From Advenella mimigardefordensis DPN7 (GTDB taxonomy: Bacteria > Pseudomonadota > Gammaproteobacteria > Burkholderiales > Burkholderiaceae_B): 64,000 nucleotides of DNA. Below, in pieces: positions 1-64,000 of this stretch; positions within the stretch are counted from its first letter, which is position 1, and the number at the start of each line of letters is the position of its first letter. The notes under the pieces are model-generated. The model was not told where the DNA came from and made no database searches. It was given only the letters and a program-made list of their open reading frames with translations. A program made the position numbers and the translations under genes. The stretch spans positions 3,782,001 to 3,846,000 of the forward strand of contig NZ_CP003915.1 in the NCBI RefSeq assembly GCF_000521505.1, read 5' to 3'.

Positions 1-2094
1 TCCCGCACGATTTTTGTTACCACGGCTCTCCCTTACGCTAACGGTTCGTTCCACATTGGCCACATCATGGAGTATATCCAGGCTGACATCTGGGTACGAA
101 GCATGCGAATGGCCGGTCACACCGTGCACTTTGTGGGCGCAGATGACGCCCACGGGGCACCCATCATGCTCAAGGCAGAAAAGGAAGGCATCACACCGCA
201 GGCACTGGTGGCACGCTACGCCCAGGAGCGCCCGCGCTATCTGAACGGCTTTCATATCAAGTTCGATCACTGGCACAGCACCGACAGTCAGGAAAACATC
301 GACCTATCGCAGGCCATCTATCGCCAGCTCAAGGCTGCCGGCTTCATCAGCACCAAAACAATCGAACAGTTCTATGATCCGGTCAAGAGCATGTTCCTGC
401 CAGACCGCTACATCAAGGGCGAGTGCCCAAAATGTCATGCGCCGGACCAGTACGGCGACTCCTGCGAGGTCTGTGGTGCCGTTTATGCGCCCACCGATCT
501 GATCAACCCGTACTCCACGCTCACCAACGCGACACCGGTACTTAAATCGTCCGAGCACTTTTTCTTTAACCTGTCCGATCAACGCTGCGTGGAATTCCTG
601 CAGGAATGGACCACCGGTACCAACAACCAGGGAAACAAGCGCCTGCAAACGGAAGTGCTGGCCAAGACCCGCGAATGGCTGGGCAACGACGCTGATAAAG
701 AAAGCAATCTGAACGACTGGGATATCTCGCGCGACGAGCCCTATTTCGGCATTGAAATTCCCGACGCACCGGGCAAGTACTTTTATGTCTGGCTGGATGC
801 GCCCGTGGGCTATCTGGCTTCGCTCAAAGCCTATTGCAAACTGCAGGGCATAGACTTTGACGCCTTGCTGGATCCGGAAAGCAGTACAGAGCAGGTGCAC
901 TTTATCGGCAAAGACATTGTGTATTTCCATGCGCTGTTCTGGCCGGCCATGCTCAAATTCTCCGGTCGCAAAGTGCCCGATGCCCTGAACGTGCATGGCT
1001 TCATTACCGTGAGCGGCGAGAAAATGTCCAAAAGCCGCGGTACCGGTATTTCACCCGTGAAGTACCTGGACATCGGCATGAACGCTGAATGGCTGCGCTA
1101 CTACATTGCGGCCAAGCTCAACGCGCGGGTGGAAGATATTGACTTCAACCCCGATGATTTCATCGCGCGCGTCAACAGTGACCTGATCGGCAAATACATC
1201 AATATTGCCAGCCGCGCCGCCACGTTTATCACCCGTCATTTCGATGGCAAGCTGGGTTATGCCGGCGATGCCCAGGCAATGGCAACGGAACTGGCCACGC
1301 TGACCGAACAGGTACGCAGTGACTTCGAGAACCGTGAGTATGCCCGTGCGATCCGCAATCTGATGGCGCATGCAGACAAGATCAACCAGGCGTTTGACAG
1401 TGCCCAGCCATGGGTGATGGCAAAAGGCATCAGCAACGCCGACGAGCAGCAGAAGCTGGCTCTGCAGGACGTATGTTCACGCGCCATTGCCGGCTTCAAG
1501 GCCCTGTCTGTCATGCTGGCACCGGTACTTCCCGCGCTGGCCGATCGTATTGCAACTGAATTGTTCGGCATGACTCGTGGCTTTAACTGGAGCGATGCTG
1601 CGGAACTGCCGGATCATATCGCGCCGTTCAAGCATCTGATGCAGCGCGTTGAACCCACCATGCTCGATTCCCTGTTTGAACCCGATGCGCCCACAGACGA
1701 TGTTGTAGCCGCAGCGGTTGCCGCTGCATTGCCCGGTGGCGAAGCGATTGCAGATGTAATCACAATTGATGATTTTGTAAAAATAGATTTGCGAATTGCA
1801 AAAATTGTTAGTTGTGAGCATGTAGAAGGCTCCACTAAGCTGTTGCGTCTTACACTGGATGTGGGCGAAGGCAGAACCCGGAATGTGTTTTCTGGAATAA
1901 AATCAGCTTATCAGCCCGAGACCCTGATCGGAAAATTTACAGTAATGGTGGCCAACCTGGCGCCACGTAAAATGAAGTTCGGTGTCTCTGAAGGCATGGT
2001 ACTTGCCGCCAGCGATGCAGATGAAAAAGCCAACCCGGGTATCTATATTCTGGAACCATGGGAAGGCGCGCAGCCTGGCATGCGCGTTCGCTAA
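1..2094 (+). CDS. metG: Methionine--tRNA ligase, 5' end outside window
   Basis: Charges tRNA-Met with methionine in the cytoplasm. The reading frame is open from base 1, so the true start lies just left of the window; the first visible residues ([14 protein letters not shown]) contain the class I HIGH motif and normally sit about 15-20 residues from the N-terminus. A zinc knuckle with CPKC and CEVC pairs lies near bases 424-475, the KMSKS loop ([11 protein letters not shown]) near base 1020, and an Arc1p/EMAP-like tRNA-binding domain fills the C-terminus (from about base 1755). The last part (1750-1850) is visibly more AT-rich than the body. The total length fits the long dimeric bacterial MetG. 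The first in-frame ATG (base 67) is internal, after the HIGH motif, so it is not the start. Confidence 0.97.
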
Positions 2095-2168
2095 TACGCC
2101 GGCCCTTAAACAGGCCGGGCGCGCAGGCACCATGTTGTGATCAACAATAAAACGGGACGTAGAAATAT

Positions 2169-2777
2169 ATGGTTGGAACATGGTGCAGAAGCGGTTTGGG
2201 CCGTCTGAAAAAAACCGTCAGGCATTCACGGCCGCTCATGTTTGTAAACGAATTGATGCACCAGCCCAAATTTACCGGCGCTATCTGTCCCAGTTCCCGC
2301 AAGCTGGGACGCTATATGGCCAAGCACATTCCGCTGAATCATGACGGCATTGTGATTGAACTGGGCGGCGGCACCGGTGTTATCACACAGGCAATACTGG
2401 ATCATGGCGTTCCTGCAGACAAGCTGATCGTCATTGAGTTTTCCAATGTCTTTGCCCAGCACCTGCAACGGCGCTTTCCGCACCTGACCATCATCAATGG
2501 CAATGCAGCCGATCTGGACGCCCTGCTGCCGCCAGATGTACGCATCAACGCCATCGTCTCCAGCCTGCCGCTTATTTCCCTGCCGCCCGAAGTGCGCAGC
2601 CGGATTCTGCACCATTGGCAGACCCTGCTGAAGGACGAGGGACGCGCCATCCAGTTCACCTACAATCTGCGCCAGACGCAATGGCAGGCATCCCTGAACG
2701 CCTGTCATTACAGTAGTGAAATCGTGTGGACCAATGTGCCGCCGGCACGCGTGATGACATTCCGCTTCGCAGCCTGA
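2169..2777 (+). CDS. Class I SAM-dependent methyltransferase, phospholipid/rRNA-dimethylase-like
   Basis: A 202-residue Rossmann methyltransferase. The SAM-binding motif I is clear (VIELGGGTGVIT, residues about 57-68), followed by an acidic motif II (LIVIEFS) and a motif IV-like stretch (AIVSSLPLISLP). The opening FTGAICPSS and the SSLPL motif are typical of the small PmtA-like phospholipid N-methyltransferase family, which is related to KsgA-type rRNA dimethylases. The substrate is therefore probably a phospholipid such as phosphatidylethanolamine, but this is inference. It stands alone between metG and trmB. The start is uncertain: ATG 2169 gives the longest frame, and ATG 2238 (MFVNELM) would remove a basic N-terminal tail; neither has a strong ribosome binding site. 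Confidence 0.8.
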   Translation: MVGTWCRSGLGRLKKTVRHSRPLMFVNELMHQPKFTGAICPSSRKLGRYMAKHIPLNHDGIVIELGGGTGVITQAILDHGVPADKLIVIEFSNVFAQHLQRRFPHLTIINGNAADLDALLPPDVRINAIVSSLPLISLPPEVRSRILHHWQTLLKDEGRAIQFTYNLRQTQWQASLNACHYSSEIVWTNVPPARVMTFRFAA

Positions 2778-2930
2778 GCAAGCCGCGCCTGCCGGGCGAA
2801 TGTTCTACAATGCAGGTTTCGTCGTTCGTGTGACGCTTTGCCAACATGCCCCTGGCCAACCGGCCTCTCGGGCACAGGCACAGGACGCACGCACACAAGC
2901 CAGACTTTGTACGCATTTGCCCTTTAGACC

Positions 2931-3680
2931 ATGACCATTGCAGACCCTGATAAAAACGCTGATAACAACGCCGCAACGCAGGCCAGTGCCAGCAACGACA
3001 ATCCCGACACCTTAAAAGCACGCCACATTCGCAGCTTCGTGCACCGCCGCTCGCATATGACGCCGGGCCAGAAACAGGCGGTTGAGCTGCATATGGACAA
3101 ATGGGCACTGCCCTACCAGGCCAGCCTGCTCGACTACGAACAGACTTTCGGCCGGGCCGCCCCCACCATCCTGGAGATTGGTTTCGGCATGGGCGAAACC
3201 ACACAAAAAATCGCCCAGTTGCGCGCCGATGAAAACTTCCTGGGTGTTGAAGTATTCAATGCCGGCGTCGGCGCATTGCTCAAACGGATTGAAGAGTCCG
3301 GCACCAGCAATATCCGCATCATCCAGCACGACGCGGTTGAGGTGGTACAGAACATGATTGCGCCAGACAGCCTGGCAGGCGTGCATATATACTTCCCCGA
3401 CCCCTGGCCCAAAAAACGCCATCACAAACGTCGTCTGGTGCGACCCGATTTCATTGCCCTGCTGGCCAGTCGCATCAAACCGGGCGGCTATATCCACTGC
3501 GCCACAGACTGGGAAGACTACGCCGTGCAAATGCTGGAAGTGCTCAGCGGCGAAGTGTTGCTGCGCAATACCTGCGCGGACTACGCGCCCAAACCCGATT
3601 ACCGGCCCCAGACCAAATTTGAAACCCGCGGCCTGCGATTGGGCCATGGCATTCGTGATCTGGTTTTCAATCGTATCTAG
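2931..3680 (+). CDS. trmB: tRNA (guanine-N7-)-methyltransferase
   Basis: Methylates guanine 46 in the tRNA variable loop using SAM. 249 residues, normal for the family. After a low-complexity acidic head of about 25 residues comes the conserved body: [10 protein letters not shown] (SAM motif I), NFLGVEVF, and the family signature [16 protein letters not shown] with the catalytic Asp region, then a C-terminal TKFETRG motif. The start at 2931 (MTIADPDKN) follows a 150-base spacer after the previous methyltransferase. The iminopeptidase gene begins 21 bases after its stop, so both may share a transcript. Confidence 0.95.
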
Positions 3681-4640
<960 letters not shown>

Positions 4641-4705
4641 CCTGGTTTTCAGCAAGACCTTGATTTCGCTTTAAAATCATGGCCTGCAGTACCCCGCCCG
4701 CTCAC

Positions 4706-4734
4706 AAGCCGCGATAGCAATGCGCGGCTTTTTT
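4706..4734 (+). terminator. Rho-independent terminator after pip
   Basis: A perfect 8-bp stem AAGCCGCG (4706-4713) / CGCGGCTT (4723-4730) with a 9-base loop, followed directly by a T run. It ends the pip transcript. The remaining bases up to 4974 hold no convincing gene; they must contain the promoter of the next gene, and the A/T-rich stretch 4856-4930 is the likely place. Confidence 0.85.
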
Positions 4735-4974
4735 GCACCTGCCCATCAAGCCCGGCATCAGCCGGACGCCCTACGCATGCAACAGCACGTTGCCCCCTCT
4801 TTGGACACCCATTGAGCGACATTGCCGCGTTTTACCCGGCGATCACCGTGTTCTAACATTTGTTAACCTTCAGGGACTTCCGTTTGTCATGTATTCCATG
4901 AATAATATTGCTACGCACGCACCGTGCTATTTTGAAGTTGAAGTTGTCATTCACGATAACAAGGAGTCATAACA

Positions 4975-5409
4975 ATGGGTATTCTCAGTTTTATCAAAGA
5001 AGTCGGCGAGAAAGTATTCGGCGGCAGCGAAGCACAGGCAGCCACACCCGAAGATCTTAAAAAGGAACTGGCCAAACACGGCCTGAATGCTGATGGTCTG
5101 GATATCGCCGTTGATGGTGACAAGGTCACAGTGAAAGGCAATGCAGCCAGTACTGCCGATGCAGAAAAAATCGCAATTGCAATTGGTAATACACAGGGCG
5201 TGGCTTCTGTAGACAACCAGCTGTCTGCAGCTACAACCGAAGAAGAATCCAACTTCTACACCGTCAAATCCGGTGACACACTGTCAAAGATCTCCAAAGA
5301 CCAGTACGGCGACGCTAACCAGTACCAGAAAATCTTTGAAGCCAACCGTCCTATGCTGAGCCATCCGGATAAAATCTATCCAGGCCAGGTTCTGCGTATT
5401 CCCAAGTAA
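4975..5409 (+). CDS. kbp: BON and LysM domain protein, potassium-binding Kbp (YgaU) type
   Basis: A small 144-residue protein with the Kbp layout: a short amphipathic head (MGILSFIKEVGEKVFG), a BON domain (about residues 25-90, with DGDKVTVKGNA), and a C-terminal LysM domain (FYTVKSGDTLSKISKDQYG to YPGQVLRIPK). E. coli Kbp is a cytoplasmic potassium sensor/binder induced by osmotic or high-K+ stress; that role is carried over from the family. There is no signal peptide, as expected. A good AAGGAG site lies at 4961-4966. It is monocistronic, preceded by a terminator and followed by a long gene-free stretch. Confidence 0.92.
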   Translation: MGILSFIKEVGEKVFGGSEAQAATPEDLKKELAKHGLNADGLDIAVDGDKVTVKGNAASTADAEKIAIAIGNTQGVASVDNQLSAATTEEESNFYTVKSGDTLSKISKDQYGDANQYQKIFEANRPMLSHPDKIYPGQVLRIPK

Positions 5410-5675
5410 TATCAGGCTGCAAGAGCGGGAAGGCTGAGCCGGCATTGCTTTTGGGTGTTCACTCCCGGAACGAAGCAAACCACGCCCGGTCGCCCCGCCC
5501 ACCCTCTGCGAGTGAGCGGCAGATGCTCCAACCCTGACCGCCCACACGCCTTTAGCACAAAACGCCCTGCAAGCTGTACTGCCCGCAAGCGGCTGGCTGC
5601 CAAAGCCATGCGCTGCCAGTATCGTGTGACTCGCAGGGCTTTTTTGCGCCCCGTCCTCTGCTATTCCTTCTTCTG

Positions 5676-5750
5676 CCATCCCTTCCTTTACCACCCCTTC
5701 CTTTACCACCCCTTCCTTTACCATCCCTTCCTTTACCACCCCACCCTCTA
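5676..5750. repeat. 15-bp tandem repeat array
   Basis: Four near-perfect units of CCAYCCCTTCCTTTA (5676-5690, 5691-5705, 5706-5720, 5721-5735) and a degenerate fifth (5736-5750). The units differ only at C/T in the fourth base. The strand is strongly pyrimidine-biased. It is intergenic, so copy number could vary without affecting a protein. Confidence 0.9.
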
Positions 5751-6079
5751 CCGCCTTTTTTCCCATCACGCCTCCCCACCTTTACCTGAACCACACCCAA
5801 TATTGACTTTTCCGTGGGTATTCCCGGCCCCACCCGGTATAATGGTTGCAAGAAAGCCGTGGCAGAATAGTCGGAATTACATCTGTCATGCAGGGGGAGC
5901 ATAAACATAATGAAAATACCTTTCCGAACCGAATCCGGATGGCTTGCCCATTGCCGATGGGCGCGTGTCAAGACCAGCAAAACTGGCGTGACATCCAGTG
6001 CCAGCCGTCAATACCCGCGCCCCGGTTAAAAACAATAATCGGAGCGACGCATGACATTCATGCTTTTAAATAACAGATG

Positions 6080-6121
6080 CAGGCAGGCACGCGCGCCCGC
6101 CTGCCTGTCCTATGGTTTTTT
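6080..6121 (+). promoter_or_regulatory. Leader hairpin upstream of the BCCT transporter
   Basis: A perfect 9-bp GC-rich stem CAGGCAGGC (6080-6088) / GCCTGCCTG (6099-6107) with a 10-base loop, then a T run at 6115-6121. It lies about 45 bases before the ribosome binding site of the transporter gene. It could be a terminator of an upstream leader (an attenuator-like position) or simply insulate the gene. No known riboswitch is recognised. Confidence 0.55.
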
Positions 6122-6165
6122 GCAAATACAGTGTGGGGCCGGTGGGCTCTGCGAAGGAGTAATCG

Positions 6166-8406
6166 ATGTCTATTAAACCACCTAACGAAGAAGGCACCCA
6201 GCCGGATCTGCCAGGTGAACAGGCGTCACCGGGCACCAGCGCTGGCACTACGCCACCGGCGCCGATCGAACGCAGCAAATTTGGCGGCACACCGCGTCGG
6301 CATGAACGCGCGTTCGACGACGATGCGCCGGTTTCCCGTAGCGACCTGAGCAAGGGACCACAAGATGTACTTGAGGCCCCCACCGCCCGCATCAATTGGC
6401 GTGTGCTGCTGGTCTCTTCAATGGTGATTATCGCCTTCTCGCTCTGGGCCATTCTGGGCCCCAATGAGGCGCGCACCTCCATGAAAATCGCCGTCGACTG
6501 GATCGCGACCAATCTGGGCTGGTACTACGTGCTCACCATGACGCTCGTGATCGGCTTTGTCGTATGGGTGGCGTTCTCCAAGGAGGGTAACGTACGCCTG
6601 GGACCGGATCAATCACGCCCACAATATAAATTGTCCACCTGGGTGGCCATGCTATTTGCCGCCGGTGTGGGCATTGACATGCTGTTTTTCTCGGTCACCG
6701 GACCCATCGTGCAGTATCTGCACCCGCCCGCAGGCGCTGGCGGTACACCCGAAGCCCTGCAGGACGCGGTGGTGTGGACCATGTTCCACTACGGCGTAGC
6801 AGGCTGGTCCATGTATGCCCTGCTTGGCATGGCCATGGGCTACTTCGCCTACCGCTGGGGCATGCCGCTGTCCATCCGCGCAGCCCTCTACCCATTGCTG
6901 GGCAAGCGCGTGCGCGGCTCACTGGGCGATGGCATCAGCACCATCGCGCTGGTGGGTACCGTATTTGGTGTAGCCACCTCCATGGGCATCGGCGTTGTCT
7001 TGCTTAGTGTCGGTTTTTCCCTTCTTTTCGGTCTGGAACAGGGCCTCTCGCTGCAAATTGCACTTGTCATTGGCGCGGTGATCCTGACCGTTCTGGCCAC
7101 CACATCGGGGGTTGACCGTGGCATCCGCTGGATTTCAGAGCTCAACCTATGGAGCGCGGTGGCCATGATGGTCTACATTCTGGTTACCGGCCAAACGGCG
7201 TTCCTGCTGAACGCACTCACAGAAAACATCGGCCGGTTCCTGGTCACCTTCCCCGCACGCACGCTGGAAACCTTTGTTTACGCGCCCGGCGGCGCCGAAT
7301 GGATGGGCAGCTGGACGCTGTTCTTCTGGGCTTTCTGGCTGGCCTGGGGGCCGTTTGTCGGCGTGTTCCTGGCGCGGATCTCACGCGGTCGCACCCTGCG
7401 CGAATTTGTGATTGCCGCGATCACCGCGCCTGTGCTGTGCGACTTTTTCATTGTGTCTTTATTCGGCAACTCGGCCATGTATCACGTCCTGCAGGGTGAC
7501 ACCGCCTTCGCCCAGTTGGCCGTGGACAGCCCGGAACGCGGCTGGTATGCGCTGCTGGGCATGTTTCCCGGCGCCATGTTCCTGATCGGCCTGGCCACGC
7601 TGTCCGGCCTGCTGTTTTATCTGACCAGTGCGAACTCAGGTGCCATGGTCATGTCGAATTTTTCGGCCTCCATCCCCGATCCGTCCCAGGACGGTCCGAA
7701 ATGGCTGCGCATTTTCTGGGCGGTGCTCACCGCCGTGCTGACCGTGGCCATGCTGCTGGCCGGTGGTGTGACCACCATGGAATATGCCACGCTGATTTTT
7801 GCGCTGCCGGTCACCATCATCGCCTACCTGGTCATGGCCTCGTTCTACAAAGTCCTGCAAATGGAACGGGCCGAGCGCGAGGGGCAGGTACTGCGCAAGC
7901 CTTCCATGGCGCCGATAGGCGGATATCTGCCGGAACGCTCCTGGAAACAGCGGCTTGAGCAATTGCACTCGTTTGCCTCATCAAAACAGGCCATTCAGTT
8001 TATTGATCGCACAGTACGCCCGGCCCTGGAAGATGTCGCGGCCGAATTCCGCAATCAGGGCTATCAGGCCGTGTGCGAGGACATCACCAGCGAACGCGGT
8101 ATTCAGGAACCGCAGTTACGGGTGTCCATGGACAGCTACCGCGCCTTTCACTATCACGTCGCCCTGGTTGAAGCGCCCGTCCCCATGTTCAGTGGCCGGA
8201 TGACGCGCGAAGTAGACGTTTACTACCGATTGGAAGTGTTCACCCAGACCGGTTCCGGCGGCTATGACCTGATGGGATTGACCAAGCAGCAGGTGATTGA
8301 CGACGTACTGGAACGCTTCGAAGCGCATCTGGCCTTCCTGACCTTCTCCAGCAATACCGATACCGCATCGGTCCTGACGCCACCAATGCCGGCCAGGGAA
8401 GGCTGA
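6166..8406 (+). CDS. BCCT family betaine/choline/carnitine transporter (BetT-like)
   Basis: A 746-residue inner-membrane secondary transporter. A hydrophilic N-terminal tail of about 65 residues precedes a core of about 12 membrane spans carrying the BCCT tryptophan-rich segment (WTLFFWAFWLAWGPFVG) and the glycine-rich GVGIDMLFF segment. About 170 residues of soluble C-terminal domain follow, as in long osmoregulated BetT/BetP-type carriers, where the tail senses osmotic state. The substrate is probably choline or glycine betaine (family knowledge, not proven by sequence). A clear GAAGGAG site sits 6 bases before ATG 6166. It is a single gene with a leader hairpin upstream and a convergent hairpin downstream. 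Confidence 0.93.
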   Translation: MSIKPPNEEGTQPDLPGEQASPGTSAGTTPPAPIERSKFGGTPRRHERAFDDDAPVSRSDLSKGPQDVLEAPTARINWRVLLVSSMVIIAFSLWAILGPNEARTSMKIAVDWIATNLGWYYVLTMTLVIGFVVWVAFSKEGNVRLGPDQSRPQYKLSTWVAMLFAAGVGIDMLFFSVTGPIVQYLHPPAGAGGTPEALQDAVVWTMFHYGVAGWSMYALLGMAMGYFAYRWGMPLSIRAALYPLLGKRVRGSLGDGISTIALVGTVFGVATSMGIGVVLLSVGFSLLFGLEQGLSLQIALVIGAVILTVLATTSGVDRGIRWISELNLWSAVAMMVYILVTGQTAFLLNALTENIGRFLVTFPARTLETFVYAPGGAEWMGSWTLFFWAFWLAWGPFVGVFLARISRGRTLREFVIAAITAPVLCDFFIVSLFGNSAMYHVLQGDTAFAQLAVDSPERGWYALLGMFPGAMFLIGLATLSGLLFYLTSANSGAMVMSNFSASIPDPSQDGPKWLRIFWAVLTAVLTVAMLLAGGVTTMEYATLIFALPVTIIAYLVMASFYKVLQMERAEREGQVLRKPSMAPIGGYLPERSWKQRLEQLHSFASSKQAIQFIDRTVRPALEDVAAEFRNQGYQAVCEDITSERGIQEPQLRVSMDSYRAFHYHVALVEAPVPMFSGRMTREVDVYYRLEVFTQTGSGGYDLMGLTKQQVIDDVLERFEAHLAFLTFSSNTDTASVLTPPMPAREG

Positions 8407-8420
8407 TTACACGGCACAAA

Positions 8421-8460
8421 TGAATGGGGCGTTATGCCTATCGCAATAACGCCCCATTCA
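8421..8460. terminator. Intergenic 15-bp hairpin between convergent genes
   Basis: A perfect 15-bp inverted repeat, TGAATGGGGCGTTAT (8421-8435) and ATAACGCCCCATTCA (8446-8460), with a 10-base loop. It lies 15 bases after the transporter stop and before the convergent membrane methyltransferase. There is no T run on either side, so it may act as an RNA-stabilising 3' end or a rho-dependent stop rather than a classical terminator. Confidence 0.7.
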
Positions 8461-8572
8461 CAACGCATCATCTACTTCACTGAAGGCAGCAACCAGCTTA
8501 TCCTGGCGCCCGCCGCTATTGATACCACCTTTAAAGCGACTACCTTAACGCAACCCTCATAAAACGACCACT

Positions 8573-9295
8573 CTAAAACAGGTGAGCAAACACCGGCATA
8601 ATGCCGTCTTTGTGCAGGAAATTGAGCAGAATGAAAAACGGTCCGGCCAGCAGGAAACACAGGGCCTCGCGCACCGTACGACCCAGCGCTTTCATGGAAA
8701 TTTCCAGATTTTCCGGATTATTCCACTGACGCAGGGTCACCCCCAGACGGGGCACATGCTGTTTGTAATTGCGATAGGCATCTCCAAAAATCATCTCCAG
8801 CGTGCCCTCTTCCTGAGCAATCACCCAGTTAAACACCAGATAAATCAGGCCGCCGCTCACCAGACCAGTCAGCAGGGAGCCGGAAAGCAGCCCCATGCCG
8901 GTCACGCCCATGATAGAAAACACATACAGCGGATTACGCGTCAGAGAATACGGACCGTGGGTCATCAGCTCGGTATTCTTGCGACCATTCAGATAAAGCG
9001 AAGACCAGATACGTCCCAGCGCCCCACAAAGAATCAACACCAGACCGGCTGCCTGGATCAGATCGTGCATCAGCGTCACGTTGCGCCAGGCCGATTCAGT
9101 AAACAGGGACAGGGTAACAATAATCAGCGCAGCGCCTACCAGCAGCACACGCCGCAGACGCTGCACGCGCCCAAGGCGCTTGAGCCGCGCGTAGACGGCG
9201 GAATCGGGAGCGGCGGACGTGGCGCGCGGACCATGGGCGCTCGCGGCACCTGTGCCGGCAACAATCGTACTATCGGTAATTTCACTCAGAGACAT
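8573..9295 (-). CDS. Isoprenylcysteine carboxyl methyltransferase-like membrane protein
   Basis: 240 residues with about five membrane spans. The ICMT/NnrU-type signature is plain: GPYSLTRNPLY followed by a hydrophobic span, then EEGTLEMIFGDAYRNY near the C-terminus, the conserved SAM/cofactor-side region of the family. Bacterial members have mostly unknown substrates, so no reaction is assigned. The N-terminal 40 residues are hydrophilic and low-complexity. The gene lies downstream of ffh on the same strand, but a strong terminator separates them, so it probably has its own promoter. Confidence 0.85.
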   Translation of the reverse strand: MSLSEITDSTIVAGTGAASAHGPRATSAAPDSAVYARLKRLGRVQRLRRVLLVGAALIIVTLSLFTESAWRNVTLMHDLIQAAGLVLILCGALGRIWSSLYLNGRKNTELMTHGPYSLTRNPLYVFSIMGVTGMGLLSGSLLTGLVSGGLIYLVFNWVIAQEEGTLEMIFGDAYRNYKQHVPRLGVTLRQWNNPENLEISMKALGRTVREALCFLLAGPFFILLNFLHKDGIMPVFAHLF

Positions 9296-9306
9296 GACGG
9301 GTACTC

Positions 9307-9349
9307 AAAAAAAGATGCATGGCGCAAAAATTTGCGCGTATGCATCTTT
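9307..9349 (-). terminator. Terminator of ffh
   Basis: On the minus strand a long hairpin, AAAGATGCAT (9311-9320) pairing with ATGCATCTTT and an inner GCGCAAA/TTTGCGC pair, is followed by a run of seven T (plus-strand A7, 9307-9313). It lies about 85 bases after the ffh stop and just before the start of the membrane methyltransferase gene. Confidence 0.85.
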
Positions 9350-9433
9350 ATACCCAGTCGCGTATCAAATTATTGTTGAAAAATTCAACGCAACAATTTC
9401 ATGGCTTATTCGACTTATGTCGGTCGTATTGGC

Positions 9434-10858
9434 TTATTTCTTGAAATTGCCAAAGGCGCCCATACCGCTTTTCAGGCCTCTTAAGCCGCCCATGGCGCGC
9501 ATCATCTTGCCCATGCCGCCTTTCTTGAACTGCTTCATCATGCCCTGCATCTGCTCAAACTGTTTCAGCAGCTTATTCACTTCCTGCACCGGCACCCCGG
9601 CACCGGCGGCAATCCGGCGCTTGCGCGTTGCTTTAAGCAATTCAGGTTTGCTGCGCTCCAGCGGCGTCATGGAATTCAAAATACCTTCGGTACGACGCAA
9701 CTGCTTCTCGGCCTGACCGCCCTGAATCTGGCCGGCAGCCTGAGCGAACTGCGCAGGCAGTTTTTCCATCAGCGAACTCATATCGCCCATTTTCTTCACT
9801 TGCTGCAACTGCTCACGGAAGTCATTCAGGTCAAAGCGATCACCCGTTTTGATCTTGGACGCCAGCTTTTGCGCTTCGGCAATATCGATATTGCGCTGGG
9901 CCTGTTCCACCAGCGACACAATATCGCCCATGCCCAGCACGCGCTGCGCCATCCGTTCCGGGTGGAATACTTCCAGGCCGTCCAGTTTTTCGGATGTCCC
10001 GATAAATTTCAACGGTTTGCCGGTTATATGCCGCACCGACAGCGCCGCGCCACCGCGCGCATCACCGTCCAGCTTGGTCAGCACCACGCCTGTGAGTGGC
10101 AACGCCTCGCCAAAGGCCTTGGCCACGTTCACCGCATCCTGACCCTGCATGGCATCCACCACGAACAGCGTCTCGATGGGCTTGATCAGGCCGTGCAGCA
10201 TGCTGATTTCCTGCATCATGGCCTCGTCTACGCCCAGGCGACCGGCCGTATCCACAATCAGCACTTCATAATGATGCTTGCGGGCATGATCCACCGCTGC
10301 CAGCGCGATATCGCGCGGCTTCTGGTCTGCTGCCGATGGGAAGAAATCCGCCCCCACCTGGCCGGCCACGGTGCGCAACTGCTCAATCGCCGCAGGACGA
10401 TACACGTCCACACTCACCACCAGCACTTTCTTTTTCGGGATCTTGCGGCCGTTCTGAATCAGCTCGCCCGTCACCAGCAGGCGTGCCAGCTTACCGGTGG
10501 TGGTGGTTTTACCCGCCCCCTGCAAGCCCGCCATCAGAATAATGGCCGGCGGTGTGGTGGTTAAATCCAGTTCAGAGGCATCGGCACCCAAGTCGCCGCC
10601 CATCACGGCGGTGAGTTCCTTGTGCACCACCCCAACCAGCGCCTGCCCCGGGTTCAGGCTGCCAGCCACATCGGTACCCAGCGCGCTTTCCTTCACCTTG
10701 GCAACGAATTCGCGCACCACGGGCAGGGATACATCGGCCTCCAGCAGCGCCATACGCACTTCGCGCAGCATCTCCTGGGTGTTGGCTTCGGTCAGGCGCG
10801 CTTCCCCGCGCAGGGTTTTCATGGCCCGGGATAACCGGTTGGTTAAATTATCAAACAT
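9434..10858 (-). CDS. ffh: Signal recognition particle protein Ffh
   Basis: SRP54 GTPase that binds signal sequences of nascent inner-membrane proteins together with 4.5S RNA and docks on FtsY. 474 residues. The helical N domain is followed by the G domain with G1 GLQGAGKTTTTGKLA, DTAGR and TKLDGDARGG, then the methionine-rich M domain (KKMGDMSSLMEKLP, FEQMQGMMKQFKKGGMGKMM). The length is slightly above the E. coli protein. It is divergent from the CcsA-like gene, an arrangement widely kept in proteobacteria. Its terminator lies at 9307-9349. Confidence 0.97.
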   Translation of the reverse strand: MFDNLTNRLSRAMKTLRGEARLTEANTQEMLREVRMALLEADVSLPVVREFVAKVKESALGTDVAGSLNPGQALVGVVHKELTAVMGGDLGADASELDLTTTPPAIILMAGLQGAGKTTTTGKLARLLVTGELIQNGRKIPKKKVLVVSVDVYRPAAIEQLRTVAGQVGADFFPSAADQKPRDIALAAVDHARKHHYEVLIVDTAGRLGVDEAMMQEISMLHGLIKPIETLFVVDAMQGQDAVNVAKAFGEALPLTGVVLTKLDGDARGGAALSVRHITGKPLKFIGTSEKLDGLEVFHPERMAQRVLGMGDIVSLVEQAQRNIDIAEAQKLASKIKTGDRFDLNDFREQLQQVKKMGDMSSLMEKLPAQFAQAAGQIQGGQAEKQLRRTEGILNSMTPLERSKPELLKATRKRRIAAGAGVPVQEVNKLLKQFEQMQGMMKQFKKGGMGKMMRAMGGLRGLKSGMGAFGNFKK

Positions 10859-10975
10859 GCAATTTCACTGAAGTAAATGAGGGATTGGGCAAAACGGCTA
10901 TACTATATGCCTGCAGGCCGGATCGCGCTATGCAGATCCGCTGATTGCTTATCCGGAAACACTCGTCATTATTTT

Positions 10976-11827
10976 ATGTCTTACGACATTGTATTTCACT
11001 CTCTGGCCACCGTGGCCTATCTGCTGCTCAGTTTACTAATTTGGCGGCCCCTGATCCGCGCGCAAGGGCCGGTGCTGGCCCCCGGGATCGCCCACTGGCT
11101 GCTGGCCGCCGTCATTATTGTGCATGGCGTGGCCGTCCATCTGGCCATGCTGCAGGAACATTCGCTGCGCCTGTCCTGGTCGGTGGGCCTGTCGCTCACC
11201 ATCTGGCTGGGCATGATCGTCTTCTGGCTGGAAAACCTCATCAGCGACATTGGCGGCATCAAACTGCTGCTATTGCCCATTGCCGGGGTCATTTGCCTGC
11301 TGGCGGCTCTTTTTCCGGGCCACGACAGCCTGATTATTCCCGTGGTTGACGGCTATTTTCAGGTGCACCTGCTCATTTCTATCGGCGCCTACAGCCTGAT
11401 CGCCATTGCCGCTATCCAGGCGTTCCTCATGACCTCGCTGGACCGCTATCTGCACCAGCCGGTACAGGCACGCGCTGAACGCTCCGTGTTTGCCCGGGCG
11501 CTGGAAGAACAGCCGCCATTGCTGGTTCAGGAAAAAATCCTGTTTCGCCTGATCTGGATCGGCTTTGTTCTGCTGACCCTGTCCATTGTGACCGGCGTGG
11601 TCGTTTCCATGAGGCTCACCGGCGTACTGCTCCCCTTCGATCACAAAACCCTGTTCACCCTCATGTCCTGGGTCGTGTTCGGCCTGCTGCTACTGGGCCG
11701 CGCCCTGCGTGGCTGGCGCGGCCGCTTCGCGCTGCGCTGGACCCTGGTGGGCTTTGCCCTGCTAATGATTGCCTACACCGGCACCCGCTTTATTTTTGAC
11801 GTCATGCTACACAAAGGAGGTGCCTGA
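10976..11827 (+). CDS. Cytochrome c assembly / CcsA-like inner membrane protein (YpjD type)
   Basis: 283 residues with about eight membrane spans and the CcsA/CcmF/YpjD fold: a DGYFQVHLLISIGAYSLIAIAA stretch is typical, and the tail carries HKTLFTLMSWVVFGLLL, with histidines that in the family face heme. The role in cytochrome c biogenesis is family-based; YpjD-type members beside ffh are poorly characterised. I chose ATG 10976 (MSYDIVFHS) because the longer frame from 10877 adds a non-membrane tail that overlaps the ffh promoter region. The stop overlaps the next start by one base (TGATG), so translation is probably coupled. Confidence 0.88.
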   Translation: MSYDIVFHSLATVAYLLLSLLIWRPLIRAQGPVLAPGIAHWLLAAVIIVHGVAVHLAMLQEHSLRLSWSVGLSLTIWLGMIVFWLENLISDIGGIKLLLLPIAGVICLLAALFPGHDSLIIPVVDGYFQVHLLISIGAYSLIAIAAIQAFLMTSLDRYLHQPVQARAERSVFARALEEQPPLLVQEKILFRLIWIGFVLLTLSIVTGVVVSMRLTGVLLPFDHKTLFTLMSWVVFGLLLLGRALRGWRGRFALRWTLVGFALLMIAYTGTRFIFDVMLHKGGA

Positions 11828-12087
11828 TGCGCTTTATTATTACGATCGTCCTGCTTTGTGTCCTGTATCTGGTCTTGCGCCACTTTCTGCGCAGCTTTAT
11901 TCGCAAGCTGAGCGATGGCGCCGCAGCACAGGCCGCCCGCGCCTCAGGCACGGCGCCCTCCAGCGTGCGTGAAGAAGACATGGTGCAATGCGCTCACTGT
12001 GGCGTGTACCTGCCCGCATCTGAAGCCGTCACGCAACAGGGCCGCCAATGGTGCAGCCAGGAACATGCCCGGCTGGGAGCGAAATAA
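11827..12087 (+). CDS. PP0621-like small membrane protein with CxxC zinc knuckle
   Basis: 86 residues: an N-terminal membrane anchor (RFIITIVLLCVLYLVLRHFL), a basic linker, and a C-terminal CAHCGVYLP ... WCSQEHA knuckle, which fits a small treble-clef or zinc ribbon. Members of this family sit beside the CcsA-like gene and ffh in many beta- and gammaproteobacteria; the function is unknown. It overlaps the upstream stop by one base and has an AAAGGAGG ribosome binding site inside the end of the upstream gene (11814-11821). Confidence 0.85.
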   Translation: MRFIITIVLLCVLYLVLRHFLRSFIRKLSDGAAAQAARASGTAPSSVREEDMVQCAHCGVYLPASEAVTQQGRQWCSQEHARLGAK

Positions 12088-12164
12088 TCCGCGCCGGCGG
12101 CATCTTGCAGAAGAATATGCCGCCCGAAGATACGGCACGAAAGTAAGCTAATGACAGACGAAAT

Positions 12165-12782
12165 ATGCCTATGACCGAAAACCTTCAACTGGACCGCCAC
12201 GGCTGGCTGTGTCCTGGCCCCGGGGTTCGCCATATCCGCTCCCCCAACCAGGACCGCCGCCCTTCCCTGGAAAACATCTCTCTGCTGGTGATTCACAATA
12301 TCAGCCTGCCACCCAATCGATTCGGCGGGCTGCATGTACAGCAGCTCTTTACCAATACCCTGAACCCGCAGGCACACCCTTTCTTTGCACAGATTGCCGA
12401 CCTGCGCGTCTCGGCACATTTCTTTATCAAACGCAGCGGACGCATTATTCAGTTTGTGAGTACCGACAGACGCGCCTGGCACGCAGGAGTTTCACGTTTT
12501 GACGGGCGCGAGCGGTGCAATGACTTTTCTATCGGGATTGAGCTGGAAGGCACAGACTTCACCCCTTTTACTGACGAACAATACCTGCAACTGGCGGCAC
12601 TCACTACCGTCTTACGCGGCCGCTACACGCTTAAAGGCGTACGCGGCCACGAACACATCGCCCCCAAACGCAAAACCGACCCCGGGCCGTATTTTGACTG
12701 GCATTGGTATAAACGGCTGACGGGATGGGAATGGCGGCAGATGCCGGAAGGGATTGCGAGTCGGAGACTGGTAGGCGTTTAA
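12165..12782 (+). CDS. ampD: 1,6-anhydro-N-acetylmuramyl-L-alanine amidase AmpD
   Basis: Cytoplasmic zinc amidase of peptidoglycan recycling; it cuts the stem peptide from anhydro-muropeptides, and its loss typically derepresses ampC beta-lactamase where that is present. 205 residues, amidase_2 fold. The zinc ligands and catalytic residues are visible: VIHNIS (first His), the IGIELEG glutamate, and HEHIAPKRKTDPG (second His, Lys and Asp ligand). ATG 12165 and ATG 12171 are both possible starts. It follows the PP0621-like gene in the same direction after 77 bases. Confidence 0.95.
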   Translation: MPMTENLQLDRHGWLCPGPGVRHIRSPNQDRRPSLENISLLVIHNISLPPNRFGGLHVQQLFTNTLNPQAHPFFAQIADLRVSAHFFIKRSGRIIQFVSTDRRAWHAGVSRFDGRERCNDFSIGIELEGTDFTPFTDEQYLQLAALTTVLRGRYTLKGVRGHEHIAPKRKTDPGPYFDWHWYKRLTGWEWRQMPEGIASRRLVGV

Positions 12783-12822
12783 CCTACCCCACAAAATGCA
12801 ATAAGATTGTGGTTGCGATAAA

Positions 12823-12913
12823 GTGAACGGATTTGCCAAGGCCGTTCACAACCATTTCGTCATTTTCTCAGCTTATCTCTAATGACCGCACTTTCATAAA
12901 GCCAAGGTGCGGT
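12823..12913. terminator. Two hairpins between convergent ampD and the Bug gene
   Basis: GTGAACGG (12823-12830) pairs perfectly with CCGTTCAC (12842-12849), with further flanking pairing (TGGTTG with CAACCA). A second pair, ACCGCAC (12885-12891) / GTGCGGT (12907-12913), lies next to the end of the minus-strand gene. There is no long T run, so the terminator role is inferred from position. Confidence 0.5.
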
Positions 12914-12924
12914 GCTCTACCTAC

Positions 12925-13947
12925 TTAACGCGGCGCGATACCACTCGCCTGAATAGCGTCACCCCAGATCTTATTTTCTCGCTGAACGAATTGCTTGAAT
13001 TCGTCCACATTCGCTTCAATCGGTGTGAACCCCAACTGCCGAATTTTTGCCTGTACCTCAGGTTTTTTGAAATCCTTGGTGATTTGTGCATTGAGTTTTT
13101 CGACAATGTCTCGTGGTATCCCTGCCGGGCCGGATATGCCGACCCAGGCCGCCATATCAAAGTTTGTCAACCCTTGTTCCTCCAATGCAGGAACGTCCGG
13201 TGCAATCGATGAACGCTCTTTCGTAGAAATAGCCAAAGCACGAAGCCTGCCCGACTCAACAAAAGGCATACTTACCGACAAATCTGCAAAAATAAAATCA
13301 TATTGCTTGCCCACCAGGTCCGTCAGTGCCTGAGGCTGACCTTTGTAAGGAATATCAGTCAGTTTGGGCAACTTGGCGTTCTGGATAAACGCACCGCCCA
13401 TGACCTGACTCGTAGCCTGACCATAACCATAAGTTACACGATTAGCGTCTGTTTTCGCCGCCTCAATAAGATCTGCAGTTGTTAGATAAGGAGAGTCCTT
13501 GTTAACCAGAAGCAATGACGCTGCGCGCACCATAGGTGCAATATGCGTAAAGTCATTGAGATAATGATATGGCAGGTCTTTTATCAACCATGGATTTGAA
13601 GAGTTGATGCCACTGAAGCTTACAATCAGGGTATAGCCATCCGGCGCAGCCTTCTTCATTGCTTGCACACCTATTACCCCCTGAGCCCCGGGCTTATTAT
13701 CCACAATCACAGGCTTGCCCCACTCCTTGGCCATTCCTTCGGCTGCGATGCGGGCTAAAGTATCAGTGGCGCTTCCTGGTGGATTCGGTACGATTATCGT
13801 GATCTGACGGCTGGGATACACATCCATGGTGGTCGCTACCGCAGGCGAAATGATAGCAATTGGCATAAGCAGCGCCAGAATCCTCAATACCTCTCCAACA
13901 TCCGTCCTGCCGAGATGATTGCCTTTCATATTATTCTCCTGACTCAA
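12925..13947 (-). CDS. Bug/TctC family periplasmic solute-binding protein
   Basis: 340 residues. A signal peptide (MALLMPIAIISPAVA-like hydrophobic core after a charged head) is followed by the Bug-family hallmark start YPSRQITIIVPNPPGSATDTLAR, then VIVDNKPGAQGVIG and the later DFIFADLSVSMP and GLTNFDMAAWVG segments. Such proteins capture small carboxylates for tripartite tricarboxylate (TctAB) transporters, but many are orphans, as here: no TctA/TctB gene is nearby. The start overlaps the stop of the upstream RraA-like gene by four bases, so the two are one transcription unit, and the ligand is probably linked to that enzyme's substrate. Confidence 0.93.
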   Translation of the reverse strand: MSQENNMKGNHLGRTDVGEVLRILALLMPIAIISPAVATTMDVYPSRQITIIVPNPPGSATDTLARIAAEGMAKEWGKPVIVDNKPGAQGVIGVQAMKKAAPDGYTLIVSFSGINSSNPWLIKDLPYHYLNDFTHIAPMVRAASLLLVNKDSPYLTTADLIEAAKTDANRVTYGYGQATSQVMGGAFIQNAKLPKLTDIPYKGQPQALTDLVGKQYDFIFADLSVSMPFVESGRLRALAISTKERSSIAPDVPALEEQGLTNFDMAAWVGISGPAGIPRDIVEKLNAQITKDFKKPEVQAKIRQLGFTPIEANVDEFKQFVQRENKIWGDAIQASGIAPR

Positions 13948-14678
13948 ATTTTGCCGTAGAGAGAATCAAGGAAATCCTGCATAGTGCTTCCCTCTCTCTT
14001 CGTCAAAACGCTAATCCGCTCTTCATACAGTGCTATTTGTTCACAACGGTCTACAACGCGCTCAACCCAATCCCGAGGAACAAAGCAAACCCCTGTTTCA
14101 TCAGCAACCAAGAGATCCCCTGCGTTAACCTGGCAGCCGGCAATATTAACAGTGCCATTTATTTCGACCGTCGTGCACCTCCATTTCCCGGTCAGCGGCG
14201 TAACGTGACGAGACCAGACAGGAAAATCAATGCTGCGCGAACTACCAATATCACGAACACCTCCATCAACGATGGCAGCAGCCAGACCTTGATATTTGGC
14301 TATGGCGGCCATTAATCCACCCATATTTGACACATCCGGCACACCTTCGATTACCAGGGCCTGCCCAGGGTCGCATTGATTAATTCCTTCGATTTCTGAC
14401 ATCTTCCAGCTGCGGTTGCTCACATTAGTGAAAGCAGTCACGTCCTGCCTCACATTTCGCTGAGTGACGACCGTTGCAACGACCGTTCTATCAAGAGTTG
14501 GTCTTAGTGTTGTCGATCCAACCGTTCCCTCAAGCCCGAATTCGTCCAGAACATCAGAAACCAGCCCCGACAGATCTTCCAGCTTTTTTAATCTTTCAAT
14601 AAGACCTGGCGCAATAGGCTCGGGATTTTCCTTAACCTGAGCTGCCGGAACTCTACCTGTAAGAGTACGTATACGCAT
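13944..14678 (-). CDS. RraA / HMG-CHA aldolase family protein
   Basis: 244 residues of the RraA-like fold. The conserved core AIVDGGVRDIGSSRSIDFPVW carries the Arg-Asp pair of the family, preceded by GLMAAIAKYQG and followed by VNAGDLLVADETGV. Members outside the RNase E regulator subgroup are class II pyruvate aldolases (4-hydroxy-4-methyl-2-oxoglutarate or 4-carboxy-4-hydroxy-2-oxoadipate) of aromatic degradation; pairing with a Bug protein and a divergent LysR regulator favours such a catabolic role over RNase E control. It is the first gene of a two-gene operon reading away from the LysR gene. Confidence 0.87.
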   Translation of the reverse strand: MRIRTLTGRVPAAQVKENPEPIAPGLIERLKKLEDLSGLVSDVLDEFGLEGTVGSTTLRPTLDRTVVATVVTQRNVRQDVTAFTNVSNRSWKMSEIEGINQCDPGQALVIEGVPDVSNMGGLMAAIAKYQGLAAAIVDGGVRDIGSSRSIDFPVWSRHVTPLTGKWRCTTVEINGTVNIAGCQVNAGDLLVADETGVCFVPRDWVERVVDRCEQIALYEERISVLTKREGSTMQDFLDSLYGKI

Positions 14679-14812
14679 GATTTACATCTCCTCAATTTTC
14701 TATTGGGTTGCTTATGAATGATGTAATGGTAAGTTCCAATGGCGTTTCCAGATACAGATTGTGACAATGGCAGATATTTGAATTATTAATATCCCAAAAA
14801 AATGGAGGAGAG
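14679..14812. promoter_or_regulatory. Divergent promoter region between LysR gene and RraA-Bug operon
   Basis: A 134-base AT-rich spacer between two divergent starts, the usual site where a LysR-type regulator binds to control itself and its target. A GGAGGAGAG ribosome binding site precedes the LysR start. No exact T-N11-A operator was fixed by eye. Confidence 0.5.
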
Positions 14813-15751
14813 ATGTTTTCTCTTGATTCCGTAGAACTACGCCATATCAGATGTTTTGTCCGTGCTGCGAAACTGGGAAACATGTCCCGTGCGGCGCTGG
14901 AGAGCGATCTATCCCAGCCCGCATTCTCACTGAGGATACAGAAACTCGAAACTGCTCTTGGGGTACGGCTACTTCACCGTAATGGGCGTGGAATAGTGCC
15001 CACAGCGGCAGGAAACGCATTGTTTCAACAGGTTGAACCATTACTGAAAGCTTTAGATGAAGTCCTGACGGAAAGCGCGTCTCTTGAAAAACGGTCCCGT
15101 GCTGAAGTGGTCATTGGTATCGTACCCACCATGGCATATAGAGTCACGGAAACACTTAGCCCTGGCAATCTTGCGCTATTTTCCTCGCCAATCCGCATCG
15201 TTGAAGGGTTTAGCGGACACCTCAAGACATGGCTGGCGCAAGGCGATATTGACCTGGCAATCTGTTCGTCCATTTCACACAATGCAAGTGTGAAACAAAT
15301 CCCCGTCGGGGTAGAGCCATTGGAACTTGTAGGTAGCTACTTCGGATTGCTGTCCCGCGATGGGGTAAAACTACGCGAGCTTGAAGCGTTACCTCTTATC
15401 GTTGGCAGTCGACAGCATTCGATCAGAAAACGTCTGGAGAAAACGGCTGATGAAAACGGTGTAAAGTTGAAGACCGCTTATGAAGTGGACGGTCTTGACG
15501 CACAATTGCGATACGCGGCCAAAGGGCTGGGGTTCGCCGTTTTACCGCGTGGAACCATATCGGGCTTCGGATATTCCAAGATTCTGAAGAGTCGGATAAT
15601 CATCGAACCACTCATTCCGATCCATATCGTCGTGGCTTCACTACCTCACATAGAAAACCAAAAACCACACGTGGCACAGCTACGAGATGAATTGGTACAG
15701 CGCGTTAGCGCTACATTGTCGCAACATCCATTGGCTGAAAAGATCGCCTGA
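14813..15751 (+). CDS. LysR family transcriptional regulator
   Basis: 312 residues with a classical N-terminal winged helix-turn-helix (VELRHIRCFVRAAKLGNMSRAALESDLSQPAFSLRIQKLE, read in pieces from residue 6) and a type 2 periplasmic-binding-like effector domain. A strong GGAGGAGAG site lies a few bases before ATG 14813. It is divergent from the RraA-Bug operon, which is very probably its target; the coinducer is unknown, perhaps a ring-cleavage or dicarboxylate intermediate. Confidence 0.92.
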   Translation: MFSLDSVELRHIRCFVRAAKLGNMSRAALESDLSQPAFSLRIQKLETALGVRLLHRNGRGIVPTAAGNALFQQVEPLLKALDEVLTESASLEKRSRAEVVIGIVPTMAYRVTETLSPGNLALFSSPIRIVEGFSGHLKTWLAQGDIDLAICSSISHNASVKQIPVGVEPLELVGSYFGLLSRDGVKLRELEALPLIVGSRQHSIRKRLEKTADENGVKLKTAYEVDGLDAQLRYAAKGLGFAVLPRGTISGFGYSKILKSRIIIEPLIPIHIVVASLPHIENQKPHVAQLRDELVQRVSATLSQHPLAEKIA

Positions 15752-15877
15752 CTGCTGTCGTATCAAGGCTTGCGAAAATGCTGCTACGGATTCTTATAAT
15801 CGCGCGGCAACAGCGTTCACTTCAGATATTGATATTTGCAGTCAGAAGGCCACTTTCCGCATACCGCCACCGCCAAG

Positions 15878-15918
15878 AAAAAAGCAGCCCAGGCATTTAA
15901 CCTGAGGCTGCTTTTTTT
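15878..15918. terminator. Bidirectional terminator between LysR gene and htpG
   Basis: AAAAAAGCAGCCCAGG (15878-15893) pairs with CCTGAGGCTGCTTTTTT (15901-15917), interrupted by one bulged A, with a 7-base loop. A runs on one side and T runs on the other make it work for both convergent genes. It lies 24 bases past the htpG stop. Confidence 0.9.
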
Positions 15919-15941
15919 ACCGCGACTTAAACCGCTAAGAC

Positions 15942-17855
15942 TTAGCTCTTCAACAACAACCCATTCAACCGTTTCACATACGCAGCCGGATCGGCAATTT
16001 GCGCGCCTTCGGCCAGCATGGCCTGATCCAGCAGCACGTGGGCCCAGTCGTCAAACGCGTCGCCTTCTGTTCCCTTGATTTTTTCAATCAGGGCATGCTC
16101 TGGATTAATCTCCAGCACAGGCTTGATATCCGGTGTTTCCTGACCCGCAGCCTTCAACAAGCGCAGCAGGTGCGGGCTCACGTCGTTCTGGCCAACCACC
16201 ACGCAGGCGGGAGAATCTACCAGACGGTTGGTGACTTTCACTTCCTTCACAGACTCGCCCAGAGACGTTTTCAGGCGCTCCAGCAAAGGCTTGAGTGACT
16301 CGGCCACTTCTTCCTGATGCTTTTTCTCTGCTTCATCCGTGAGCTTGTCCAGATCCAGGCCGCCTTTGGCGACTGATACAAAAGACTTGCCGTCGAACTG
16401 ACGGAAGTGTGAAAGCATCCACTCGTCCACGCGGTCAGACAACAACAGCACTTCCAGACCTTTCTTGCGGAAGATTTCCAGATGCGGACTGTTTTTGGCT
16501 GCAGCAAAGGTATCTGCCGTCACATAGTAAATCGCGTCCTGGCCTTCTTTCATGCGAGAGATATAGTCGGCCAGCGTAACGTTCTGGATGGCATCGTCGT
16601 TATGCGTAGAGGCAAAACGCAGCAGCTTGGCAATACGCTCCTGGTTAGCCATGTCCTCGCCCGTACCTTCTTTGATCACCTGACCAAATTCTGTCCAGAA
16701 ACCGGCATAATCTTCAGGACGGTTTTCTGCCAGATCTTCCAGCAGGCTCAGGATACGCTTGGTTGAGCCTTCACGGATAGACTTCACATCGCGACTTTCT
16801 TGAAGGATTTCACGAGAGACGTTCAGCGGCAGGTCGGCAGAATCAATCACCCCACGCACAAAACGCAGGTAGGATGGCAGCAACTGCTCGGCGTCATCCA
16901 TAATGAAAACACGTTTGACATACAGCTTCACACCACGGCGCGCATCACGATCGTAAAGATCAAATGGCGCGTGTTTAGGCAAATATAGCAACTGTGTATA
17001 TTCGCTGCGGCCCTCTACACGGTTATGTGTCCAGGCCAGCGGCTCTTCAAAATCGTGGCTAACGTGCTTATAGAACTCGGTATATTGCTCGTCTGTAATC
17101 TCGTTTTTGGCGCGAGTCCACAACGCGCTGGCCTGGTTGATGGTTTCCCACTCGTCTTTCTTAACCTGCTCGCCCTTCTCTGAATCGTACTCTTCCTTTT
17201 GCATGAGCACCGGCAGGGAGATATGATCGGAATAGCGGCGCAGCACTTCGCGCAGCTTCCAGCCGCTTAAGAAATCATCCTCTTCGGCGCGCAGATGCAG
17301 CGTCACGCTGGTACCGCGCTCTGCTTTTTCTGTATCGGCAACAGTAAACTCGCCCTGCCCTTCAGACTCCCAGAACACCGCCTGGTCTACCGGCTCGCCG
17401 GCACGACGGCTAACGACCGTAACCTTGTCGGCAACAATAAACGAAGAATAAAAACCCACGCCGAACTGGCCGATGAGCTGAGCGTCTTTCTGCTTGTCGC
17501 CGGACAGCTGAGAGAAAAATTCCTTGGTGCCGGAACGGGCAATCGTACCCAGGTTGGCCACTGCCTCGGCCTTGGTCAAACCGATACCGTTGTCAGCAAT
17601 GGTGATGGTACGCGCTTCCTTGTCGTAGCTCACGCGGATCTCCAGATCGGCGCCGCCTTCGAGCAACTCGGGCTTATCAATCGCCTCGAAACGCAGCTTA
17701 TCGCAGGCGTCTGACGCATTGGAGACCAGCTCGCGCAGGAAAATTTCCTTATTGCTGTACAGGGAATGAATCATCAAATGCAGAAGCTGCTTTACTTCTG
17801 TCTGGAAACCCAGCGTTTCCTCTGCTTTTTTCACGGTAGTATCGGATTGACTCAT
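15942..17855 (-). CDS. htpG: Chaperone protein HtpG (Hsp90)
   Basis: Cytoplasmic ATP-dependent chaperone. 637 residues, normal for bacterial Hsp90. The GHKL ATPase domain shows [22 protein letters not shown] and [10 protein letters not shown]; the middle domain carries the phosphate-sensing arginine region ([14 protein letters not shown]); the C-terminal dimerisation domain follows. The gene is isolated, with a heat-shock-type promoter upstream and a bidirectional terminator downstream. Confidence 0.98.
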
Positions 17856-17943
17856 GGTAAGTTTTCGTTAGATTGGATAGAAAATGGTGAAAAATGGGGC
17901 AAAACGGCCTGTTTTAAGGTGGTTTTGCCCTCGTATCCGATAG

Positions 17944-17971
17944 TAGTGGGGATGGTGGGAGGGTTTTCAAG
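17944..17971 (-). promoter_or_regulatory. Sigma-32-type promoter of htpG
   Basis: On the minus strand CTTGAAA (plus-strand complement 17965-17971) is followed after 13 bases by CCCCACTA (complement 17944-17951), close to the RpoH consensus CTTGAAA-N13-CCCCATNT. It lies 89-116 bases upstream of the htpG start, as expected for a heat-shock gene. Confidence 0.75.
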
Positions 17972-18052
17972 GGGAAAAGTGGGAAATTAGCTAGGAAACA
18001 GGGATTTTTTATGGAGAGGCCTGCAATAATGGCGCAACAAAAAGAATATGGG

Positions 18053-18058
18053 TATAAT
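18053..18058 (+). promoter_or_regulatory. Probable -10 box of tRNA-Leu
   Basis: An exact TATAAT 36 bases before the first base of the mature tRNA. The matching -35 region (about 18030) is weak, so the assignment rests on the -10 and its distance only. Confidence 0.4.
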
Positions 18059-18094
18059 TCCGCTCTTATCTCTGCAACATACCCTCCATACCCC

Positions 18095-18179
18095 GCCCGG
18101 GTGGTGAAATTGGTAGACGCAGGGGACTCAAAATCCCCCGCCGCAAGGCGTGCCGGTTCGATTCCGGCCCCGGGCACCA
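18095..18179 (+). tRNA. tRNA-Leu (anticodon CAA)
   Basis: An 85-base class II tRNA with encoded CCA. The acceptor stem GCCCGGG pairs with CCCGGGC; the D arm contains TGGTGAAATTGGTAGACGC; the anticodon stem GGGGA/TCCCC encloses CTCAAAA with anticodon CAA (reads UUG); there is a long variable arm (GCCGCAAGGCG) and a T arm GCCGGTTCGATTCCGGC. Its 3' 54 bases (18126-18179) are repeated twice further right, so it is the integration target of the accessory block. Confidence 0.97.
18126..18179 (+). repeat. att site copy 1 (3' end of tRNA-Leu)
   Basis: The 54 bases from the anticodon loop to CCA are identical to 26511-26564 and differ at one base from 53750-53803. This is the usual attachment core of tyrosine-recombinase islands that insert into tRNA genes and rebuild the 3' end. 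The upstream flank here is true tRNA sequence, so this is the outermost left junction. Confidence 0.9.
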
Positions 18180-18323
18180 GCTTAAAATTCCTAGTGTTTA
18201 TAAGGCTCTAGCGCGATTTATAGCTTCTACCCCAACACTGGGGGGATTTCCCAAGATTGCGAGTTAGGTACAGTTTCGGTACACTGGTGAAGCGCCGCGT
18301 GCACTTTTGGAGCTTTTCCTCAC

Positions 18324-18435
18324 ATGGCAACCATCGTCAAAACCCCTTCTGGAACCTGGAAAGCCGTCATTCGCAAGACCGGCTGTGGCCTACCACATCT
18401 AAACATATAGAACAAAGCGCGACGCAGAAGACTAG
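18324..18435 (+). pseudogene. Tyrosine integrase N-terminus, frameshifted remnant
   Basis: Starting 145 bases after the tRNA, ATG 18324 opens MATIVKTPSGTWKAVIRKTG, the standard N-terminus (AP2-like DNA-binding arm) of tRNA-targeting phage/island integrases. The frame then slips twice: WPTTSK is read at 18386-18403 in another frame and RTKRDAED at 18409-18432 in a third, with TAG at 18433 where the family has Trp. No catalytic domain follows. It is clearly decayed by small deletions. Bases 18436-18770 hold nothing else recognisable. Confidence 0.75.
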
Positions 18436-18770
18436 GCGAGCACCAGCTGAACGGATAATTGGTCGAAGATGCTTCACGAAGTTATGCCGAACTCAGCAAA
18501 TTGTGAATTTATCTGCGCCAGCGGTGCATGATCGAGTCAAGCACTTTCCACCTTCCTGGAACGCGGCCCATCGCCTGATTGAAATTATCGAAACGGCTTA
18601 TTTTAAGCCATCACTGTCAGAATATTAACAAAACCAGCCCGAAGCTAAATGCTGTCAGCAATCTTCTGTATTCTTGCCTGCGCCTCCTATGGAAGGATCA
18701 AGCGGGTGACTTAATCCTTCCACGCAGATCTATCCAAAAAAAGCTCTGCCAGTTACTTAAAAAATTAAAA

Positions 18771-19031
18771 CTACCTTTTTCTTAACATTTTTGCAGTCTC
18801 TTCCATTTCTACTCGATCCATTGAATGTTGAAGTGAGTTTTCCTCTAACGCTTGTTGCTGCAACATACACCGTTCAAAATTCGGACTCCCTGGCTGAATG
18901 CCTAAGTTGATGCATTCTTTACGAAAGTTATCCGCTTCCATCTGATCCAATGTGTCACATCCAGTCAATGCCGCAGCCATAACCAGGCCACTCATCAGCA
19001 ACATACTTTTCAATCGATTTTTCGCAAACAT
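18771..19031 (-). CDS. Small lipoprotein of unknown function
   Basis: 86 residues. A signal peptide with lipobox LTGC (MLLMSGLVMAAALTGC) gives a mature lipoprotein of about 62 residues, which contains the CINLGIQPGSPNFERCMLQQ segment with two cysteines and then a charged helical tail. It lies directly downstream of the autotransporter protease gene on the same strand (41-base gap), so it may be cotranscribed with it. I do not recognise a function. Confidence 0.75.
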   Translation of the reverse strand: MFAKNRLKSMLLMSGLVMAAALTGCDTLDQMEADNFRKECINLGIQPGSPNFERCMLQQQALEENSLQHSMDRVEMEETAKMLRKR

Positions 19032-19072
19032 TCATATCCTTTACTATAAATTTCAACAAGTTAAACATTTTC

Positions 19073-22000
19073 TTAGAAACGCAACGCCAGCCTTGCCTGC
19101 AGACTATGCTCGCGTGCGCCTGATCCAAACTGTCCTTGATACGCGATGCCAAGCGTGGACGTCTTGCCGATCTTCATATCGAGCCCGGCCTCCAGCACCG
19201 CGGCGTTTCTTGCAATCGGCACCCCTTGCACATTGAACGAGGGCTGATCGCCAAAGGAAAAATCCGCTTTCGGATAAACGCGACCAAAGGCATGGCGCCA
19301 GCCAATGCCACCGTGTACCTGTGCATCGACCTTGCCCAGGGCGAATTCAGAGGTCGCACGCAATCCAATCGTGGTGTAGGTGTTGCTATTGGCCTTGGCA
19401 TGATTTGTCAGGGCCGCTGCACCTCCATCCTCGGTAAAGCGATCCGCCTTGAATCGGACATAGCTCAGATTGGCATAGGGCTCGATGGCCGCAACCCGGG
19501 TCTCAAGCCGATATCCCAACTCTCCAAAGGCCTGAAAAGTACCCGCGTCGTAGCGGCTGGATAGCTTGTCGGAAAAACTGCCGAAAGCGACGCTTCTATC
19601 GGTTTTGATGCGGTGCCAGGTATACCCCAGCCCCGAACGCAGGCGCCAGGCACCCTGGCTTGTGCCGACATAGAGGCCCAAGTGGAAATTGTCGCTGGAT
19701 CCGGATGCGTTGCGGTCCCGTACCCGGACGGACGTATGGCTGTATCCTGCCATCACCCCAAGCCGCCAGCTTTGTCCAACGAGTCTATCGCCGCCCAGGA
19801 AAAAGCCACCAGTGTTTCTTCTGAGGCTGGCGGCATTATCATTCCCATTGATACGGCTCCAGGCGCCAAAACCCTTGCCCCATAGGGTGACTTCGCCGGG
19901 GACCTCTGGCACCTGATCATTACCGTTACTACGATAACTTAGGCTTGATGTCGGCCTGGAACTCGAAGTACCAAACGCGTCCCGCAGGCGCTCATTCTCA
20001 GTATCGCGCAGGAAATGACTGTCTTCGATCAGACCTGCATGAATGGAAGCATGTGCCTCTCCTGACAGCTGATCGAAAGCGTTCCTGGCCTGATCGCCCG
20101 ACAAAAACAGCACGTTTTGATATAACTGATTATCCGACCCTAGATTTTCTATTGCCCGTCCGGTGGTGCGTTGGTTATGCGTATCGGCGACATCCTCGAA
20201 CGCAGTGGAGCTTCGCGCCAAGTCCAAAAACATATTCCGAGCGTCATAAACAAGATTCATATTTACAAACAGCGTGTCTGGTTTCATCACGCTACCATAG
20301 CGTCCATCGACCCCTCCAGCCGCAGTCAGCAAGGTATAACGGCGATTCAGTTCGAGTTTACTGCCAGCATCGGGTTGAATCACTACAGCAGCAGTATCGC
20401 TGATCGTTGCTTTACCACTAACGTCGATGAGATCAGATCGACCATCGTCTGCTATCTGCGCCAGGTAACTGGAACCCGCTCCTTGAATCAAATCGCCCGC
20501 GACTTTAAGCGCACTCAACACTTTAGTCGCGTCCAGCGTACTTCCCGGAGAAATAGTCCCGCCATTGGATAGCGTGACCGTGCCTACCACCCCTGCTCCG
20601 GCCAAAACTCCCCGCTCTGACACGCTAACCGAACCGGCAGTATTGCCCTCTATGCCCAGGGTCCCACCTACCACGCTCGTGCCACCGGTATAGGTATTAT
20701 TGCCGGTAAGCGTCAGTACGCCTTGCCCTCTTTTGGTGAGATCACCCTCACCAGAAATCGAATTGGACCAAACTGAGGAGTAGCCCTGAGTGTCGACATC
20801 AAACACACCTTTGTAACGGAACGTCCCCGGCCCATTGATGGCATTCCCAAGGTTAAGTAACCCCATACCATAGATTTCTTTCTCACCCAGCGTTGTTGTC
20901 GTTGTCAGAAGCGTCTCGATTGTTTGCTGTGCCGTGAAGTAAGGAAATGCAGATCGAACAACTGCCGCAGCTCCTGCCACATGAGGGGATGCCATAGATG
21001 TACCCTCGTCTGATTGGTAAGGATTATTATTATTTTTAGCATCGCCAAGCGGCCAGGTCGAGTTGATGCCGCCCTCTGGACCGTTGTCCGTATCACCACC
21101 AGGTGCAGCCAAGCACCATTCATACATTGCACCACAATGGTTGCTGTAATTCGTAATTTTACCGTTCTTGTCAACGGCGACCACTGCAATTACAGCTCCC
21201 GACAGCTCTGAAAAATCAAGATCTTTCACAGCAGAATCATCGGGTGAAATGAACTTATAAGTCTTGGGGTCATTCATATCAAAATCGTCTTCAGTAGCGT
21301 TAGATACGAACTTATATACCCCATTCGCTGTATTGACGGGCAATATCAGCGGCAGCATGCCGTTTCCACCAGGAATACTTGATGCTTGTGGTTGATCCTC
21401 ATATTCGTTGCCTGCGGCAAACACAAGAACGACATCGTTATCTACCGCATTCTTTAACGTTTCAAAGGTATGGGTCAGTGACTCGGGCGAGGACCAAATA
21501 GGCTGATAGGTCAATTCCTTCCAATTGGGGTTTTCTTTATACTCGCCCGGTTTGGTGGGATCGGGAATATTTTTGTTTAATGTATCAGGGCCGTAACTAC
21601 CATTGATCACTTTTGCACCCTGCTGAACGGCGTAGTCGATCGCAGCTTCGTCAGCTTCGCCATCGACGGACGACTCCACATCAATCGCACGCAAAGGCAA
21701 TATCGTCGACTCATAGGCCACGCCTTGCATACCGGTGCCGTTTCGAGCCGCACCAATAATACCCGCGACATGCGTGCCATGGCCATCTATAGATCCATCG
21801 GCCTTATCAATACCATGGCTGACATCGTCCTCGGCCTTGTCTTTTCCAAAATTCCTCAGGGCACTGGAAATTCTCCCTTGAAACTCAGGATGATTCACAT
21901 CCAGCCCTGTATCCACCACGGCGACGATAATGCCTTTGCCGGTATAACCTTTAAGATACGCAGGCAAAGCATTGATCATCGGCACACCCCAGTTTTTTTG

Positions 22001-22111
22001 GTACTCGGCATCCGCACTCGGATAGATCGGCGCACCGGCAGTCTGAGAAAATGTAATACCTGGTGCCAAAAACCCTAGTGTGGTCATCAATTGCAGGCTT
22101 ACTCGTCGCAT
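19073..22111 (-). CDS. Autotransporter serine protease (subtilisin S8 passenger)
   Basis: A secreted/surface protease of the SphB1/NalP type, about 1012 residues. A signal peptide is followed by an S8 domain with the full triad: Asp in VAVVDTGLD (about residue 67), His in GHGTHVAGI (about 113) and Ser in GTSMASPHVAGAA (about 372). A passenger-associated repeat (LTGNNTYTGGTSVVGGTLGIEGN, positions about 470-495) and a linker lead to a C-terminal 12-strand autotransporter beta-barrel ending LQARLALRF with the terminal Phe. Such enzymes mature other surface adhesins. ATG 22111 is favoured over 22117 because AAGGA then has correct spacing. A divergent AraC-family regulator lies 390 bases upstream. 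Confidence 0.93.
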   Translation of the reverse strand: MRRVSLQLMTTLGFLAPGITFSQTAGAPIYPSADAEYQKNWGVPMINALPAYLKGYTGKGIIVAVVDTGLDVNHPEFQGRISSALRNFGKDKAEDDVSHGIDKADGSIDGHGTHVAGIIGAARNGTGMQGVAYESTILPLRAIDVESSVDGEADEAAIDYAVQQGAKVINGSYGPDTLNKNIPDPTKPGEYKENPNWKELTYQPIWSSPESLTHTFETLKNAVDNDVVLVFAAGNEYEDQPQASSIPGGNGMLPLILPVNTANGVYKFVSNATEDDFDMNDPKTYKFISPDDSAVKDLDFSELSGAVIAVVAVDKNGKITNYSNHCGAMYEWCLAAPGGDTDNGPEGGINSTWPLGDAKNNNNPYQSDEGTSMASPHVAGAAAVVRSAFPYFTAQQTIETLLTTTTTLGEKEIYGMGLLNLGNAINGPGTFRYKGVFDVDTQGYSSVWSNSISGEGDLTKRGQGVLTLTGNNTYTGGTSVVGGTLGIEGNTAGSVSVSERGVLAGAGVVGTVTLSNGGTISPGSTLDATKVLSALKVAGDLIQGAGSSYLAQIADDGRSDLIDVSGKATISDTAAVVIQPDAGSKLELNRRYTLLTAAGGVDGRYGSVMKPDTLFVNMNLVYDARNMFLDLARSSTAFEDVADTHNQRTTGRAIENLGSDNQLYQNVLFLSGDQARNAFDQLSGEAHASIHAGLIEDSHFLRDTENERLRDAFGTSSSRPTSSLSYRSNGNDQVPEVPGEVTLWGKGFGAWSRINGNDNAASLRRNTGGFFLGGDRLVGQSWRLGVMAGYSHTSVRVRDRNASGSSDNFHLGLYVGTSQGAWRLRSGLGYTWHRIKTDRSVAFGSFSDKLSSRYDAGTFQAFGELGYRLETRVAAIEPYANLSYVRFKADRFTEDGGAAALTNHAKANSNTYTTIGLRATSEFALGKVDAQVHGGIGWRHAFGRVYPKADFSFGDQPSFNVQGVPIARNAAVLEAGLDMKIGKTSTLGIAYQGQFGSGAREHSLQARLALRF

Positions 22112-22498
22112 AATCATCCTTGGTCGTGGTCTTGAGTCTCTGGCATTATCGCTATCCGCCGATTTTCACATGAATTTCAGAAATTTCATTTCAATCGGTT
22201 TCACCAATAATTGGGACAATTTTAAACATTTGATATGAAATAACCTCGCTTTGATTATCAAATTTATGCTTTTTTTGCTAAAAATCAGCTTATTTTTTGT
22301 ATTAAATTGTCGAAATACGATATTCTTTAATGTATGTCATCTGTAATAAATACGTATGGAATCAATTGAAGTACCTAAATACATATTTATCCGGGCAAAA
22401 TTAATGGTGCTCAAAAACTTTCCCTACGCCATTCCCTACGCCATTCCCTACGCCAGTATGTAATGTCAGTTTGAACCATCACAAAGGAGAAATGCGCA
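22112..22498. promoter_or_regulatory. AT-rich divergent control region with 12-bp triple repeat
   Basis: 387 bases between the divergent autotransporter and AraC genes, very AT-rich (long T and A runs at 22190-22330). At 22419-22454 the unit TTCCCTACGCCA is repeated three times in direct tandem, just before the AraC ribosome binding site. Direct repeats of this kind can be AraC-type binding sites. No terminator is seen. Confidence 0.6.
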
Positions 22499-23416
22499 TT
22501 GGGGATTCTGGATGCGGTACCAGATAGCTGGGGACGGAAATATGAATGTGATGGCGCTGCAGTCGCCAATTCACTCGTTGATCCGACATCTATTCATTTC
22601 ACGACCAAGGCGTACTTCTTCCTCATTATGCTGTCTGCTCAGCCGGACCGAGCCATTGCAATCAACAGTGATCGTCCGGTGATCGGCCTGGCCCCTGCTG
22701 GGTGCATCGAAATTGTGCCAGAGAGTTCGGAGCTGTTTTCCCGGTGGCGGCATACCAAACACAGCTTACTGATCGCAATGACTGAACAACACCTACTCAA
22801 TCTAACCAATCTCGAATGGGGAGACAGCCTTAGAGAGTTTCGTTTGCCCAAGTTAGGGGTGGTCGACGAAAAAGCCTTGGCGATAGCATCAGAAATCCGC
22901 ACTGAATTAATATGCGCACCATTTGGATATGAGGCATGTATCGATTCCTTGCTGACGCTATTTGGCATACACGTTCTACGTACCTACACATCGCTGAATA
23001 ATCAAGCGCGTCAGAAAGAAAAAATCGCCGGCGGCCTAACCCCTGTTGCGCGCAAGCGCGTGCTTGACTACATTCACGCCCACCTTTCAGAAAAGCTCGC
23101 CATTGAAACACTGGCCGTCGTCGCCGGACTATCGCCAAGCTACTTCACCCGGGCGTTTCGCCAGTCGATGGGCCAGTCTCCCCATGAATTCATCGTCGCA
23201 ACTCGACTGCAGGCGGCAAGACGTATGATTATGACTTCAAGCGCACCCTTAAGTGAAATCTCCAAAATCAACGGCTTCTCCAGCAATAGCCATATGACTG
23301 CATTGATGAAGAAAACCTGGGGACAGAATCCAACCCAGATTCGTTATTCAGACTACGATATGGCTCAAGGGGATGGAGATGATTTCCAGCCACCCAGCCA
23401 ATTTCATCTCAAATAA
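22499..23416 (+). CDS. AraC family transcriptional regulator
   Basis: 305 residues. The N-terminal half (about 1-170) is an unassigned cupin-like sensor; the C-terminal 100 residues are a clear double helix-turn-helix (LAIETLAVVAGLSPSYFTRAFRQ and ISKINGFSSNSHMTALMKK). A TTG start at 22499 fits best: AAGGAG ends 9 bases upstream, while the ATG at 22492 is out of frame and stops quickly. It is divergent from the autotransporter gene and 33 bases ahead of a lipoprotein gene, so it probably controls both sides. Confidence 0.88.
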   Translation: MGILDAVPDSWGRKYECDGAAVANSLVDPTSIHFTTKAYFFLIMLSAQPDRAIAINSDRPVIGLAPAGCIEIVPESSELFSRWRHTKHSLLIAMTEQHLLNLTNLEWGDSLREFRLPKLGVVDEKALAIASEIRTELICAPFGYEACIDSLLTLFGIHVLRTYTSLNNQARQKEKIAGGLTPVARKRVLDYIHAHLSEKLAIETLAVVAGLSPSYFTRAFRQSMGQSPHEFIVATRLQAARRMIMTSSAPLSEISKINGFSSNSHMTALMKKTWGQNPTQIRYSDYDMAQGDGDDFQPPSQFHLK

Positions 23417-23449
23417 ATCTGTAAATTGCCTTTTCATCCCTTGTCATTC

Positions 23450-24541
23450 ATGTTTCCTTATCCCAAATTGTCGACTTCCTTGCTAAAACCCGCCCTGATA
23501 GCCGTGCTGCTCGCGCTGGGAGCATGCAGCAGCATCGGCCCCAGCGCCATCCGCGAAGACCAGGTCGACTATGCCGACTCCATCGGACATGCGGCGACGC
23601 GACAGCTATTGCTTAATCTGGTGCGGGTGCGCCATCGCGAGGTACCCTCCTTTATCGCGGTAAGCCAATTGGTCGCCAGCTATGGCGTCGAGTACCGTGG
23701 CGAGGCCAGCCTATCCTTCCTGGATCGGGTGACCTCGGCCCTGCAGCGGCAAACGCTCAAGGAAACCGGCGGCCGTGTGCTCGCCGCCGGCAGCTATAGC
23801 GATCGCCCGACAATTACCTATACGCCGGTTCGCGGCGCGGATGCGGCACGGCTGCTGCTGAACCCGATCCCGCCGGGCGTGCTTTTCGCCTTGCTGGCGG
23901 CCGACCAACCCGCCCATTTGGTGCTCGGCATTCCAGTTGCGGCCATCAATGGCATCCGCAACATTACGGGTACGCGGCCCGAGCTGATCAGGGAAGGCGA
24001 GCAATTTCGCGAGATTATCGGGCTGTTTGACGCGCTTTCCAGCGAGGAGCGGCTGGCCCTGCGTTTTGTCGAAGAGAACGGCGTGCGGCAAGCCCATCTG
24101 ATCTTTGCCGACAGAAACCCCGCCGGCCCGCGGGAAAAACGCCTTCGCCAATTGCTGGGCATGGATGCCGCCAGGCATGACCTGCCCATCGTATTCGGAC
24201 TCGGCACCGGCCAGCCTGGCGAGCTGACCATTCATACCCGTTCGATTATCGAAGTGATGCGCGCCTTGTCGCAGGTCGTCCCCTTGCGACCGGGCTTTCG
24301 CGGGGAAACCAACAATGATCTCAACCCCGTGGACCCCTTGCTCAGCAAGGTTCGCATCCATGCCGGCGGCACAGCGCCAGCCGACGCTTTCGCCGCCGTG
24401 TCGCACCGTGGCCACTCGTACTGGATAGACCAGGACGATGTAGAAACGATCGAACTGATCTCTTTCGTCATGCTACTGCTGAATGTGGCGGACACCACCA
24501 GCAACACGCAATTGCCTATCGTCACGATTCCGTCAAATTAA
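23450..24541 (+). CDS. Predicted lipoprotein, unknown function
   Basis: 363 residues from ATG 23450. Signal peptide with lipobox LGAC (LIAVLLALGACSS). The mature protein has no cysteines, a conserved-looking start DYADSIGHAATRQLLLNLVRVRHRE, and mixed alpha/beta content; I recognise no domain. The reading frame is more GC-rich than the flanking intergenic DNA and than the small lipoprotein that follows. It lies 33 bases after the AraC gene and is probably cotranscribed with it. A TTG at 23426 would add eight residues. Confidence 0.8.
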   Translation: MFPYPKLSTSLLKPALIAVLLALGACSSIGPSAIREDQVDYADSIGHAATRQLLLNLVRVRHREVPSFIAVSQLVASYGVEYRGEASLSFLDRVTSALQRQTLKETGGRVLAAGSYSDRPTITYTPVRGADAARLLLNPIPPGVLFALLAADQPAHLVLGIPVAAINGIRNITGTRPELIREGEQFREIIGLFDALSSEERLALRFVEENGVRQAHLIFADRNPAGPREKRLRQLLGMDAARHDLPIVFGLGTGQPGELTIHTRSIIEVMRALSQVVPLRPGFRGETNNDLNPVDPLLSKVRIHAGGTAPADAFAAVSHRGHSYWIDQDDVETIELISFVMLLLNVADTTSNTQLPIVTIPSN

Positions 24542-24994
24542 CTTAAAAAGTTAACATTCCAAATTTTTGGCCAGACAAGATGCAGTCTTTACAGCTCGCG
24601 GTCTACATTGACATCAGAACAGTCGTGGCTATGATTCGGGCTTGATTGTGAAATGAATGGGCATCGAATTAATGAATTGGTGATTGATACGCCATCACAT
24701 ACATTTTTCTTCCCCAGTCTCTTAAATGATTAAAAAATATAATAGGTTTTTATTAAAAAAGGCGCAAATCTGACAATCCAATAAAGCTCATTTCACATGA
24801 GATGTTTAAAATCACCATAATCGTTGTCAAACTGATTGAAGCGTCATTCTTGAAGTCCATATAAACAATCGGCGGATAACGATGGCGTCAAGCAAATCCG
24901 CTGAAGTCATGCCTTTAATCGCATGAGGCCACAAAGCAGATCTGCCATTTCACCTTGTTTACAAAACGGGTATTTACATTTTCAAGGATGGGCA
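24542..24994. other. Gene-free AT-rich stretch
   Basis: About 450 bases with no coding signal. It contains long A/T tracts (24725-24765) and presumably the promoter of the small lipoprotein gene. No repeat or hairpin with a T run stands out. Confidence 0.5.
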
Positions 24995-25372
24995 ATGAAT
25001 ATTCGAGTTAATAAGATAAGCAGTCAAATTCTTCTGACTGTCGTGTTGAGTGTGCCATTTATCCAAGGATGCACGACAGAGGGAGACAGAGTAGTAAATG
25101 AGATGTCAACGGCTCAGCAAATTAAGTTGGTAGAAGCTGGCGATGACAAACAATTTAATGACTGGTACAACCAACTTTTAACTCAGATAAAAGCCGACTC
25201 CAACTATAAGCGTATGCCTATCGATACTAAAAGACAAGAATTGGAGTCCTATGTATGGTTCCACGAAGCGTATCGCAAACAGATTACGAAGGAGGAGTTA
25301 GCCAGACGCTTGAACACTTCCTATCCTAACCATAAGTATGAGGTCAATTTCATTGTATCTCGCCTGCCCTAG
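24995..25372 (+). CDS. Small lipoprotein, unknown function
   Basis: 125 residues from ATG 24995 (AAGGA 7 bases upstream). Signal peptide with lipobox IQGC, mature part strongly charged and helical (ADSNYKRMPIDTKRQELE; EELARRLNTSYPNHKYEVN). A longer frame from 24923 adds a non-signal-like tail and is not favoured. Lower GC than the previous gene. It could be a periplasmic immunity or stress lipoprotein; nothing fixes this. Confidence 0.72.
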   Translation: MNIRVNKISSQILLTVVLSVPFIQGCTTEGDRVVNEMSTAQQIKLVEAGDDKQFNDWYNQLLTQIKADSNYKRMPIDTKRQELESYVWFHEAYRKQITKEELARRLNTSYPNHKYEVNFIVSRLP

Positions 25373-25539
25373 TAATATACAAGGTCAATGGTAGTGTTGT
25401 ACGGCAGGATAATCACATAATGCACCGATGTAATTTTTAATCGGTGCATTTTTCTTTCTACCGCTCCATCCCCAGTCTTTAATCGCTGCACTATTGACCA
25501 GCAATCCTCCGACGGAAAAGCTGAAAATTTTTGCACGGT

Positions 25540-26136
25540 TTAGTTCAAAACGTCGAACAACCGAAGAATCCAAGTTATCTGATAGATTAAACCGACGGTC
25601 ACGAATACAGCCTGAAACCTCTTACTTGAGACAAAGACCGCGACAGTAGCGCAGATGGCGAATGCTAATTGTCGTATTGGATACTCAAGCCCAAGCGATT
25701 GAAAATGTTCAATACCTTTGATGCGAGAATCAATAAGGTCAACAATGAATAGTAACGCCAGCAATCCATAGAACCATTTACGTCTCGATTGGAAATAGTC
25801 CTCGAAACCTCTATATTCGTCCATCCGATCAGGAAACAATATGGCGGAAAGAAAAGCAAAAAGGATAGCGTAAGCGATAAGGAATAAGTATATTTCGAAT
25901 GTCCAACGGTGAATCGCAGACAGACCGAACTCGAACCACCAAAAATGAATGATCGCTACAAGTAGAAACAGAACCCACGCGATATGGATAGGATAGATAT
26001 TATCGCGTTTAGGGTGCTGTACAAAACGCGCCAGGCCAGTCACAAGGCGGCTGATACTCAAACCAAGAACCATGCCGATAATGATACGTACGTGCACGAA
26101 AACATCGGGGTGAGTCACTGGGCTGTCCATTTCCAT
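25540..26136 (-). CDS. Multi-pass membrane protein, unknown function
   Basis: 198 residues, about five to six hydrophobic segments (IIIGMVLGLSISRLVTGLARF, WVLFLLVAIIHFWWFEF, YLFLIAYAILFAFLSAILF, WFYGLLALLFIVDL, QLAFAICATVAVFV, VFVTVGLIYQITWILRLF, each cut to its core here). No enzymatic motif. It is the last gene of GI-1, next to the att repeat, and faces inward. MDSPVTH (two codons later) is an alternative start. Confidence 0.72.
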   Translation of the reverse strand: MEMDSPVTHPDVFVHVRIIIGMVLGLSISRLVTGLARFVQHPKRDNIYPIHIAWVLFLLVAIIHFWWFEFGLSAIHRWTFEIYLFLIAYAILFAFLSAILFPDRMDEYRGFEDYFQSRRKWFYGLLALLFIVDLIDSRIKGIEHFQSLGLEYPIRQLAFAICATVAVFVSSKRFQAVFVTVGLIYQITWILRLFDVLN

Positions 26137-26353
26137 TTCCTCTTAGAGAGCTATCCGCTTAGTGTAGGAATTTGCTCAAGGATAAAATTCTGTATATTTC
26201 TATAAGTCTGATGCGAAAGTAGCACGAAACTTGAACCAACACAAAAACGTACAGATTTGGAAACGAAAAATAGGTGAATTCTTCACGATATGTATTGCTT
26301 ACAAAGGACAACTTGAAGCAGACAAGATACGAGGCCTGTATTCCACATTGTTT

Positions 26354-26564
26354 AATTACCGTACCGAAATTCGGTACGGTACAGGTACACTCATCAGTTC
26401 TCGACAATTTCGCCAAATTCCGCTAATCTACTGATTAGTAATTACTTTTACCTATTTTAACTTACGCTCAACTTCGCCACATTTCCCTATACAAACACCT
26501 TAAAACGCAAACTCAAAATCCCCCGCCGCAAGGCGTGCCGGTTCGATTCCGGCCCCGGGCACCA
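26354..26564 (+). repeat. Right-end repeat of GI-1 including att copy 2
   Basis: 211 bases aligned without gaps to 53593-53803, with roughly twenty mismatches. The last 54 bases (26511-26564) are the tRNA-Leu 3' end. The upstream 157 bases are therefore shared element DNA, as expected for the ends of two related integrative elements. A perfect dyad CCGTACCGAA-A-TTCGGTACGG lies at 26359-26379. Confidence 0.88.
26359..26379. promoter_or_regulatory. 10+1+10 perfect dyad in the island end
   Basis: CCGTACCGAA / TTCGGTACGG around a single A. The copy in the other island end (53599-53617) keeps the dyad although one base on each arm has changed together (C to T on the left, G to A on the right). 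That covariation suggests a bound dimer or a structured RNA. Confidence 0.6.
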
Positions 26565-26889
26565 CAATAAAATCAATAACTTACAGCATACCTCTACCAC
26601 TATACGACAATACATAATAGTTGGCATTGGTAAAACACGACCAGATTGAACTATCCAGGATTTCCGGATGGTTGGGTTATTCGGAAGTACCGGACTACTT
26701 GCACAAACGCGCCTTTCTGGAAAGCCCCCCTCAACAACAGCAGCCAATATCACCGTCAATCGGGAAATCTCTTGATTGGCGCAAAAACAAGACAATTTCT
26801 GCGTGAAGCTTTTTGCCTGTTTTCTCGATAAATCGCCAAAATCATTTTACATCCCGTAAAATCATGTCACTAAAGTACAGGGGACAACG
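26565..26889. other. Stretch after att copy 2, no clear gene
   Basis: 325 bases. Short open frames exist on both strands (26621-26806, and a minus-strand frame that simply reads the antisense of the tRNA fragment), but none has a ribosome binding site or recognisable protein. Bases 26795-26880 resemble 32556-32640 (see findings) and probably contain the promoter of the next small gene. Confidence 0.5.
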
Positions 26890-27132
26890 ATGGCTGAGAT
26901 GGGTACGCACGAAACGGAACTAAGTAAAGCGATATTCGGTGCCGAGCGCAACCGACGCGTAGCAACCGTCAATTACGCGCGTGCATCTGTCGGCTTGGAA
27001 AAATTCACGCTCAATGCAACAAATGAGGAACATGTCCAGCGATTCATCAGCGGGGACAGTGAACTATTGTGCATTTTCGCGATGGCTCGCAATATCTCTA
27101 CAACAGCCAAAGCCCTGGTGCCACCACCGTAG
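26890..27132 (+). CDS. VbhA-like Fic antitoxin, probably damaged at the 3' end
   Basis: 80 residues. The middle (RRVATVNYARASVGLEKFTLNATNEEHVQRFISGD) matches the VbhA antitoxin pattern, with the Fic-inhibitory helix motif S-x-x-x-E in SVGLE; the usual Gly/Asn after the Glu is Lys here. In the family the antitoxin helix blocks ATP binding by a Fic AMP-transferase toxin. After FISGD the frame runs over DNA that codes a different protein in another frame (27069-27224), and no Fic toxin follows, so this is an orphan and perhaps a remnant. A weak GGGG ribosome binding site precedes ATG 26890. Confidence 0.6.
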   Translation: MAEMGTHETELSKAIFGAERNRRVATVNYARASVGLEKFTLNATNEEHVQRFISGDSELLCIFAMARNISTTAKALVPPP

Positions 27133-27224
27133 CAGAAATGCAGCGCCTCGCAGTGGCTGGCCAAGGTCTTAACAGCTACATTAATCGAGTGGTTCGCAAG
27201 AATTTTGCTCAGAAATTACGCTAA
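27069..27224 (+). pseudogene. KTSC-like protein fragment
   Basis: In the +2 frame relative to the antitoxin, 51 codons read VHFRDGSQYLYNSQSPG and later AVAGQGLNSYINRVVRKN up to TAA at 27222. This resembles the KTSC family (RDGS-Y-Y ... GxxxNxxI). It has no own ATG and an in-frame TGA lies 9-12 bases upstream of its GTG, so it is probably the 3' end of a gene fused by deletion to the antitoxin gene. Confidence 0.5.
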
Positions 27225-27578
27225 TTAGCAGCATTGAACTCGCTCGGCATAAGCTGGCCCTATCGAAGGCAAGCCCGCTTAATTTGTAGGTTAGATTTCA
27301 ATGCCTCATTTCTATCAGTTTGCTAATTAACCGCTCGGATCAAAAGCTGTCAGTCGTGAAATACAACTTGTGAGCCAAAGCAATCGCTCAACCCTCCAAA
27401 ACTTGAACATAAATTAGCCGAAGATAAACGACATAAGCTGGGCATAAACAGCATTCGGCCCAGATCAAGTGCACCGATCAGGTGCCTTAATGGTAGAAAC
27501 TCAGTTATCTTCGGAGGCGTCAGAATATTCAAGGAGAAGGATAGTGCAACTCTTGAAGATCTGTTTTCCAAATATTGA
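27225..27578. other. Stretch before the YobI-like gene
   Basis: 354 bases, AT-rich, no credible gene. It must contain the promoter of the large NTPase gene; TTGAAG-like and TAAACG boxes can be found but none is convincing. A ribosome binding site for ATG 27579 is not obvious (CCAAATATTGA precedes it). Confidence 0.45.
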
Positions 27579-30500
27579 ATGATAAAAACCATCACCTCCC
27601 TAATTCGCCTACTCGCCAATAGCCTCAATAGCATTTTGTCTTGGCTGGAAAGCAAAGACAGATCCACCAGGGCCCAATCGATATTTGTGGACCTAGCCCC
27701 AACTGATGAGGCAGACAAGGCTGGCGTGTATTCCAAAGCGATTCTGTTTGCGACTAACAATACGAAGGTTTCCAATATTGCTCTAACTGGTCCATATGGT
27801 TCAGGGAAAAGCAGCATCATCCAGACCTTTTTAAAGAAGTACCGTCGGCCTGCGCTTCACATCTCTCTCGCTGCGTTCGTTCCAGAGGCTGATTCGGAAG
27901 GCAAGAAGGTGAGCCGTCAAGAAATTGAGAGAAGTATTCTTCAGCAGATGTTGTATGGTGCTGACGCAAACAAGCTCCCGCTGTCACGGTTCAAGAGAAT
28001 TCAGTCGCCTAGTGTTTTGTCGATCTTTAAGTCTCTTTATATAACACTTGGAATTTTAGCGCTTTGGTATGTGTTTAATCGGCGAGAAGATATCATTAGC
28101 GGCACCTTCTTTGTTCCCCTTGACCTCAGCAATGCATTCAGCCTAGGGATATGCGCGTTTGCAGTAATTTTCCTATGGGTGACACTGCATCACTTTTACG
28201 TTGCCAGCTTCGGTCTGTCACTCAAGAGTATCTCGTTGAAGGACGTTGAAATAAGGCCCGCACATGACGATCAGACATCAATACTGAATCGCCATCTAGA
28301 CGAAATACTCTACTTCTTCCAATCTACCGATTACGATCTCGTAATCATCGAGGATCTGGATCGATTCAATGACGCCGAGATTTTTGTCACGCTGCGCGAA
28401 ATTAATTGCCTTATAAACGAGAATGCCGGCGTGAATCGGACTATCAGGTTCCTCTACGCCTTGCGCGATGACATGTTTACAAATACCGACCGAACCAAGT
28501 TTTTCGAATTTATTGTTCCCGTGATACCGATCATCAATACGTCAAATTCCATAGACATGGTATTGAAGCAAGGGAGAAGGCTTGCGCTTGATGAACGTCT
28601 CGATAGACAGTTTCTGAGAGAGGTCTCACGCTACCTAAATGATTTGAGATTGATCCAGAACATCTTTAACGAATACGCCATTTATGTAGCCAATTTGGAA
28701 ACAGATGGAGATAACCTGCTTGACGCCAACAAACTTCTCGCGATCCTAATCTATAAAAACGTCTATCCAAGGGACTTTGAGCAGTTGCACCGGGGAGTGG
28801 GTAATCTCGCTGAAATATTAAATCGCCAAGACGAACTCATTAGGGATGGCGAAGCCAGATATAGGACCGAGATTGATGAGCTAGAAAAACAACTTGAAGT
28901 AGCTGAGCGACAAACTCCTTCAGACCTAGTGGAGTTGCGACAAATTTACGCTATGGCTTTGATTGAGAAGCTTCCAGACAATGCTATCGGCGTCAGGCTT
29001 GATCATCATGGGACATGGATTGTGCTTCCTCAACTCGCCAGTCACGATGCATTCGAACAGCTGATTGGGGCAACGCGCATACTCTACCGCAATGCCAATA
29101 ATAACCAAAATTGGGTAGATGTTTCCAACTTGCAGGCCGAAGTGGACTCTCAAAAATCCTACCAGCAACGCAAGGGGGAGATCGTAAGTAAAGGTGATGA
29201 TAATAAGAACAAGTTGCTACGCCAAATACACGATCTAAGATTAAGGATCCCAACGCTTCGCATGACTAAGCTCGATGAGCTTTTGCGTTTAAATGCCGAC
29301 CACATAGATGGGCTTTTCAAAGACTTCGAAGAAAACGGAGAGCTCGCCCGCTTTTTGATCTTAGAAGGTCATCTCGACGATACCTACTACCAATACACTT
29401 CACTCTTTCACTCGGGCCGTTTATCGTCGAATGACAACCGGTTTCTGATCCAAATACGGGCATTCGTCACTCCTGAGCCGAATTTTCCACTCGATAATCC
29501 CAAAGAAGTCATCGCAGCGATGAGAGACGAGGACTTCCAACAGGGCTATGTCTTGAACGTTAAGCTCGTCGACAACCTTTTGGCTGATCCGAGTCTTTAT
29601 CATTTTCACTTACAAAAATTTTTCGAGCTTCTCTCATCTGAGTTCGCGCGTTGCGAAGACTTTTTCAGTTCTTATTACACCAGTGGCCTAGACATTGCAG
29701 GACTTCTTCTGAGATTTGCCAACACCTGGAAAAACCTCGTACCAGCTGCCATTGCCAGCCCCAACAATATCTCTCACATTACCCAGTTGATCGCTCATCT
29801 ACCGGAAAGCTCTCTAACAACGCTCGCAAGACACTTTGACGAACTATCAGATTTTACTGCTGAGAACCTCCCAGCAATTCTGCTGCAATCGCCCGAACTA
29901 ACTCCGGGACGCCTTAAATGCCTCGACTTTGAGGTCAAAGATCTAGCCGCAATTAAAGAGCACTCCGAAATTGTCCGCTTCATGTTCGAGGAGGGGCTAT
30001 ACGAACTTACGATAACGAATCTGGAACATGTCTACCAAGAGATTTTAGGAGAGAGCGATCTCAAATCAATGCGCACGAGAAATTTCACTACCCTCCGTGC
30101 AATGAATAACCCAATCTTGATGAAGAGGTTGGAACGTGATTTCAGTCTGTACTTGCGCGATATTCTTTTAGCACTGCAAGAAAACTCCGGGGAAGATATT
30201 CCCGCTATCCTAGCTATTCTTAGCCACGAGACACTTGATCAAGATGATCTTTGGATGTTTCTTGAGAGGCAGACAACCCGACTACAGACTTTAGAAGGTG
30301 TGCCTGAGAAATTGCACGCCACACTTTTCCAACTAAATTCGATTGAGGCAACCTGGATAAATTGTCTCGCTTTCATAGAATCTGGCGGGTTTGAGGAAGA
30401 TAGCCTAATTGGGTATCTTGATCTAGACTCAGTCCGTGCAGCCATCCTGCAAAATTCCATACCAAGCGACTCGGACTCACTGAAACTGCATCAGTTCCTT

Positions 30501-31196
30501 CTCAATGCCGGTTCGCTGTCTGATGCCGCCTACAAAGACTATGCCCATGCTCTGCCGAGCCGGTTCCAAAAGTTGCCCTTAGAGCTCGAACTAAGCAAGC
30601 TTCAAATCCTTGTATCCGAAGAAAAAATTACTTTTAGCAAGGAAAATCTTGATGCACTCACTGAAAACAAAGATTTACAGGTACTGTTCGTCGCCACTAA
30701 TATCGACAAATATTTGAGCGCCCCCAACTCCTTTGCACTCGATGACGATTTCCGAGAAGAGCTTTTACGATCTAATATTGAGAATGCAGAAAAGCTCCGG
30801 GTAATTGCATTAATGGACCTCGAGGCGCTAGCAGACTTACCAGAGCGCTCAGCACTTATTGGCCCGATTATTAACAGTGCGGACGCCAACATACCTAAAA
30901 TAGGCGGTAGAAGTGTGCAATCTTTAGTAATAAACTCTAGGCCAACCGCAACACAGATTTCACTTTTTAATAAATATCATTCGTTTATGTCAGATGACGA
31001 AGTGCGCCATGTCCTAACTAATCTACCCCAACCATTTTCCGAAATTAAAACGGGATATACCACGCCAAGACTGACGAATACCCCAGAGAATCGAGATTTG
31101 GTTCAATGGCTTGATTCGAGAAATATTATATCGTCATGGAGCGACGATCGTTTATTTACTGACGAAATAAGAGTAAATTTGTATAGAAATGGATAA
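27579..31196 (+). CDS. YobI/KAP-type membrane P-loop NTPase
   Basis: 1205 residues. Walker A GPYGSGKSS is at about residues 71-79 and Walker B LVIIEDLDRF at about 254-263. Between them sit two membrane spans (SLYITLGILALWYVF and ICAFAVIFLWVTL, about residues 150-215), the insertion typical of KAP/YobI NTPases, which puts the ATPase domain at the inner face of the membrane. After the NTPase domain come about 850 residues of mostly helical, leucine-rich repeats-like sequence without known motifs, plausibly the sensor. The family includes PifA-related phage-exclusion proteins, so an anti-phage role is likely but inferred. Low GC and rare codons mark it as foreign. Confidence 0.82.
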   Translation: MIKTITSLIRLLANSLNSILSWLESKDRSTRAQSIFVDLAPTDEADKAGVYSKAILFATNNTKVSNIALTGPYGSGKSSIIQTFLKKYRRPALHISLAAFVPEADSEGKKVSRQEIERSILQQMLYGADANKLPLSRFKRIQSPSVLSIFKSLYITLGILALWYVFNRREDIISGTFFVPLDLSNAFSLGICAFAVIFLWVTLHHFYVASFGLSLKSISLKDVEIRPAHDDQTSILNRHLDEILYFFQSTDYDLVIIEDLDRFNDAEIFVTLREINCLINENAGVNRTIRFLYALRDDMFTNTDRTKFFEFIVPVIPIINTSNSIDMVLKQGRRLALDERLDRQFLREVSRYLNDLRLIQNIFNEYAIYVANLETDGDNLLDANKLLAILIYKNVYPRDFEQLHRGVGNLAEILNRQDELIRDGEARYRTEIDELEKQLEVAERQTPSDLVELRQIYAMALIEKLPDNAIGVRLDHHGTWIVLPQLASHDAFEQLIGATRILYRNANNNQNWVDVSNLQAEVDSQKSYQQRKGEIVSKGDDNKNKLLRQIHDLRLRIPTLRMTKLDELLRLNADHIDGLFKDFEENGELARFLILEGHLDDTYYQYTSLFHSGRLSSNDNRFLIQIRAFVTPEPNFPLDNPKEVIAAMRDEDFQQGYVLNVKLVDNLLADPSLYHFHLQKFFELLSSEFARCEDFFSSYYTSGLDIAGLLLRFANTWKNLVPAAIASPNNISHITQLIAHLPESSLTTLARHFDELSDFTAENLPAILLQSPELTPGRLKCLDFEVKDLAAIKEHSEIVRFMFEEGLYELTITNLEHVYQEILGESDLKSMRTRNFTTLRAMNNPILMKRLERDFSLYLRDILLALQENSGEDIPAILAILSHETLDQDDLWMFLERQTTRLQTLEGVPEKLHATLFQLNSIEATWINCLAFIESGGFEEDSLIGYLDLDSVRAAILQNSIPSDSDSLKLHQFLLNAGSLSDAAYKDYAHALPSRFQKLPLELELSKLQILVSEEKITFSKENLDALTENKDLQVLFVATNIDKYLSAPNSFALDDDFREELLRSNIENAEKLRVIALMDLEALADLPERSALIGPIINSADANIPKIGGRSVQSLVINSRPTATQISLFNKYHSFMSDDEVRHVLTNLPQPFSEIKTGYTTPRLTNTPENRDLVQWLDSRNIISSWSDDRLFTDEIRVNLYRNG

Positions 31197-31864
31197 ACCG
31201 CTTCCTAACTTAACACTTTCTCGACGTATGCGATGATATTCCTAAAATGGCCACACACCGAACGACCCGTTTTGGTCATAACTGTTGTTCTGTGCTAGCG
31301 ATTGATCTGGTGTACTGTACCAAAATCGTAGTACAGTACACATCAATATGTAGACACGTATCTTGATGCAATCTCACTGAAAAATCTAGACGGTATTGAG
31401 CGGGCACCTACATTCATAGTGCGTCCCTGCCGGCCAAATTACCAGATTCGCACTATACGCTGTTGGATCACAGCTCCGAAAACACTAACCACTGCACACC
31501 GACAGAATTTATTCGATTTATAAAATAAAAGGTAAGCGTCCGGTGATCCCACATTGCGCGGCCTTATTAAAAATGCCAGGATAGTGTCCACGTAAAATTT
31601 GTTATGCGCGCCCCTGGACATGAATATCTTTCTGAGACTGTAGTCCTCGCTCGACTACCAAATCAGGCAATGCTACGATAGTATCTGCTAGGGATTTCGG
31701 TATTACTTCTGTTAAGCGTTTTTCTTCGCAAAACAAGTTTAATGAATACTGCTTGCTCCGTCTGCAGAATACATAACCGTACAAATGATTCGAATGGTCC
31801 GATGCTGCCCCGACTCAATCATTGACGATAAAACGACCCACGATACTTTTTGATGGAGGCAAAG
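31197..31864. other. Gene-free stretch with large dyad
   Basis: 668 bases without a credible gene. A perfect 11-bp inverted repeat GTGTACTGTAC (31310-31320) / GTACAGTACAC (31331-31341) with a 10-base loop lies 110 bases after the NTPase stop; ATTGAT/ATCAAT extends it past a bulge. It could terminate the NTPase transcript, although there is no T run, or be one of the GTAC-type dyads that recur in the islands. Minus-strand frames of about 60 codons here look random. Confidence 0.5.
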
Positions 31865-32406
31865 ATGAAATTACAAAAGGAATTTCCGATCACTTGGATT
31901 CGAGTGATTCCTGAGATCAAGAAATATGGCCCTATTTTTTTCTAATTGGACTGATAGTAGGTATAACTCTAGTGCTGGAACATCGATATTTTGGCGTAGG
32001 GCAGTTGAGCTCTGCTCTGATTGGTGAACAAATTTCATTCCATACATTAACTGTGATGTCAATATTCTTAACGCTGTGCAAAGGACTGAGTTGGGGGTTA
32101 TCTTCATATCCACACACACAACGCGTTAAATCCTTGATAGACATTTCCGTTGAATACATCTCTCCCAAAGCTGTGGCACTCGGCTTGATCGCGGGCTTCA
32201 TCATAATCGGACTCGCGATTTCAGCGATTATCGTCGGTGATTACGTCCACGCGACCAAATTTGTCAGTGCCGCTGTTTTTTTCTTAGCACTAGCCGAGGT
32301 TGCTGCCAACCCGCTGCAATCACGAGACGCTTCTAAGTGCTATCCCACGGCAATGGGCATGGTCATTATTACCCCAACAATGTACTTAATCGGCCCCCTT
32401 CTTTAG
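31865..32406 (+). CDS. Small membrane protein split by a -1 frame change at a T7 run
   Basis: ATG 31865 has a good GGAGG site and reads MKLQKEFPITWIRVIPEIKK ... GPIFF, then stops at TAA 31943. The -1 frame continues smoothly from the same point (LIGLIVGITLVLEHRYF) to the stop at 32404 through 144 further residues with four hydrophobic spans (TLTVMSIFLTLC, ALGLIAGFIIIGLAISAIIV, SAAVFFLALAEVA, MVIITPTMYLIGPLL). The junction is T TTT TTC TAA (31936-31945), a slippery heptamer with an adjacent stop. So this is either programmed -1 frameshifting, a one-base deletion, or a sequencing error in the T run. Function unknown; it follows the YobI-like gene and may be its partner. Confidence 0.6.
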
Positions 32407-32961
32407 ATAAATCAACCAGAGGCTCTTGCTGCGTAATCCTGTTACTTCCTCAGTTGCATAAAATACGGATTGAGCAATAACCAGAGTGCAAGCGTGACAT
32501 TAGCTCACTCCACAATCATGGGGTTCAAACAGCTCCAGGGAGTAGCCATACATGATCATTTCTGCGCGAAATCTTTGCCTGTTTCTCACACAACAGCGCA
32601 AAACAGTATTGCATCATGTAAAATAACGTGACTTTATGTAGAAAAGAAAGCATCTCCGAGAAGGTTAGTGCTCGAGACAGAAACAATGAAAACGACATCC
32701 AAGTTCAAGCGTAGGTTGTTAACGCAGAGCAGACGTTGATTGCACAAGTGCGTCGGTAGGCTTAAACCAAGAGCTTCACTAGGTATATCTGTGGCGTACT
32801 CAAAATTCGGCAAACGATGAAATTTTTGGCGGACAAAGCTAGTGTAGATAAGGCAGTCACCAGATTCAGTTATCTTTCGCCTCACCAGAATGACCGATTA
32901 TCAATCGTAACTATTCTGCCAAACTGCAGAAAACTGTTTATATACCTAAAGGTAACCCTTC
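32407..32961. other. Stretch between the small membrane protein and the AAA ATPase
   Basis: 555 bases with no clear gene. Bases 32556-32640 are a diverged copy of 26795-26880. The AT-rich region 32895-32960 ends in an AAAGG ribosome binding site for the ATPase and holds its likely promoter. Confidence 0.45.
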
Positions 32962-34273
32962 GTGAAAATACTTCGCTTTAAGGCTTCGAAAGTACATGGA
33001 CAATATAATTTCGACTTAAATTTCTTTTCTGGTATAACGTTCTTGATTGGCATTAACGGAAGCGGAAAAACAACCGCACTTCGATTAATGCAAGCGGCAC
33101 TCACAATTGATTTATCAACACTAACTTCAATTAAATTTCAGAAACTGACAATTGACGTCCTCCATCAAGACAAATTATTTAATCTTGAGATAATAAACGC
33201 AGGTTCAAATTTAATATTTATACTAAACGGCGAAGAATCTAGCGTTAAAATTCCATTTTCCGGAAACGACGACCGAAACAGCATTCTTAAATCTGAGCGC
33301 TTGGATAGTTTTTTTGGAAGAGCAGCGTATTCATCTACTCAATGATCAAGAAAAAGGATTCGGCCAGTTCATTAAGGGTCAGCGCCCATTGTTTCTTGGA
33401 TTGGAGCGGCGCACAGGTCGATATGATGATGAGCCTTATTATTACGAAGAAGATTTGGCAGGGCGCACTTATTTAAGGCCGTCGAAAAGGCTCCAACGAG
33501 AGTCGTTGGATGGTTTGGATAGTTGCCAAAGACTTATAGAGCGAGCCTATCGAAATTTCCGTAGGATGAGCGACACCACAACCAGTCGTCTCATAAATGT
33601 AATTGTAGACTCTATGTTTGATTATGTTGAACTTGACTCTACCGACTGGCCGTCTACAGCAGAAAAATCACGAGAATTTCAAAAGATCCTCGAACGGCGT
33701 ACCGAGATTGAGAGATTCGCAACTGACTTGGGTGGCAGTCGCCTAGCGTCACAACAAATCAACAATTTCTTTTCCAAAATCTCTGGCGGTTTAAACACTG
33801 AAACCGAAGCCAATCAAGAACTCATTGAATGGTTACTGAATAAAGCACAAATACAAAGAATTCATAAGTTGCTAGCCGAAATGGACAGGCAAAACAAACG
33901 GACAGAACGTTTATATGCGCCAATTCAAGAATTCGTCGAAATTCTTAATAAATTCTTCAGAGACTCTAAAAAAACGGCCTCGGTCGACTCTCTTGGGCGA
34001 CTTAATATTACTCAAGGTGGCTCACCAATACAGCTTTCCTCAATGTCATCCGGTGAAAAACAACTTCTCATACTACTAGCCCACGGAAGATTCGCCCGAA
34101 ATCAACATGGCGTGGTTATCGTTGACGAACCTGAGGTTTCTCTTCACCTTCGGTGGCAAGAAATGTTGATTGATAGCATTTCTCCGGAGGATAGTGAGAA
34201 TCAATTTATTTTCGCTACACACTCCCCTGAAATAGTCGGTTTCCGTAAGAATAATTGCGTGCAGGTAGGATAA
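32962..34273 (+). pseudogene. AAA/ABC-type ATPase (OLD-like), single frameshift at a T7 run
   Basis: Two frames give one protein of about 437 residues. Frame one (32962-33315) reads MKILRFKASKVHGQYNF and the P-loop GINGSGKTTALRL. After T7 at 33309-33315 the protein continues one frame on (LEEQRIHLLNDQEKGFG) to the stop at 34271. The second part carries the ABC-like signature SSMSSGEKQLLILL, Walker B VVIVDEPEVSLHL and the switch His in FATHSPEIV. Read with one T fewer, the gene is intact. Partner: the DUF4435 gene starts one base after the stop. Such pairs resemble split OLD/Gabija-type defence modules. It is typed as pseudogene because the given sequence cannot make the whole protein by plain reading, but a T-run error is quite possible. 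Confidence 0.7.
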
Positions 34274-34274
34274 T

Positions 34275-35162
34275 ATGTTAGAGAGAACTGACGCAGCCAA
34301 ATATGCAATGACGGTATTCCATGAAAACTTCAACGATTTCGACATATACATCGAAGACACTGCACCTGGATATCAAAAAATATTTGCATCGCTTCTTAAT
34401 CGTGCCATGGGTGATAATGTAACGATCGAACGAGTCTTTCCCCTCGGAAGCCGGAATAGAGTCATAGAAATGGCATCACGCGAACCCATTGGCGAAATAG
34501 CAAAGCGACCATCCGTATACTTAGTTGATGGCGATTTATATCTCTTAGCTGGAGAGATTCAGAATTTACCAAACAATGTGGTTGTACTACCTCGTTATTG
34601 CGTAGAAAATTTTCTAATTGAAGAAAATGCTCTAGCCTTAATCATGGATGACGAAGTTCCTGCCGAGACTATCGAAAAATTACGGCGTCAGTTCGACTAC
34701 CATGGCTGGTTAACGCGCGCCGAGACACCATTGCGAGAACTTTTTATTGTTTTTGCAATTGCTCATAAGTTGCGATCTGGGATACAAACCGTATGCCGAG
34801 GTTATTCTAGCATTTGCGCTGATGCGACTGGCGAAATAGATCAAGGCAAAGTTCGCGCTATCTGCACAGAAATCACCGATCAACTAACAGCCCAATTTGG
34901 GCCCGACAACGTTGCACGGGCGCACGTCGAAATAGAGAACTCCATCAATAAATCAAAATGCTTTGTCTCTACCTATGTATCAGCCAAAGATTTTTCTCTC
35001 CCACTTTTAATTGCACGTATGCGAAGCGTTACAAGATCGAAAGCCCCGAATGTGAACTTGAAGATGCGCTTTTCACGCATATGTAATACAGATCCATTAC
35101 GGGAAGTAGTAGACGCAATAAACAAGATCGTTAATCCGCCACACCAGGAATTTAATACGTGA
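34275..35162 (+). CDS. DUF4435 protein (TOPRIM-like), partner of the AAA ATPase
   Basis: 295 residues. The DUF4435 pattern is visible: an early acidic motif in IYIEDTAPGYQ (about residue 24), the DxD motif in YLVDGDLYLL (about 80), and LPRYCVENFLIEENAL (about 107). These acidic residues lie where a TOPRIM-type metal site is expected, so a nuclease role is plausible. ATG 34275 begins one base after the ATPase stop, so the two are translated together. In the family, DUF4435 genes very often follow AAA ATPase genes in defence islands. Confidence 0.75.
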   Translation: MLERTDAAKYAMTVFHENFNDFDIYIEDTAPGYQKIFASLLNRAMGDNVTIERVFPLGSRNRVIEMASREPIGEIAKRPSVYLVDGDLYLLAGEIQNLPNNVVVLPRYCVENFLIEENALALIMDDEVPAETIEKLRRQFDYHGWLTRAETPLRELFIVFAIAHKLRSGIQTVCRGYSSICADATGEIDQGKVRAICTEITDQLTAQFGPDNVARAHVEIENSINKSKCFVSTYVSAKDFSLPLLIARMRSVTRSKAPNVNLKMRFSRICNTDPLREVVDAINKIVNPPHQEFNT

Positions 35163-35632
35163 AGAAAAATTATTACTTGAGTCCGGTACTGTATCGAAAT
35201 TTCGGCACAGCACTATGACCAGTTTTCATCACTTCTGCCAAAATAATCGAACCTGCTCATTTAAAACTAGTTTTACCCATTTCAATCCCCACTACAACTC
35301 ATCCTATTCCTCTAAAGTGCGACACCGCTAAATCAAATAAGCCAAATCGTGTCAGGTCAATCCCGATCTGGCAACAACCTTTCACACTGGCGACATAGTC
35401 CTCTCAATGACAACTTGCAACCCAGAGCAGTCTTTCAGACGAGTTCTACAAAGTGACTAGCGGGTGGGTAGGCTATAATGTATCTTACAAGCACATACGC
35501 AGTCGACGTCCCATCTAGATGGTGAATAATGCAGGAGCGTCGAATTGCGACCGGCTCTGCCCGTCGAAAACTAAACCGGCACAGCGACACCCATGCTTAT
35601 TCTGAAGATTTCATACGATTAAGACTCAAAAC
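35163..35632. other. Stretch with a diverged island-end-like segment
   Basis: 470 bases without a gene. Bases 35180-35290 look like a strongly diverged copy of the 157-base island-end sequence that precedes att copies 2 and 3, including an imperfect dyad CTGTATCGAA ... TTCGGCACAG (35189-35210), but the tRNA fragment itself is missing. It may mark an old junction between modules. Confidence 0.4.
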
Positions 35633-36547
35633 ATGGCAGTAAAGATCACGGCACACCTCGTTCAGCTTACATACGAAGCATCGCTTAGATCGTTCTGGAG
35701 AAAAGAGGCGCTTCGTAAATTTTTGCGGCAAACCCATGTCGCAGAAGGACACTTAGCGACTTGGTCACCAGACGAAAGTAAGCGCGATTTCCTCGATCGA
35801 ACATTCGCTGCGCTTCAACGGAGCGAAAAAGGCAAGGCAGTGATCGGTGAGATCGCACTTTCCCTTGCCGAACAGACTACATTTCCGGACCTTCGCAATT
35901 GGGAAGATTCTGCGGACAAAATCCAAGATGCGTCCAAAGCAGTTAGGGAACTGAAGGCACTTATCGCCCGACAAGCAGAAGAGGTTCGATCTGAACGCGA
36001 ACGTGAGACCGCGAAAGCAAAGGCACGCGAGGAGCGAGAGGAGCTTCAGCGCCAAAGAACCAGCCTCGCTGAATTGATGCAACGGCTCAACGAACTTGTG
36101 CCGCGGCAAGGGACAGCTCCAGGTGGCTACGCTTTTCAAGACTGGTTCTATGATCTTCTAAAATTCACGGAAGTTGAACATCGTAAACCATACAACACAG
36201 GCGGTAGGCAGATTGACGGCTCTCTCACGATTGACGGAACAACCTACCTCGTCGAGCTAAAGTTCACTACGACCCAAGCAGGCGGACCCGACATTGATAT
36301 ATTCCGGAGCAAAGTTGAGAGCAAGGCGGACAACACGATGGGGTTGTTTGTTTCTATGGCAGGATATTCATCGATAGCAGTCCAAGAGGCATCTGGTAAG
36401 AAAACCACATTGCTACTTCTCGACGCATCCCACATATTTCTTGTCCTCACAGGCGGCATATCCTATATTGACCTCGTTCGACGGATTCGTCGGCACGCCT
36501 CCCAAACTGGGGAGTCATTCCTTCCGGTCAATTATTTTGGTGGCTAG
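35633..36547 (+). CDS. Coiled-coil PD-(D/E)XK nuclease-like protein
   Basis: 304 residues. A helical N-terminus is followed by a charged coiled coil (about residues 95-150, with RSERERETAKAKAREEREEL) and then a restriction-endonuclease-like domain: GYAFQDWFYDLLKF, RKPYNTGGRQIDGSL (Asp) and TTYLVELKFT with the E-x-K motif (about residue 205), then a beta-rich tail. This is the Mrr/type IV restriction layout, and the family cuts foreign or modified DNA. It has no modification gene nearby. It stands alone with 470 bases upstream and 300 bases before the Avs-like gene; a shared role with that gene is possible but not shown. Confidence 0.78.
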   Translation: MAVKITAHLVQLTYEASLRSFWRKEALRKFLRQTHVAEGHLATWSPDESKRDFLDRTFAALQRSEKGKAVIGEIALSLAEQTTFPDLRNWEDSADKIQDASKAVRELKALIARQAEEVRSERERETAKAKAREEREELQRQRTSLAELMQRLNELVPRQGTAPGGYAFQDWFYDLLKFTEVEHRKPYNTGGRQIDGSLTIDGTTYLVELKFTTTQAGGPDIDIFRSKVESKADNTMGLFVSMAGYSSIAVQEASGKKTTLLLLDASHIFLVLTGGISYIDLVRRIRRHASQTGESFLPVNYFGG

Positions 36548-36846
36548 CATGACATCGAATCGTCGCCAGTCTTGCCGCTATTCAACGGTCCGATTTATTA
36601 TGCCATCGACGGATGACGGCACCCGAGCCAAACGGCCATACGATCAATGTCATTCCAAATTTGAAAACTACGTTGATAAAACATAGCAACCGCCCAATGA
36701 AACAGCATATTTGATAAAAGTCCTTACAAGAATTTATTTCGAGAATAATATGTAACATTTATCTTTAACCCTTAGAATCTCACTGTTTTACGTGTTCGTC
36801 AAACAATAGTTTAAGGCAACTTTTCTCATAAGTCGTGATCCGTACT

Positions 36847-39800
36847 ATGGCTTTACCCGACATTGATTTCTCTCGAATTCGCCCTCACGATGGAAGCCAA
36901 CATATCGGTTTCGAGGAACTGGTCACGCAGTTGGCGTCCCTTGAGAGACGACCGGCAGGCTCCACCTTTGTACGAAAGGGACGTGGTGGTGATGGTGGAA
37001 TCGAATGCTTCGTTACGCTCGCCAACGGAGACGAATATGGCTGGCAGGCCAAATATGTCTTCAGTTGGGATGCCAGTCTCGAGACCCAACTCAATACATC
37101 GCTAGAAGCGGCACTTGCTAAACATCCCCGTTTGACCAAGCTTACGGTATGTATTCCGTTCGATCTTCCGGATGGACGGCCAAACCAGGGAAATCACGCT
37201 ACCCAGAAAAAGAGTGCTCGTCAAAAATGGGATACGTGGAAGTCCGGCTGGGAACAGCATGCAGCAGTTCAGCAGCGCACGTTGACTATTTCTCTCTGGG
37301 ATAGTGGCGTATTGAGTGGCCGCCTTACCACCGACAGCCCTGCATACAATGGACGGCTACTTTATTGGTTTGGGACTACGACGCTCACTTCCGCGTGGTT
37401 TACAGAGCAGTTTGGAAAAATGCGTGAAGCCCTAGGCTCGCGTTACACGCCCGACACCAATGTCGAATTGCCCATCCGTAAAACTTTCCTCGCGTTCGCC
37501 CGTGATCCGTCGATTAATGACACTGTACTGGAATGGTCACTGTCCCTGGGGGATCGTGGCAGGAGCGCAATTGAGGCCATTGAGCGCGCGCTTGGCAAGA
37601 ACAATCAACCAAAAGAGCTTAGCGCTCTCAGTGCAGCACTAACCTCGCTCAGTCAAGCACTAGATGTAGGGCCTGTCGGCCCAGAAGCTCAATTGCCGCT
37701 CGACGCTTGGCAAAAGGCGAGCCGTGCTTGCTCTTCTGCGTTCTATAACGCGTTGGAGTGGGTCTATACACTTCCGGCGAGTAAAGCGGATCCTGGCGTT
37801 ACCAGGGAGGACTGGGCGCGACATGAACTCTTCCGACTGATTGATATCGTCCGTGACATTGAGGCGGCACTTGATTCCGACGATTGGCAGTTTGCGAACG
37901 CCCATGCCGTACTACTGGAAGGTGAAGCTGGAACGGGCAAGTCGCATCTCCTTGCGGACGTAGTAGAACATCAGATCCACGCAAACCGGCCGGCATTACT
38001 AGTACTGGGTGGAGCGCTGGTTGAGGGTGAACCTTGGAAGCAGATCATGGCGCAACTGGATTTGGCGCCAGACCTACAAGCTAAGCACTTTCTCGGAAGC
38101 CTAGATGCTGCGGGGCAAGCCGCTGGCGTGCGTACTATCATTTGCATTGACGCTATCAATGAACGCCATGGCACGGATATTTGGCCTGATCGTTTAGCTG
38201 CATTTCTTAAGATGGCAGAGCCCTTCCCGCATGTGAGCATCGTGCTATCTTGCCGATCAACCTACGTACGTCATGTGGTGCCCGATTCGCTCGATGAGAA
38301 ACGCTTGCCTCGGGTGCTTCATCAAGGTTTTGCAGTGCGCGGGGGCGAGGCAGCTAACATGTATCTGGCCAAGCGAGGAGTCGTCCGCCCCGGCGCCCCC
38401 GCTTTGGTACCTGAGTTCCAGAATCCGCTCTTCCTCAAAACCTGTTGTGATTTCCTCGAAAAGGTAGGCAAGAACGAGCTCCCTCGCGGCTTACGCGGGG
38501 TAAGTGCCATTTTTAACTTCTATAACAACGCCGTTATCCGCGCCATCACCCAGCGCATGAAACTGGACCCTCATCTTGATCTCGTCGCGACTGCACTAAC
38601 CCTTCTCACAGATATCCTGATCAGTCGCGGCGAAGGATATGCACCCAAAACGGAGGTGATTGGTGCATTCGAGGCCGTTCTGCCCTCTGGAGGCTCTCTT
38701 GAAAGGAGCCTGCTTTCTCAATTTGAGAGTGAAGGTGTTCTAGCCATCGAACTCATTCGAGAGGATGATGGCAAGATAGTGCCCATGGTACGTTTCACCT
38801 TCGAGCGATATAGCGATCACGCCATTGCAGCCCGCTTGCTGCAAGAGCATTTGAATCAGGACGACGTGAAGGCTTCATTTGCTGACAGCACCGTGCTAGG
38901 CGATTTGGCTTTCGGCGAAAAACATTACCGCGTTGCCGGCATCATCGAAGCAATTGCCATCCAGCTACCTGAGCACTGCGGTGTTGAAATCGTAGATCTC
39001 AGACCAGAATTTAATTGGATGATCCGACAAGCATTTTTCGACAGCCTACTTTGGCGCGAGCAGAGATTTTTTAGCGACCGAACCTTTAAATGTCTTCGGG
39101 GTCTCGAAAATAACGAACGTGTTAGCGATGTTCTCATCTCAATAGCAACAGAGCCCGAGAACAAATTCAATGCGCTCTATATACACAAACGCCTTTCATC
39201 GCTTTCAATGCCCGAACGCGATGCCAGTTGGTCGGTCTATTTGAATAATCGTGGCAGCGAAGGTGACCCGGTTGAAGTGCTTATTAACTGGGCCATACAG
39301 AATGGGATGGGAACAATCGACAATGGTCGTGCGGAATTAGCTGCGATCACACTCTCCTGGTTCCTTACTACTTCACACCGTGCAGTTCGCGATAAGACAA
39401 CCAAAGCTTTAGCTTCTCTCTTTGCTATGCGCCTCACCCTGGCAGCGTCTACGCTCAGACTATTCTCTGAAGCAAATGACCTCTATCTCAGGGAACGGCT
39501 TTTTGCTGCTGCCTATGGTGCAGCATTACAGGGAAAAACCGTCGACGGCCTATCCGAACTTGCGGCGACCACCTACGAGCTTGTATTTGCGGCCGGTGCT
39601 CCACCTCTCAACGAACTGCTTCGCGACCACGCGCGTGGTATTATCACCTATGCGCAATTCCGCAAGCAATTGCCGCCCAGCGTCGATTTGACGAAAGCGC
39701 ACCCGCCTCATAAGAGTCAATGGCCGATCGAATATGTATCGGAAGAAAAGATCGATAGCTATCAACAGGACCACGGCGACGCCATCGTCAGTTCGGCGGT

Positions 39801-41388
39801 CAATGACGGTGATTTCGCTCGCTACGTAATCGACCATACGATCGATAACTGGGCGCCTGTATCCATCGACGCAAAAGACTGTCCAAGCGCGCATAGCCTA
39901 GGGAGCGAATGGATCGAGCGATTCACAGTTCAGGCCGGCGCCGAACAGCTTGCTGCGTTTGAGCTCGTAGCGGATGCCGCAAATGCCTGTGGAGGCGACC
40001 TTAGCTATAAAGAAACTCCTGAGCGTACTGCGCTCAAAGCTGCCGAGAACACATTCCAAGCAGTGTTATCGCCTGAAGCATGGGAGGAGTACCGGGTAAA
40101 GGCGCAGGATTTTGTGCGGTATTCCATGTTTTCGCGACAACCATATGACTATCCCGCTCGCTTTAACAGAGGTTGGGGCCGCCGCTGGATATGTATGCGC
40201 GCACATGAACTCGGCTGGACCCAAGAGCGGTTCGCAAAGCTTGAACGCGGATACAGTGGAGATCGGTACGAACATCGTGTGGAACGTATTGGAAAAAAAT
40301 ATCAGTGGCTGGCCCTGCACGAATTGGTCGCAAGAATGGCGGATAATCTGCTATTTATGGGGCAAAGCTACGGAGATGAGTGTCGTACCTACGAAGGCGT
40401 AAGAGATATTAGACTACGAGACATAGACCCATCGCTGCTGGTCACGAAAACCTATTACGACAATTGGAAGCAATGGGATCAGACCTGGTGGATTCCGGTG
40501 CAACCTCGGCTTCGACCTATCGCTCCACTTGAACGCTTAGCGTGGCTGGATAGCCAAATCGACTTGCTCAACGATGCTTCCTTCATTGATCTGACAGACC
40601 CAAAGACGAATCGACATTGGCTGACACTGAGTAGTTTTGCTTCTTGGCGGCAGTACGGCCTCGACGGTGGAAATAAGTCCATGCAGCGCGAGACTTGGTA
40701 CCGCGTTCGCTGCGTAGTCGTTGCAAAAAATGACGAGGCTAGTGCTGTGAAGAGCCTTAGCGGGCGCAACCTCGTTCATCCAGATTCTCTGCCTGAATTC
40801 CATCTTGATAGCTCCTACTTCCTCGGCGAATATCCATGGCACCCTAAGCTACAGGATCAGGATGATTGGGTGGGCGGGAGTCACTGGAATGGCTTGTCAG
40901 TCTCAGTTCGACCTACCTGTGCGCATTATCTGTCCGAGCGAGGCGGCTACGACTACTCGATCGATGAAACAGTTCGAATCGAGTTGCCTGCCCCCTGGCT
41001 TGCGAAAGAGATGGGGTTACGCTTGCAAGACGGTCAGAAGCCGACCTTCGTGGATGTGGATGGCGAAATATGCTTCTTCGATCCATCAGTGATTGAGCCA
41101 GGATACCAAGCAGCGCTCGTTGATCGGGACGCCTTTCTAGCTATGCTGGACCGAAAAGGGTTGGCAGCGATCTGGGTCGTGGCTGGAGAGAAAGGCGTTT
41201 TCGGAGGTAAAGACGGTTACGGAGGATTTGGCGGTCGTGTTTTACATACAACTGTCTATACCCTGGGGGAAAACGGTTTCAAAAAAAACCAGTATAGAAG
41301 CCGTGAAAAACCTAGCCCTGAACAACTGGAAAAATTATTGGAGGACAAGCCGACAGAAGAGCTACTGTTGCTGCATGCAAAGAAATAA
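36847..41388 (+). CDS. Avs-like STAND NTPase with N-terminal nuclease (AVAST, closest to Avs2 layout)
   Basis: About 1513 residues. The N-terminal PD-(D/E)XK nuclease (Cap4/Mrr-like) has Glu in FEELVTQLA, Asp in GGDGGIECF (about residue 50) and the Q-x-K motif in GWQAKYV (about 68). The STAND NTPase domain follows, with Walker A GEAGTGKSHLL (about 359) and Walker B TIICIDAINE (about 430), then some 1000 residues of helical repeats that in Avs proteins recognise phage terminase or portal. This matches the AVAST architecture: phage protein binding triggers tetramerisation and DNA cleavage, causing abortive infection. ATG 36847 is preferred; GTG 36835 adds four residues. It is a single gene, as Avs2 usually is. 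The subtype is an inference. Confidence 0.8.
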   Translation: MALPDIDFSRIRPHDGSQHIGFEELVTQLASLERRPAGSTFVRKGRGGDGGIECFVTLANGDEYGWQAKYVFSWDASLETQLNTSLEAALAKHPRLTKLTVCIPFDLPDGRPNQGNHATQKKSARQKWDTWKSGWEQHAAVQQRTLTISLWDSGVLSGRLTTDSPAYNGRLLYWFGTTTLTSAWFTEQFGKMREALGSRYTPDTNVELPIRKTFLAFARDPSINDTVLEWSLSLGDRGRSAIEAIERALGKNNQPKELSALSAALTSLSQALDVGPVGPEAQLPLDAWQKASRACSSAFYNALEWVYTLPASKADPGVTREDWARHELFRLIDIVRDIEAALDSDDWQFANAHAVLLEGEAGTGKSHLLADVVEHQIHANRPALLVLGGALVEGEPWKQIMAQLDLAPDLQAKHFLGSLDAAGQAAGVRTIICIDAINERHGTDIWPDRLAAFLKMAEPFPHVSIVLSCRSTYVRHVVPDSLDEKRLPRVLHQGFAVRGGEAANMYLAKRGVVRPGAPALVPEFQNPLFLKTCCDFLEKVGKNELPRGLRGVSAIFNFYNNAVIRAITQRMKLDPHLDLVATALTLLTDILISRGEGYAPKTEVIGAFEAVLPSGGSLERSLLSQFESEGVLAIELIREDDGKIVPMVRFTFERYSDHAIAARLLQEHLNQDDVKASFADSTVLGDLAFGEKHYRVAGIIEAIAIQLPEHCGVEIVDLRPEFNWMIRQAFFDSLLWREQRFFSDRTFKCLRGLENNERVSDVLISIATEPENKFNALYIHKRLSSLSMPERDASWSVYLNNRGSEGDPVEVLINWAIQNGMGTIDNGRAELAAITLSWFLTTSHRAVRDKTTKALASLFAMRLTLAASTLRLFSEANDLYLRERLFAAAYGAALQGKTVDGLSELAATTYELVFAAGAPPLNELLRDHARGIITYAQFRKQLPPSVDLTKAHPPHKSQWPIEYVSEEKIDSYQQDHGDAIVSSAVNDGDFARYVIDHTIDNWAPVSIDAKDCPSAHSLGSEWIERFTVQAGAEQLAAFELVADAANACGGDLSYKETPERTALKAAENTFQAVLSPEAWEEYRVKAQDFVRYSMFSRQPYDYPARFNRGWGRRWICMRAHELGWTQERFAKLERGYSGDRYEHRVERIGKKYQWLALHELVARMADNLLFMGQSYGDECRTYEGVRDIRLRDIDPSLLVTKTYYDNWKQWDQTWWIPVQPRLRPIAPLERLAWLDSQIDLLNDASFIDLTDPKTNRHWLTLSSFASWRQYGLDGGNKSMQRETWYRVRCVVVAKNDEASAVKSLSGRNLVHPDSLPEFHLDSSYFLGEYPWHPKLQDQDDWVGGSHWNGLSVSVRPTCAHYLSERGGYDYSIDETVRIELPAPWLAKEMGLRLQDGQKPTFVDVDGEICFFDPSVIEPGYQAALVDRDAFLAMLDRKGLAAIWVVAGEKGVFGGKDGYGGFGGRVLHTTVYTLGENGFKKNQYRSREKPSPEQLEKLLEDKPTEELLLLHAKK

Positions 41389-41465
41389 CCTTGGCGTGTC
41401 GCACCCCGCAAATATGAACCCCTGTAGGAGATTAGCCGCTATGGTAGATAATCTAGGTGAAGCGC

Positions 41466-41939
41466 TTAGCCCCCTTTATCCATTGTAGCCAACAGCCTCT
41501 GCGCAGCCACACTAACATTCCTCATCATTTGCCGTGCTTCGTTAACTTCCTTCTCTCCCAATTCAGCAATGAGCATTTGTTGAGCTTCGTTCCAACATCG
41601 AACAGCCTGCTTGAAAACCTTAAGACCCGTTGGTGATAAGGTAAGCTGTTTGCCTTTACGCCCTCTTCCTCCGGATGAGATCACCAGCCCTTTTCGCTCC
41701 AGGGTCTGAATATTCCGAGAAATTCCAGAGGCCTCTATATCCAGAGAAATAGAAAGTGCGGAAACAACCATTCCTGGGTGCAGGTGAAGCATCACCATAA
41801 TTGGGAATTGTGTTGGGTCCAAACCAAGTGGTTCCAGCAAGCGCCCGAGAACTTTTGTCGTCGTTCGCGAAGCTAGCCGACTATTCATACCCAGACAGAT
41901 ATCCGGAATGGCCGCGATCTGAAAATCATCTTTCATCAT
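41466..41939 (-). CDS. MarR family transcriptional regulator
   Basis: 157 residues. A winged helix (LHPGMVVSALSISLDIEASGISRNIQTLERKGLV, from about residue 53) and a wing RGRKGKQLTLSPTGLKVF are typical MarR features. It lies downstream of the FabF-like gene on the same strand (97-base gap) and convergent with the Avs-like gene. The ligand and targets are unknown; control of the neighbouring ketosynthase gene is the simplest guess. Confidence 0.85.
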   Translation of the reverse strand: MMKDDFQIAAIPDICLGMNSRLASRTTTKVLGRLLEPLGLDPTQFPIMVMLHLHPGMVVSALSISLDIEASGISRNIQTLERKGLVISSGGRGRKGKQLTLSPTGLKVFKQAVRCWNEAQQMLIAELGEKEVNEARQMMRNVSVAAQRLLATMDKGG

Positions 41940-42036
41940 TGAAATAAATACGAAAAAACCTGTTTACCAATTCTCATCACTTATAACCCGTACCCTACAA
42001 ATGTATAATTCGATTGAATTCAACTTACCCTGCGCA

Positions 42037-43305
42037 TCAGACTTCGTACCGTTTGAAGACAACAGAAGCGTTCACTCCGCCGAATCCAAAACCGTTAGAT
42101 AACGCTATCTCAACGGCAGAATCACGCGCTGCGGGCCCTATAAGATCAAGGCCATCTGCTGACGCATCAGGATTCTCCAAATTCAATGTTCCAGGAAGCA
42201 CCCCATCTCTGAGAGCAAGAATCGAAAATGCTGCCTCCATCGCGCCCGCCGCACCTAGTAGATGCCCTGTTGCCGACTTGGTCGACGAAATAGCCGGTCC
42301 TCCTCCGGTACCAAAGACCGTCTTCAGTGCCTGAATTTCTCCAGCATCCCCTACCGGCGTTGAGGTCGCGTGTGCGTTGACATAATCAACACGTTCAGGA
42401 GCGATCCCAGCCATTTGTAAGGCCAACTTCATGGCCCTCGCTGCTCCCGAGCCGTCGGCAGGGCCAGCAGTCATGTGATAAGCGTCGGCTGTCGTGCCAT
42501 AGCCAATAACTTCGGCTATTGGCCGAGCCCCACGTTCTAAGGCGTGATCTAACGCCTCTACAACAAGCATTGCAGCCCCCTCGCCCATCACAAACCCATC
42601 ACGTTCATTATCAAATGGGCGAGATGCGTGTGTGGGCTGATCATTGAAACCGGTAGATAAAGCCCTGGCCGCTGCGAAACCACCAATACTTACCTTATCG
42701 AAAGCTGCTTCACTTCCGCCCGACAACACAATATCGGCTTCACCAGTACGAATCAGGCGAAGCGCATCACCGATTGCCTGCACGCTTGCCGCACACGCGG
42801 TGACCGGACAGCCAATAGGTCCTCGAAAATGATGCTTAATTGATATCTGGCCTGCTGCCAGATTCGATAAGAACGAAGGAATGGTGAATGGCGATAAACG
42901 CTTTACCCCGAGTGCCTCGCCAATTCTTACAGCCTCGGCAAGAGCTGGAAACCCGCCAATCCCCGAAGCAATAATAGTCGCAGTACGCTCCCGTTCATAT
43001 TCAGACTCAGGAGCCCAACCTGCGTTGGATAGGGCCTCGTCAGCGGCCACCATTGCCATCTGGATAAACCTATCCATTTTCTTTAATTCTTTACTTGGTA
43101 TTGAGGCTTCAGGGCAGAAACCACCTTCACGGTCAGCATCCCTCCCCTGCACAGTTCCACCGACCTTAACCGGAAGGCCACTTACAATATCGTCGTCCAA
43201 ACGCCGAACTCCACTGCCTCCAGCCAATAAGCGCTTCCAGGCCAGTTCTGTACCACAGCCAAGTGGAGAAACAATACCAAGACCAGTAACAACAACTCTA
43301 CGCAT
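42037..43305 (-). CDS. Beta-ketoacyl-ACP synthase II-like (FabF family)
   Basis: Condenses an acyl chain with malonyl-ACP. 422 residues from ATG 43305 (MRRVVVTGLGIVSPLGCG); a start three codons earlier is possible. The catalytic Cys lies in VTACAASVQAIGDAL and the two His in NAHATSTPVGD and KSATGHLLGAAG, so all three catalytic residues are present. It is not part of a fab operon and no ACP gene is nearby, so it is an accessory ketosynthase, as found in islands making modified fatty acids or small lipids. The household copy is presumably elsewhere. It is followed by a MarR gene. Confidence 0.88.
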   Translation of the reverse strand: MRRVVVTGLGIVSPLGCGTELAWKRLLAGGSGVRRLDDDIVSGLPVKVGGTVQGRDADREGGFCPEASIPSKELKKMDRFIQMAMVAADEALSNAGWAPESEYERERTATIIASGIGGFPALAEAVRIGEALGVKRLSPFTIPSFLSNLAAGQISIKHHFRGPIGCPVTACAASVQAIGDALRLIRTGEADIVLSGGSEAAFDKVSIGGFAAARALSTGFNDQPTHASRPFDNERDGFVMGEGAAMLVVEALDHALERGARPIAEVIGYGTTADAYHMTAGPADGSGAARAMKLALQMAGIAPERVDYVNAHATSTPVGDAGEIQALKTVFGTGGGPAISSTKSATGHLLGAAGAMEAAFSILALRDGVLPGTLNLENPDASADGLDLIGPAARDSAVEIALSNGFGFGGVNASVVFKRYEV

Positions 43306-43668
43306 ATAAACCATTTCCAGCTAATGTTCTTTATACCGCAATGACTGGCATGCAGAACCTGCAACGACGCAAGTAGGTCATCAGGTACATCGTCTATCTG
43401 TTAAGAATTTCGCACAAGAATACTGTATGTACATTATTTATGTCAATATCACTTTTTTGTGCCGCTGATAGAGGTTCACCCGAAAAAGACGAACCATTAG
43501 GTTTCGAAGGCGGTAAAGCGAGAACTGGCAACGCAGCAGGCAAATAACAAACAAATTGATTTGGGTAAAAATCTGACCAAACTAGACGTTGCTATAATCC
43601 AAATCCTAGGCACCTAATCTGCTTACCCTGAAGCAGATATGATGATCAACAATAGCCGGGAAGGAAAG
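43306..43668. other. Stretch upstream of the FabF-like gene
   Basis: About 360 bases. It contains the FabF-like promoter region and an AT-rich zone at 43420-43460. No credible gene or hairpin with a T run is seen. Confidence 0.4.
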
Positions 43669-43839
43669 ATGGAAACTCGGATGAAAGCCTCACGGCCCTT
43701 GAACATTCTGGGGTTCGGGGAACCTTTTGCGACTCGCTGGAGTCTGGCACTCACCTTCGGCGCGCTCGTTTATGTGGGATATCGGCTGGCCAATCGATTA
43801 ATTGTCATGCAATTCGATGTATCGGGATATACAACATGA
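43669..43839 (+). CDS. Possible small membrane peptide, doubtful
   Basis: 56 residues from ATG 43669 with an AAGGAAAG site directly upstream. It has one hydrophobic segment (WSLALTFGALVYVGYRLA). The frame overlaps the start of the AbiEii remnant. It may be a chance frame or the remains of a gene cut by the same rearrangement. Confidence 0.25.
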   Translation: METRMKASRPLNILGFGEPFATRWSLALTFGALVYVGYRLANRLIVMQFDVSGYTT

Positions 43840-44146
43840 CTACGAGCACAACTTCTTGGGCATGATGGCCGAGCCGGTGCCGCTGGATACTCTGTTGGCT
43901 GCGCGAGACCACATGTTGCACGAAATCCTGCAAGGCTTGGACGAAAACAAGCGGCGCTTTTTACTTTCCCTGATTGCGGGAATGCCCGCTTGGTCGCTGC
44001 GGGGCATCGCTCACCTTAAATACTTACCAGGCGTCCGCTGGAGGCTATACAAACTGACGCGATTAAAGAAGCCCAATACCAAGAAGTTTGCCGTGCAGGC
44101 CAATCTGTTGGCAGCTCGATTGGCTGGCGCTGCAAGTTGTCGATAG
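43802..44146 (+). pseudogene. AbiEii/AbiGii toxin (nucleotidyltransferase) 3' remnant
   Basis: About 110 residues resembling the C-terminus of AbiEii-type toxins: ENKRRFLLSLIAGMPAWSL, then LPGVRWRLYKLTRLKK and PNTKKFAVQANLLAARL. The nucleotidyltransferase motif (GSxxxDxD) and the N-terminal domain are absent, and an in-frame stop lies just upstream of 43802. No AbiEi antitoxin is present. The Abi relation is from remembered family pattern and needs a search. Confidence 0.5.
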
Positions 44147-44400
44147 TACCTTTCTTCGGCTTCTGCCGGTGGTGTGTCCCTGGTCGATTCCAGCAGCGTC
44201 CTCAAACCTGGGGTGACTCACATAATTCAAGGCTCCATTGATCAAAATATTGAACTGCTGCGCTAGGAAGATATGGGTTAGGGGATCATGTCTCCGCAGC
44301 CCATCTCCTGATCGGTTTGCACATCACAAAATTGTATCGGCAACTTACTGACGAAAGGTTCGGGAGAGAGTCAACGACGGAAAAAATGCATTGCGGTTGC

Positions 44401-44982
44401 TCAACGTGTTTCAGTATGGATTTCGTTTAATCGAGTTCCAATGGCTCGTGCCTGTTCACGGTCTTGAGGTATCCGAACAATGTCAACGACCCTGATAAGA
44501 GGTTCGGGAGACGTAATCAGTATTTCTTCGAACCCCACAGCACCGCGGTGATCAAGTAGGGCCACCGACCCACTCCCATGAAGAACGTTCTGTGCATAGC
44601 ATTCGAACTCGTTTGGTAGCCTCCACGGAAATTGATTATCCGGCCAAGGAGAACAGCACTGCAGGCTGCGCTGACTGCCAATCAATGCAGGGATGCTCCT
44701 TTCAATCTGGTATTTCCAGAGTACGCCGCCATCTGAGCTGTCTCCATACGCCCCCGCGTAGTCAACGGCGTATGCTGCATTCGAAGAAAACCACTTCCGC
44801 GTTCCATATAACCTTCGTGCTGTGTAGTCGGTATCGCGTGCAGTTGTCTCACCCCCATGAAATACGATTTGTGAAGCATGCAGGTTTGCTCGCTCAAATT
44901 TGGCTAAGGCATCTAGAAGCGGCTTATGTAATTTTGACTTGGTTAATATCTTTTTCGTTGGCTCGGGATTCTCTCTACTCAC
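44401..44982 (-). CDS. Hypothetical protein, possible ADP-ribosyltransferase fold
   Basis: 193 residues, no signal or membrane segment. The stretch QIVFHGGETTARDTDYTARR followed by GTRKWFSSNAAYAVDYAG and later a Glu in FECYAQNVLHG recalls the H-[Y/S]-E pattern of PARP/Tpt1-like ADP-ribosyltransferases and RES-type toxins (HxG, FSS..A..YA, E). This is a weak, by-eye resemblance. Adjacent genes give no immunity or antitoxin candidate except perhaps the membrane protein at 45180. Moderate GC, single gene. Confidence 0.55.
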   Translation of the reverse strand: MSRENPEPTKKILTKSKLHKPLLDALAKFERANLHASQIVFHGGETTARDTDYTARRLYGTRKWFSSNAAYAVDYAGAYGDSSDGGVLWKYQIERSIPALIGSQRSLQCCSPWPDNQFPWRLPNEFECYAQNVLHGSGSVALLDHRGAVGFEEILITSPEPLIRVVDIVRIPQDREQARAIGTRLNEIHTETR

Positions 44983-45179
44983 AGAGATGATAGAATTTTT
45001 AGGTAGTACAGAAGCGGAAACAGACGATTGCGCCGATTGATATCCGGTGTTTCAGTTGAGGAGCTATTTTAATCGTGTAAGCATACCCGTTATCAGCGGT
45101 GATTACTGCGTGGCCTTTTACTTCGTTTGCTACGCGGCTTTTTGCACAAGCTTCTCGATTGCACAGTTAAGGTGTCGCC

Positions 45180-45824
45180 TTAACCGTGTTTTAGTAAGAA
45201 CCGAATCAACCCAAGGACGTCCGCAATGGCACCATAGAAAATAGCAGCAACAGACAGTAGACCACATAGAACTGCTGCATATGGAGCAACATTATCAAGT
45301 AGAGGGCTCGGCTTGAAGCCTATTTTTACGTAATAGTTGAAAAATAGGCCCGGCAAGCCAAATCCGATTAATGCAAGAGATACGATTCGGATACCAACTG
45401 GTACCTCGTGCAAGACGAGTACGGAGTACATACCTATTCCACAAAAGAGCATAGACAAAGCAACAAGAAAAGTTCCAATGCTGTTTGTAAGAAGTGAAGC
45501 GTAGCCAAAGTAGATGTTCAGGTCTTCGGCTCTGTCCTTGAATTTGTAATAGCTAGCAAAAGCACATGCCCATATTGCAAGGATGGGAGCCAAGTTTCGA
45601 ATCAAATGATCAAGTATCCAACTCCCCGGGTCCAGAAGGTAACCAAGTAAAGGATTCACAGAAACCTGTGCAATAATTTCCTTGTACACTGCAGATGTAA
45701 GGAGTGGGCCGGCCGCCCATAGCCCTGTGAAAAAAGCGGTCAGATATATGATCCACCTAACAATAGATCCGACTAACGAGCGGATCGTGAATAATTTCTG
45801 CAACAGTGTCTTGATATATTGCAT
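45180..45824 (-). CDS. Multi-pass membrane protein, unknown function
   Basis: 214 residues with about six hydrophobic segments (IVRWIIYLTAFFTGLWAA, LAPILAIWACAFASYY, TNSIGTFLVALSMLFCGIGMY, IVSLALIGFGLPGLFFNYYV, APYAAVLCGLLSVAAIFYG, each core only). No motif for transport or catalysis. It lies between the ART-like gene and the IS3 debris. It could be an orphan immunity protein or a remnant of an older Rhs/toxin module. Confidence 0.65.
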   Translation of the reverse strand: MQYIKTLLQKLFTIRSLVGSIVRWIIYLTAFFTGLWAAGPLLTSAVYKEIIAQVSVNPLLGYLLDPGSWILDHLIRNLAPILAIWACAFASYYKFKDRAEDLNIYFGYASLLTNSIGTFLVALSMLFCGIGMYSVLVLHEVPVGIRIVSLALIGFGLPGLFFNYYVKIGFKPSPLLDNVAPYAAVLCGLLSVAAIFYGAIADVLGLIRFLLKHG

Positions 45825-45999
45825 GTGGTAGCCCCATCCATATGGTTTAGGTCATTGAGAAGCATGATGTGAGTGATGCGGATGTTAGCCGTATATCCTT
45901 GGCTGCGGGCCTCACCAATCCCTTGACTCATCATCCGCGCTGCCTATGGTGCGATTCGACATGCAGGTAGCGACTCTGGCTGGAAAAGGTATCAAGGGC

Positions 46000-46150
46000 G
46001 GGACTGCTTCATACGGCGCAACCCAGCGCGAATAGCCGTTTCTCCAACCCCTGTTGTCTTGGAGACCTGGCTCACACTCAGATCCTGGTCCTTGATCATA
46101 TGAACCACTTCAAGTTTGAACTGAGCGTCAAATGTCCTGCATTTTTTCAT
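46000..46150 (-). pseudogene. IS3 family transposase OrfA fragment
   Basis: On the minus strand ATG at 46150 reads MKKCRTFDAQFKLEVVHMIK, then a helix-turn-helix (LSVSQVSKTTGVGETAIR), the standard start of IS3-group OrfA. After about 50 codons the frame loses the family pattern. No terminal inverted repeats were found. Confidence 0.7.
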
Positions 46151-46185
46151 TAATATGTCCTCGTTAAGTGCGGTGGCTGATACGT

Positions 46186-46626
46186 GCCAACGGTTTACGC
46201 CCAGTCTGGAAGCATAAGTTTATCAGCACCACCAATAGCAGGCATGATTACCCGGTGGCACCCAATCTGCTTGACCGACAGTTTAATGTAGCACGGCCGA
46301 ATCTGGCCCAGACGGCAAACATCATGTAATTCCGTACTGATCAGGGCCGGCTTTATCTGGCTGTGGTGATAGACCTGTACGTCCACAAAATCGTGGGCTG
46401 GGCCATAGCCGCCAACATGCCGACCGAGCTGGTCGCATCGGGACTGCAGATGGCATTGCAGCAGCGCAAATATGCCAACCATGCCGAAGCAACAAGGGAT
46501 ATCGTGAACTATATCGTCGCCTTTTATAACTGCGTGCGATTGCGTTCTACGCTGGGATACGTCTCACTCGTGCAATACGGACTGCAGGCAGCCCAACAAC
46601 CTATATGGGTGTATGAAATTACTTGA
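46186..46626 (+). pseudogene. IS3 family transposase OrfB remnant with stop and deletion
   Basis: Plus-strand codons from 46186 read NGLRPVWKHKF, DYPVAPNLLDRQF, an in-frame TAA near 46327, then RTDQGRLYLAVVIDLYVHKIVGWA and, after a deletion of the middle of the rve domain, YANHAEATRDIVNYIVAFYN and RLRSTLGYVSLVQY. The rve integrase core (first D of DDE in VIDLY) is split from the rest. It points opposite to the OrfA fragment, so the two come from different copies or an inversion. Confidence 0.8.
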
Positions 46627-46698
46627 CAAATACAATCCTGCCTCCGTAGAAACATAGTAGTCGACAGTTGAACGCTCGGTCATCGTTTCAAATCAAAA

Positions 46699-46962
46699 CT
46701 AGACTGTAGGACCACCACCCGAAACGATTAACGTAGCGCCACAACTTGTCGAACTACCGTGGTGGGCGATATGTCTACCATCAATAGTGGCGAATCCGCC
46801 ATCAGTAATGAATCCTGTCCCATGCTCCGGGCAAGAAATCTTATCGCCAACGCGTGCTACCTTCCTACCATCAATCGTAAACGCTGCAGTTGCAGTCGTT
46901 ACTTCGCCACCATGAGACGTTGGGGAGCCTAACGTTGCAACTGGCGTCGATTTGTTGTTCAT
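46699..46962 (-). CDS. PAAR domain protein (T6SS spike tip)
   Basis: 87 residues. The PAAR pattern is clear: TLGSPTSHGGEVTTA, KVARVGDKISCPEHGTGFI, DGRHIAHHGSSTSCGATLI with metal-type His and Cys at the tip. PAAR proteins cap VgrG trimers in type VI secretion. The longer frame to 47022 overlaps the membrane protein gene; ATG 46962 has the better ribosome binding site context. It is the third gene of the VgrG-Rhs operon. Confidence 0.88.
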   Translation of the reverse strand: MNNKSTPVATLGSPTSHGGEVTTATAAFTIDGRKVARVGDKISCPEHGTGFITDGGFATIDGRHIAHHGSSTSCGATLIVSGGGPTV

Positions 46963-46991
46963 TATGCGTTTTTCCAAGTGACAGAGAGATT

Positions 46992-47423
46992 TTACCGGTT
47001 TTGTTGTTCCACTCGTACCCAACCACGTGATTTAAACACTTGGTAGATCAATTCAATAAAAAGACAGTATCCATACCCAACCAACAACCCATAAAATAAC
47101 AACGGCAATATCATATCGAAAGAAAAAATCAGAACTGGATTGAATATCGTATTTATGTATAACCGAACATGCCAACCAAAAATGGCCAACAATACGAAAA
47201 TTGGAGGCGTTAACCAGAATAATCGTCGAATCTTCTGAGTTGTTTGGTATTTACCAATTAGATAAAACATGATCGTTGCAAATATTAGATATTCAATTCC
47301 TGAGAAATAAAGTGACATTAGGAGAAGCGCACTGATTGACGTCACGCCCACAAATAAAAGCGCAAGCAAGGGCAAAATGATCGGTAAGATCAATGCCATC
47401 CGATAGAATGTTTTAATATTCAT
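46992..47423 (-). CDS. Four-span membrane protein, probable immunity protein of the Rhs toxin
   Basis: 143 residues, four hydrophobic spans (LILPIILPLLALLFVGV, LLMSLYFSGIEYLIFATIMF, LFWLTPPIFVLLAIFGW, FDMILPLLFYGLLVGYGYCLF, core parts). It begins 7 bases after the Rhs stop, the usual place for the cognate immunity gene, before the PAAR gene. A membrane immunity protein fits a toxin acting on the inner membrane or from the periplasm. It is much more AT-rich than the Rhs core, like the toxin tip. Function is inferred from position. Confidence 0.7.
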   Translation of the reverse strand: MNIKTFYRMALILPIILPLLALLFVGVTSISALLLMSLYFSGIEYLIFATIMFYLIGKYQTTQKIRRLFWLTPPIFVLLAIFGWHVRLYINTIFNPVLIFSFDMILPLLFYGLLVGYGYCLFIELIYQVFKSRGWVRVEQQNR

Positions 47424-47430
47424 TACCTAC

Positions 47431-50400
47431 TCAATAGGGTGCAAACTCAATATAGGGGCGCTTTAGATATTCGTATTTTCTAATATCAACAGGTACAGGA
47501 TTAGGCCATACATTTTGTGGCCATACCTTTCCTCCATAGAACCAAGAACTCAAACCTGCTCCCTTAAATGCTGCATAATGATAAGCATCAATGTCATCAC
47601 CATAAACACAATCGGTAGAACTATCTACCTTCCCTGCAGAACGTGCCGCCTTATCGGACTCAACAAGAGATTTACGAATCTTTTCAAGGATGGTCGCCTG
47701 TGAGTCGCTTGAGTTTCCTATAGCCCATGCGGTAGAAATACCCAAGTTCGACATACCATTCACAGCACCGTTTTTCCCTCTACAAATATCCCCCGCTGCT
47801 TCATAATAATCACATTTTGGATGAGCCTTAAACATATCATCATAGTAACTACACACTGCAGTATCACCGACTCCATTCCAGTCCCATTTTTCAAGCCCCA
47901 TAGGATCAACAGCCGTTAACGGATTATTAGCCACATATTGGTACTGATTACTTCCGCCTTGTAATCCAATTGGATCCTGATTGATATAACGGCCCGCTTC
48001 CGCGTCATAATACCTGAACCGATTGTAATGCAGACCTGACTCCGCATCATAATATTGACCAGGGAACCGAATGGGATTATCAACGTCGGCAACAATCTGC
48101 TTGGTCACTCGGCCATAGGTATCCATTTGCGCAGCCCACACGATCCTACGAGACTCATCATACATTTCCTGAGGCGTACCCAGATGATCGGTAACATAAT
48201 GATGATAACGTCGATGCCCGCTTAAAAGCGTCAGCGGCCCCAAGAAATCCGGATGGCGAATAAATGTCTTTACCTGATCCTCATGCGAATCATTTGCTGC
48301 CGCCAGCTCCTGAATCATCCAATCGCCGTCCCACATGAAGAGCGTGGTTTGCGAGTCATTATTATGCGTCGTATGATGTTTGGCGATACGACGCCCAAAG
48401 GCATCATAACGATACTGTATCTTGGCCCCACCCGGATGATCAATCTGAATCAATTGATGATCCCCATCATAATGGTAGCGCGTGCTTTTTGCTAACGGCT
48501 CACTGCCAGAGCCCGGCTCTATCGTTTCTGCAGTCTCGACACTGGAAGATTCAATCGCGGAAGCCGATATGGGAGTTGAGATTCCCGTCATTTGAGACAC
48601 CCGGTTTCCATGACCATCATAGTCATACGATAAATACTGCTCTGCAATCTGAGAGTTAAATAGTCGTAAGAGTCGATTCCCTGGAGCCTGGCCTTGGCCG
48701 AACTGCACCGGAACCTCATAGCCTTGGCTTTTCGCAATGGCAATCAAGTTGTCCGCCTGGTCATAGGCAAAGTTCTCATACCAATTTCCCAACCTTTCAA
48801 CGCACTGGCTGACTTCAGTGACTCGCGCCAGTGCATCATACTGGTAGCTCTTGGTTCCGCGATATACATCTCGCAGATTCAATAACTGTCCCGCAACATC
48901 ATATTTCCAAGCCCGCCAGCCGCGCGGCTGGCCTAGCTGCTTGCCTTGTTCATCCAGGTCTTGCCACAAGTGCGCCTCAAGCCAACCGGCTTCGCTATAA
49001 CTAAACTGATGAGAAACTCGCCCCTGGTTTCTCAATACCTCGCGATGCAATCCGTCCCGTTCGAAACTGGCAACGGTATCCTCATCAAGTAACATCTCAT
49101 GGATATGTCCAGAACCGTAGCGCAACCATTTAAGTTTCCCCGCAGAGGGAATTCGGCTGGCAATCCGATTACCTAGCGCGTCCAATTCATGAGTGATGCG
49201 CCATACGCGGCCATGATGTGCCTGCATTTCGGCTATCTTGTGCCCAGCTGCATCATATTCATAGGTAATTCGATGCGGCTGTTCGCCAGGCATCGCAACT
49301 ACTTGCGCCTGGGTTAAACGGCTCCGTGCATCATAGCGATAACTCACATGCATACCGTCGCTGACGCGCCGCTCGACTGGCCGTCCCAGCGCATCGTAAA
49401 CATAGGTAGTAGTAATCTGACCGTCATTACCAATATCAATCCGTTCGATCAGCTCCCCTGCAGCATTGTATTTAAATATCTGACGCCGACCGTCAAAGCC
49501 TGTTTCAGAGACTCTTCTGCCGCGAGAGTCATAAACCAGCGTAGTAGATTCACCTTTTGCATTGGTAATTTTGATAAGTTGCCCGATTCGGTCATACTCA
49601 AACAACAAGTTGCCTTTTGCCGCGTTGATGACTTCGACGCGCTGGTTATACGCATCCCAGCGGGTCTGCGTTACACGCTGCAGCGGATCAGTGTTTGCAA
49701 TCGGCCGTCCCGCCTTATCATGCTCAATACGCCACCAGCCTCTTCCAACCGGCTTATTACCGATAACACGACCTGCTTGATCCCATTGCTGTTCGCTGAC
49801 CTGCCCCAGCGGATTGGTCGTCGCAGTCAATTGGCCAAGAGAATCATATTGATATTTCGTCTGATTTCCGGAGCAATCAACCTTGGATACTAATTGCCCG
49901 GCCTCGTCCCATTGCATCTTGGTGGCATTGCCCATGGGATCAGTGCGCGAAACCGGCAGGCCATTGGCATAGGCATAGCTCGTGCTATGACCCAGTGGAT
50001 CGGTCTCACTGGCCAGGTTGCCCGCTTCGTCATAACTGCGCTGCCACACATGGCCTGCCGGATCGGTAATATGCACCGGCTGATTCTGTGCGTTATAGGA
50101 TAGGCTGGTCACGTTTCCTGCCGCATCGATAACCGATGTCGGGCTGCCTGCCGCGTTGTTCACAATCCGTGTGCTGCGTCCTAGCGCATCCGTATGGCCT
50201 GAGATGCTGCCCGTCTCGTCGAAATGAATTTGCTCCACGCTGCCGTCCGGATGCGTCACGCGATCCACCGCCCACAGCCCGTTATAGTGGTACTCTGTTG
50301 TGTTGCCCAGCCCATCGGTGACCTGCGTCGTTTTGGAGGCTGGCAGATACGTAAAGCGTGTATCACGCGTGATCATCGGCTTGGCTCCCGGCGCTGCGGC

Positions 50401-53328
50401 ATTCTCCGCATACGCATAGGTGCGCACGCATCGCGCCTGCGGCGTGTCGCCATCCCATTCCGAGATATGTACCGCGCCCGAAGGCGTACGATACTCGTTA
50501 AGTAAATGATGCGCATACCGATAACGCCAGACACGAGCAGCTCTGTCTACCGCACGAACCAGATCACCTTGCTCATCGTAAGAATAGCGAGCCAGTGCCT
50601 GTCCATCCTCATCGCCAGCCAGATACAACGCCAAAATCCTTCCCCGTGTATCCAGCTCACTAAGCACGGTGTATCGGTTATTATTTAACTGCTTGAGCCA
50701 TCCTTGAACAGTGTACTGAATCTGCAGCCATTGTCCATCACGCGTTGTGATTCGATGTAATTGCCAACGCTTAGGCTCTTTGGGATGTCGAACATAGTGT
50801 TCTTCAGTGCCATTGGTAAAACAAATTCGGTAGCGCGGATGCGAAGCATTATCTTCAGTACGTTGCAGCGTGTATTTCTCTATCGGATGGAAATGTTCCT
50901 CACCAACCGCCAAATTCGGGAAGTTTAATTGGCGGCCATCGGCATCGAAATACACCATGCCTGCCGCGCCCTGTCTGATTTCTGTCGAGTAAGGCAGTTT
51001 CCAAGCGATGCCCAAATGCCCTTCTCGCTGGTCCGCGCTGCGATACATCCGGCTCCAGCGTATCGGCATGCGGCCCGGCAACATAAAATCATCGGTAACC
51101 AGTACCTTCTGCCCCGTGGCTACATCCACCGGATGGGGCGTTGTCGTGCGCTTGGCACACTCGGCGCAATCGGCCTCGGTGACCGGCACCAGCCCTTGTG
51201 CATCGCCCCCCGTCATACTGATGATCGGCGCCTGCAAGTAAATGCCTTTACCCCGGATGCGGATTCCGGCTTCGTCAATTGTGATAACGCCACCCGGGCC
51301 AATCAGCTTGGCATATTGAGCACCTGACAAGCTCGCCTGGCCGCCGTCGGTAATTCGGATCTGATTGGCGTCTGAGCTTTCCACCGCACTTGGCAATTGC
51401 GGCTGAAAATCCGGCGTGGCAATCAAGGGACGCTGCGCATCTTTCCTGACCGTGGTCTCTACCGCCTTGCCGCGCACCGTCACCGAATACACATGACCGA
51501 CATCCGAAGTCCAGCTTTGCACTACCCGGTCAGTTCTGTCCATTCCCACTGTACTGGCCATCTGCAGGCCAATATTGCGCAAGTACAGGCCGCCCACATT
51601 CACGTTGTAGGCCATGCCCACATTCATCATCTTGCCCAGTCCCACGCTCTGCACCGAGGCCAAATTGACGGTTTCCTGCTTAAAACCTCCCGTATTCAGC
51701 TTCCAGTGCCAGCGGATCTTGTCGGTCTTGTTGTTCCCGACCGTCAGCGTGTCGTTGTGTTCGACCTCAACGTCCTGATTGCGCTCGGCATGAATCCACA
51801 GTTGTTCCTGCCCCTTCTTGTCCTCGAAGCGGATTGCATTGGCCGTCTCATAATTTCCCCCGGGGGACGAACGTGAATACAACCCCATCTGCGTGGCATT
51901 ATCTGGCAGTTTCCACGGCGGCATCATCGCTGCGTTGTATACCCGGCCTGTGATGATCGGCGCGTCAGGATCCCCGTTTAGGAAGTCAACAATAACTTCA
52001 TCGCCGATTCTTGGCACCTGGATCGCGCCAAAGTTACCACTGGCCCAACTGCTCGACACCCGGATCCAGCATGAACTGTTCTCGTCTTTCTTGTCGTATC
52101 GGTCCCAGTGAAAATGCACCTTGACCTGGCCATATTCATTAGTCCAGATTTCTTTGCCTTCAGGTCCCACCACTACAGCTGTTTGTGGTCCCAGTGTACG
52201 CGGCTTGCGAGTCGTGCGCGGTGGCCGAAACGGTAAAGTGGCGCATTGCACGGTGAGATCGAACAGGCAGAGCCGGCCATTTTGTGCCGCCTCTTCGGGC
52301 GAGTTTACTGAATGGTAGTTGTTTTCTTTCAGATCATAGCGGGTGCCCAGCACCACATACTCACGATTCTCTTCTGTGCGCGGGCAACGAACCAGATTGA
52401 ACAACGAACCCGTTGCCACACCGCGTGCCGTGCTGCGCAGTGTTCGTGTATCACGAACATGATGCTGCTCCTGCATGCGCTGGCGGGCATAGCGCTCACC
52501 CAGGGGATCGTCCTCGTAATTGCCCGGCCATTCATACACTTCGGCCTGATTATGCTCGTGCTCCAGCTCAATCCCATGGTGGGCTGCCAGATCCGCTTTC
52601 GGTGTGGTGAAGTTGTAATCGTTGGTGATGTATTGCCCGGGTCTCAAATCCTGATACACCGCCACATGCGTCATGTAGTCCTGCTGCGGCAACGCCAGTT
52701 TATCTTCGGTGAAATACGGCACGTGCTCGTAACCGTCTACCGGCTTGTGACTCTGGATTTCATCGCTCATGACCAGGGTATGTTTTTCCTGCTCATGACG
52801 AAAGTAATAATGAATGCCTTCGGCCTCCAGCAACCTGCTCACAAACTGAAAATCAGTTTCGTCATACTGCACGCAATAGACCCGCGGCGCGTAGGTCTCC
52901 ACCAGGTCGAACTCGAACGCATACCCATAGGGCGAGAGCACCTGCTTGATGGTCTCTGGCACAGACTGGTTCTGGTAGATGCGGAATTCTTTTTTGTGTG
53001 TCGCCAGCCAGAACCAAGGCACCACGCGCGCTTCGTACACAAAGTAACGATCAACATCGCCTTCCTGGCCCACCAGCGCAAAACTGGCGATCACGCCGTT
53101 GATATGCCGGGGCGCTGCCGCCGTGTTGATGGTCAAAGTCAGGGATTTACCAAGCAATGCCCTCACATCAACCTGCATCGAACGATGCAGCAGGCGTACG
53201 GTATAGTCGGAAAGGGTAGACATCCCATCCGTGCCTTGCATGGCGTCAAACAGGAATTCGGCATTATCAGCCGCAATGGAGACCTTGATCAGCCGGTCAG
53301 GGTTAATTATATTTATGTTCGCAGACAT
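47431..53328 (-). CDS. VgrG-Rhs fusion effector with C-terminal polymorphic toxin
   Basis: 1965 residues in one frame. Part 1 (1 to about 620) is a full VgrG: gp27-like head (MSANINIINPDRLIKVSIAA), gp5-like OB fold (EYGQVKVHFHWDRYDKK; SGNFGAIQVPRIGDEVIVDF) and beta-helix needle. Part 2 (about 720-1812) is an Rhs shell starting PHPVDVATGQKVLVTDDFML, with many YD repeats (YDxxGxL/I) and the core end FRYYDAEAGRYINQDPIGL ... DPMGL at 1808-1812. Part 3 (1813-1965, bases 47434-47892) is the variable tip with five Cys; it matches no toxin family I know. Rhs shells usually ride on PAAR or separate VgrG; here the spike is built in. The immunity candidate and PAAR gene follow. No T6SS structural genes are in the window. 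Confidence 0.92.
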   Translation of the reverse strand: MSANINIINPDRLIKVSIAADNAEFLFDAMQGTDGMSTLSDYTVRLLHRSMQVDVRALLGKSLTLTINTAAAPRHINGVIASFALVGQEGDVDRYFVYEARVVPWFWLATHKKEFRIYQNQSVPETIKQVLSPYGYAFEFDLVETYAPRVYCVQYDETDFQFVSRLLEAEGIHYYFRHEQEKHTLVMSDEIQSHKPVDGYEHVPYFTEDKLALPQQDYMTHVAVYQDLRPGQYITNDYNFTTPKADLAAHHGIELEHEHNQAEVYEWPGNYEDDPLGERYARQRMQEQHHVRDTRTLRSTARGVATGSLFNLVRCPRTEENREYVVLGTRYDLKENNYHSVNSPEEAAQNGRLCLFDLTVQCATLPFRPPRTTRKPRTLGPQTAVVVGPEGKEIWTNEYGQVKVHFHWDRYDKKDENSSCWIRVSSSWASGNFGAIQVPRIGDEVIVDFLNGDPDAPIITGRVYNAAMMPPWKLPDNATQMGLYSRSSPGGNYETANAIRFEDKKGQEQLWIHAERNQDVEVEHNDTLTVGNNKTDKIRWHWKLNTGGFKQETVNLASVQSVGLGKMMNVGMAYNVNVGGLYLRNIGLQMASTVGMDRTDRVVQSWTSDVGHVYSVTVRGKAVETTVRKDAQRPLIATPDFQPQLPSAVESSDANQIRITDGGQASLSGAQYAKLIGPGGVITIDEAGIRIRGKGIYLQAPIISMTGGDAQGLVPVTEADCAECAKRTTTPHPVDVATGQKVLVTDDFMLPGRMPIRWSRMYRSADQREGHLGIAWKLPYSTEIRQGAAGMVYFDADGRQLNFPNLAVGEEHFHPIEKYTLQRTEDNASHPRYRICFTNGTEEHYVRHPKEPKRWQLHRITTRDGQWLQIQYTVQGWLKQLNNNRYTVLSELDTRGRILALYLAGDEDGQALARYSYDEQGDLVRAVDRAARVWRYRYAHHLLNEYRTPSGAVHISEWDGDTPQARCVRTYAYAENAAAPGAKPMITRDTRFTYLPASKTTQVTDGLGNTTEYHYNGLWAVDRVTHPDGSVEQIHFDETGSISGHTDALGRSTRIVNNAAGSPTSVIDAAGNVTSLSYNAQNQPVHITDPAGHVWQRSYDEAGNLASETDPLGHSTSYAYANGLPVSRTDPMGNATKMQWDEAGQLVSKVDCSGNQTKYQYDSLGQLTATTNPLGQVSEQQWDQAGRVIGNKPVGRGWWRIEHDKAGRPIANTDPLQRVTQTRWDAYNQRVEVINAAKGNLLFEYDRIGQLIKITNAKGESTTLVYDSRGRRVSETGFDGRRQIFKYNAAGELIERIDIGNDGQITTTYVYDALGRPVERRVSDGMHVSYRYDARSRLTQAQVVAMPGEQPHRITYEYDAAGHKIAEMQAHHGRVWRITHELDALGNRIASRIPSAGKLKWLRYGSGHIHEMLLDEDTVASFERDGLHREVLRNQGRVSHQFSYSEAGWLEAHLWQDLDEQGKQLGQPRGWRAWKYDVAGQLLNLRDVYRGTKSYQYDALARVTEVSQCVERLGNWYENFAYDQADNLIAIAKSQGYEVPVQFGQGQAPGNRLLRLFNSQIAEQYLSYDYDGHGNRVSQMTGISTPISASAIESSSVETAETIEPGSGSEPLAKSTRYHYDGDHQLIQIDHPGGAKIQYRYDAFGRRIAKHHTTHNNDSQTTLFMWDGDWMIQELAAANDSHEDQVKTFIRHPDFLGPLTLLSGHRRYHHYVTDHLGTPQEMYDESRRIVWAAQMDTYGRVTKQIVADVDNPIRFPGQYYDAESGLHYNRFRYYDAEAGRYINQDPIGLQGGSNQYQYVANNPLTAVDPMGLEKWDWNGVGDTAVCSYYDDMFKAHPKCDYYEAAGDICRGKNGAVNGMSNLGISTAWAIGNSSDSQATILEKIRKSLVESDKAARSAGKVDSSTDCVYGDDIDAYHYAAFKGAGLSSWFYGGKVWPQNVWPNPVPVDIRKYEYLKRPYIEFAPY

Positions 53329-53592
53329 CTAAATACTGGCAGGCCTGCGCTGCACCCGCCCCTTTTATTTAAAACTGTTCTTATTTATTGAGAAACAACC
53401 ACTTACGGGTATTATAAAGAGACAGGTTTGAAGGCTATACCTATTTTTACAAATTATTTCAATAGTCTCGGTGGCCACTCAATTCAATAAGTCAGGTGAA
53501 TCACAGCCCGACTTCATTTGGTAGCGCTGCTTAATGGCACGTCCTTTAAAGCTAGAGCGACGATGATACTCATCCGAACCCGTTTTTGCTTA

Positions 53593-53803
53593 AATTACTG
53601 TACCGAATTTCGGTACATTACAGGTACACCCATCAGTTCTCGACAATTTCGCCAATTTACGCTAACCTACTGATTAGTAATTACTTTTACCTATTTTAAC
53701 CTACGTTCAGCTTCGCTACGTTTTCCTATACAAACACCTTAAAACGCAAACTCAAAATCCCCCGCCGCAAGGCGTGCCGGTTCGATTCCGACCCCGGGCA
53801 CCA
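53593..53803 (+). repeat. Right-end repeat of GI-2 including att copy 3
   Basis: 211 bases, the same length as 26354-26564 and gap-free in alignment. Its last 54 bases (53750-53803) are the tRNA-Leu 3' end with one change (CCGGCCCC to CCGACCCC). It marks the outer right junction of the accessory block. The dyad TGTACCGAA-T-TTCGGTACA is at 53599-53617. Confidence 0.88.
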
Positions 53804-54130
53804 GCTGATTATTCAATTTTCTCTAGTCCCTGGCAGGGAAGCCGCAGCCTAGAACGCAGCGCAAGGACAGGGGAGTACCTTGCTGAGCACTCCCCCTTGT
53901 AAAGACAAGCGCTGTGATACACGTTAGGACTTTAGGCGACGCAACTCACGGGAGACGGAACAGCGGCCGTGCGGCGAGCGCCCCTGCCGCCCAGCGGGTG
54001 GCCTACATAGCATGTCCAGTTACTCCCCCCTTGCTGCTCAGCTAGCTTCGCAAAGATGACATGATCAGACTCCACTCCAGCCGCCGCCACATATCGAGTT
54101 CCATCCATTAAATGGTATGTTTGTTTTTTT
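53804..54130. other. Scar zone right of the accessory block
   Basis: 327 bases. A minus-strand frame of 98 codons (53932-54228) exists but overlaps the ABC remnant and has no ribosome binding site, so it is not called. No other feature is visible. Confidence 0.4.
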
Positions 54131-54340
54131 AGCAAAGCAGACGAGGCTACCTCCGCCCTGGACGAAGACACGGAACGAGACATCGCAAAGGTGATAAACG
54201 CGCTACCCACCACTGTCATCTTCGTCACCCACCGCGATCCAACGATCTGGCAGCCGACTCACACCATTGATTTGGGAGGAAATAAAACACTTGATATTGT
54301 CCCAACTGATTGTTCGAATATCGTATTCAGTGCCATTTGA
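54131..54340 (+). pseudogene. ABC transporter ATPase C-terminal fragment
   Basis: 69 codons to TGA 54338: DEATSALDEDTERDIAKVIN (Walker B and D-loop) and TTVIFVTHRDPTIW (H-loop), then a short tail. This is the last third of an ABC ATPase domain of the SbmA/YddA-like or exporter class. The P-loop part, membrane domain and start codon are missing; the frame begins after a T-rich run. Left behind by a deletion at the island edge. Confidence 0.75.
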
Positions 54341-54567
54341 TTGCTAATACGCCCAAGTATTTTAGCGATTTTCAAAAATGAAAAAGGGGGTTCGAAAAAT
54401 CGCCACGGAAATTTGACTTAAGGGCAAGTAAACTTATTCCGTCTCAAAACGTTCACCCAATATTGCCATTTGCAACGCTCACACTTGTGCTCATGTGCGG
54501 CGTTATTGTTATAGGGGATCAGTTTGGCCTATACTTTTAATGGCCGTTAAAAATGGGGCGATTACCG

Positions 54568-54657
54568 ATGCAGATGCTCAAGCGCTATACGCATCTGCGA
54601 GCGGAAGATTTGGTGCAGAAGCCGGACCGCATCGCACCAGCGAAGCCGATGGCGTAA
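54568..54657 (+). pseudogene. Tyrosine integrase C-terminal fragment
   Basis: 30 codons ending TAA 54655: MQMLKRYTHLRAEDLVQKPD, the standard last catalytic segment of tRNA-type integrases, with the catalytic Tyr in RYTHLRAEDL. It lies about 760 bases right of att copy 3, outside the repeats. It may be the other end of the integrase whose N-terminus remains at 18324, or a third element. Confidence 0.7.
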
Positions 54658-54693
54658 GAATTCCTTTTGAACACCCCACCAGGAGAAGAGAGA

Positions 54694-55161
54694 GTGACGG
54701 AAACCACAATTCGAGTTGCAACCACCTCAGATATCTCAGCAATCAAAGAGATCGTCAACGATGCGTATGGGCACTACGTCGAACGCATAGGGAGCAAGCC
54801 GGCCCCCATGACCGACGACTATGCCCAGCATGTCGAAAAGCAAACCATTTGGGTACTCGACTCCCCCAATGGCGTTGCTGGCCTCATGGTTTTACGAACG
54901 GATGCGGACTTTGTGCTGGTCAGTAACGTAGCGGTGAGCAAGGCGCACCAAGGCAAAGGATTCGGAAAAAGACTTCTTGACTTTGCCGATACCTTCACCA
55001 CTCAAAAAGGCAAGTGTGAATTGCGCCTGTATACCAATGAACTGATGCATGAAAACCTCGCCATCTACTCGAAGCTTGGCTGGGAAGAATATGCTCGTGC
55101 CGAACAAGACGGTTTTCGACGTGTTTTTATGCGAAAGACACTGCCGCAGCCGAAAGCCTGA
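54694..55161 (+). CDS. GNAT family N-acetyltransferase
   Basis: 155 residues from GTG 54694, chosen because an AGGAGAAGAG site lies 4-13 bases upstream; TTG 54667 would be the longer alternative. GNAT fold: IRVATTSDISAIKEIV at the N-terminus, VSNVAVSKAHQGKGFGKRLL with the acetyl-CoA pyrophosphate loop (Q-G-K-G-F-G), and NLAIYSKLGWEEY. Substrate unknown. It is the first intact gene right of the island scar. Confidence 0.9.
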   Translation: MTETTIRVATTSDISAIKEIVNDAYGHYVERIGSKPAPMTDDYAQHVEKQTIWVLDSPNGVAGLMVLRTDADFVLVSNVAVSKAHQGKGFGKRLLDFADTFTTQKGKCELRLYTNELMHENLAIYSKLGWEEYARAEQDGFRRVFMRKTLPQPKA

Positions 55162-55191
55162 TCTGAATCGTAATTGCGTGGTTTACGTAAA

Positions 55192-55266
55192 ATGCCAGAT
55201 ATGGACATTATTCGTCACCGCATGAACGCCGCCGCAATCGTCGCGCAGAAGTTGAGAAATGAGTAA
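55192..55266 (+). pseudogene. RelE/ParE-like toxin C-terminal fragment, weak call
   Basis: 24 residues (MPDMDIIRHRMNAAAIVAQK and on) ending in TAA that overlaps the following XRE start by eight bases, the overlap type of HigB/RelE-HigA pairs. The end of such toxins often reads ...EIDLIxxRLxxA. The rest of the gene is gone. Confidence 0.35.
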
Positions 55267-55477
55267 ACGCATCGTTGAGGAGATCGAAGTCGAAGCCAGC
55301 TCAGGCAACGTGTTTGCCGAATTGAATCTGCCCGACCCCGACAAACTCCAGTTCAAATCCGATCTGACAGTCGAAATTACCAAAGCCATCCGCGACAGAG
55401 GGCTCTCCCAGACCACAACTGTCAACTGTGAACGCCATTTCAACCACATCAAATATGGGCAATTGTTCCACCAATAA
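55259..55477 (+). pseudogene. XRE family antitoxin, truncated
   Basis: The first 50 residues (MSKRIVEEIEVEASSGNVFA, then DPDKLQFKSDLTVEITKAIRDRGLSQ) match the N-terminus of small XRE antitoxins of the HigA/RelB2-like type. Then the sequence loses the helix-turn-helix pattern and runs into an unrelated 21-residue tail to a stop. The DNA-binding helices are missing, so it cannot work as a repressor. Confidence 0.65.
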
Positions 55478-55545
55478 GCATTGGTAGCTGCAATCAACCG
55501 CACACGACATTGCTATTTAGGAAATGATCGTTATATAATTAATTC

Positions 55546-56169
55546 ATGCTGAAATCTCAACCTAACCGTGATCGTACGTCGCGCCCTCCAGGCCGGCCAA
55601 GACAATTCGATTTAGACGATGTGCTGGACAAGGCCACCAGTGTCTTCCGAAAGCGCGGATATCACGCGGCCTCAATTAGCGAATTAACTGAAGCGACTGG
55701 CCTGACAGAGGGTAGTCTCTACAAAGCCTTTAAGGGCAAAGAGGCGCTCTTCATTTCATGTTTTGATCGCTATTGCACCCTGCGCCAAAGTGAACTCACA
55801 GCCATATTGGCGGCGGAGAACCAGGGCGCCAGAAAATTGAGCGCAGCCTTACGCTACTACGTATTGTCGTCTACTGGTTCAGAAGGCAAGCTGGGTTGCC
55901 TCATTGTTGGCAGTGTTTCTTCTCTGGAACTGTTTGACGCCAAAGTGTCGGCCAAGATCCGCGACGCGCTGTATCGGAATGAATCAACATTGGTATCGCT
56001 GATAGAGCTGGGTATGTCTGATGGCTCTCTACGCAAAGACATCGCCCCCCGTACCACAGCTAAAATGTTGTGGTGCATGCTATTAGGCATTAGGGTTGCC
56101 GGCAAATCAGGCGTCAAACGCAACGATCTCGATATTGCAATCGAACAAGCAATGTACCTTCTGAGATAA
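55546..56169 (+). CDS. TetR/AcrR family transcriptional regulator
   Basis: 207 residues. The N-terminal HTH is typical (PGRPRQFDLDDVLDKATSVF, TEATGLTEGSLYKAFKGKEALF). The C-terminal ligand domain (from about residue 80) resembles the AcrR/YxaF group. It lies 72 bases before a short-chain dehydrogenase gene in the same direction, a common regulator-enzyme pair. A palindrome-like GATCGTTAnnnAATnnAT stretch precedes its start (about 55525-55540), and a similar AACGATCGTT sits just after its stop (56189-56198), in front of the dehydrogenase gene: both are good operator candidates. Confidence 0.9.
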   Translation: MLKSQPNRDRTSRPPGRPRQFDLDDVLDKATSVFRKRGYHAASISELTEATGLTEGSLYKAFKGKEALFISCFDRYCTLRQSELTAILAAENQGARKLSAALRYYVLSSTGSEGKLGCLIVGSVSSLELFDAKVSAKIRDALYRNESTLVSLIELGMSDGSLRKDIAPRTTAKMLWCMLLGIRVAGKSGVKRNDLDIAIEQAMYLLR

Positions 56170-56186
56170 AATTTTTTGACGAGTTT

Positions 56187-56200
56187 GGTAACGATCGTTA
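56187..56200. promoter_or_regulatory. Probable TetR operator AACGATCGTT
   Basis: TAACGATCGTTA is a perfect 12-bp palindrome between the TetR gene and the dehydrogenase gene. A half-site (GATCGTTA) occurs upstream of the TetR gene itself (about 55526). This suits autoregulation and control of the dehydrogenase by the TetR protein. Confidence 0.6.
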
Positions 56201-56240
56201 CCCATATATGATGGCATTTACCGAAAAAATGGAGACGAAG

Positions 56241-57005
56241 ATGATTTCAACCGAACATCTGCCTATCGGCAGTCAAAACAGAACGGCTATCGTTACCGGT
56301 GGAGGAACAGGCATTGGTCGTGCCATCAGCATACTACTGGCCAAACAAGGTATGGCCGTCGCTATAGTCTATTCCCGCAGTGATAATGATGCCCGGGAAA
56401 CAGTATCTACCATTACCAAGAACGGTGGCCAGGCAATGGCATTGCAAGCAGATATCGCCAGTGTCGCATCGGTAAGGGAGATGACCGAAACGGTCGCAAA
56501 TTCCTTTGGAGGTATAGATTATCTTGTGAACAATGCCGGTATCACGCATCAGATGCAGTTCAATGACCTCAACGCGATTAACGACGATATCTGGGATGCG
56601 TTGCTTGCTGTCAATGTCAAAGGAACATTTCATTGCTGCCAGGCCGCCGCCCCCTATCTACAGCAACGCCCTAATTCGGCTATCATCAATATAGGCAGTA
56701 TCGCTGGTGAAACGGGGTATGGATCGTCACTTCCGTATGCCGTTTCCAAATCTGCGGTGCACGGCATGACACGCTCGCTTGCCAAAGCGCTGGCTCCCCG
56801 CGTCAGAGTAAATGGTATTGCCCCGGGGGCCGTTGCTACACGTTGGTGGAAAGACAATGAGGAAAAAATGCATGCCCTATCTGGACATCTGCCGTTGCAG
56901 CGCATCTCGACACCAGAAGATATTGCAGCCTTAGTATTGATGTTACTAACCGCCGAATCGGTAACCGGACAAATTTTACGCGCCGACAATGGCCAGACCT
57001 TGTAA
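56241..57005 (+). CDS. SDR family oxidoreductase
   Basis: 254 residues from ATG 56241, favoured by GGAG 7 bases upstream (the frame is open from ATG 56208). NAD(P)-binding TGGGTGIGRA (about residue 19), NNAGI, a Ser-Tyr-x-x-x-Lys active site (IGSIAGE then YAVSK, Lys in SK) and PGAVATRWW are all in place. The dinucleotide preference is likely NADPH (Ser-Arg after the second strand, YSRSD). Substrate unknown. It is downstream of, and probably controlled by, the TetR gene. Confidence 0.9.
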   Translation: MISTEHLPIGSQNRTAIVTGGGTGIGRAISILLAKQGMAVAIVYSRSDNDARETVSTITKNGGQAMALQADIASVASVREMTETVANSFGGIDYLVNNAGITHQMQFNDLNAINDDIWDALLAVNVKGTFHCCQAAAPYLQQRPNSAIINIGSIAGETGYGSSLPYAVSKSAVHGMTRSLAKALAPRVRVNGIAPGAVATRWWKDNEEKMHALSGHLPLQRISTPEDIAALVLMLLTAESVTGQILRADNGQTL

Positions 57006-57094
57006 GGGGGTCAATACTCGGAGCGATACTGCGCGAATACAGCCTATGGCCGACGGAATGGGCATAGAATACACATTCAACGGAATTTTCTAAC

Positions 57095-57526
57095 ATGCCT
57101 AAGAACCCCGTCGATTTTACCGATCAGGAAATTGAAGAACGACTCGATATATGGACCGCGCTAAGTGAACTCTTCGTTAACGTGGAACAAACACAAGACG
57201 AGTTTGATCGACATGTAGATTTGATCGCAAACAACATTGCGCCGATGGGTTATTCACTCGAGAGCCTGAAAAACATCTTAACCAAGGAAATCGGACCCTT
57301 TTTCATCAGTAATTTTAGCGTTCTGAATCCACTTCCCGAAACGGAATTTTGGACGCGCGATCAAGTTGAAGCAATCATGAAGCAGTTTAGGTCCCAGAAA
57401 AATACGCTGGATGGATTGGTTCAACGGCTGTGGAAGAAGGATCCATTTAAAAACCCTACTGTGTCACGCCGGTGGCATGAACTGCAGAAGCGCCTTATTG
57501 AACTCGGCGTATCGCCACATAAATAG
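57095..57526 (+). CDS. DUF7079-like small protein
   Basis: 143 residues, no signal or membrane span. The order IWTALSELFVNVEQ, MGYSLESLKNILTKEIGPFFISNF and DGLVQRLWKKDPF recalls DUF7079-type proteins of unknown function, which often occur near toxin or Rhs loci; the family call is by memory and weak. A short ribosome binding site is not obvious. It stands alone. Confidence 0.65.
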   Translation: MPKNPVDFTDQEIEERLDIWTALSELFVNVEQTQDEFDRHVDLIANNIAPMGYSLESLKNILTKEIGPFFISNFSVLNPLPETEFWTRDQVEAIMKQFRSQKNTLDGLVQRLWKKDPFKNPTVSRRWHELQKRLIELGVSPHK

Positions 57527-57739
57527 ATGCTGGCTCTGCGGCCGAGGTATGTCATCACGATAAACAACTGTCTCTGAAGGTGAATGTTATCGGTCATGAA
57601 AAACAAAAACGATGTCACCACAGATTCCAGCCTGAATGGCGCACCGTTCGCCACCCTGCCGCCTATTTTAATTGATACTTCGAATTGCAGACGCCGCTAA
57701 GCGAAAGCCACTGTAGACAGCCCTAGCACATGCCACCTA

Positions 57740-58390
57740 TCATCTATTCGTATAATTTCGCCTATATACCTCTTCCCCCATCGCCTGCATCTGTTGCGCA
57801 ATCTGCGCCCTGAAGGGCGCCAATAGACGGTCGAAGCTTTGTTCAGGTTCAAGCAGCGACAGGCTACGCGCAATCGCTTCAATGGTGGACACTGCAGCAG
57901 GCTGGTTCGTCTTGCGTATCCGGTATTCCGACGGCATGCCAGGGGGCAGGCTCAGCCGTGGCAGTGTGTCCAGCACCGGGTTCGCGCCCACTATTTTGCG
58001 TGCCTTGCGCCAGGTGCCGTCCGGTACGATGAGTAGCGACGCGGCAGGCTCACCGGTGGAGGAAGAGGAAGAGGAAGTGGAAACGGCATCAACCTGCGCG
58101 CCGCTTGCTTGCCGCTGCGGAAAGAGCAGCAAGACGCGCCCCGCAGAGGCTACAATGTCATCCAATTGCGGAAAATGCTCGCCCACCAGCAACCGTGCAT
58201 TAAGCAGCCCCATCACCGCCAGACGGGCAGTATTCAGGGCGTGGCTCGCCTCGTCCGAGTGTTGCAGCACCAGTACCTGCGTGCGGTTAGGAATGCGACT
58301 TATATAAGCGCAAAGGCAATGCGACGCAGGCCGCTGGCAATGCTCGCAGCGAGGACGGGGCGGTTTTTTCAACTCAGACATGTGCGCCAT
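57740..58390 (-). CDS. DTW domain protein (tRNA-uridine aminocarboxypropyltransferase type)
   Basis: About 216 residues from ATG 58390 (MAHMSELKK); the frame extends 23 codons further upstream without a convincing signal, and ATG 58381 is also possible. A zinc knuckle CEHCQRPASHCLC opens the protein; the DGTWRKARKI signature (DTW) and the preceding LLIVPD are clear. DTW enzymes (TapT/TuaA) add the 3-amino-3-carboxypropyl group of SAM to uridine in tRNA. An in-frame Ser/Glu-rich insert (STSSSSSSTGE) sits in the middle, a low-complexity run between strands. Confidence 0.9.
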   Translation of the reverse strand: MAHMSELKKPPRPRCEHCQRPASHCLCAYISRIPNRTQVLVLQHSDEASHALNTARLAVMGLLNARLLVGEHFPQLDDIVASAGRVLLLFPQRQASGAQVDAVSTSSSSSSTGEPAASLLIVPDGTWRKARKIVGANPVLDTLPRLSLPPGMPSEYRIRKTNQPAAVSTIEAIARSLSLLEPEQSFDRLLAPFRAQIAQQMQAMGEEVYRRNYTNR

Positions 58391-58784
58391 TATACAAGGC
58401 CTGACGTACTGACGAGCGGCCGCACTAACCGCCTGCGCAAGCCCTTTCGGCTTGCACAATGAACGTCATTTTCGTCACGCTGAGCTCAACCTTATCGCCG
58501 GCGCAGTGAGCAAGCCCAGATTGAATGTCGTGCCATTTTTAGCCACGGTTCCCGAACTCATTGATATCGTGGCCAGATCTTCAACACAAAGTAGCCCCGG
58601 AACGCCATGTCCACCTTACGTTCTCAACTCGTTCCCTCTACCGAAGTTGTAGATTAATTACGATTCATTGTAAAAGTCCTGCATTCTTCGTACTCATCTA
58701 CTATTAGTCAGTCATTTTTTTGATAGTCTAAATTCGAACGAGCGGGATCAGCATCCTGCCCTCGCAAGGCAATATTTCACCAAA
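58391..58784. other. Stretch between the DTW gene and the OCD-like gene
   Basis: 394 bases. One short plus-strand frame (58452-58652) lacks a ribosome binding site and a known pattern. It must hold the DTW promoter; no terminator for the OCD gene is convincing, though an A/T run sits at 58780-58795. Confidence 0.4.
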
Positions 58785-59693
58785 TTATTTTTTAAGTAGT
58801 TGATACGCGAGTCCAGCCAATGCTATATCCTCCAGTCCAACACCGACTGCCTTATAGACGAAAATGTCGTCATCGGATTGGCGTTGTCTTTCCCCTGACA
58901 ATACGCTGGATAATTCGACCAGCTTCTCTTCACTCAACAGCGTTGAATCCGCCTGTGCCAAATCTCCCGCCTCGGCCATGGCCTGATATTTCCATTCCAC
59001 AACAATCGTCTGTGCCCGCGCAAGCGCATGGTCATCCAACTCCCGGGTAGTAGGCAAGCTTGAACCGATAGCCGCCACAAAAGCGCCGGGTTTGAGAAGT
59101 TTCCCCGAAAATACGGGCGTTTGAGAACGTGAGGCTGTAACGATGATATCCGAGGTTGAGGCAATCTCCTTCGTTTCTGCAAACCTCACTGCCACGTTTG
59201 TTCGCTCAGCGAGACGTTGCGCGATGCCCTCGTCGGCATAGGGGTCCGCTATCAGGATTTGATCAAGCTTAAAGGACTCGGCCATCTGAACAACATGCTC
59301 CTGACCCTGAACACCTACACCAAAAACGCCCAGCGTGCGTGCGTCGGTTCTGGCTAATACGCGCGCGGCCAGCACTGAGCATGCTGCCGTACGGATGCGG
59401 GTCAATGCGCCAGCATCCAACGTTGCAAGCGGCTTGCCGGTCTTCGATGAAAAAAGCAGAATCACAAAATTGAATTGGCCCTCTATTGTTGTATAAACCT
59501 TTGCACCCACCACACCCTGCTCCGGGATCACAGCTCCCAGAGTAGATAGCTTGATACGTTCGGCTTCGGTTCGTATGCGCGACTGCATGGCCGCTTTACC
59601 ACAGGCGTGATTCAAAAACGCATTTCGCAGAACGTTCTGCGCCTGCCTCGGGGAAATGATTTCATCAACCATCCTGTCAGTAATATGCTGCAC
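58785..59693 (-). CDS. Ornithine cyclodeaminase / mu-crystallin family protein
   Basis: 302 residues. The Rossmann motif GVFGVGVQGQEHV (about residue 127) and the family segments TRIRTAACSVLAAR, SDIIVTASRSQTPVF and VAAIGSSLPTTREL are present. The family includes ornithine cyclodeaminases, ketimine reductases and NAD-dependent amino acid dehydrogenases; the true substrate cannot be read. It is the last gene of a minus-strand cluster with ferredoxins and a flavoprotein reductase, and may reduce an imine or deaminate an intermediate there. Confidence 0.88.
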   Translation of the reverse strand: MQHITDRMVDEIISPRQAQNVLRNAFLNHACGKAAMQSRIRTEAERIKLSTLGAVIPEQGVVGAKVYTTIEGQFNFVILLFSSKTGKPLATLDAGALTRIRTAACSVLAARVLARTDARTLGVFGVGVQGQEHVVQMAESFKLDQILIADPYADEGIAQRLAERTNVAVRFAETKEIASTSDIIVTASRSQTPVFSGKLLKPGAFVAAIGSSLPTTRELDDHALARAQTIVVEWKYQAMAEAGDLAQADSTLLSEEKLVELSSVLSGERQRQSDDDIFVYKAVGVGLEDIALAGLAYQLLKK

Positions 59694-59795
59694 TGAAATT
59701 TCCCTTTATTCAAATGAGTTAATCAGAAATAAAAATCCCGCCATATTAAGTATGCAGAATATGACGTATGTAATTGAACGACAATATGGCAATGG

Positions 59796-60077
59796 CTATT
59801 TCCAGGAGACCCTCACATTGCCGGTAACAAAAGTCTGACAAGCCATTCTGTATCCCGCTTCAAAATCTTCGGTTTTCAGGTGCTTTCGCTCTTTGGGCTT
59901 GATCTTGTCTGTGTTCTCCAGTCCTTCCTCAATGCGACATTTGCAAGTGCCGCAAAGTCCCCCACCACACTTGAAGGGAATTCCTCCTTGTTCCTTAATG
60001 GAAACACGCAGCAGATTGCTGTTTTCGGGGGCACTGACTACCTTTTCATTGTTATTGACAAACGTAATGTTGATCAT
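59796..60077 (-). CDS. 2Fe-2S ferredoxin (plant-type)
   Basis: 93 residues. The plant-type cluster motif CGGGLCGTCKC and a fourth Cys in YRMACQTFV are present. It is small and soluble, so it is an electron carrier between a reductase and an oxygenase. It starts a few bases after the upstream small gene (60081) and so belongs to the same operon. Confidence 0.9.
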   Translation of the reverse strand: MINITFVNNNEKVVSAPENSNLLRVSIKEQGGIPFKCGGGLCGTCKCRIEEGLENTDKIKPKERKHLKTEDFEAGYRMACQTFVTGNVRVSWK

Positions 60078-60080
60078 GAA

Positions 60081-60398
60081 TTAGTTACTCCCGATATCCT
60101 GAGCGTCACATTGTTGCAATGTGGCCTCCAATCCGCCAAACGAGGTCAGATGCTTCAACGCTGACTGCGCGGCTTCCACTGTTTCAAACTTGTCCAGAAA
60201 CTTGGTGGATACGGTATTGGTCGCGTGGGGAGGATCGTCTTCGATGATCCTGACTTGAGCCTCTGCCGACAATTGAATCACCTGGTACACGGCTTTAAGC
60301 TTTCCATAAAATCTGTACTCGTAAGTTTCAACCACAACCGCGTCGCCCATTACATGAGCGTTATACTGCCCAGGCTTGCTCGTAATTATTGCGTACAT
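60081..60398 (-). CDS. Small conserved-looking protein of unknown function
   Basis: 105 residues, no cysteine cluster, no signal. Start MYAIITSKPGQYNAHVMGD, middle VETYEYRFYGKLKAVYQV, end FGGLEATLQQCDAQDIGSN. I recognise no family. It lies between two ferredoxin genes with only 3 and 26 bases between neighbours, so it is surely expressed with them; it could be a coupling or effector protein of the oxygenase. Confidence 0.75.
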   Translation of the reverse strand: MYAIITSKPGQYNAHVMGDAVVVETYEYRFYGKLKAVYQVIQLSAEAQVRIIEDDPPHATNTVSTKFLDKFETVEAAQSALKHLTSFGGLEATLQQCDAQDIGSN

Positions 60399-60424
60399 TC
60401 AATACACCTCTTTTCATTCTTACT

Positions 60425-60736
60425 CTAAGCTGCATTTACGGGTTCAACGTCCTGGGTCAATTCAATATCGTGCGTGACCCACAATTGACACACCAGGCGA
60501 TACCCATCGTCGACCTTATCACCCAACTGTTTCTTCTCTTTCCAATTTGGTGGCGGCAAGTGTTCAGCGCCATTCAATACCTGGCATGCACAGGTTGCGC
60601 ACTTTCCCATGCCGCACTTGAACGCAAGATTGGGATAAGGAAACTGTTTAATTCCAGCACGCACCACTAAATTCGTGTTGCTTTCCACTGAACCTTCATA
60701 GATTTGGCCTTTTTTATGAAACTTGATATTTGGCAT
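60425..60736 (-). CDS. 2Fe-2S ferredoxin (second)
   Basis: 103 residues from ATG 60736 (MPNIKFHKKG). Cluster motif CGMGKCATCAC with a fourth Cys in YRLVCQLWV. The length and the PPPNWKEKKQ loop differ from the first ferredoxin, so the two are paralogues rather than a recent duplication. First gene of the ferredoxin - unknown - ferredoxin - OCD group. Confidence 0.9.
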   Translation of the reverse strand: MPNIKFHKKGQIYEGSVESNTNLVVRAGIKQFPYPNLAFKCGMGKCATCACQVLNGAEHLPPPNWKEKKQLGDKVDDGYRLVCQLWVTHDIELTQDVEPVNAA

Positions 60737-61285
60737 ATCGCCCACCCGTCAAAACGCTCATGCGTCAAAAATTTGAATCTGTATACAATTTCCTAATTAC
60801 GCCACCGGATAGGTCATTTTCCATCGCTCCCCTGGCCTTCGTACAATCGCCACTAAAGGCCTTCAAAATCAGGGAAATCCGCCTATTTCTCTACCGCGCT
60901 GCACCAACATGTCGCCAGAAACCAGGCACGCACTAGGGATACTACCTATAAAAGGTTTAAAAATGGTATACTGTATTTAATGCAATAGGTATTTACCATG
61001 ACAAAACAATCTAACTACTATCGCGATACCCCCGTTGGCCAGCAAATGGCCGTCTTTCTTAATCAGCGCAACAAAGTGCGTCATGCGACACCACTTTTTC
61101 CCCGCTCCTTTCTGTCACTTCTCGGCATTTGCAAGGCGAGACGGAACAAACAAAAGACAAGTGATTGCGATAACAAAGACAGCAGCACTCACCGCCGCGT
61201 TGCGCATATCTGATCGCTCGCATTGCACCAGGTCAACTAACGGTTTCGCCGGGGCTGTTCGTCTGATAACCACACACATGCCCTT
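60737..61285. other. Spacer between the two parts of the minus-strand cluster
   Basis: 549 bases. A plus-strand frame of 71 codons (60998-61213, MTKQSNYYRDTPVGQQMAVF) has a TATACT-like -10 box just before it but no clear ribosome binding site and no known pattern; it could be a truncated regulator. The rest presumably contains the promoter of the ferredoxin group and the end of the reductase transcript. Confidence 0.4.
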
Positions 61286-62302
61286 TTATGCCGCAGAAAG
61301 CACGGCGTGCTGAAATGTGAAACTGTCTGCGTAAATAAAGGCCGGATCTGCCCCGTTAGCCAAAAATGCAGTGCGTGCCTGCTGAATCATTTCCGGCGAA
61401 CCGCAAAGATAAAATGCGTGCTCCGACAGATCAGGATAGTCCTTTACGATCTCGTCCTGCACATATCCGCGGCGTCCGGTCCAGCCATCATCAGCACGCG
61501 ACAGGACGGGCACGAATTCGAATTCGCATAAGCGGTCCCGCCAGGACTCAATCTCATCCCTTAAATACAGGTCACACTCCGTCTGCATCCCCCAGTAAAG
61601 CGATACGGGCGGACAGTCGTCGTTATCGAGCAGCGACTCCAGAATGGCCTTGATTGGCGCTATCCCCGTGCCGGTTGCTGCCAGAATCATGGGACGCCAG
61701 TCATCCGCGTGATAACAAAATGTGCCATGAGGAACTTCAATATCCAGGCTGTCCCCTGGCCGAAGGGAGTTGAGAATCCCTTCGGTAAAATACCCGTTTG
61801 AGATACGCCTGATGTGAAAGTCCACCATGTTGTCCCACATCGTGGCACACGCCATGGAAAAGCTCCTGGCGCCCTCGTCTGGCAACAGAATATTCATATA
61901 TTGACCAGGCCTGTATGCTACTTCCGGCAAAGATGGAAGCTGTAGCCTGAGTCGCGCAATGCCCCTGGTTAATGCGTCAACGGCTACAACCTGTGCGGTA
62001 ACATTCACCGGATCGGCAAATTCAAGACCGGCCGTCGCGGGCTCAATCACCAGATCGCTCAACGGTTTTGCCTGACAAGCAAGGGCGAATCCCTGTTCAT
62101 GCTCATCTTCGGTCAATGCCATGGGAAACTCGTCGTAATGCACCGCTCCCTGCTGCACCTTGATGCGACACGTGCCACAACCTCCAAAAGTACACTCATG
62201 CGGCAGTCGAACGCCGACACGCAGGGCTGCTTCAAGAATGCTTTCGCCGTCTGCGATTTCAAAAGTCTCGCCAGTGTCTGAGCGGCTAACCTGGTTTGGC
62301 AT
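61286..62302 (-). CDS. 2Fe-2S / FAD / NAD(P)H oxidoreductase (oxygenase reductase)
   Basis: 338 residues with three domains in the phenol-hydroxylase-P5/XylZ order: an N-terminal 2Fe-2S ferredoxin (HECTFGGCGTCRIKV and FALACQ), an FAD domain (YRPGQYMNILLP and ARSFSMA), and an NAD domain (ATGTGIAPIKAILE, FYLCGSPEMIQQA). It passes electrons from NAD(P)H to an oxygenase, probably through the nearby ferredoxins. It is 47 bases after the GlcG-like gene on the same strand. Confidence 0.93.
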   Translation of the reverse strand: MPNQVSRSDTGETFEIADGESILEAALRVGVRLPHECTFGGCGTCRIKVQQGAVHYDEFPMALTEDEHEQGFALACQAKPLSDLVIEPATAGLEFADPVNVTAQVVAVDALTRGIARLRLQLPSLPEVAYRPGQYMNILLPDEGARSFSMACATMWDNMVDFHIRRISNGYFTEGILNSLRPGDSLDIEVPHGTFCYHADDWRPMILAATGTGIAPIKAILESLLDNDDCPPVSLYWGMQTECDLYLRDEIESWRDRLCEFEFVPVLSRADDGWTGRRGYVQDEIVKDYPDLSEHAFYLCGSPEMIQQARTAFLANGADPAFIYADSFTFQHAVLSAA

Positions 62303-62349
62303 AATCTATTCACCTCTGATGTCGGATACGTAATTCGGCATGCATGTAT

Positions 62350-62829
62350 TTATTTCTTAATATCTGCCTGCACCAGGACTTTCATCTCCTTCTTGAGCAA
62401 CTCATCGGCAAGCGCCTGCAAACCAGCCAGACCGGCTGCGGTATCCTGTTCACCATTTCCGCCGCTAAGCCCGATTCCTCCGACTACCTCATCATCAATC
62501 ACTATCGGAAAACCGCCGACAAATGCCGCGAACTTGCCTTCGAAACTGAGCTGAATGCCAAACGCTTCGTTGCCAGGCAGTGCGGGACCATTAGGTGGTG
62601 TCGTGAATAAATGCGTAGAACGCTTGTGTCCCGCAGCCGTAAATGCTTTGTTCCATGCAATTTGCGGGCCCGTAATTCGAGCGCCGTTCATACGCTCCAA
62701 TATGATAGGAAAGCCGCCTTCATCGACAACACAAACCGATTCCAGCACACCTATTTCTTTAGACTTGGCCACAGCGGCATCCACAATCAGGCGAGCCTCT
62801 TCCAACTCGATACGTACGATTTTTTTCAT
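62350..62829 (-). CDS. GlcG/HbpS family heme-binding-like protein
   Basis: 159 residues. GlcG/HbpS features: an early ARLIVDAAVAKSKEIG helix, VVDEGGFPIILERMNGA, and the late GGFPIVIDDEVVGGIGLSGG glycine-rich segment. Members lie beside oxidoreductase or diol/glycolate genes and may bind heme or cobalamin; the role is unsettled. It sits between the aldehyde dehydrogenase and the reductase in the same operon, so it is part of that pathway. Confidence 0.88.
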   Translation of the reverse strand: MKKIVRIELEEARLIVDAAVAKSKEIGVLESVCVVDEGGFPIILERMNGARITGPQIAWNKAFTAAGHKRSTHLFTTPPNGPALPGNEAFGIQLSFEGKFAAFVGGFPIVIDDEVVGGIGLSGGNGEQDTAAGLAGLQALADELLKKEMKVLVQADIKK

Positions 62830-62929
62830 CTCTTTACTCTGTAGGTTCCATTACCCCGGCAAGACATTTGCAGGGTGATTAGCTGCCCGCGTCAGGTTTG
62901 AGACGGGCTGGTATCTCGGCGCAGCACTG

Positions 62930-64000
62930 TCAGGCTGCGCGGTAGATTGTCTTTATTTGGGTGAAAAACTCCAGGCCAACGCGACCGGACTCACGAAACG
63001 TCGAAGTACTGGAGCGTTTCAGACCACCAAAAGGAGCGTTGATCAAATTGCCTGTTGTTGTCCGGTTGATTTTCACGGTGCCCGACTGAATATCCTGGGC
63101 AAACCGATGAGAATAACGAGCACTGCGCGTCGCCAGGGCTGCAGACAAGCCATATTCAGAATCGTTGGCTTGAGCGATGGCATCGTCGTAATCCTGCACC
63201 TCAATGATGCACAGGACCGGACCGAAGATTTCCTCTCGGGCAATACGCATTGTTTGTTTGACATCAGTAAACACGGCCGGCGCAACATAAAGGCCTTGGT
63301 CAAAATCATCGCCGGTTAAACGATCGCCGCCTGTAAGCAACGTGGCTTCATTTTTACCAATTTCTACATACTTGAGCACCGTTTCCAATTGCGACTGCGT
63401 TGCCATCGGCCCCAAATCACAGCCAGTCTGCAAGCCGCTACCAATCCTGAGAGATTTCACGCGCGCTACCAATTTGCTGGTAAATGCTTCAATCACCCCC
63501 GATTCCACCAGAATACGACTTGTGCCGGTGCAGGCCTGACCGCTCAGGGAGAGTCCTCCCTTTACCGCAAGATCCACCGCCTGATCCAGATCGGCATCAG
63601 CAAGAACAATCAGCGGATTCTTTCCTCCGAGCTCCATCTGGAGTCGGGTTGTCATGCAGCACGAGCGGTGAATAGCCTCCCCGGCTGCAGTCGAACCGGT
63701 AAACGTTACAGCGCGCACTTCCGGCGATTGGGTCAATGTATCCCCAATACGCGATGCCTTGCCGGTTATGAAATTCAACACACCGGCCGGCAGTCCGGCA
63801 TTGATCAATGCTTCGGCCAATCGGTAGCCACTGAGCGGTGTATCAGTAGACGGCTTGAATACAACGGTGTTTCCTGTCATCAAGGCAGGCGCTATCTTGC
63901 GCGAAGGGATGGAAATAGGAAAATTCCAGGGCGAAATGACAGTGACAACGCCTAACGGCTCACGCTGCGTATATACCACCATATCGGGATCGTCCTGCGG
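62930..64000 (-). CDS. Aldehyde dehydrogenase family protein, 5' end outside window
   Basis: 356 visible residues; the frame is open to the right edge (PQDDPDMVVYT... ), so about 130 N-terminal residues are missing. NAD-binding and catalytic elements: SPWNFPIS, FTGSTAAGEAI, the general-base Glu in LQMELGGKNPLIV, and the nucleophile Cys in LSGQACTGTSRIL. FAREEIFGPVL-type RIAREEIFGPVL and FGGLKRSSTSTFRESG follow. Closest in feel to vanillin/benzaldehyde- or medium-chain-type enzymes. It is the first visible gene of the minus-strand cluster; a shared pathway with the reductase is likely. Confidence 0.93.
   Translation of the reverse strand, partial: PQDDPDMVVYTQREPLGVVTVISPWNFPISIPSRKIAPALMTGNTVVFKPSTDTPLSGYRLAEALINAGLPAGVLNFITGKASRIGDTLTQSPEVRAVTFTGSTAAGEAIHRSCCMTTRLQMELGGKNPLIVLADADLDQAVDLAVKGGLSLSGQACTGTSRILVESGVIEAFTSKLVARVKSLRIGSGLQTGCDLGPMATQSQLETVLKYVEIGKNEATLLTGGDRLTGDDFDQGLYVAPAVFTDVKQTMRIAREEIFGPVLCIIEVQDYDDAIAQANDSEYGLSAALATRSARYSHRFAQDIQSGTVKINRTTTGNLINAPFGGLKRSSTSTFRESGRVGLEFFTQIKTIYRAA

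What the first reader, a model, noticed from the sequence alone, without database searches (positions are those of the whole stretch)
18126..53803. Two tandem integrative elements at one tRNA-Leu, with three att copies
The 54-base 3' end of tRNA-Leu(CAA) is present at 18126-18179, 26511-26564 (identical) and 53750-53803 (one mismatch). The two right-hand copies also share 157 bases of upstream DNA without gaps. Such a layout means two related elements integrated in series. One holds a surface-protease module, the other defence and competition genes. No intact integrase remains, so they are either fixed or mobilised in trans.
Basis: seen in the sequence. Interest (0 to 1): 0.75.

Follow-up and report, generated by a model that had tools for sequence, protein, structure and literature searches.

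The report
Decayed mobile-element array at tRNA-Leu
Next to one leucine tRNA gene this bacterium carries a row of at least three worn-out mobile DNA elements that brought anti-phage defence genes and a surface protease, and they belong to a widespread element family that joins chromosomes inside tRNA genes.

Summary
Full tRNA-Leu(CAA) lies at 18095-18179, with 3'-end copies at 26511-26564 (54/54) and 53750-53803 (53/54); the last two share about 210 b. A profile of this end, made from 64 copies, finds a third, decayed right end at 35202-35367; integrase fragments lie at 18324-18432 and, beyond the last copy, 54556-54654. So there are at least three elements plus a trace of a fourth, not two. 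The right end occurs in 66 of 268 genomes of the family and lies downstream of tRNA-Leu(CAA), same strand, in 49 of 49 copies that share a stretch with it. Some relatives carry an intact tyrosine integrase about 135 b after the tRNA, then MobC-like, relaxase, VirB5 and VirB6 genes and cargo: a mobilizable element resembling IncP islands. Best reading: serial integration by one element family, then loss of integrase and transfer genes, leaving defence genes (Tmn, AriAB, Avs2 by best match), an autotransporter protease and an Rhs/VgrG gene. The middle end is far more decayed than the outer one, so the second 'element' is probably a composite that arrived as one. Known kind of structure; I did not find this element family named.

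The parts
18095..18179 (+). tRNA-Leu(CAA), the integration target; its last 54 b (18126-18179) are the repeated part
18180..18323 (+). left arm of element A, with two GGTACA-like repeats around 18264-18286
   Evidence: left-arm profile 93.7 bits at 18181-18315; 94% to G007 over the first 109 b
18324..18432 (+). integrase remnant, residues 1-36, frame broken
19073..22117 (-). subtilase (S8) autotransporter, cargo of A
   Evidence: PF00082, PF03797
22499..23416 (+). AraC-type regulator, cargo of A
   Evidence: PF12833
26350..26564 (+). right end of A: conserved arm plus 54-b tRNA 3' copy (26511-26564)
   Evidence: profile 202 bits
26730..27065 (+). remnant in B that matches the G003 unit (79%), where the segment overlaps the VirB6-side backbone of relatives
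27579..31196 (+). Tmn-like ATPase, cargo of B
   Evidence: PADLOC Tmn 275 bits; PF20693
33314..35162 (+). AriA-like (33314-34273) and AriB-like (34275-35162) pair, PARIS-type, cargo of B
   Evidence: PADLOC E 8.6e-27 and 1.1e-14
35202..35367 (+). third right end, decayed, between B and C
   Evidence: profile 48.6 bits, E 2e-14
36835..41388 (+). Avs2-like defence protein, cargo of C
   Evidence: PADLOC Avs2 1806 bits; NCBIfam Avs2 929 bits, below its cut-off of 1000
47431..53328 (-). VgrG-Rhs protein, cargo of C
   Evidence: PF05954, PF05593 and others
53590..53803 (+). outer right end: conserved arm plus 53/54 tRNA 3' copy (53750-53803)
   Evidence: profile 194.5 bits
54556..54654 (+). integrase remnant, residues 328-360: trace of a fourth, outer element

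Best explanation
An array of decayed integrative and mobilizable elements (IMEs) of one family at tRNA-Leu(CAA). In intact relatives a tyrosine integrase encoded just inside the left end recombines the anticodon-arm part of the tRNA gene with the same sequence on the element; the element restores the tRNA 3' end, and the displaced 3' end marks its right border beside a conserved right arm (shown by anatomy; the reaction is inferred). Repeated GGTACA motifs at both ends are the likely arm-binding sites of the integrase (inferred). Elements entered one after another, then lost integrase and transfer genes while cargo stayed. B and C, with a dead right end between them but better-kept copies at both borders, probably entered together as one composite (about 0.55); A came later at the tRNA; a trace of an older element lies outside. 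Without an integrase from elsewhere nothing here should move.
For: Right end in 66 of 268 family genomes; 66 of 77 copies with arm sequence run into the tRNA part; 49 of 49 with tRNA on the stretch lie downstream on its strand. Integrase after the tRNA: of 43 stretches with tRNA and right end, 17 intact, 13 broken or partial (window included), 13 none, by a script criterion. An integrase start follows an internal right end in G166, an integrase remnant in G017, and a left arm in G003, so units once had their own left ends. GGTAC/GTACC in left arms 63 (31 Leu) and 99 (42 Met) against base-shuffle maxima 21 and 19. Right ends: 202, 48.6, 194.5 bits from inside out in the window; in 5 of 5 other stretches with two, the outer is lower.
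Against: No left arm was found at the start of B or after 53803, and no relaxase, MobC, VirB5 or VirB6 in the window by tblastn, so that B and C were IMEs of this family rests on their right ends and one 79% remnant. In G101, G102 and G225 a native-looking terminator sits between tRNA and right end, which plain integration does not explain. The 5 comparison stretches include two with only a partial outer end and one without the tRNA on it. The composite rests on one locus; local gene conversion between the two good ends could mimic it.
Confidence: 0.82

Rival explanations
1. Exactly two elements in series; the middle right end is chance or unrelated cargo.
For: Only two well-kept right ends exist, and only they have near-perfect tRNA copies.
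Against: The middle end aligns over profile positions 2-184, E 2e-14, in the right orientation just after the AriB-like gene; the integrase remnant at 54556 needs a further element.
Confidence: 0.08
2. An integron-like platform: one tRNA-side integrase serves many integrase-less units that each end in the right arm plus att copy.
For: 13 of 43 stretches have no integrase between tRNA and first right end; G003 and G143, of two genera, share about 5 kb of an integrase-less unit at 97%.
Against: Internal units in G166 and G017 have their own integrase start or remnant. The G003 and G143 left ends differ (76% over about 210 b), so separate loss after transfer is as likely.
Confidence: 0.1
3. Prophages or phage satellites that decayed, rather than mobilizable elements.
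For: Tyrosine integrase and tRNA 3' target also fit phages.
Against: The relative L106 has relaxase, MobC/NikA-like, VirB5 and VirB6 proteins and no phage structural match among ten ORFs scanned. The right end (166 b) has no match in 50,697 phage records, nor in 72,556 plasmid records.
Confidence: 0.04

Closest known systems
CIMEs and tandem accretion of ICEs/IMEs (review PMC5704250; passages read)
   Same: Elements that lost integration and transfer genes but kept att sites, accreted in tandem at one tRNA 3' end; the review also allows whole composites to move.
   Different: Here at least three units of one family, a dead internal end inside a better-kept pair, and defence cargo. Mobilization in cis is not shown.
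IncP island and GIsul2 (PMC5704250, section 3.3 read)
   Same: Intact relatives of the window's elements carry relaxase, a MobC/NikA-like protein and VirB5 and VirB6 without a full secretion system in the stretch read.
   Different: The table passages seen list guaA as site of the Brucella IncP island and GIsul2; this family uses tRNA-Leu(CAA), relatives tRNA-Met(CAT). The window's own elements lack the module.
Dehalococcoides ssrA islands (PMC3146451; passages read)
   Same: Tandem islands at one RNA gene, a conserved motif beside each repeat, and 15 islands without integration module read there as possible CIMEs.
   Different: Serine recombinase and tmRNA there; tyrosine integrase and a tRNA anticodon arm here.

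Membership tests
IME family at tRNA-Leu(CAA) defined here by right end and integrase | conserved right arm joined to a tRNA-Leu(CAA) 3' copy | tested here: met
   two strong and one decayed copy
IME family at tRNA-Leu(CAA) defined here by right end and integrase | integrase just after the tRNA | tested here: met
   only as a remnant, 18324-18432, with its left arm
functional IME | intact integrase | tested here: not met
   own genome has remnants only
functional IME | relaxase or other mobilization genes | tested here: not met
   no tblastn hit of L106 proteins in the window or 80 kb beyond; other mobilization types not searched
CIME | integrase and transfer genes lost, attL and attR kept | tested here: inconclusive
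   A has left arm and right end; B+C has two tRNA copies and a right end but no left arm found
CIME | mobilized in cis by an accreted element | not testable with these tools
   needs excision and transfer assays
IncP island | relaxase plus TrbJ/VirB5 and TrbL/VirB6 on the element | tested here: met
   in relative L106, not in the window
IncP island | integration at guaA (as listed for Brucella and GIsul2) | tested here: not met
   tRNA-Leu(CAA) or tRNA-Met(CAT) in 73 of 80 loci; no such tRNA within 600 b in 7

The most novel reading that the evidence does not exclude
One integrase lineage, with GGTACA arm sites at both ends, changed its target between tRNA-Met(CAT) and tRNA-Leu(CAA) through a one-base difference in the anticodon loop (ACTCATAATC against ACTCAAAATC), and in Alcaligenaceae the Leu site became a shared dock where integrase-less units of defence genes are moved in trans and built into composites.
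Probability: 0.25. Interest if true: 0.75.

Novelty: new member of a known kind. Interest (0 to 1): 0.5.

Why it matters
It gives borders and a parent family for an island with three recognisable defence systems, and a 195-position signature that finds such elements and their remains across the family. The Leu/Met split with one base of difference in the shared core makes a clean test of how tyrosine integrases change tRNA target. The out-of-order decay of the right ends shows how composite islands might be dated from their own att sites.

Tried and rejected
Chance repeats: rejected by shuffles. Core cargo: not supported by DNA searches of the genus (DNA level only, and for 36801-53600 in the larger genomes only 30 of up to 53 first-look candidates were scored). 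Right end on phages or plasmids: no match. Known RNA in 17900-54800: Rfam gives only the tRNA at gathering threshold. More right ends in the window at maximum sensitivity: none above noise. Hits of the type INT[180-244] or INT[215-244] come from one query, a 244-aa ORF of L141 whose tail is foreign; I did not count them as integrase. Cargo scan: 62 of 83 non-backbone ORFs of at least 230 aa from 23 loci went into; I left out 21 by hand. One search scanned 9 that I picked for size near right ends: 7 of 9 matched a PADLOC model at 1e-10 or better. One search kept the best 80 of 355 loci; 275 were not seen. Only 4 of the 42 Met-type loci showed the right end within the fetched flank. Movement without an own integrase (G003/G143): not claimed, because the left ends differ. 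Literature: listings of searches showed no description of this tRNA-Leu(CAA) family; I read one section and passages of PMC5704250 and passages of PMC3146451, PMC7826576 and PMC5373536; PMC2717098 (Bordetella petrii islands) was seen as a listing only.

Full report
Observation. The window holds one tRNA gene, tRNA-Leu(CAA) at 18095-18179. Its last 54 bases recur at 26511-26564 unchanged and at 53750-53803 with one change, and these two copies share about 210 bases (201 of 218 aligned columns). One search finds only one other, 78% match in the own genome of 4,764,126 bases. That size is what I recall for Advenella mimigardefordensis; no call names the genome.

A conserved right end. The 141 bases before the tRNA copy, searched alone, occur in 66 of 268 genomes of the family, 27 of 43 genera. 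From fetched stretches I made a 195-position profile of arm plus tRNA part from 64 copies, the window's two good ones included. On 90 stretches it finds 77 copies with arm sequence; 66 of them reach position 170 or beyond in the tRNA part. Of 49 copies that share a stretch with tRNA-Leu(CAA), 49 lie downstream of it on the same strand. In the window it finds a third right end, decayed, at 35202-35367 (E 2e-14).

The integrase. Just after the tRNA some relatives encode a tyrosine integrase of about 355-375 residues (PF00589) about 135 bases in. Of 43 stretches with tRNA and right end, 17 have it intact, 13 broken or partial (window included) and 13 not at all, by a script criterion. The window keeps residues 1-36 at 18324-18432 and residues 328-360 at 54556-54654. 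The second fragment lies beyond the last tRNA copy, so an older element began there; no right end for it was found in the 80 kb after the window. In the whole own genome there are only these two remnants and one distant relative at 23% identity. Among 10 genomes of the genus only G007 has a close integrase, split between two frames. In 6 of 61 stretches the tRNA is followed at once by a strong hairpin (-22 to -29 kcal/mol) with a T-run, as a terminator would be; 53803 is not followed by one, so it is probably not the old junction (inference).

Ends. Left arms of 31 Leu-type and 42 Met-type relatives hold 63 and 99 GGTAC/GTACC words, base-shuffle maxima 21 and 19, mostly as two repeats like GGTACAGTTTCGGTACAGT before the integrase gene. 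The right arm begins with similar repeats. I read them as arm-type integrase sites; that is inferred. The window's A has such a left arm (93.7 bits); none was found at the start of B or after 53803.

Targets. The scan of named genomes met 355 relatives of the integrase and kept the best 80. A tRNA lies within 600 bases of 73: Leu(CAA) for 31 and CAT, called Met by ARAGORN, for 42. The 30 with 79% identity or more are Leu; of 43 with 66-75%, 42 are Met and one, L234, is Leu. In the sequences printed the shared core differs by one base, ACTCAAAATC against ACTCATAATC. Four Met-type loci have the same right arm; in three of them a Met 3' copy of at least 40 of 45 bases follows, in the fourth only the core is clear. 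Most other flanks may end before the right border.

Parent family. L106 shows integrase, MobC/NikA-like protein, relaxase, VirB5 and VirB6 between cargo genes. The review PMC5704250 describes such elements as the IncP island and the relaxase-less GIsul2 and lists guaA as site for the Brucella IncP island and GIsul2. So the family works like them but by target is not one of them. The module is not universal: in the single-locus units only 5 relaxase, 5 VirB5 and 5 VirB6 ORFs were kept among 110 ORFs of at least 230 aa, a lower bound because overlapping ORFs were dropped. In the window none is detectable.

Cargo. A: subtilase autotransporter and AraC regulator. B: Tmn-like ATPase and AriA/AriB-like pair. 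C: Avs2 (PADLOC 1806 bits, but NCBIfam 929 bits, under its cut-off of 1000), MarR, ketoacyl synthase and VgrG-Rhs. In other genera cargo includes Lamassu, Hachiman, Thoeris-like, type III restriction and PD-Lambda-4 matches (7 of 9 picked proteins) and SIR2-HerA. In 9 other genomes of the genus, matches at this site are short except an Rhs relative about 28 kb from the tRNA in G007; longer matches of A cargo lie elsewhere, at 76% in G001 and 79% in G003.

Order of events. Elements entering at the tRNA push older ones outward, so the outer end should be the most worn. In 5 of 5 other stretches with two right ends the outer one scores lower, though two outer ends are partial and one stretch lacks the tRNA. 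In the window the scores run 202, 48.6, 194.5. Entry of C at the outer end of B would also leave the outermost tRNA part older than the middle one, so it does not fit either (inference). The simplest account is that B and C, with the dead end between them, came in together, and A afterwards. The review says that such a course cannot be excluded and that CIME-ICE tandems have been seen to transfer (passage). I put this step at about 0.55.

Units without integrase. G003 and G143, of two genera, share about 5 kb of such a unit at 97%, but their left ends differ, so separate loss after transfer is as likely. I do not claim movement in trans; it is part of the novel case only.

Verdict. A real, bounded array of decayed mobilizable elements: a known kind of structure, from an element family that my searches did not find named.

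Noticed in passing
L097 (G102), L103 (G101), L072 (G225): A strong terminator-like hairpin sits directly after the tRNA although a family right end lies 4-12 kb downstream; plain integration would have displaced it.
   Followed up: no
L126 (G003) and L121 (G143): Two genera share about 5 kb at 97% in an integrase-less unit with SIR2-HerA and HNH-type genes; the left ends differ.
   Followed up: partly
L106 18536-19819: A second integrase of another type (Arm-DNA-bind_3, Phage_int_M) starts just after the right end at 18360, so unrelated islands may use the displaced tRNA end as well.
   Followed up: no
window 47431-53328; own genome C1:3902801-3906437 and C1:3909950-3911660: Relatives of the VgrG-Rhs gene at 82-83% lie about 67-76 kb further right in the same genome.
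   Followed up: no
window 19073-23365; own genome C1:6726-10981: A diverged copy (66-70%) of the S8 autotransporter and AraC stretch lies near the start of the chromosome record.
   Followed up: no
L124, L192-L195 (G001); L129, L130, L159, L160, L199 (G006): Weak tRNA-Leu 3'-end or right-arm matches are scattered over about 90-100 kb downstream of the tRNA, as if still older elements lay there.
   Followed up: no
window 35633-36547: ORF of 304 aa beside the Avs2-like gene with only a weak match to the candidate defence family PDC-S02 (E 1.4e-4).
   Followed up: no
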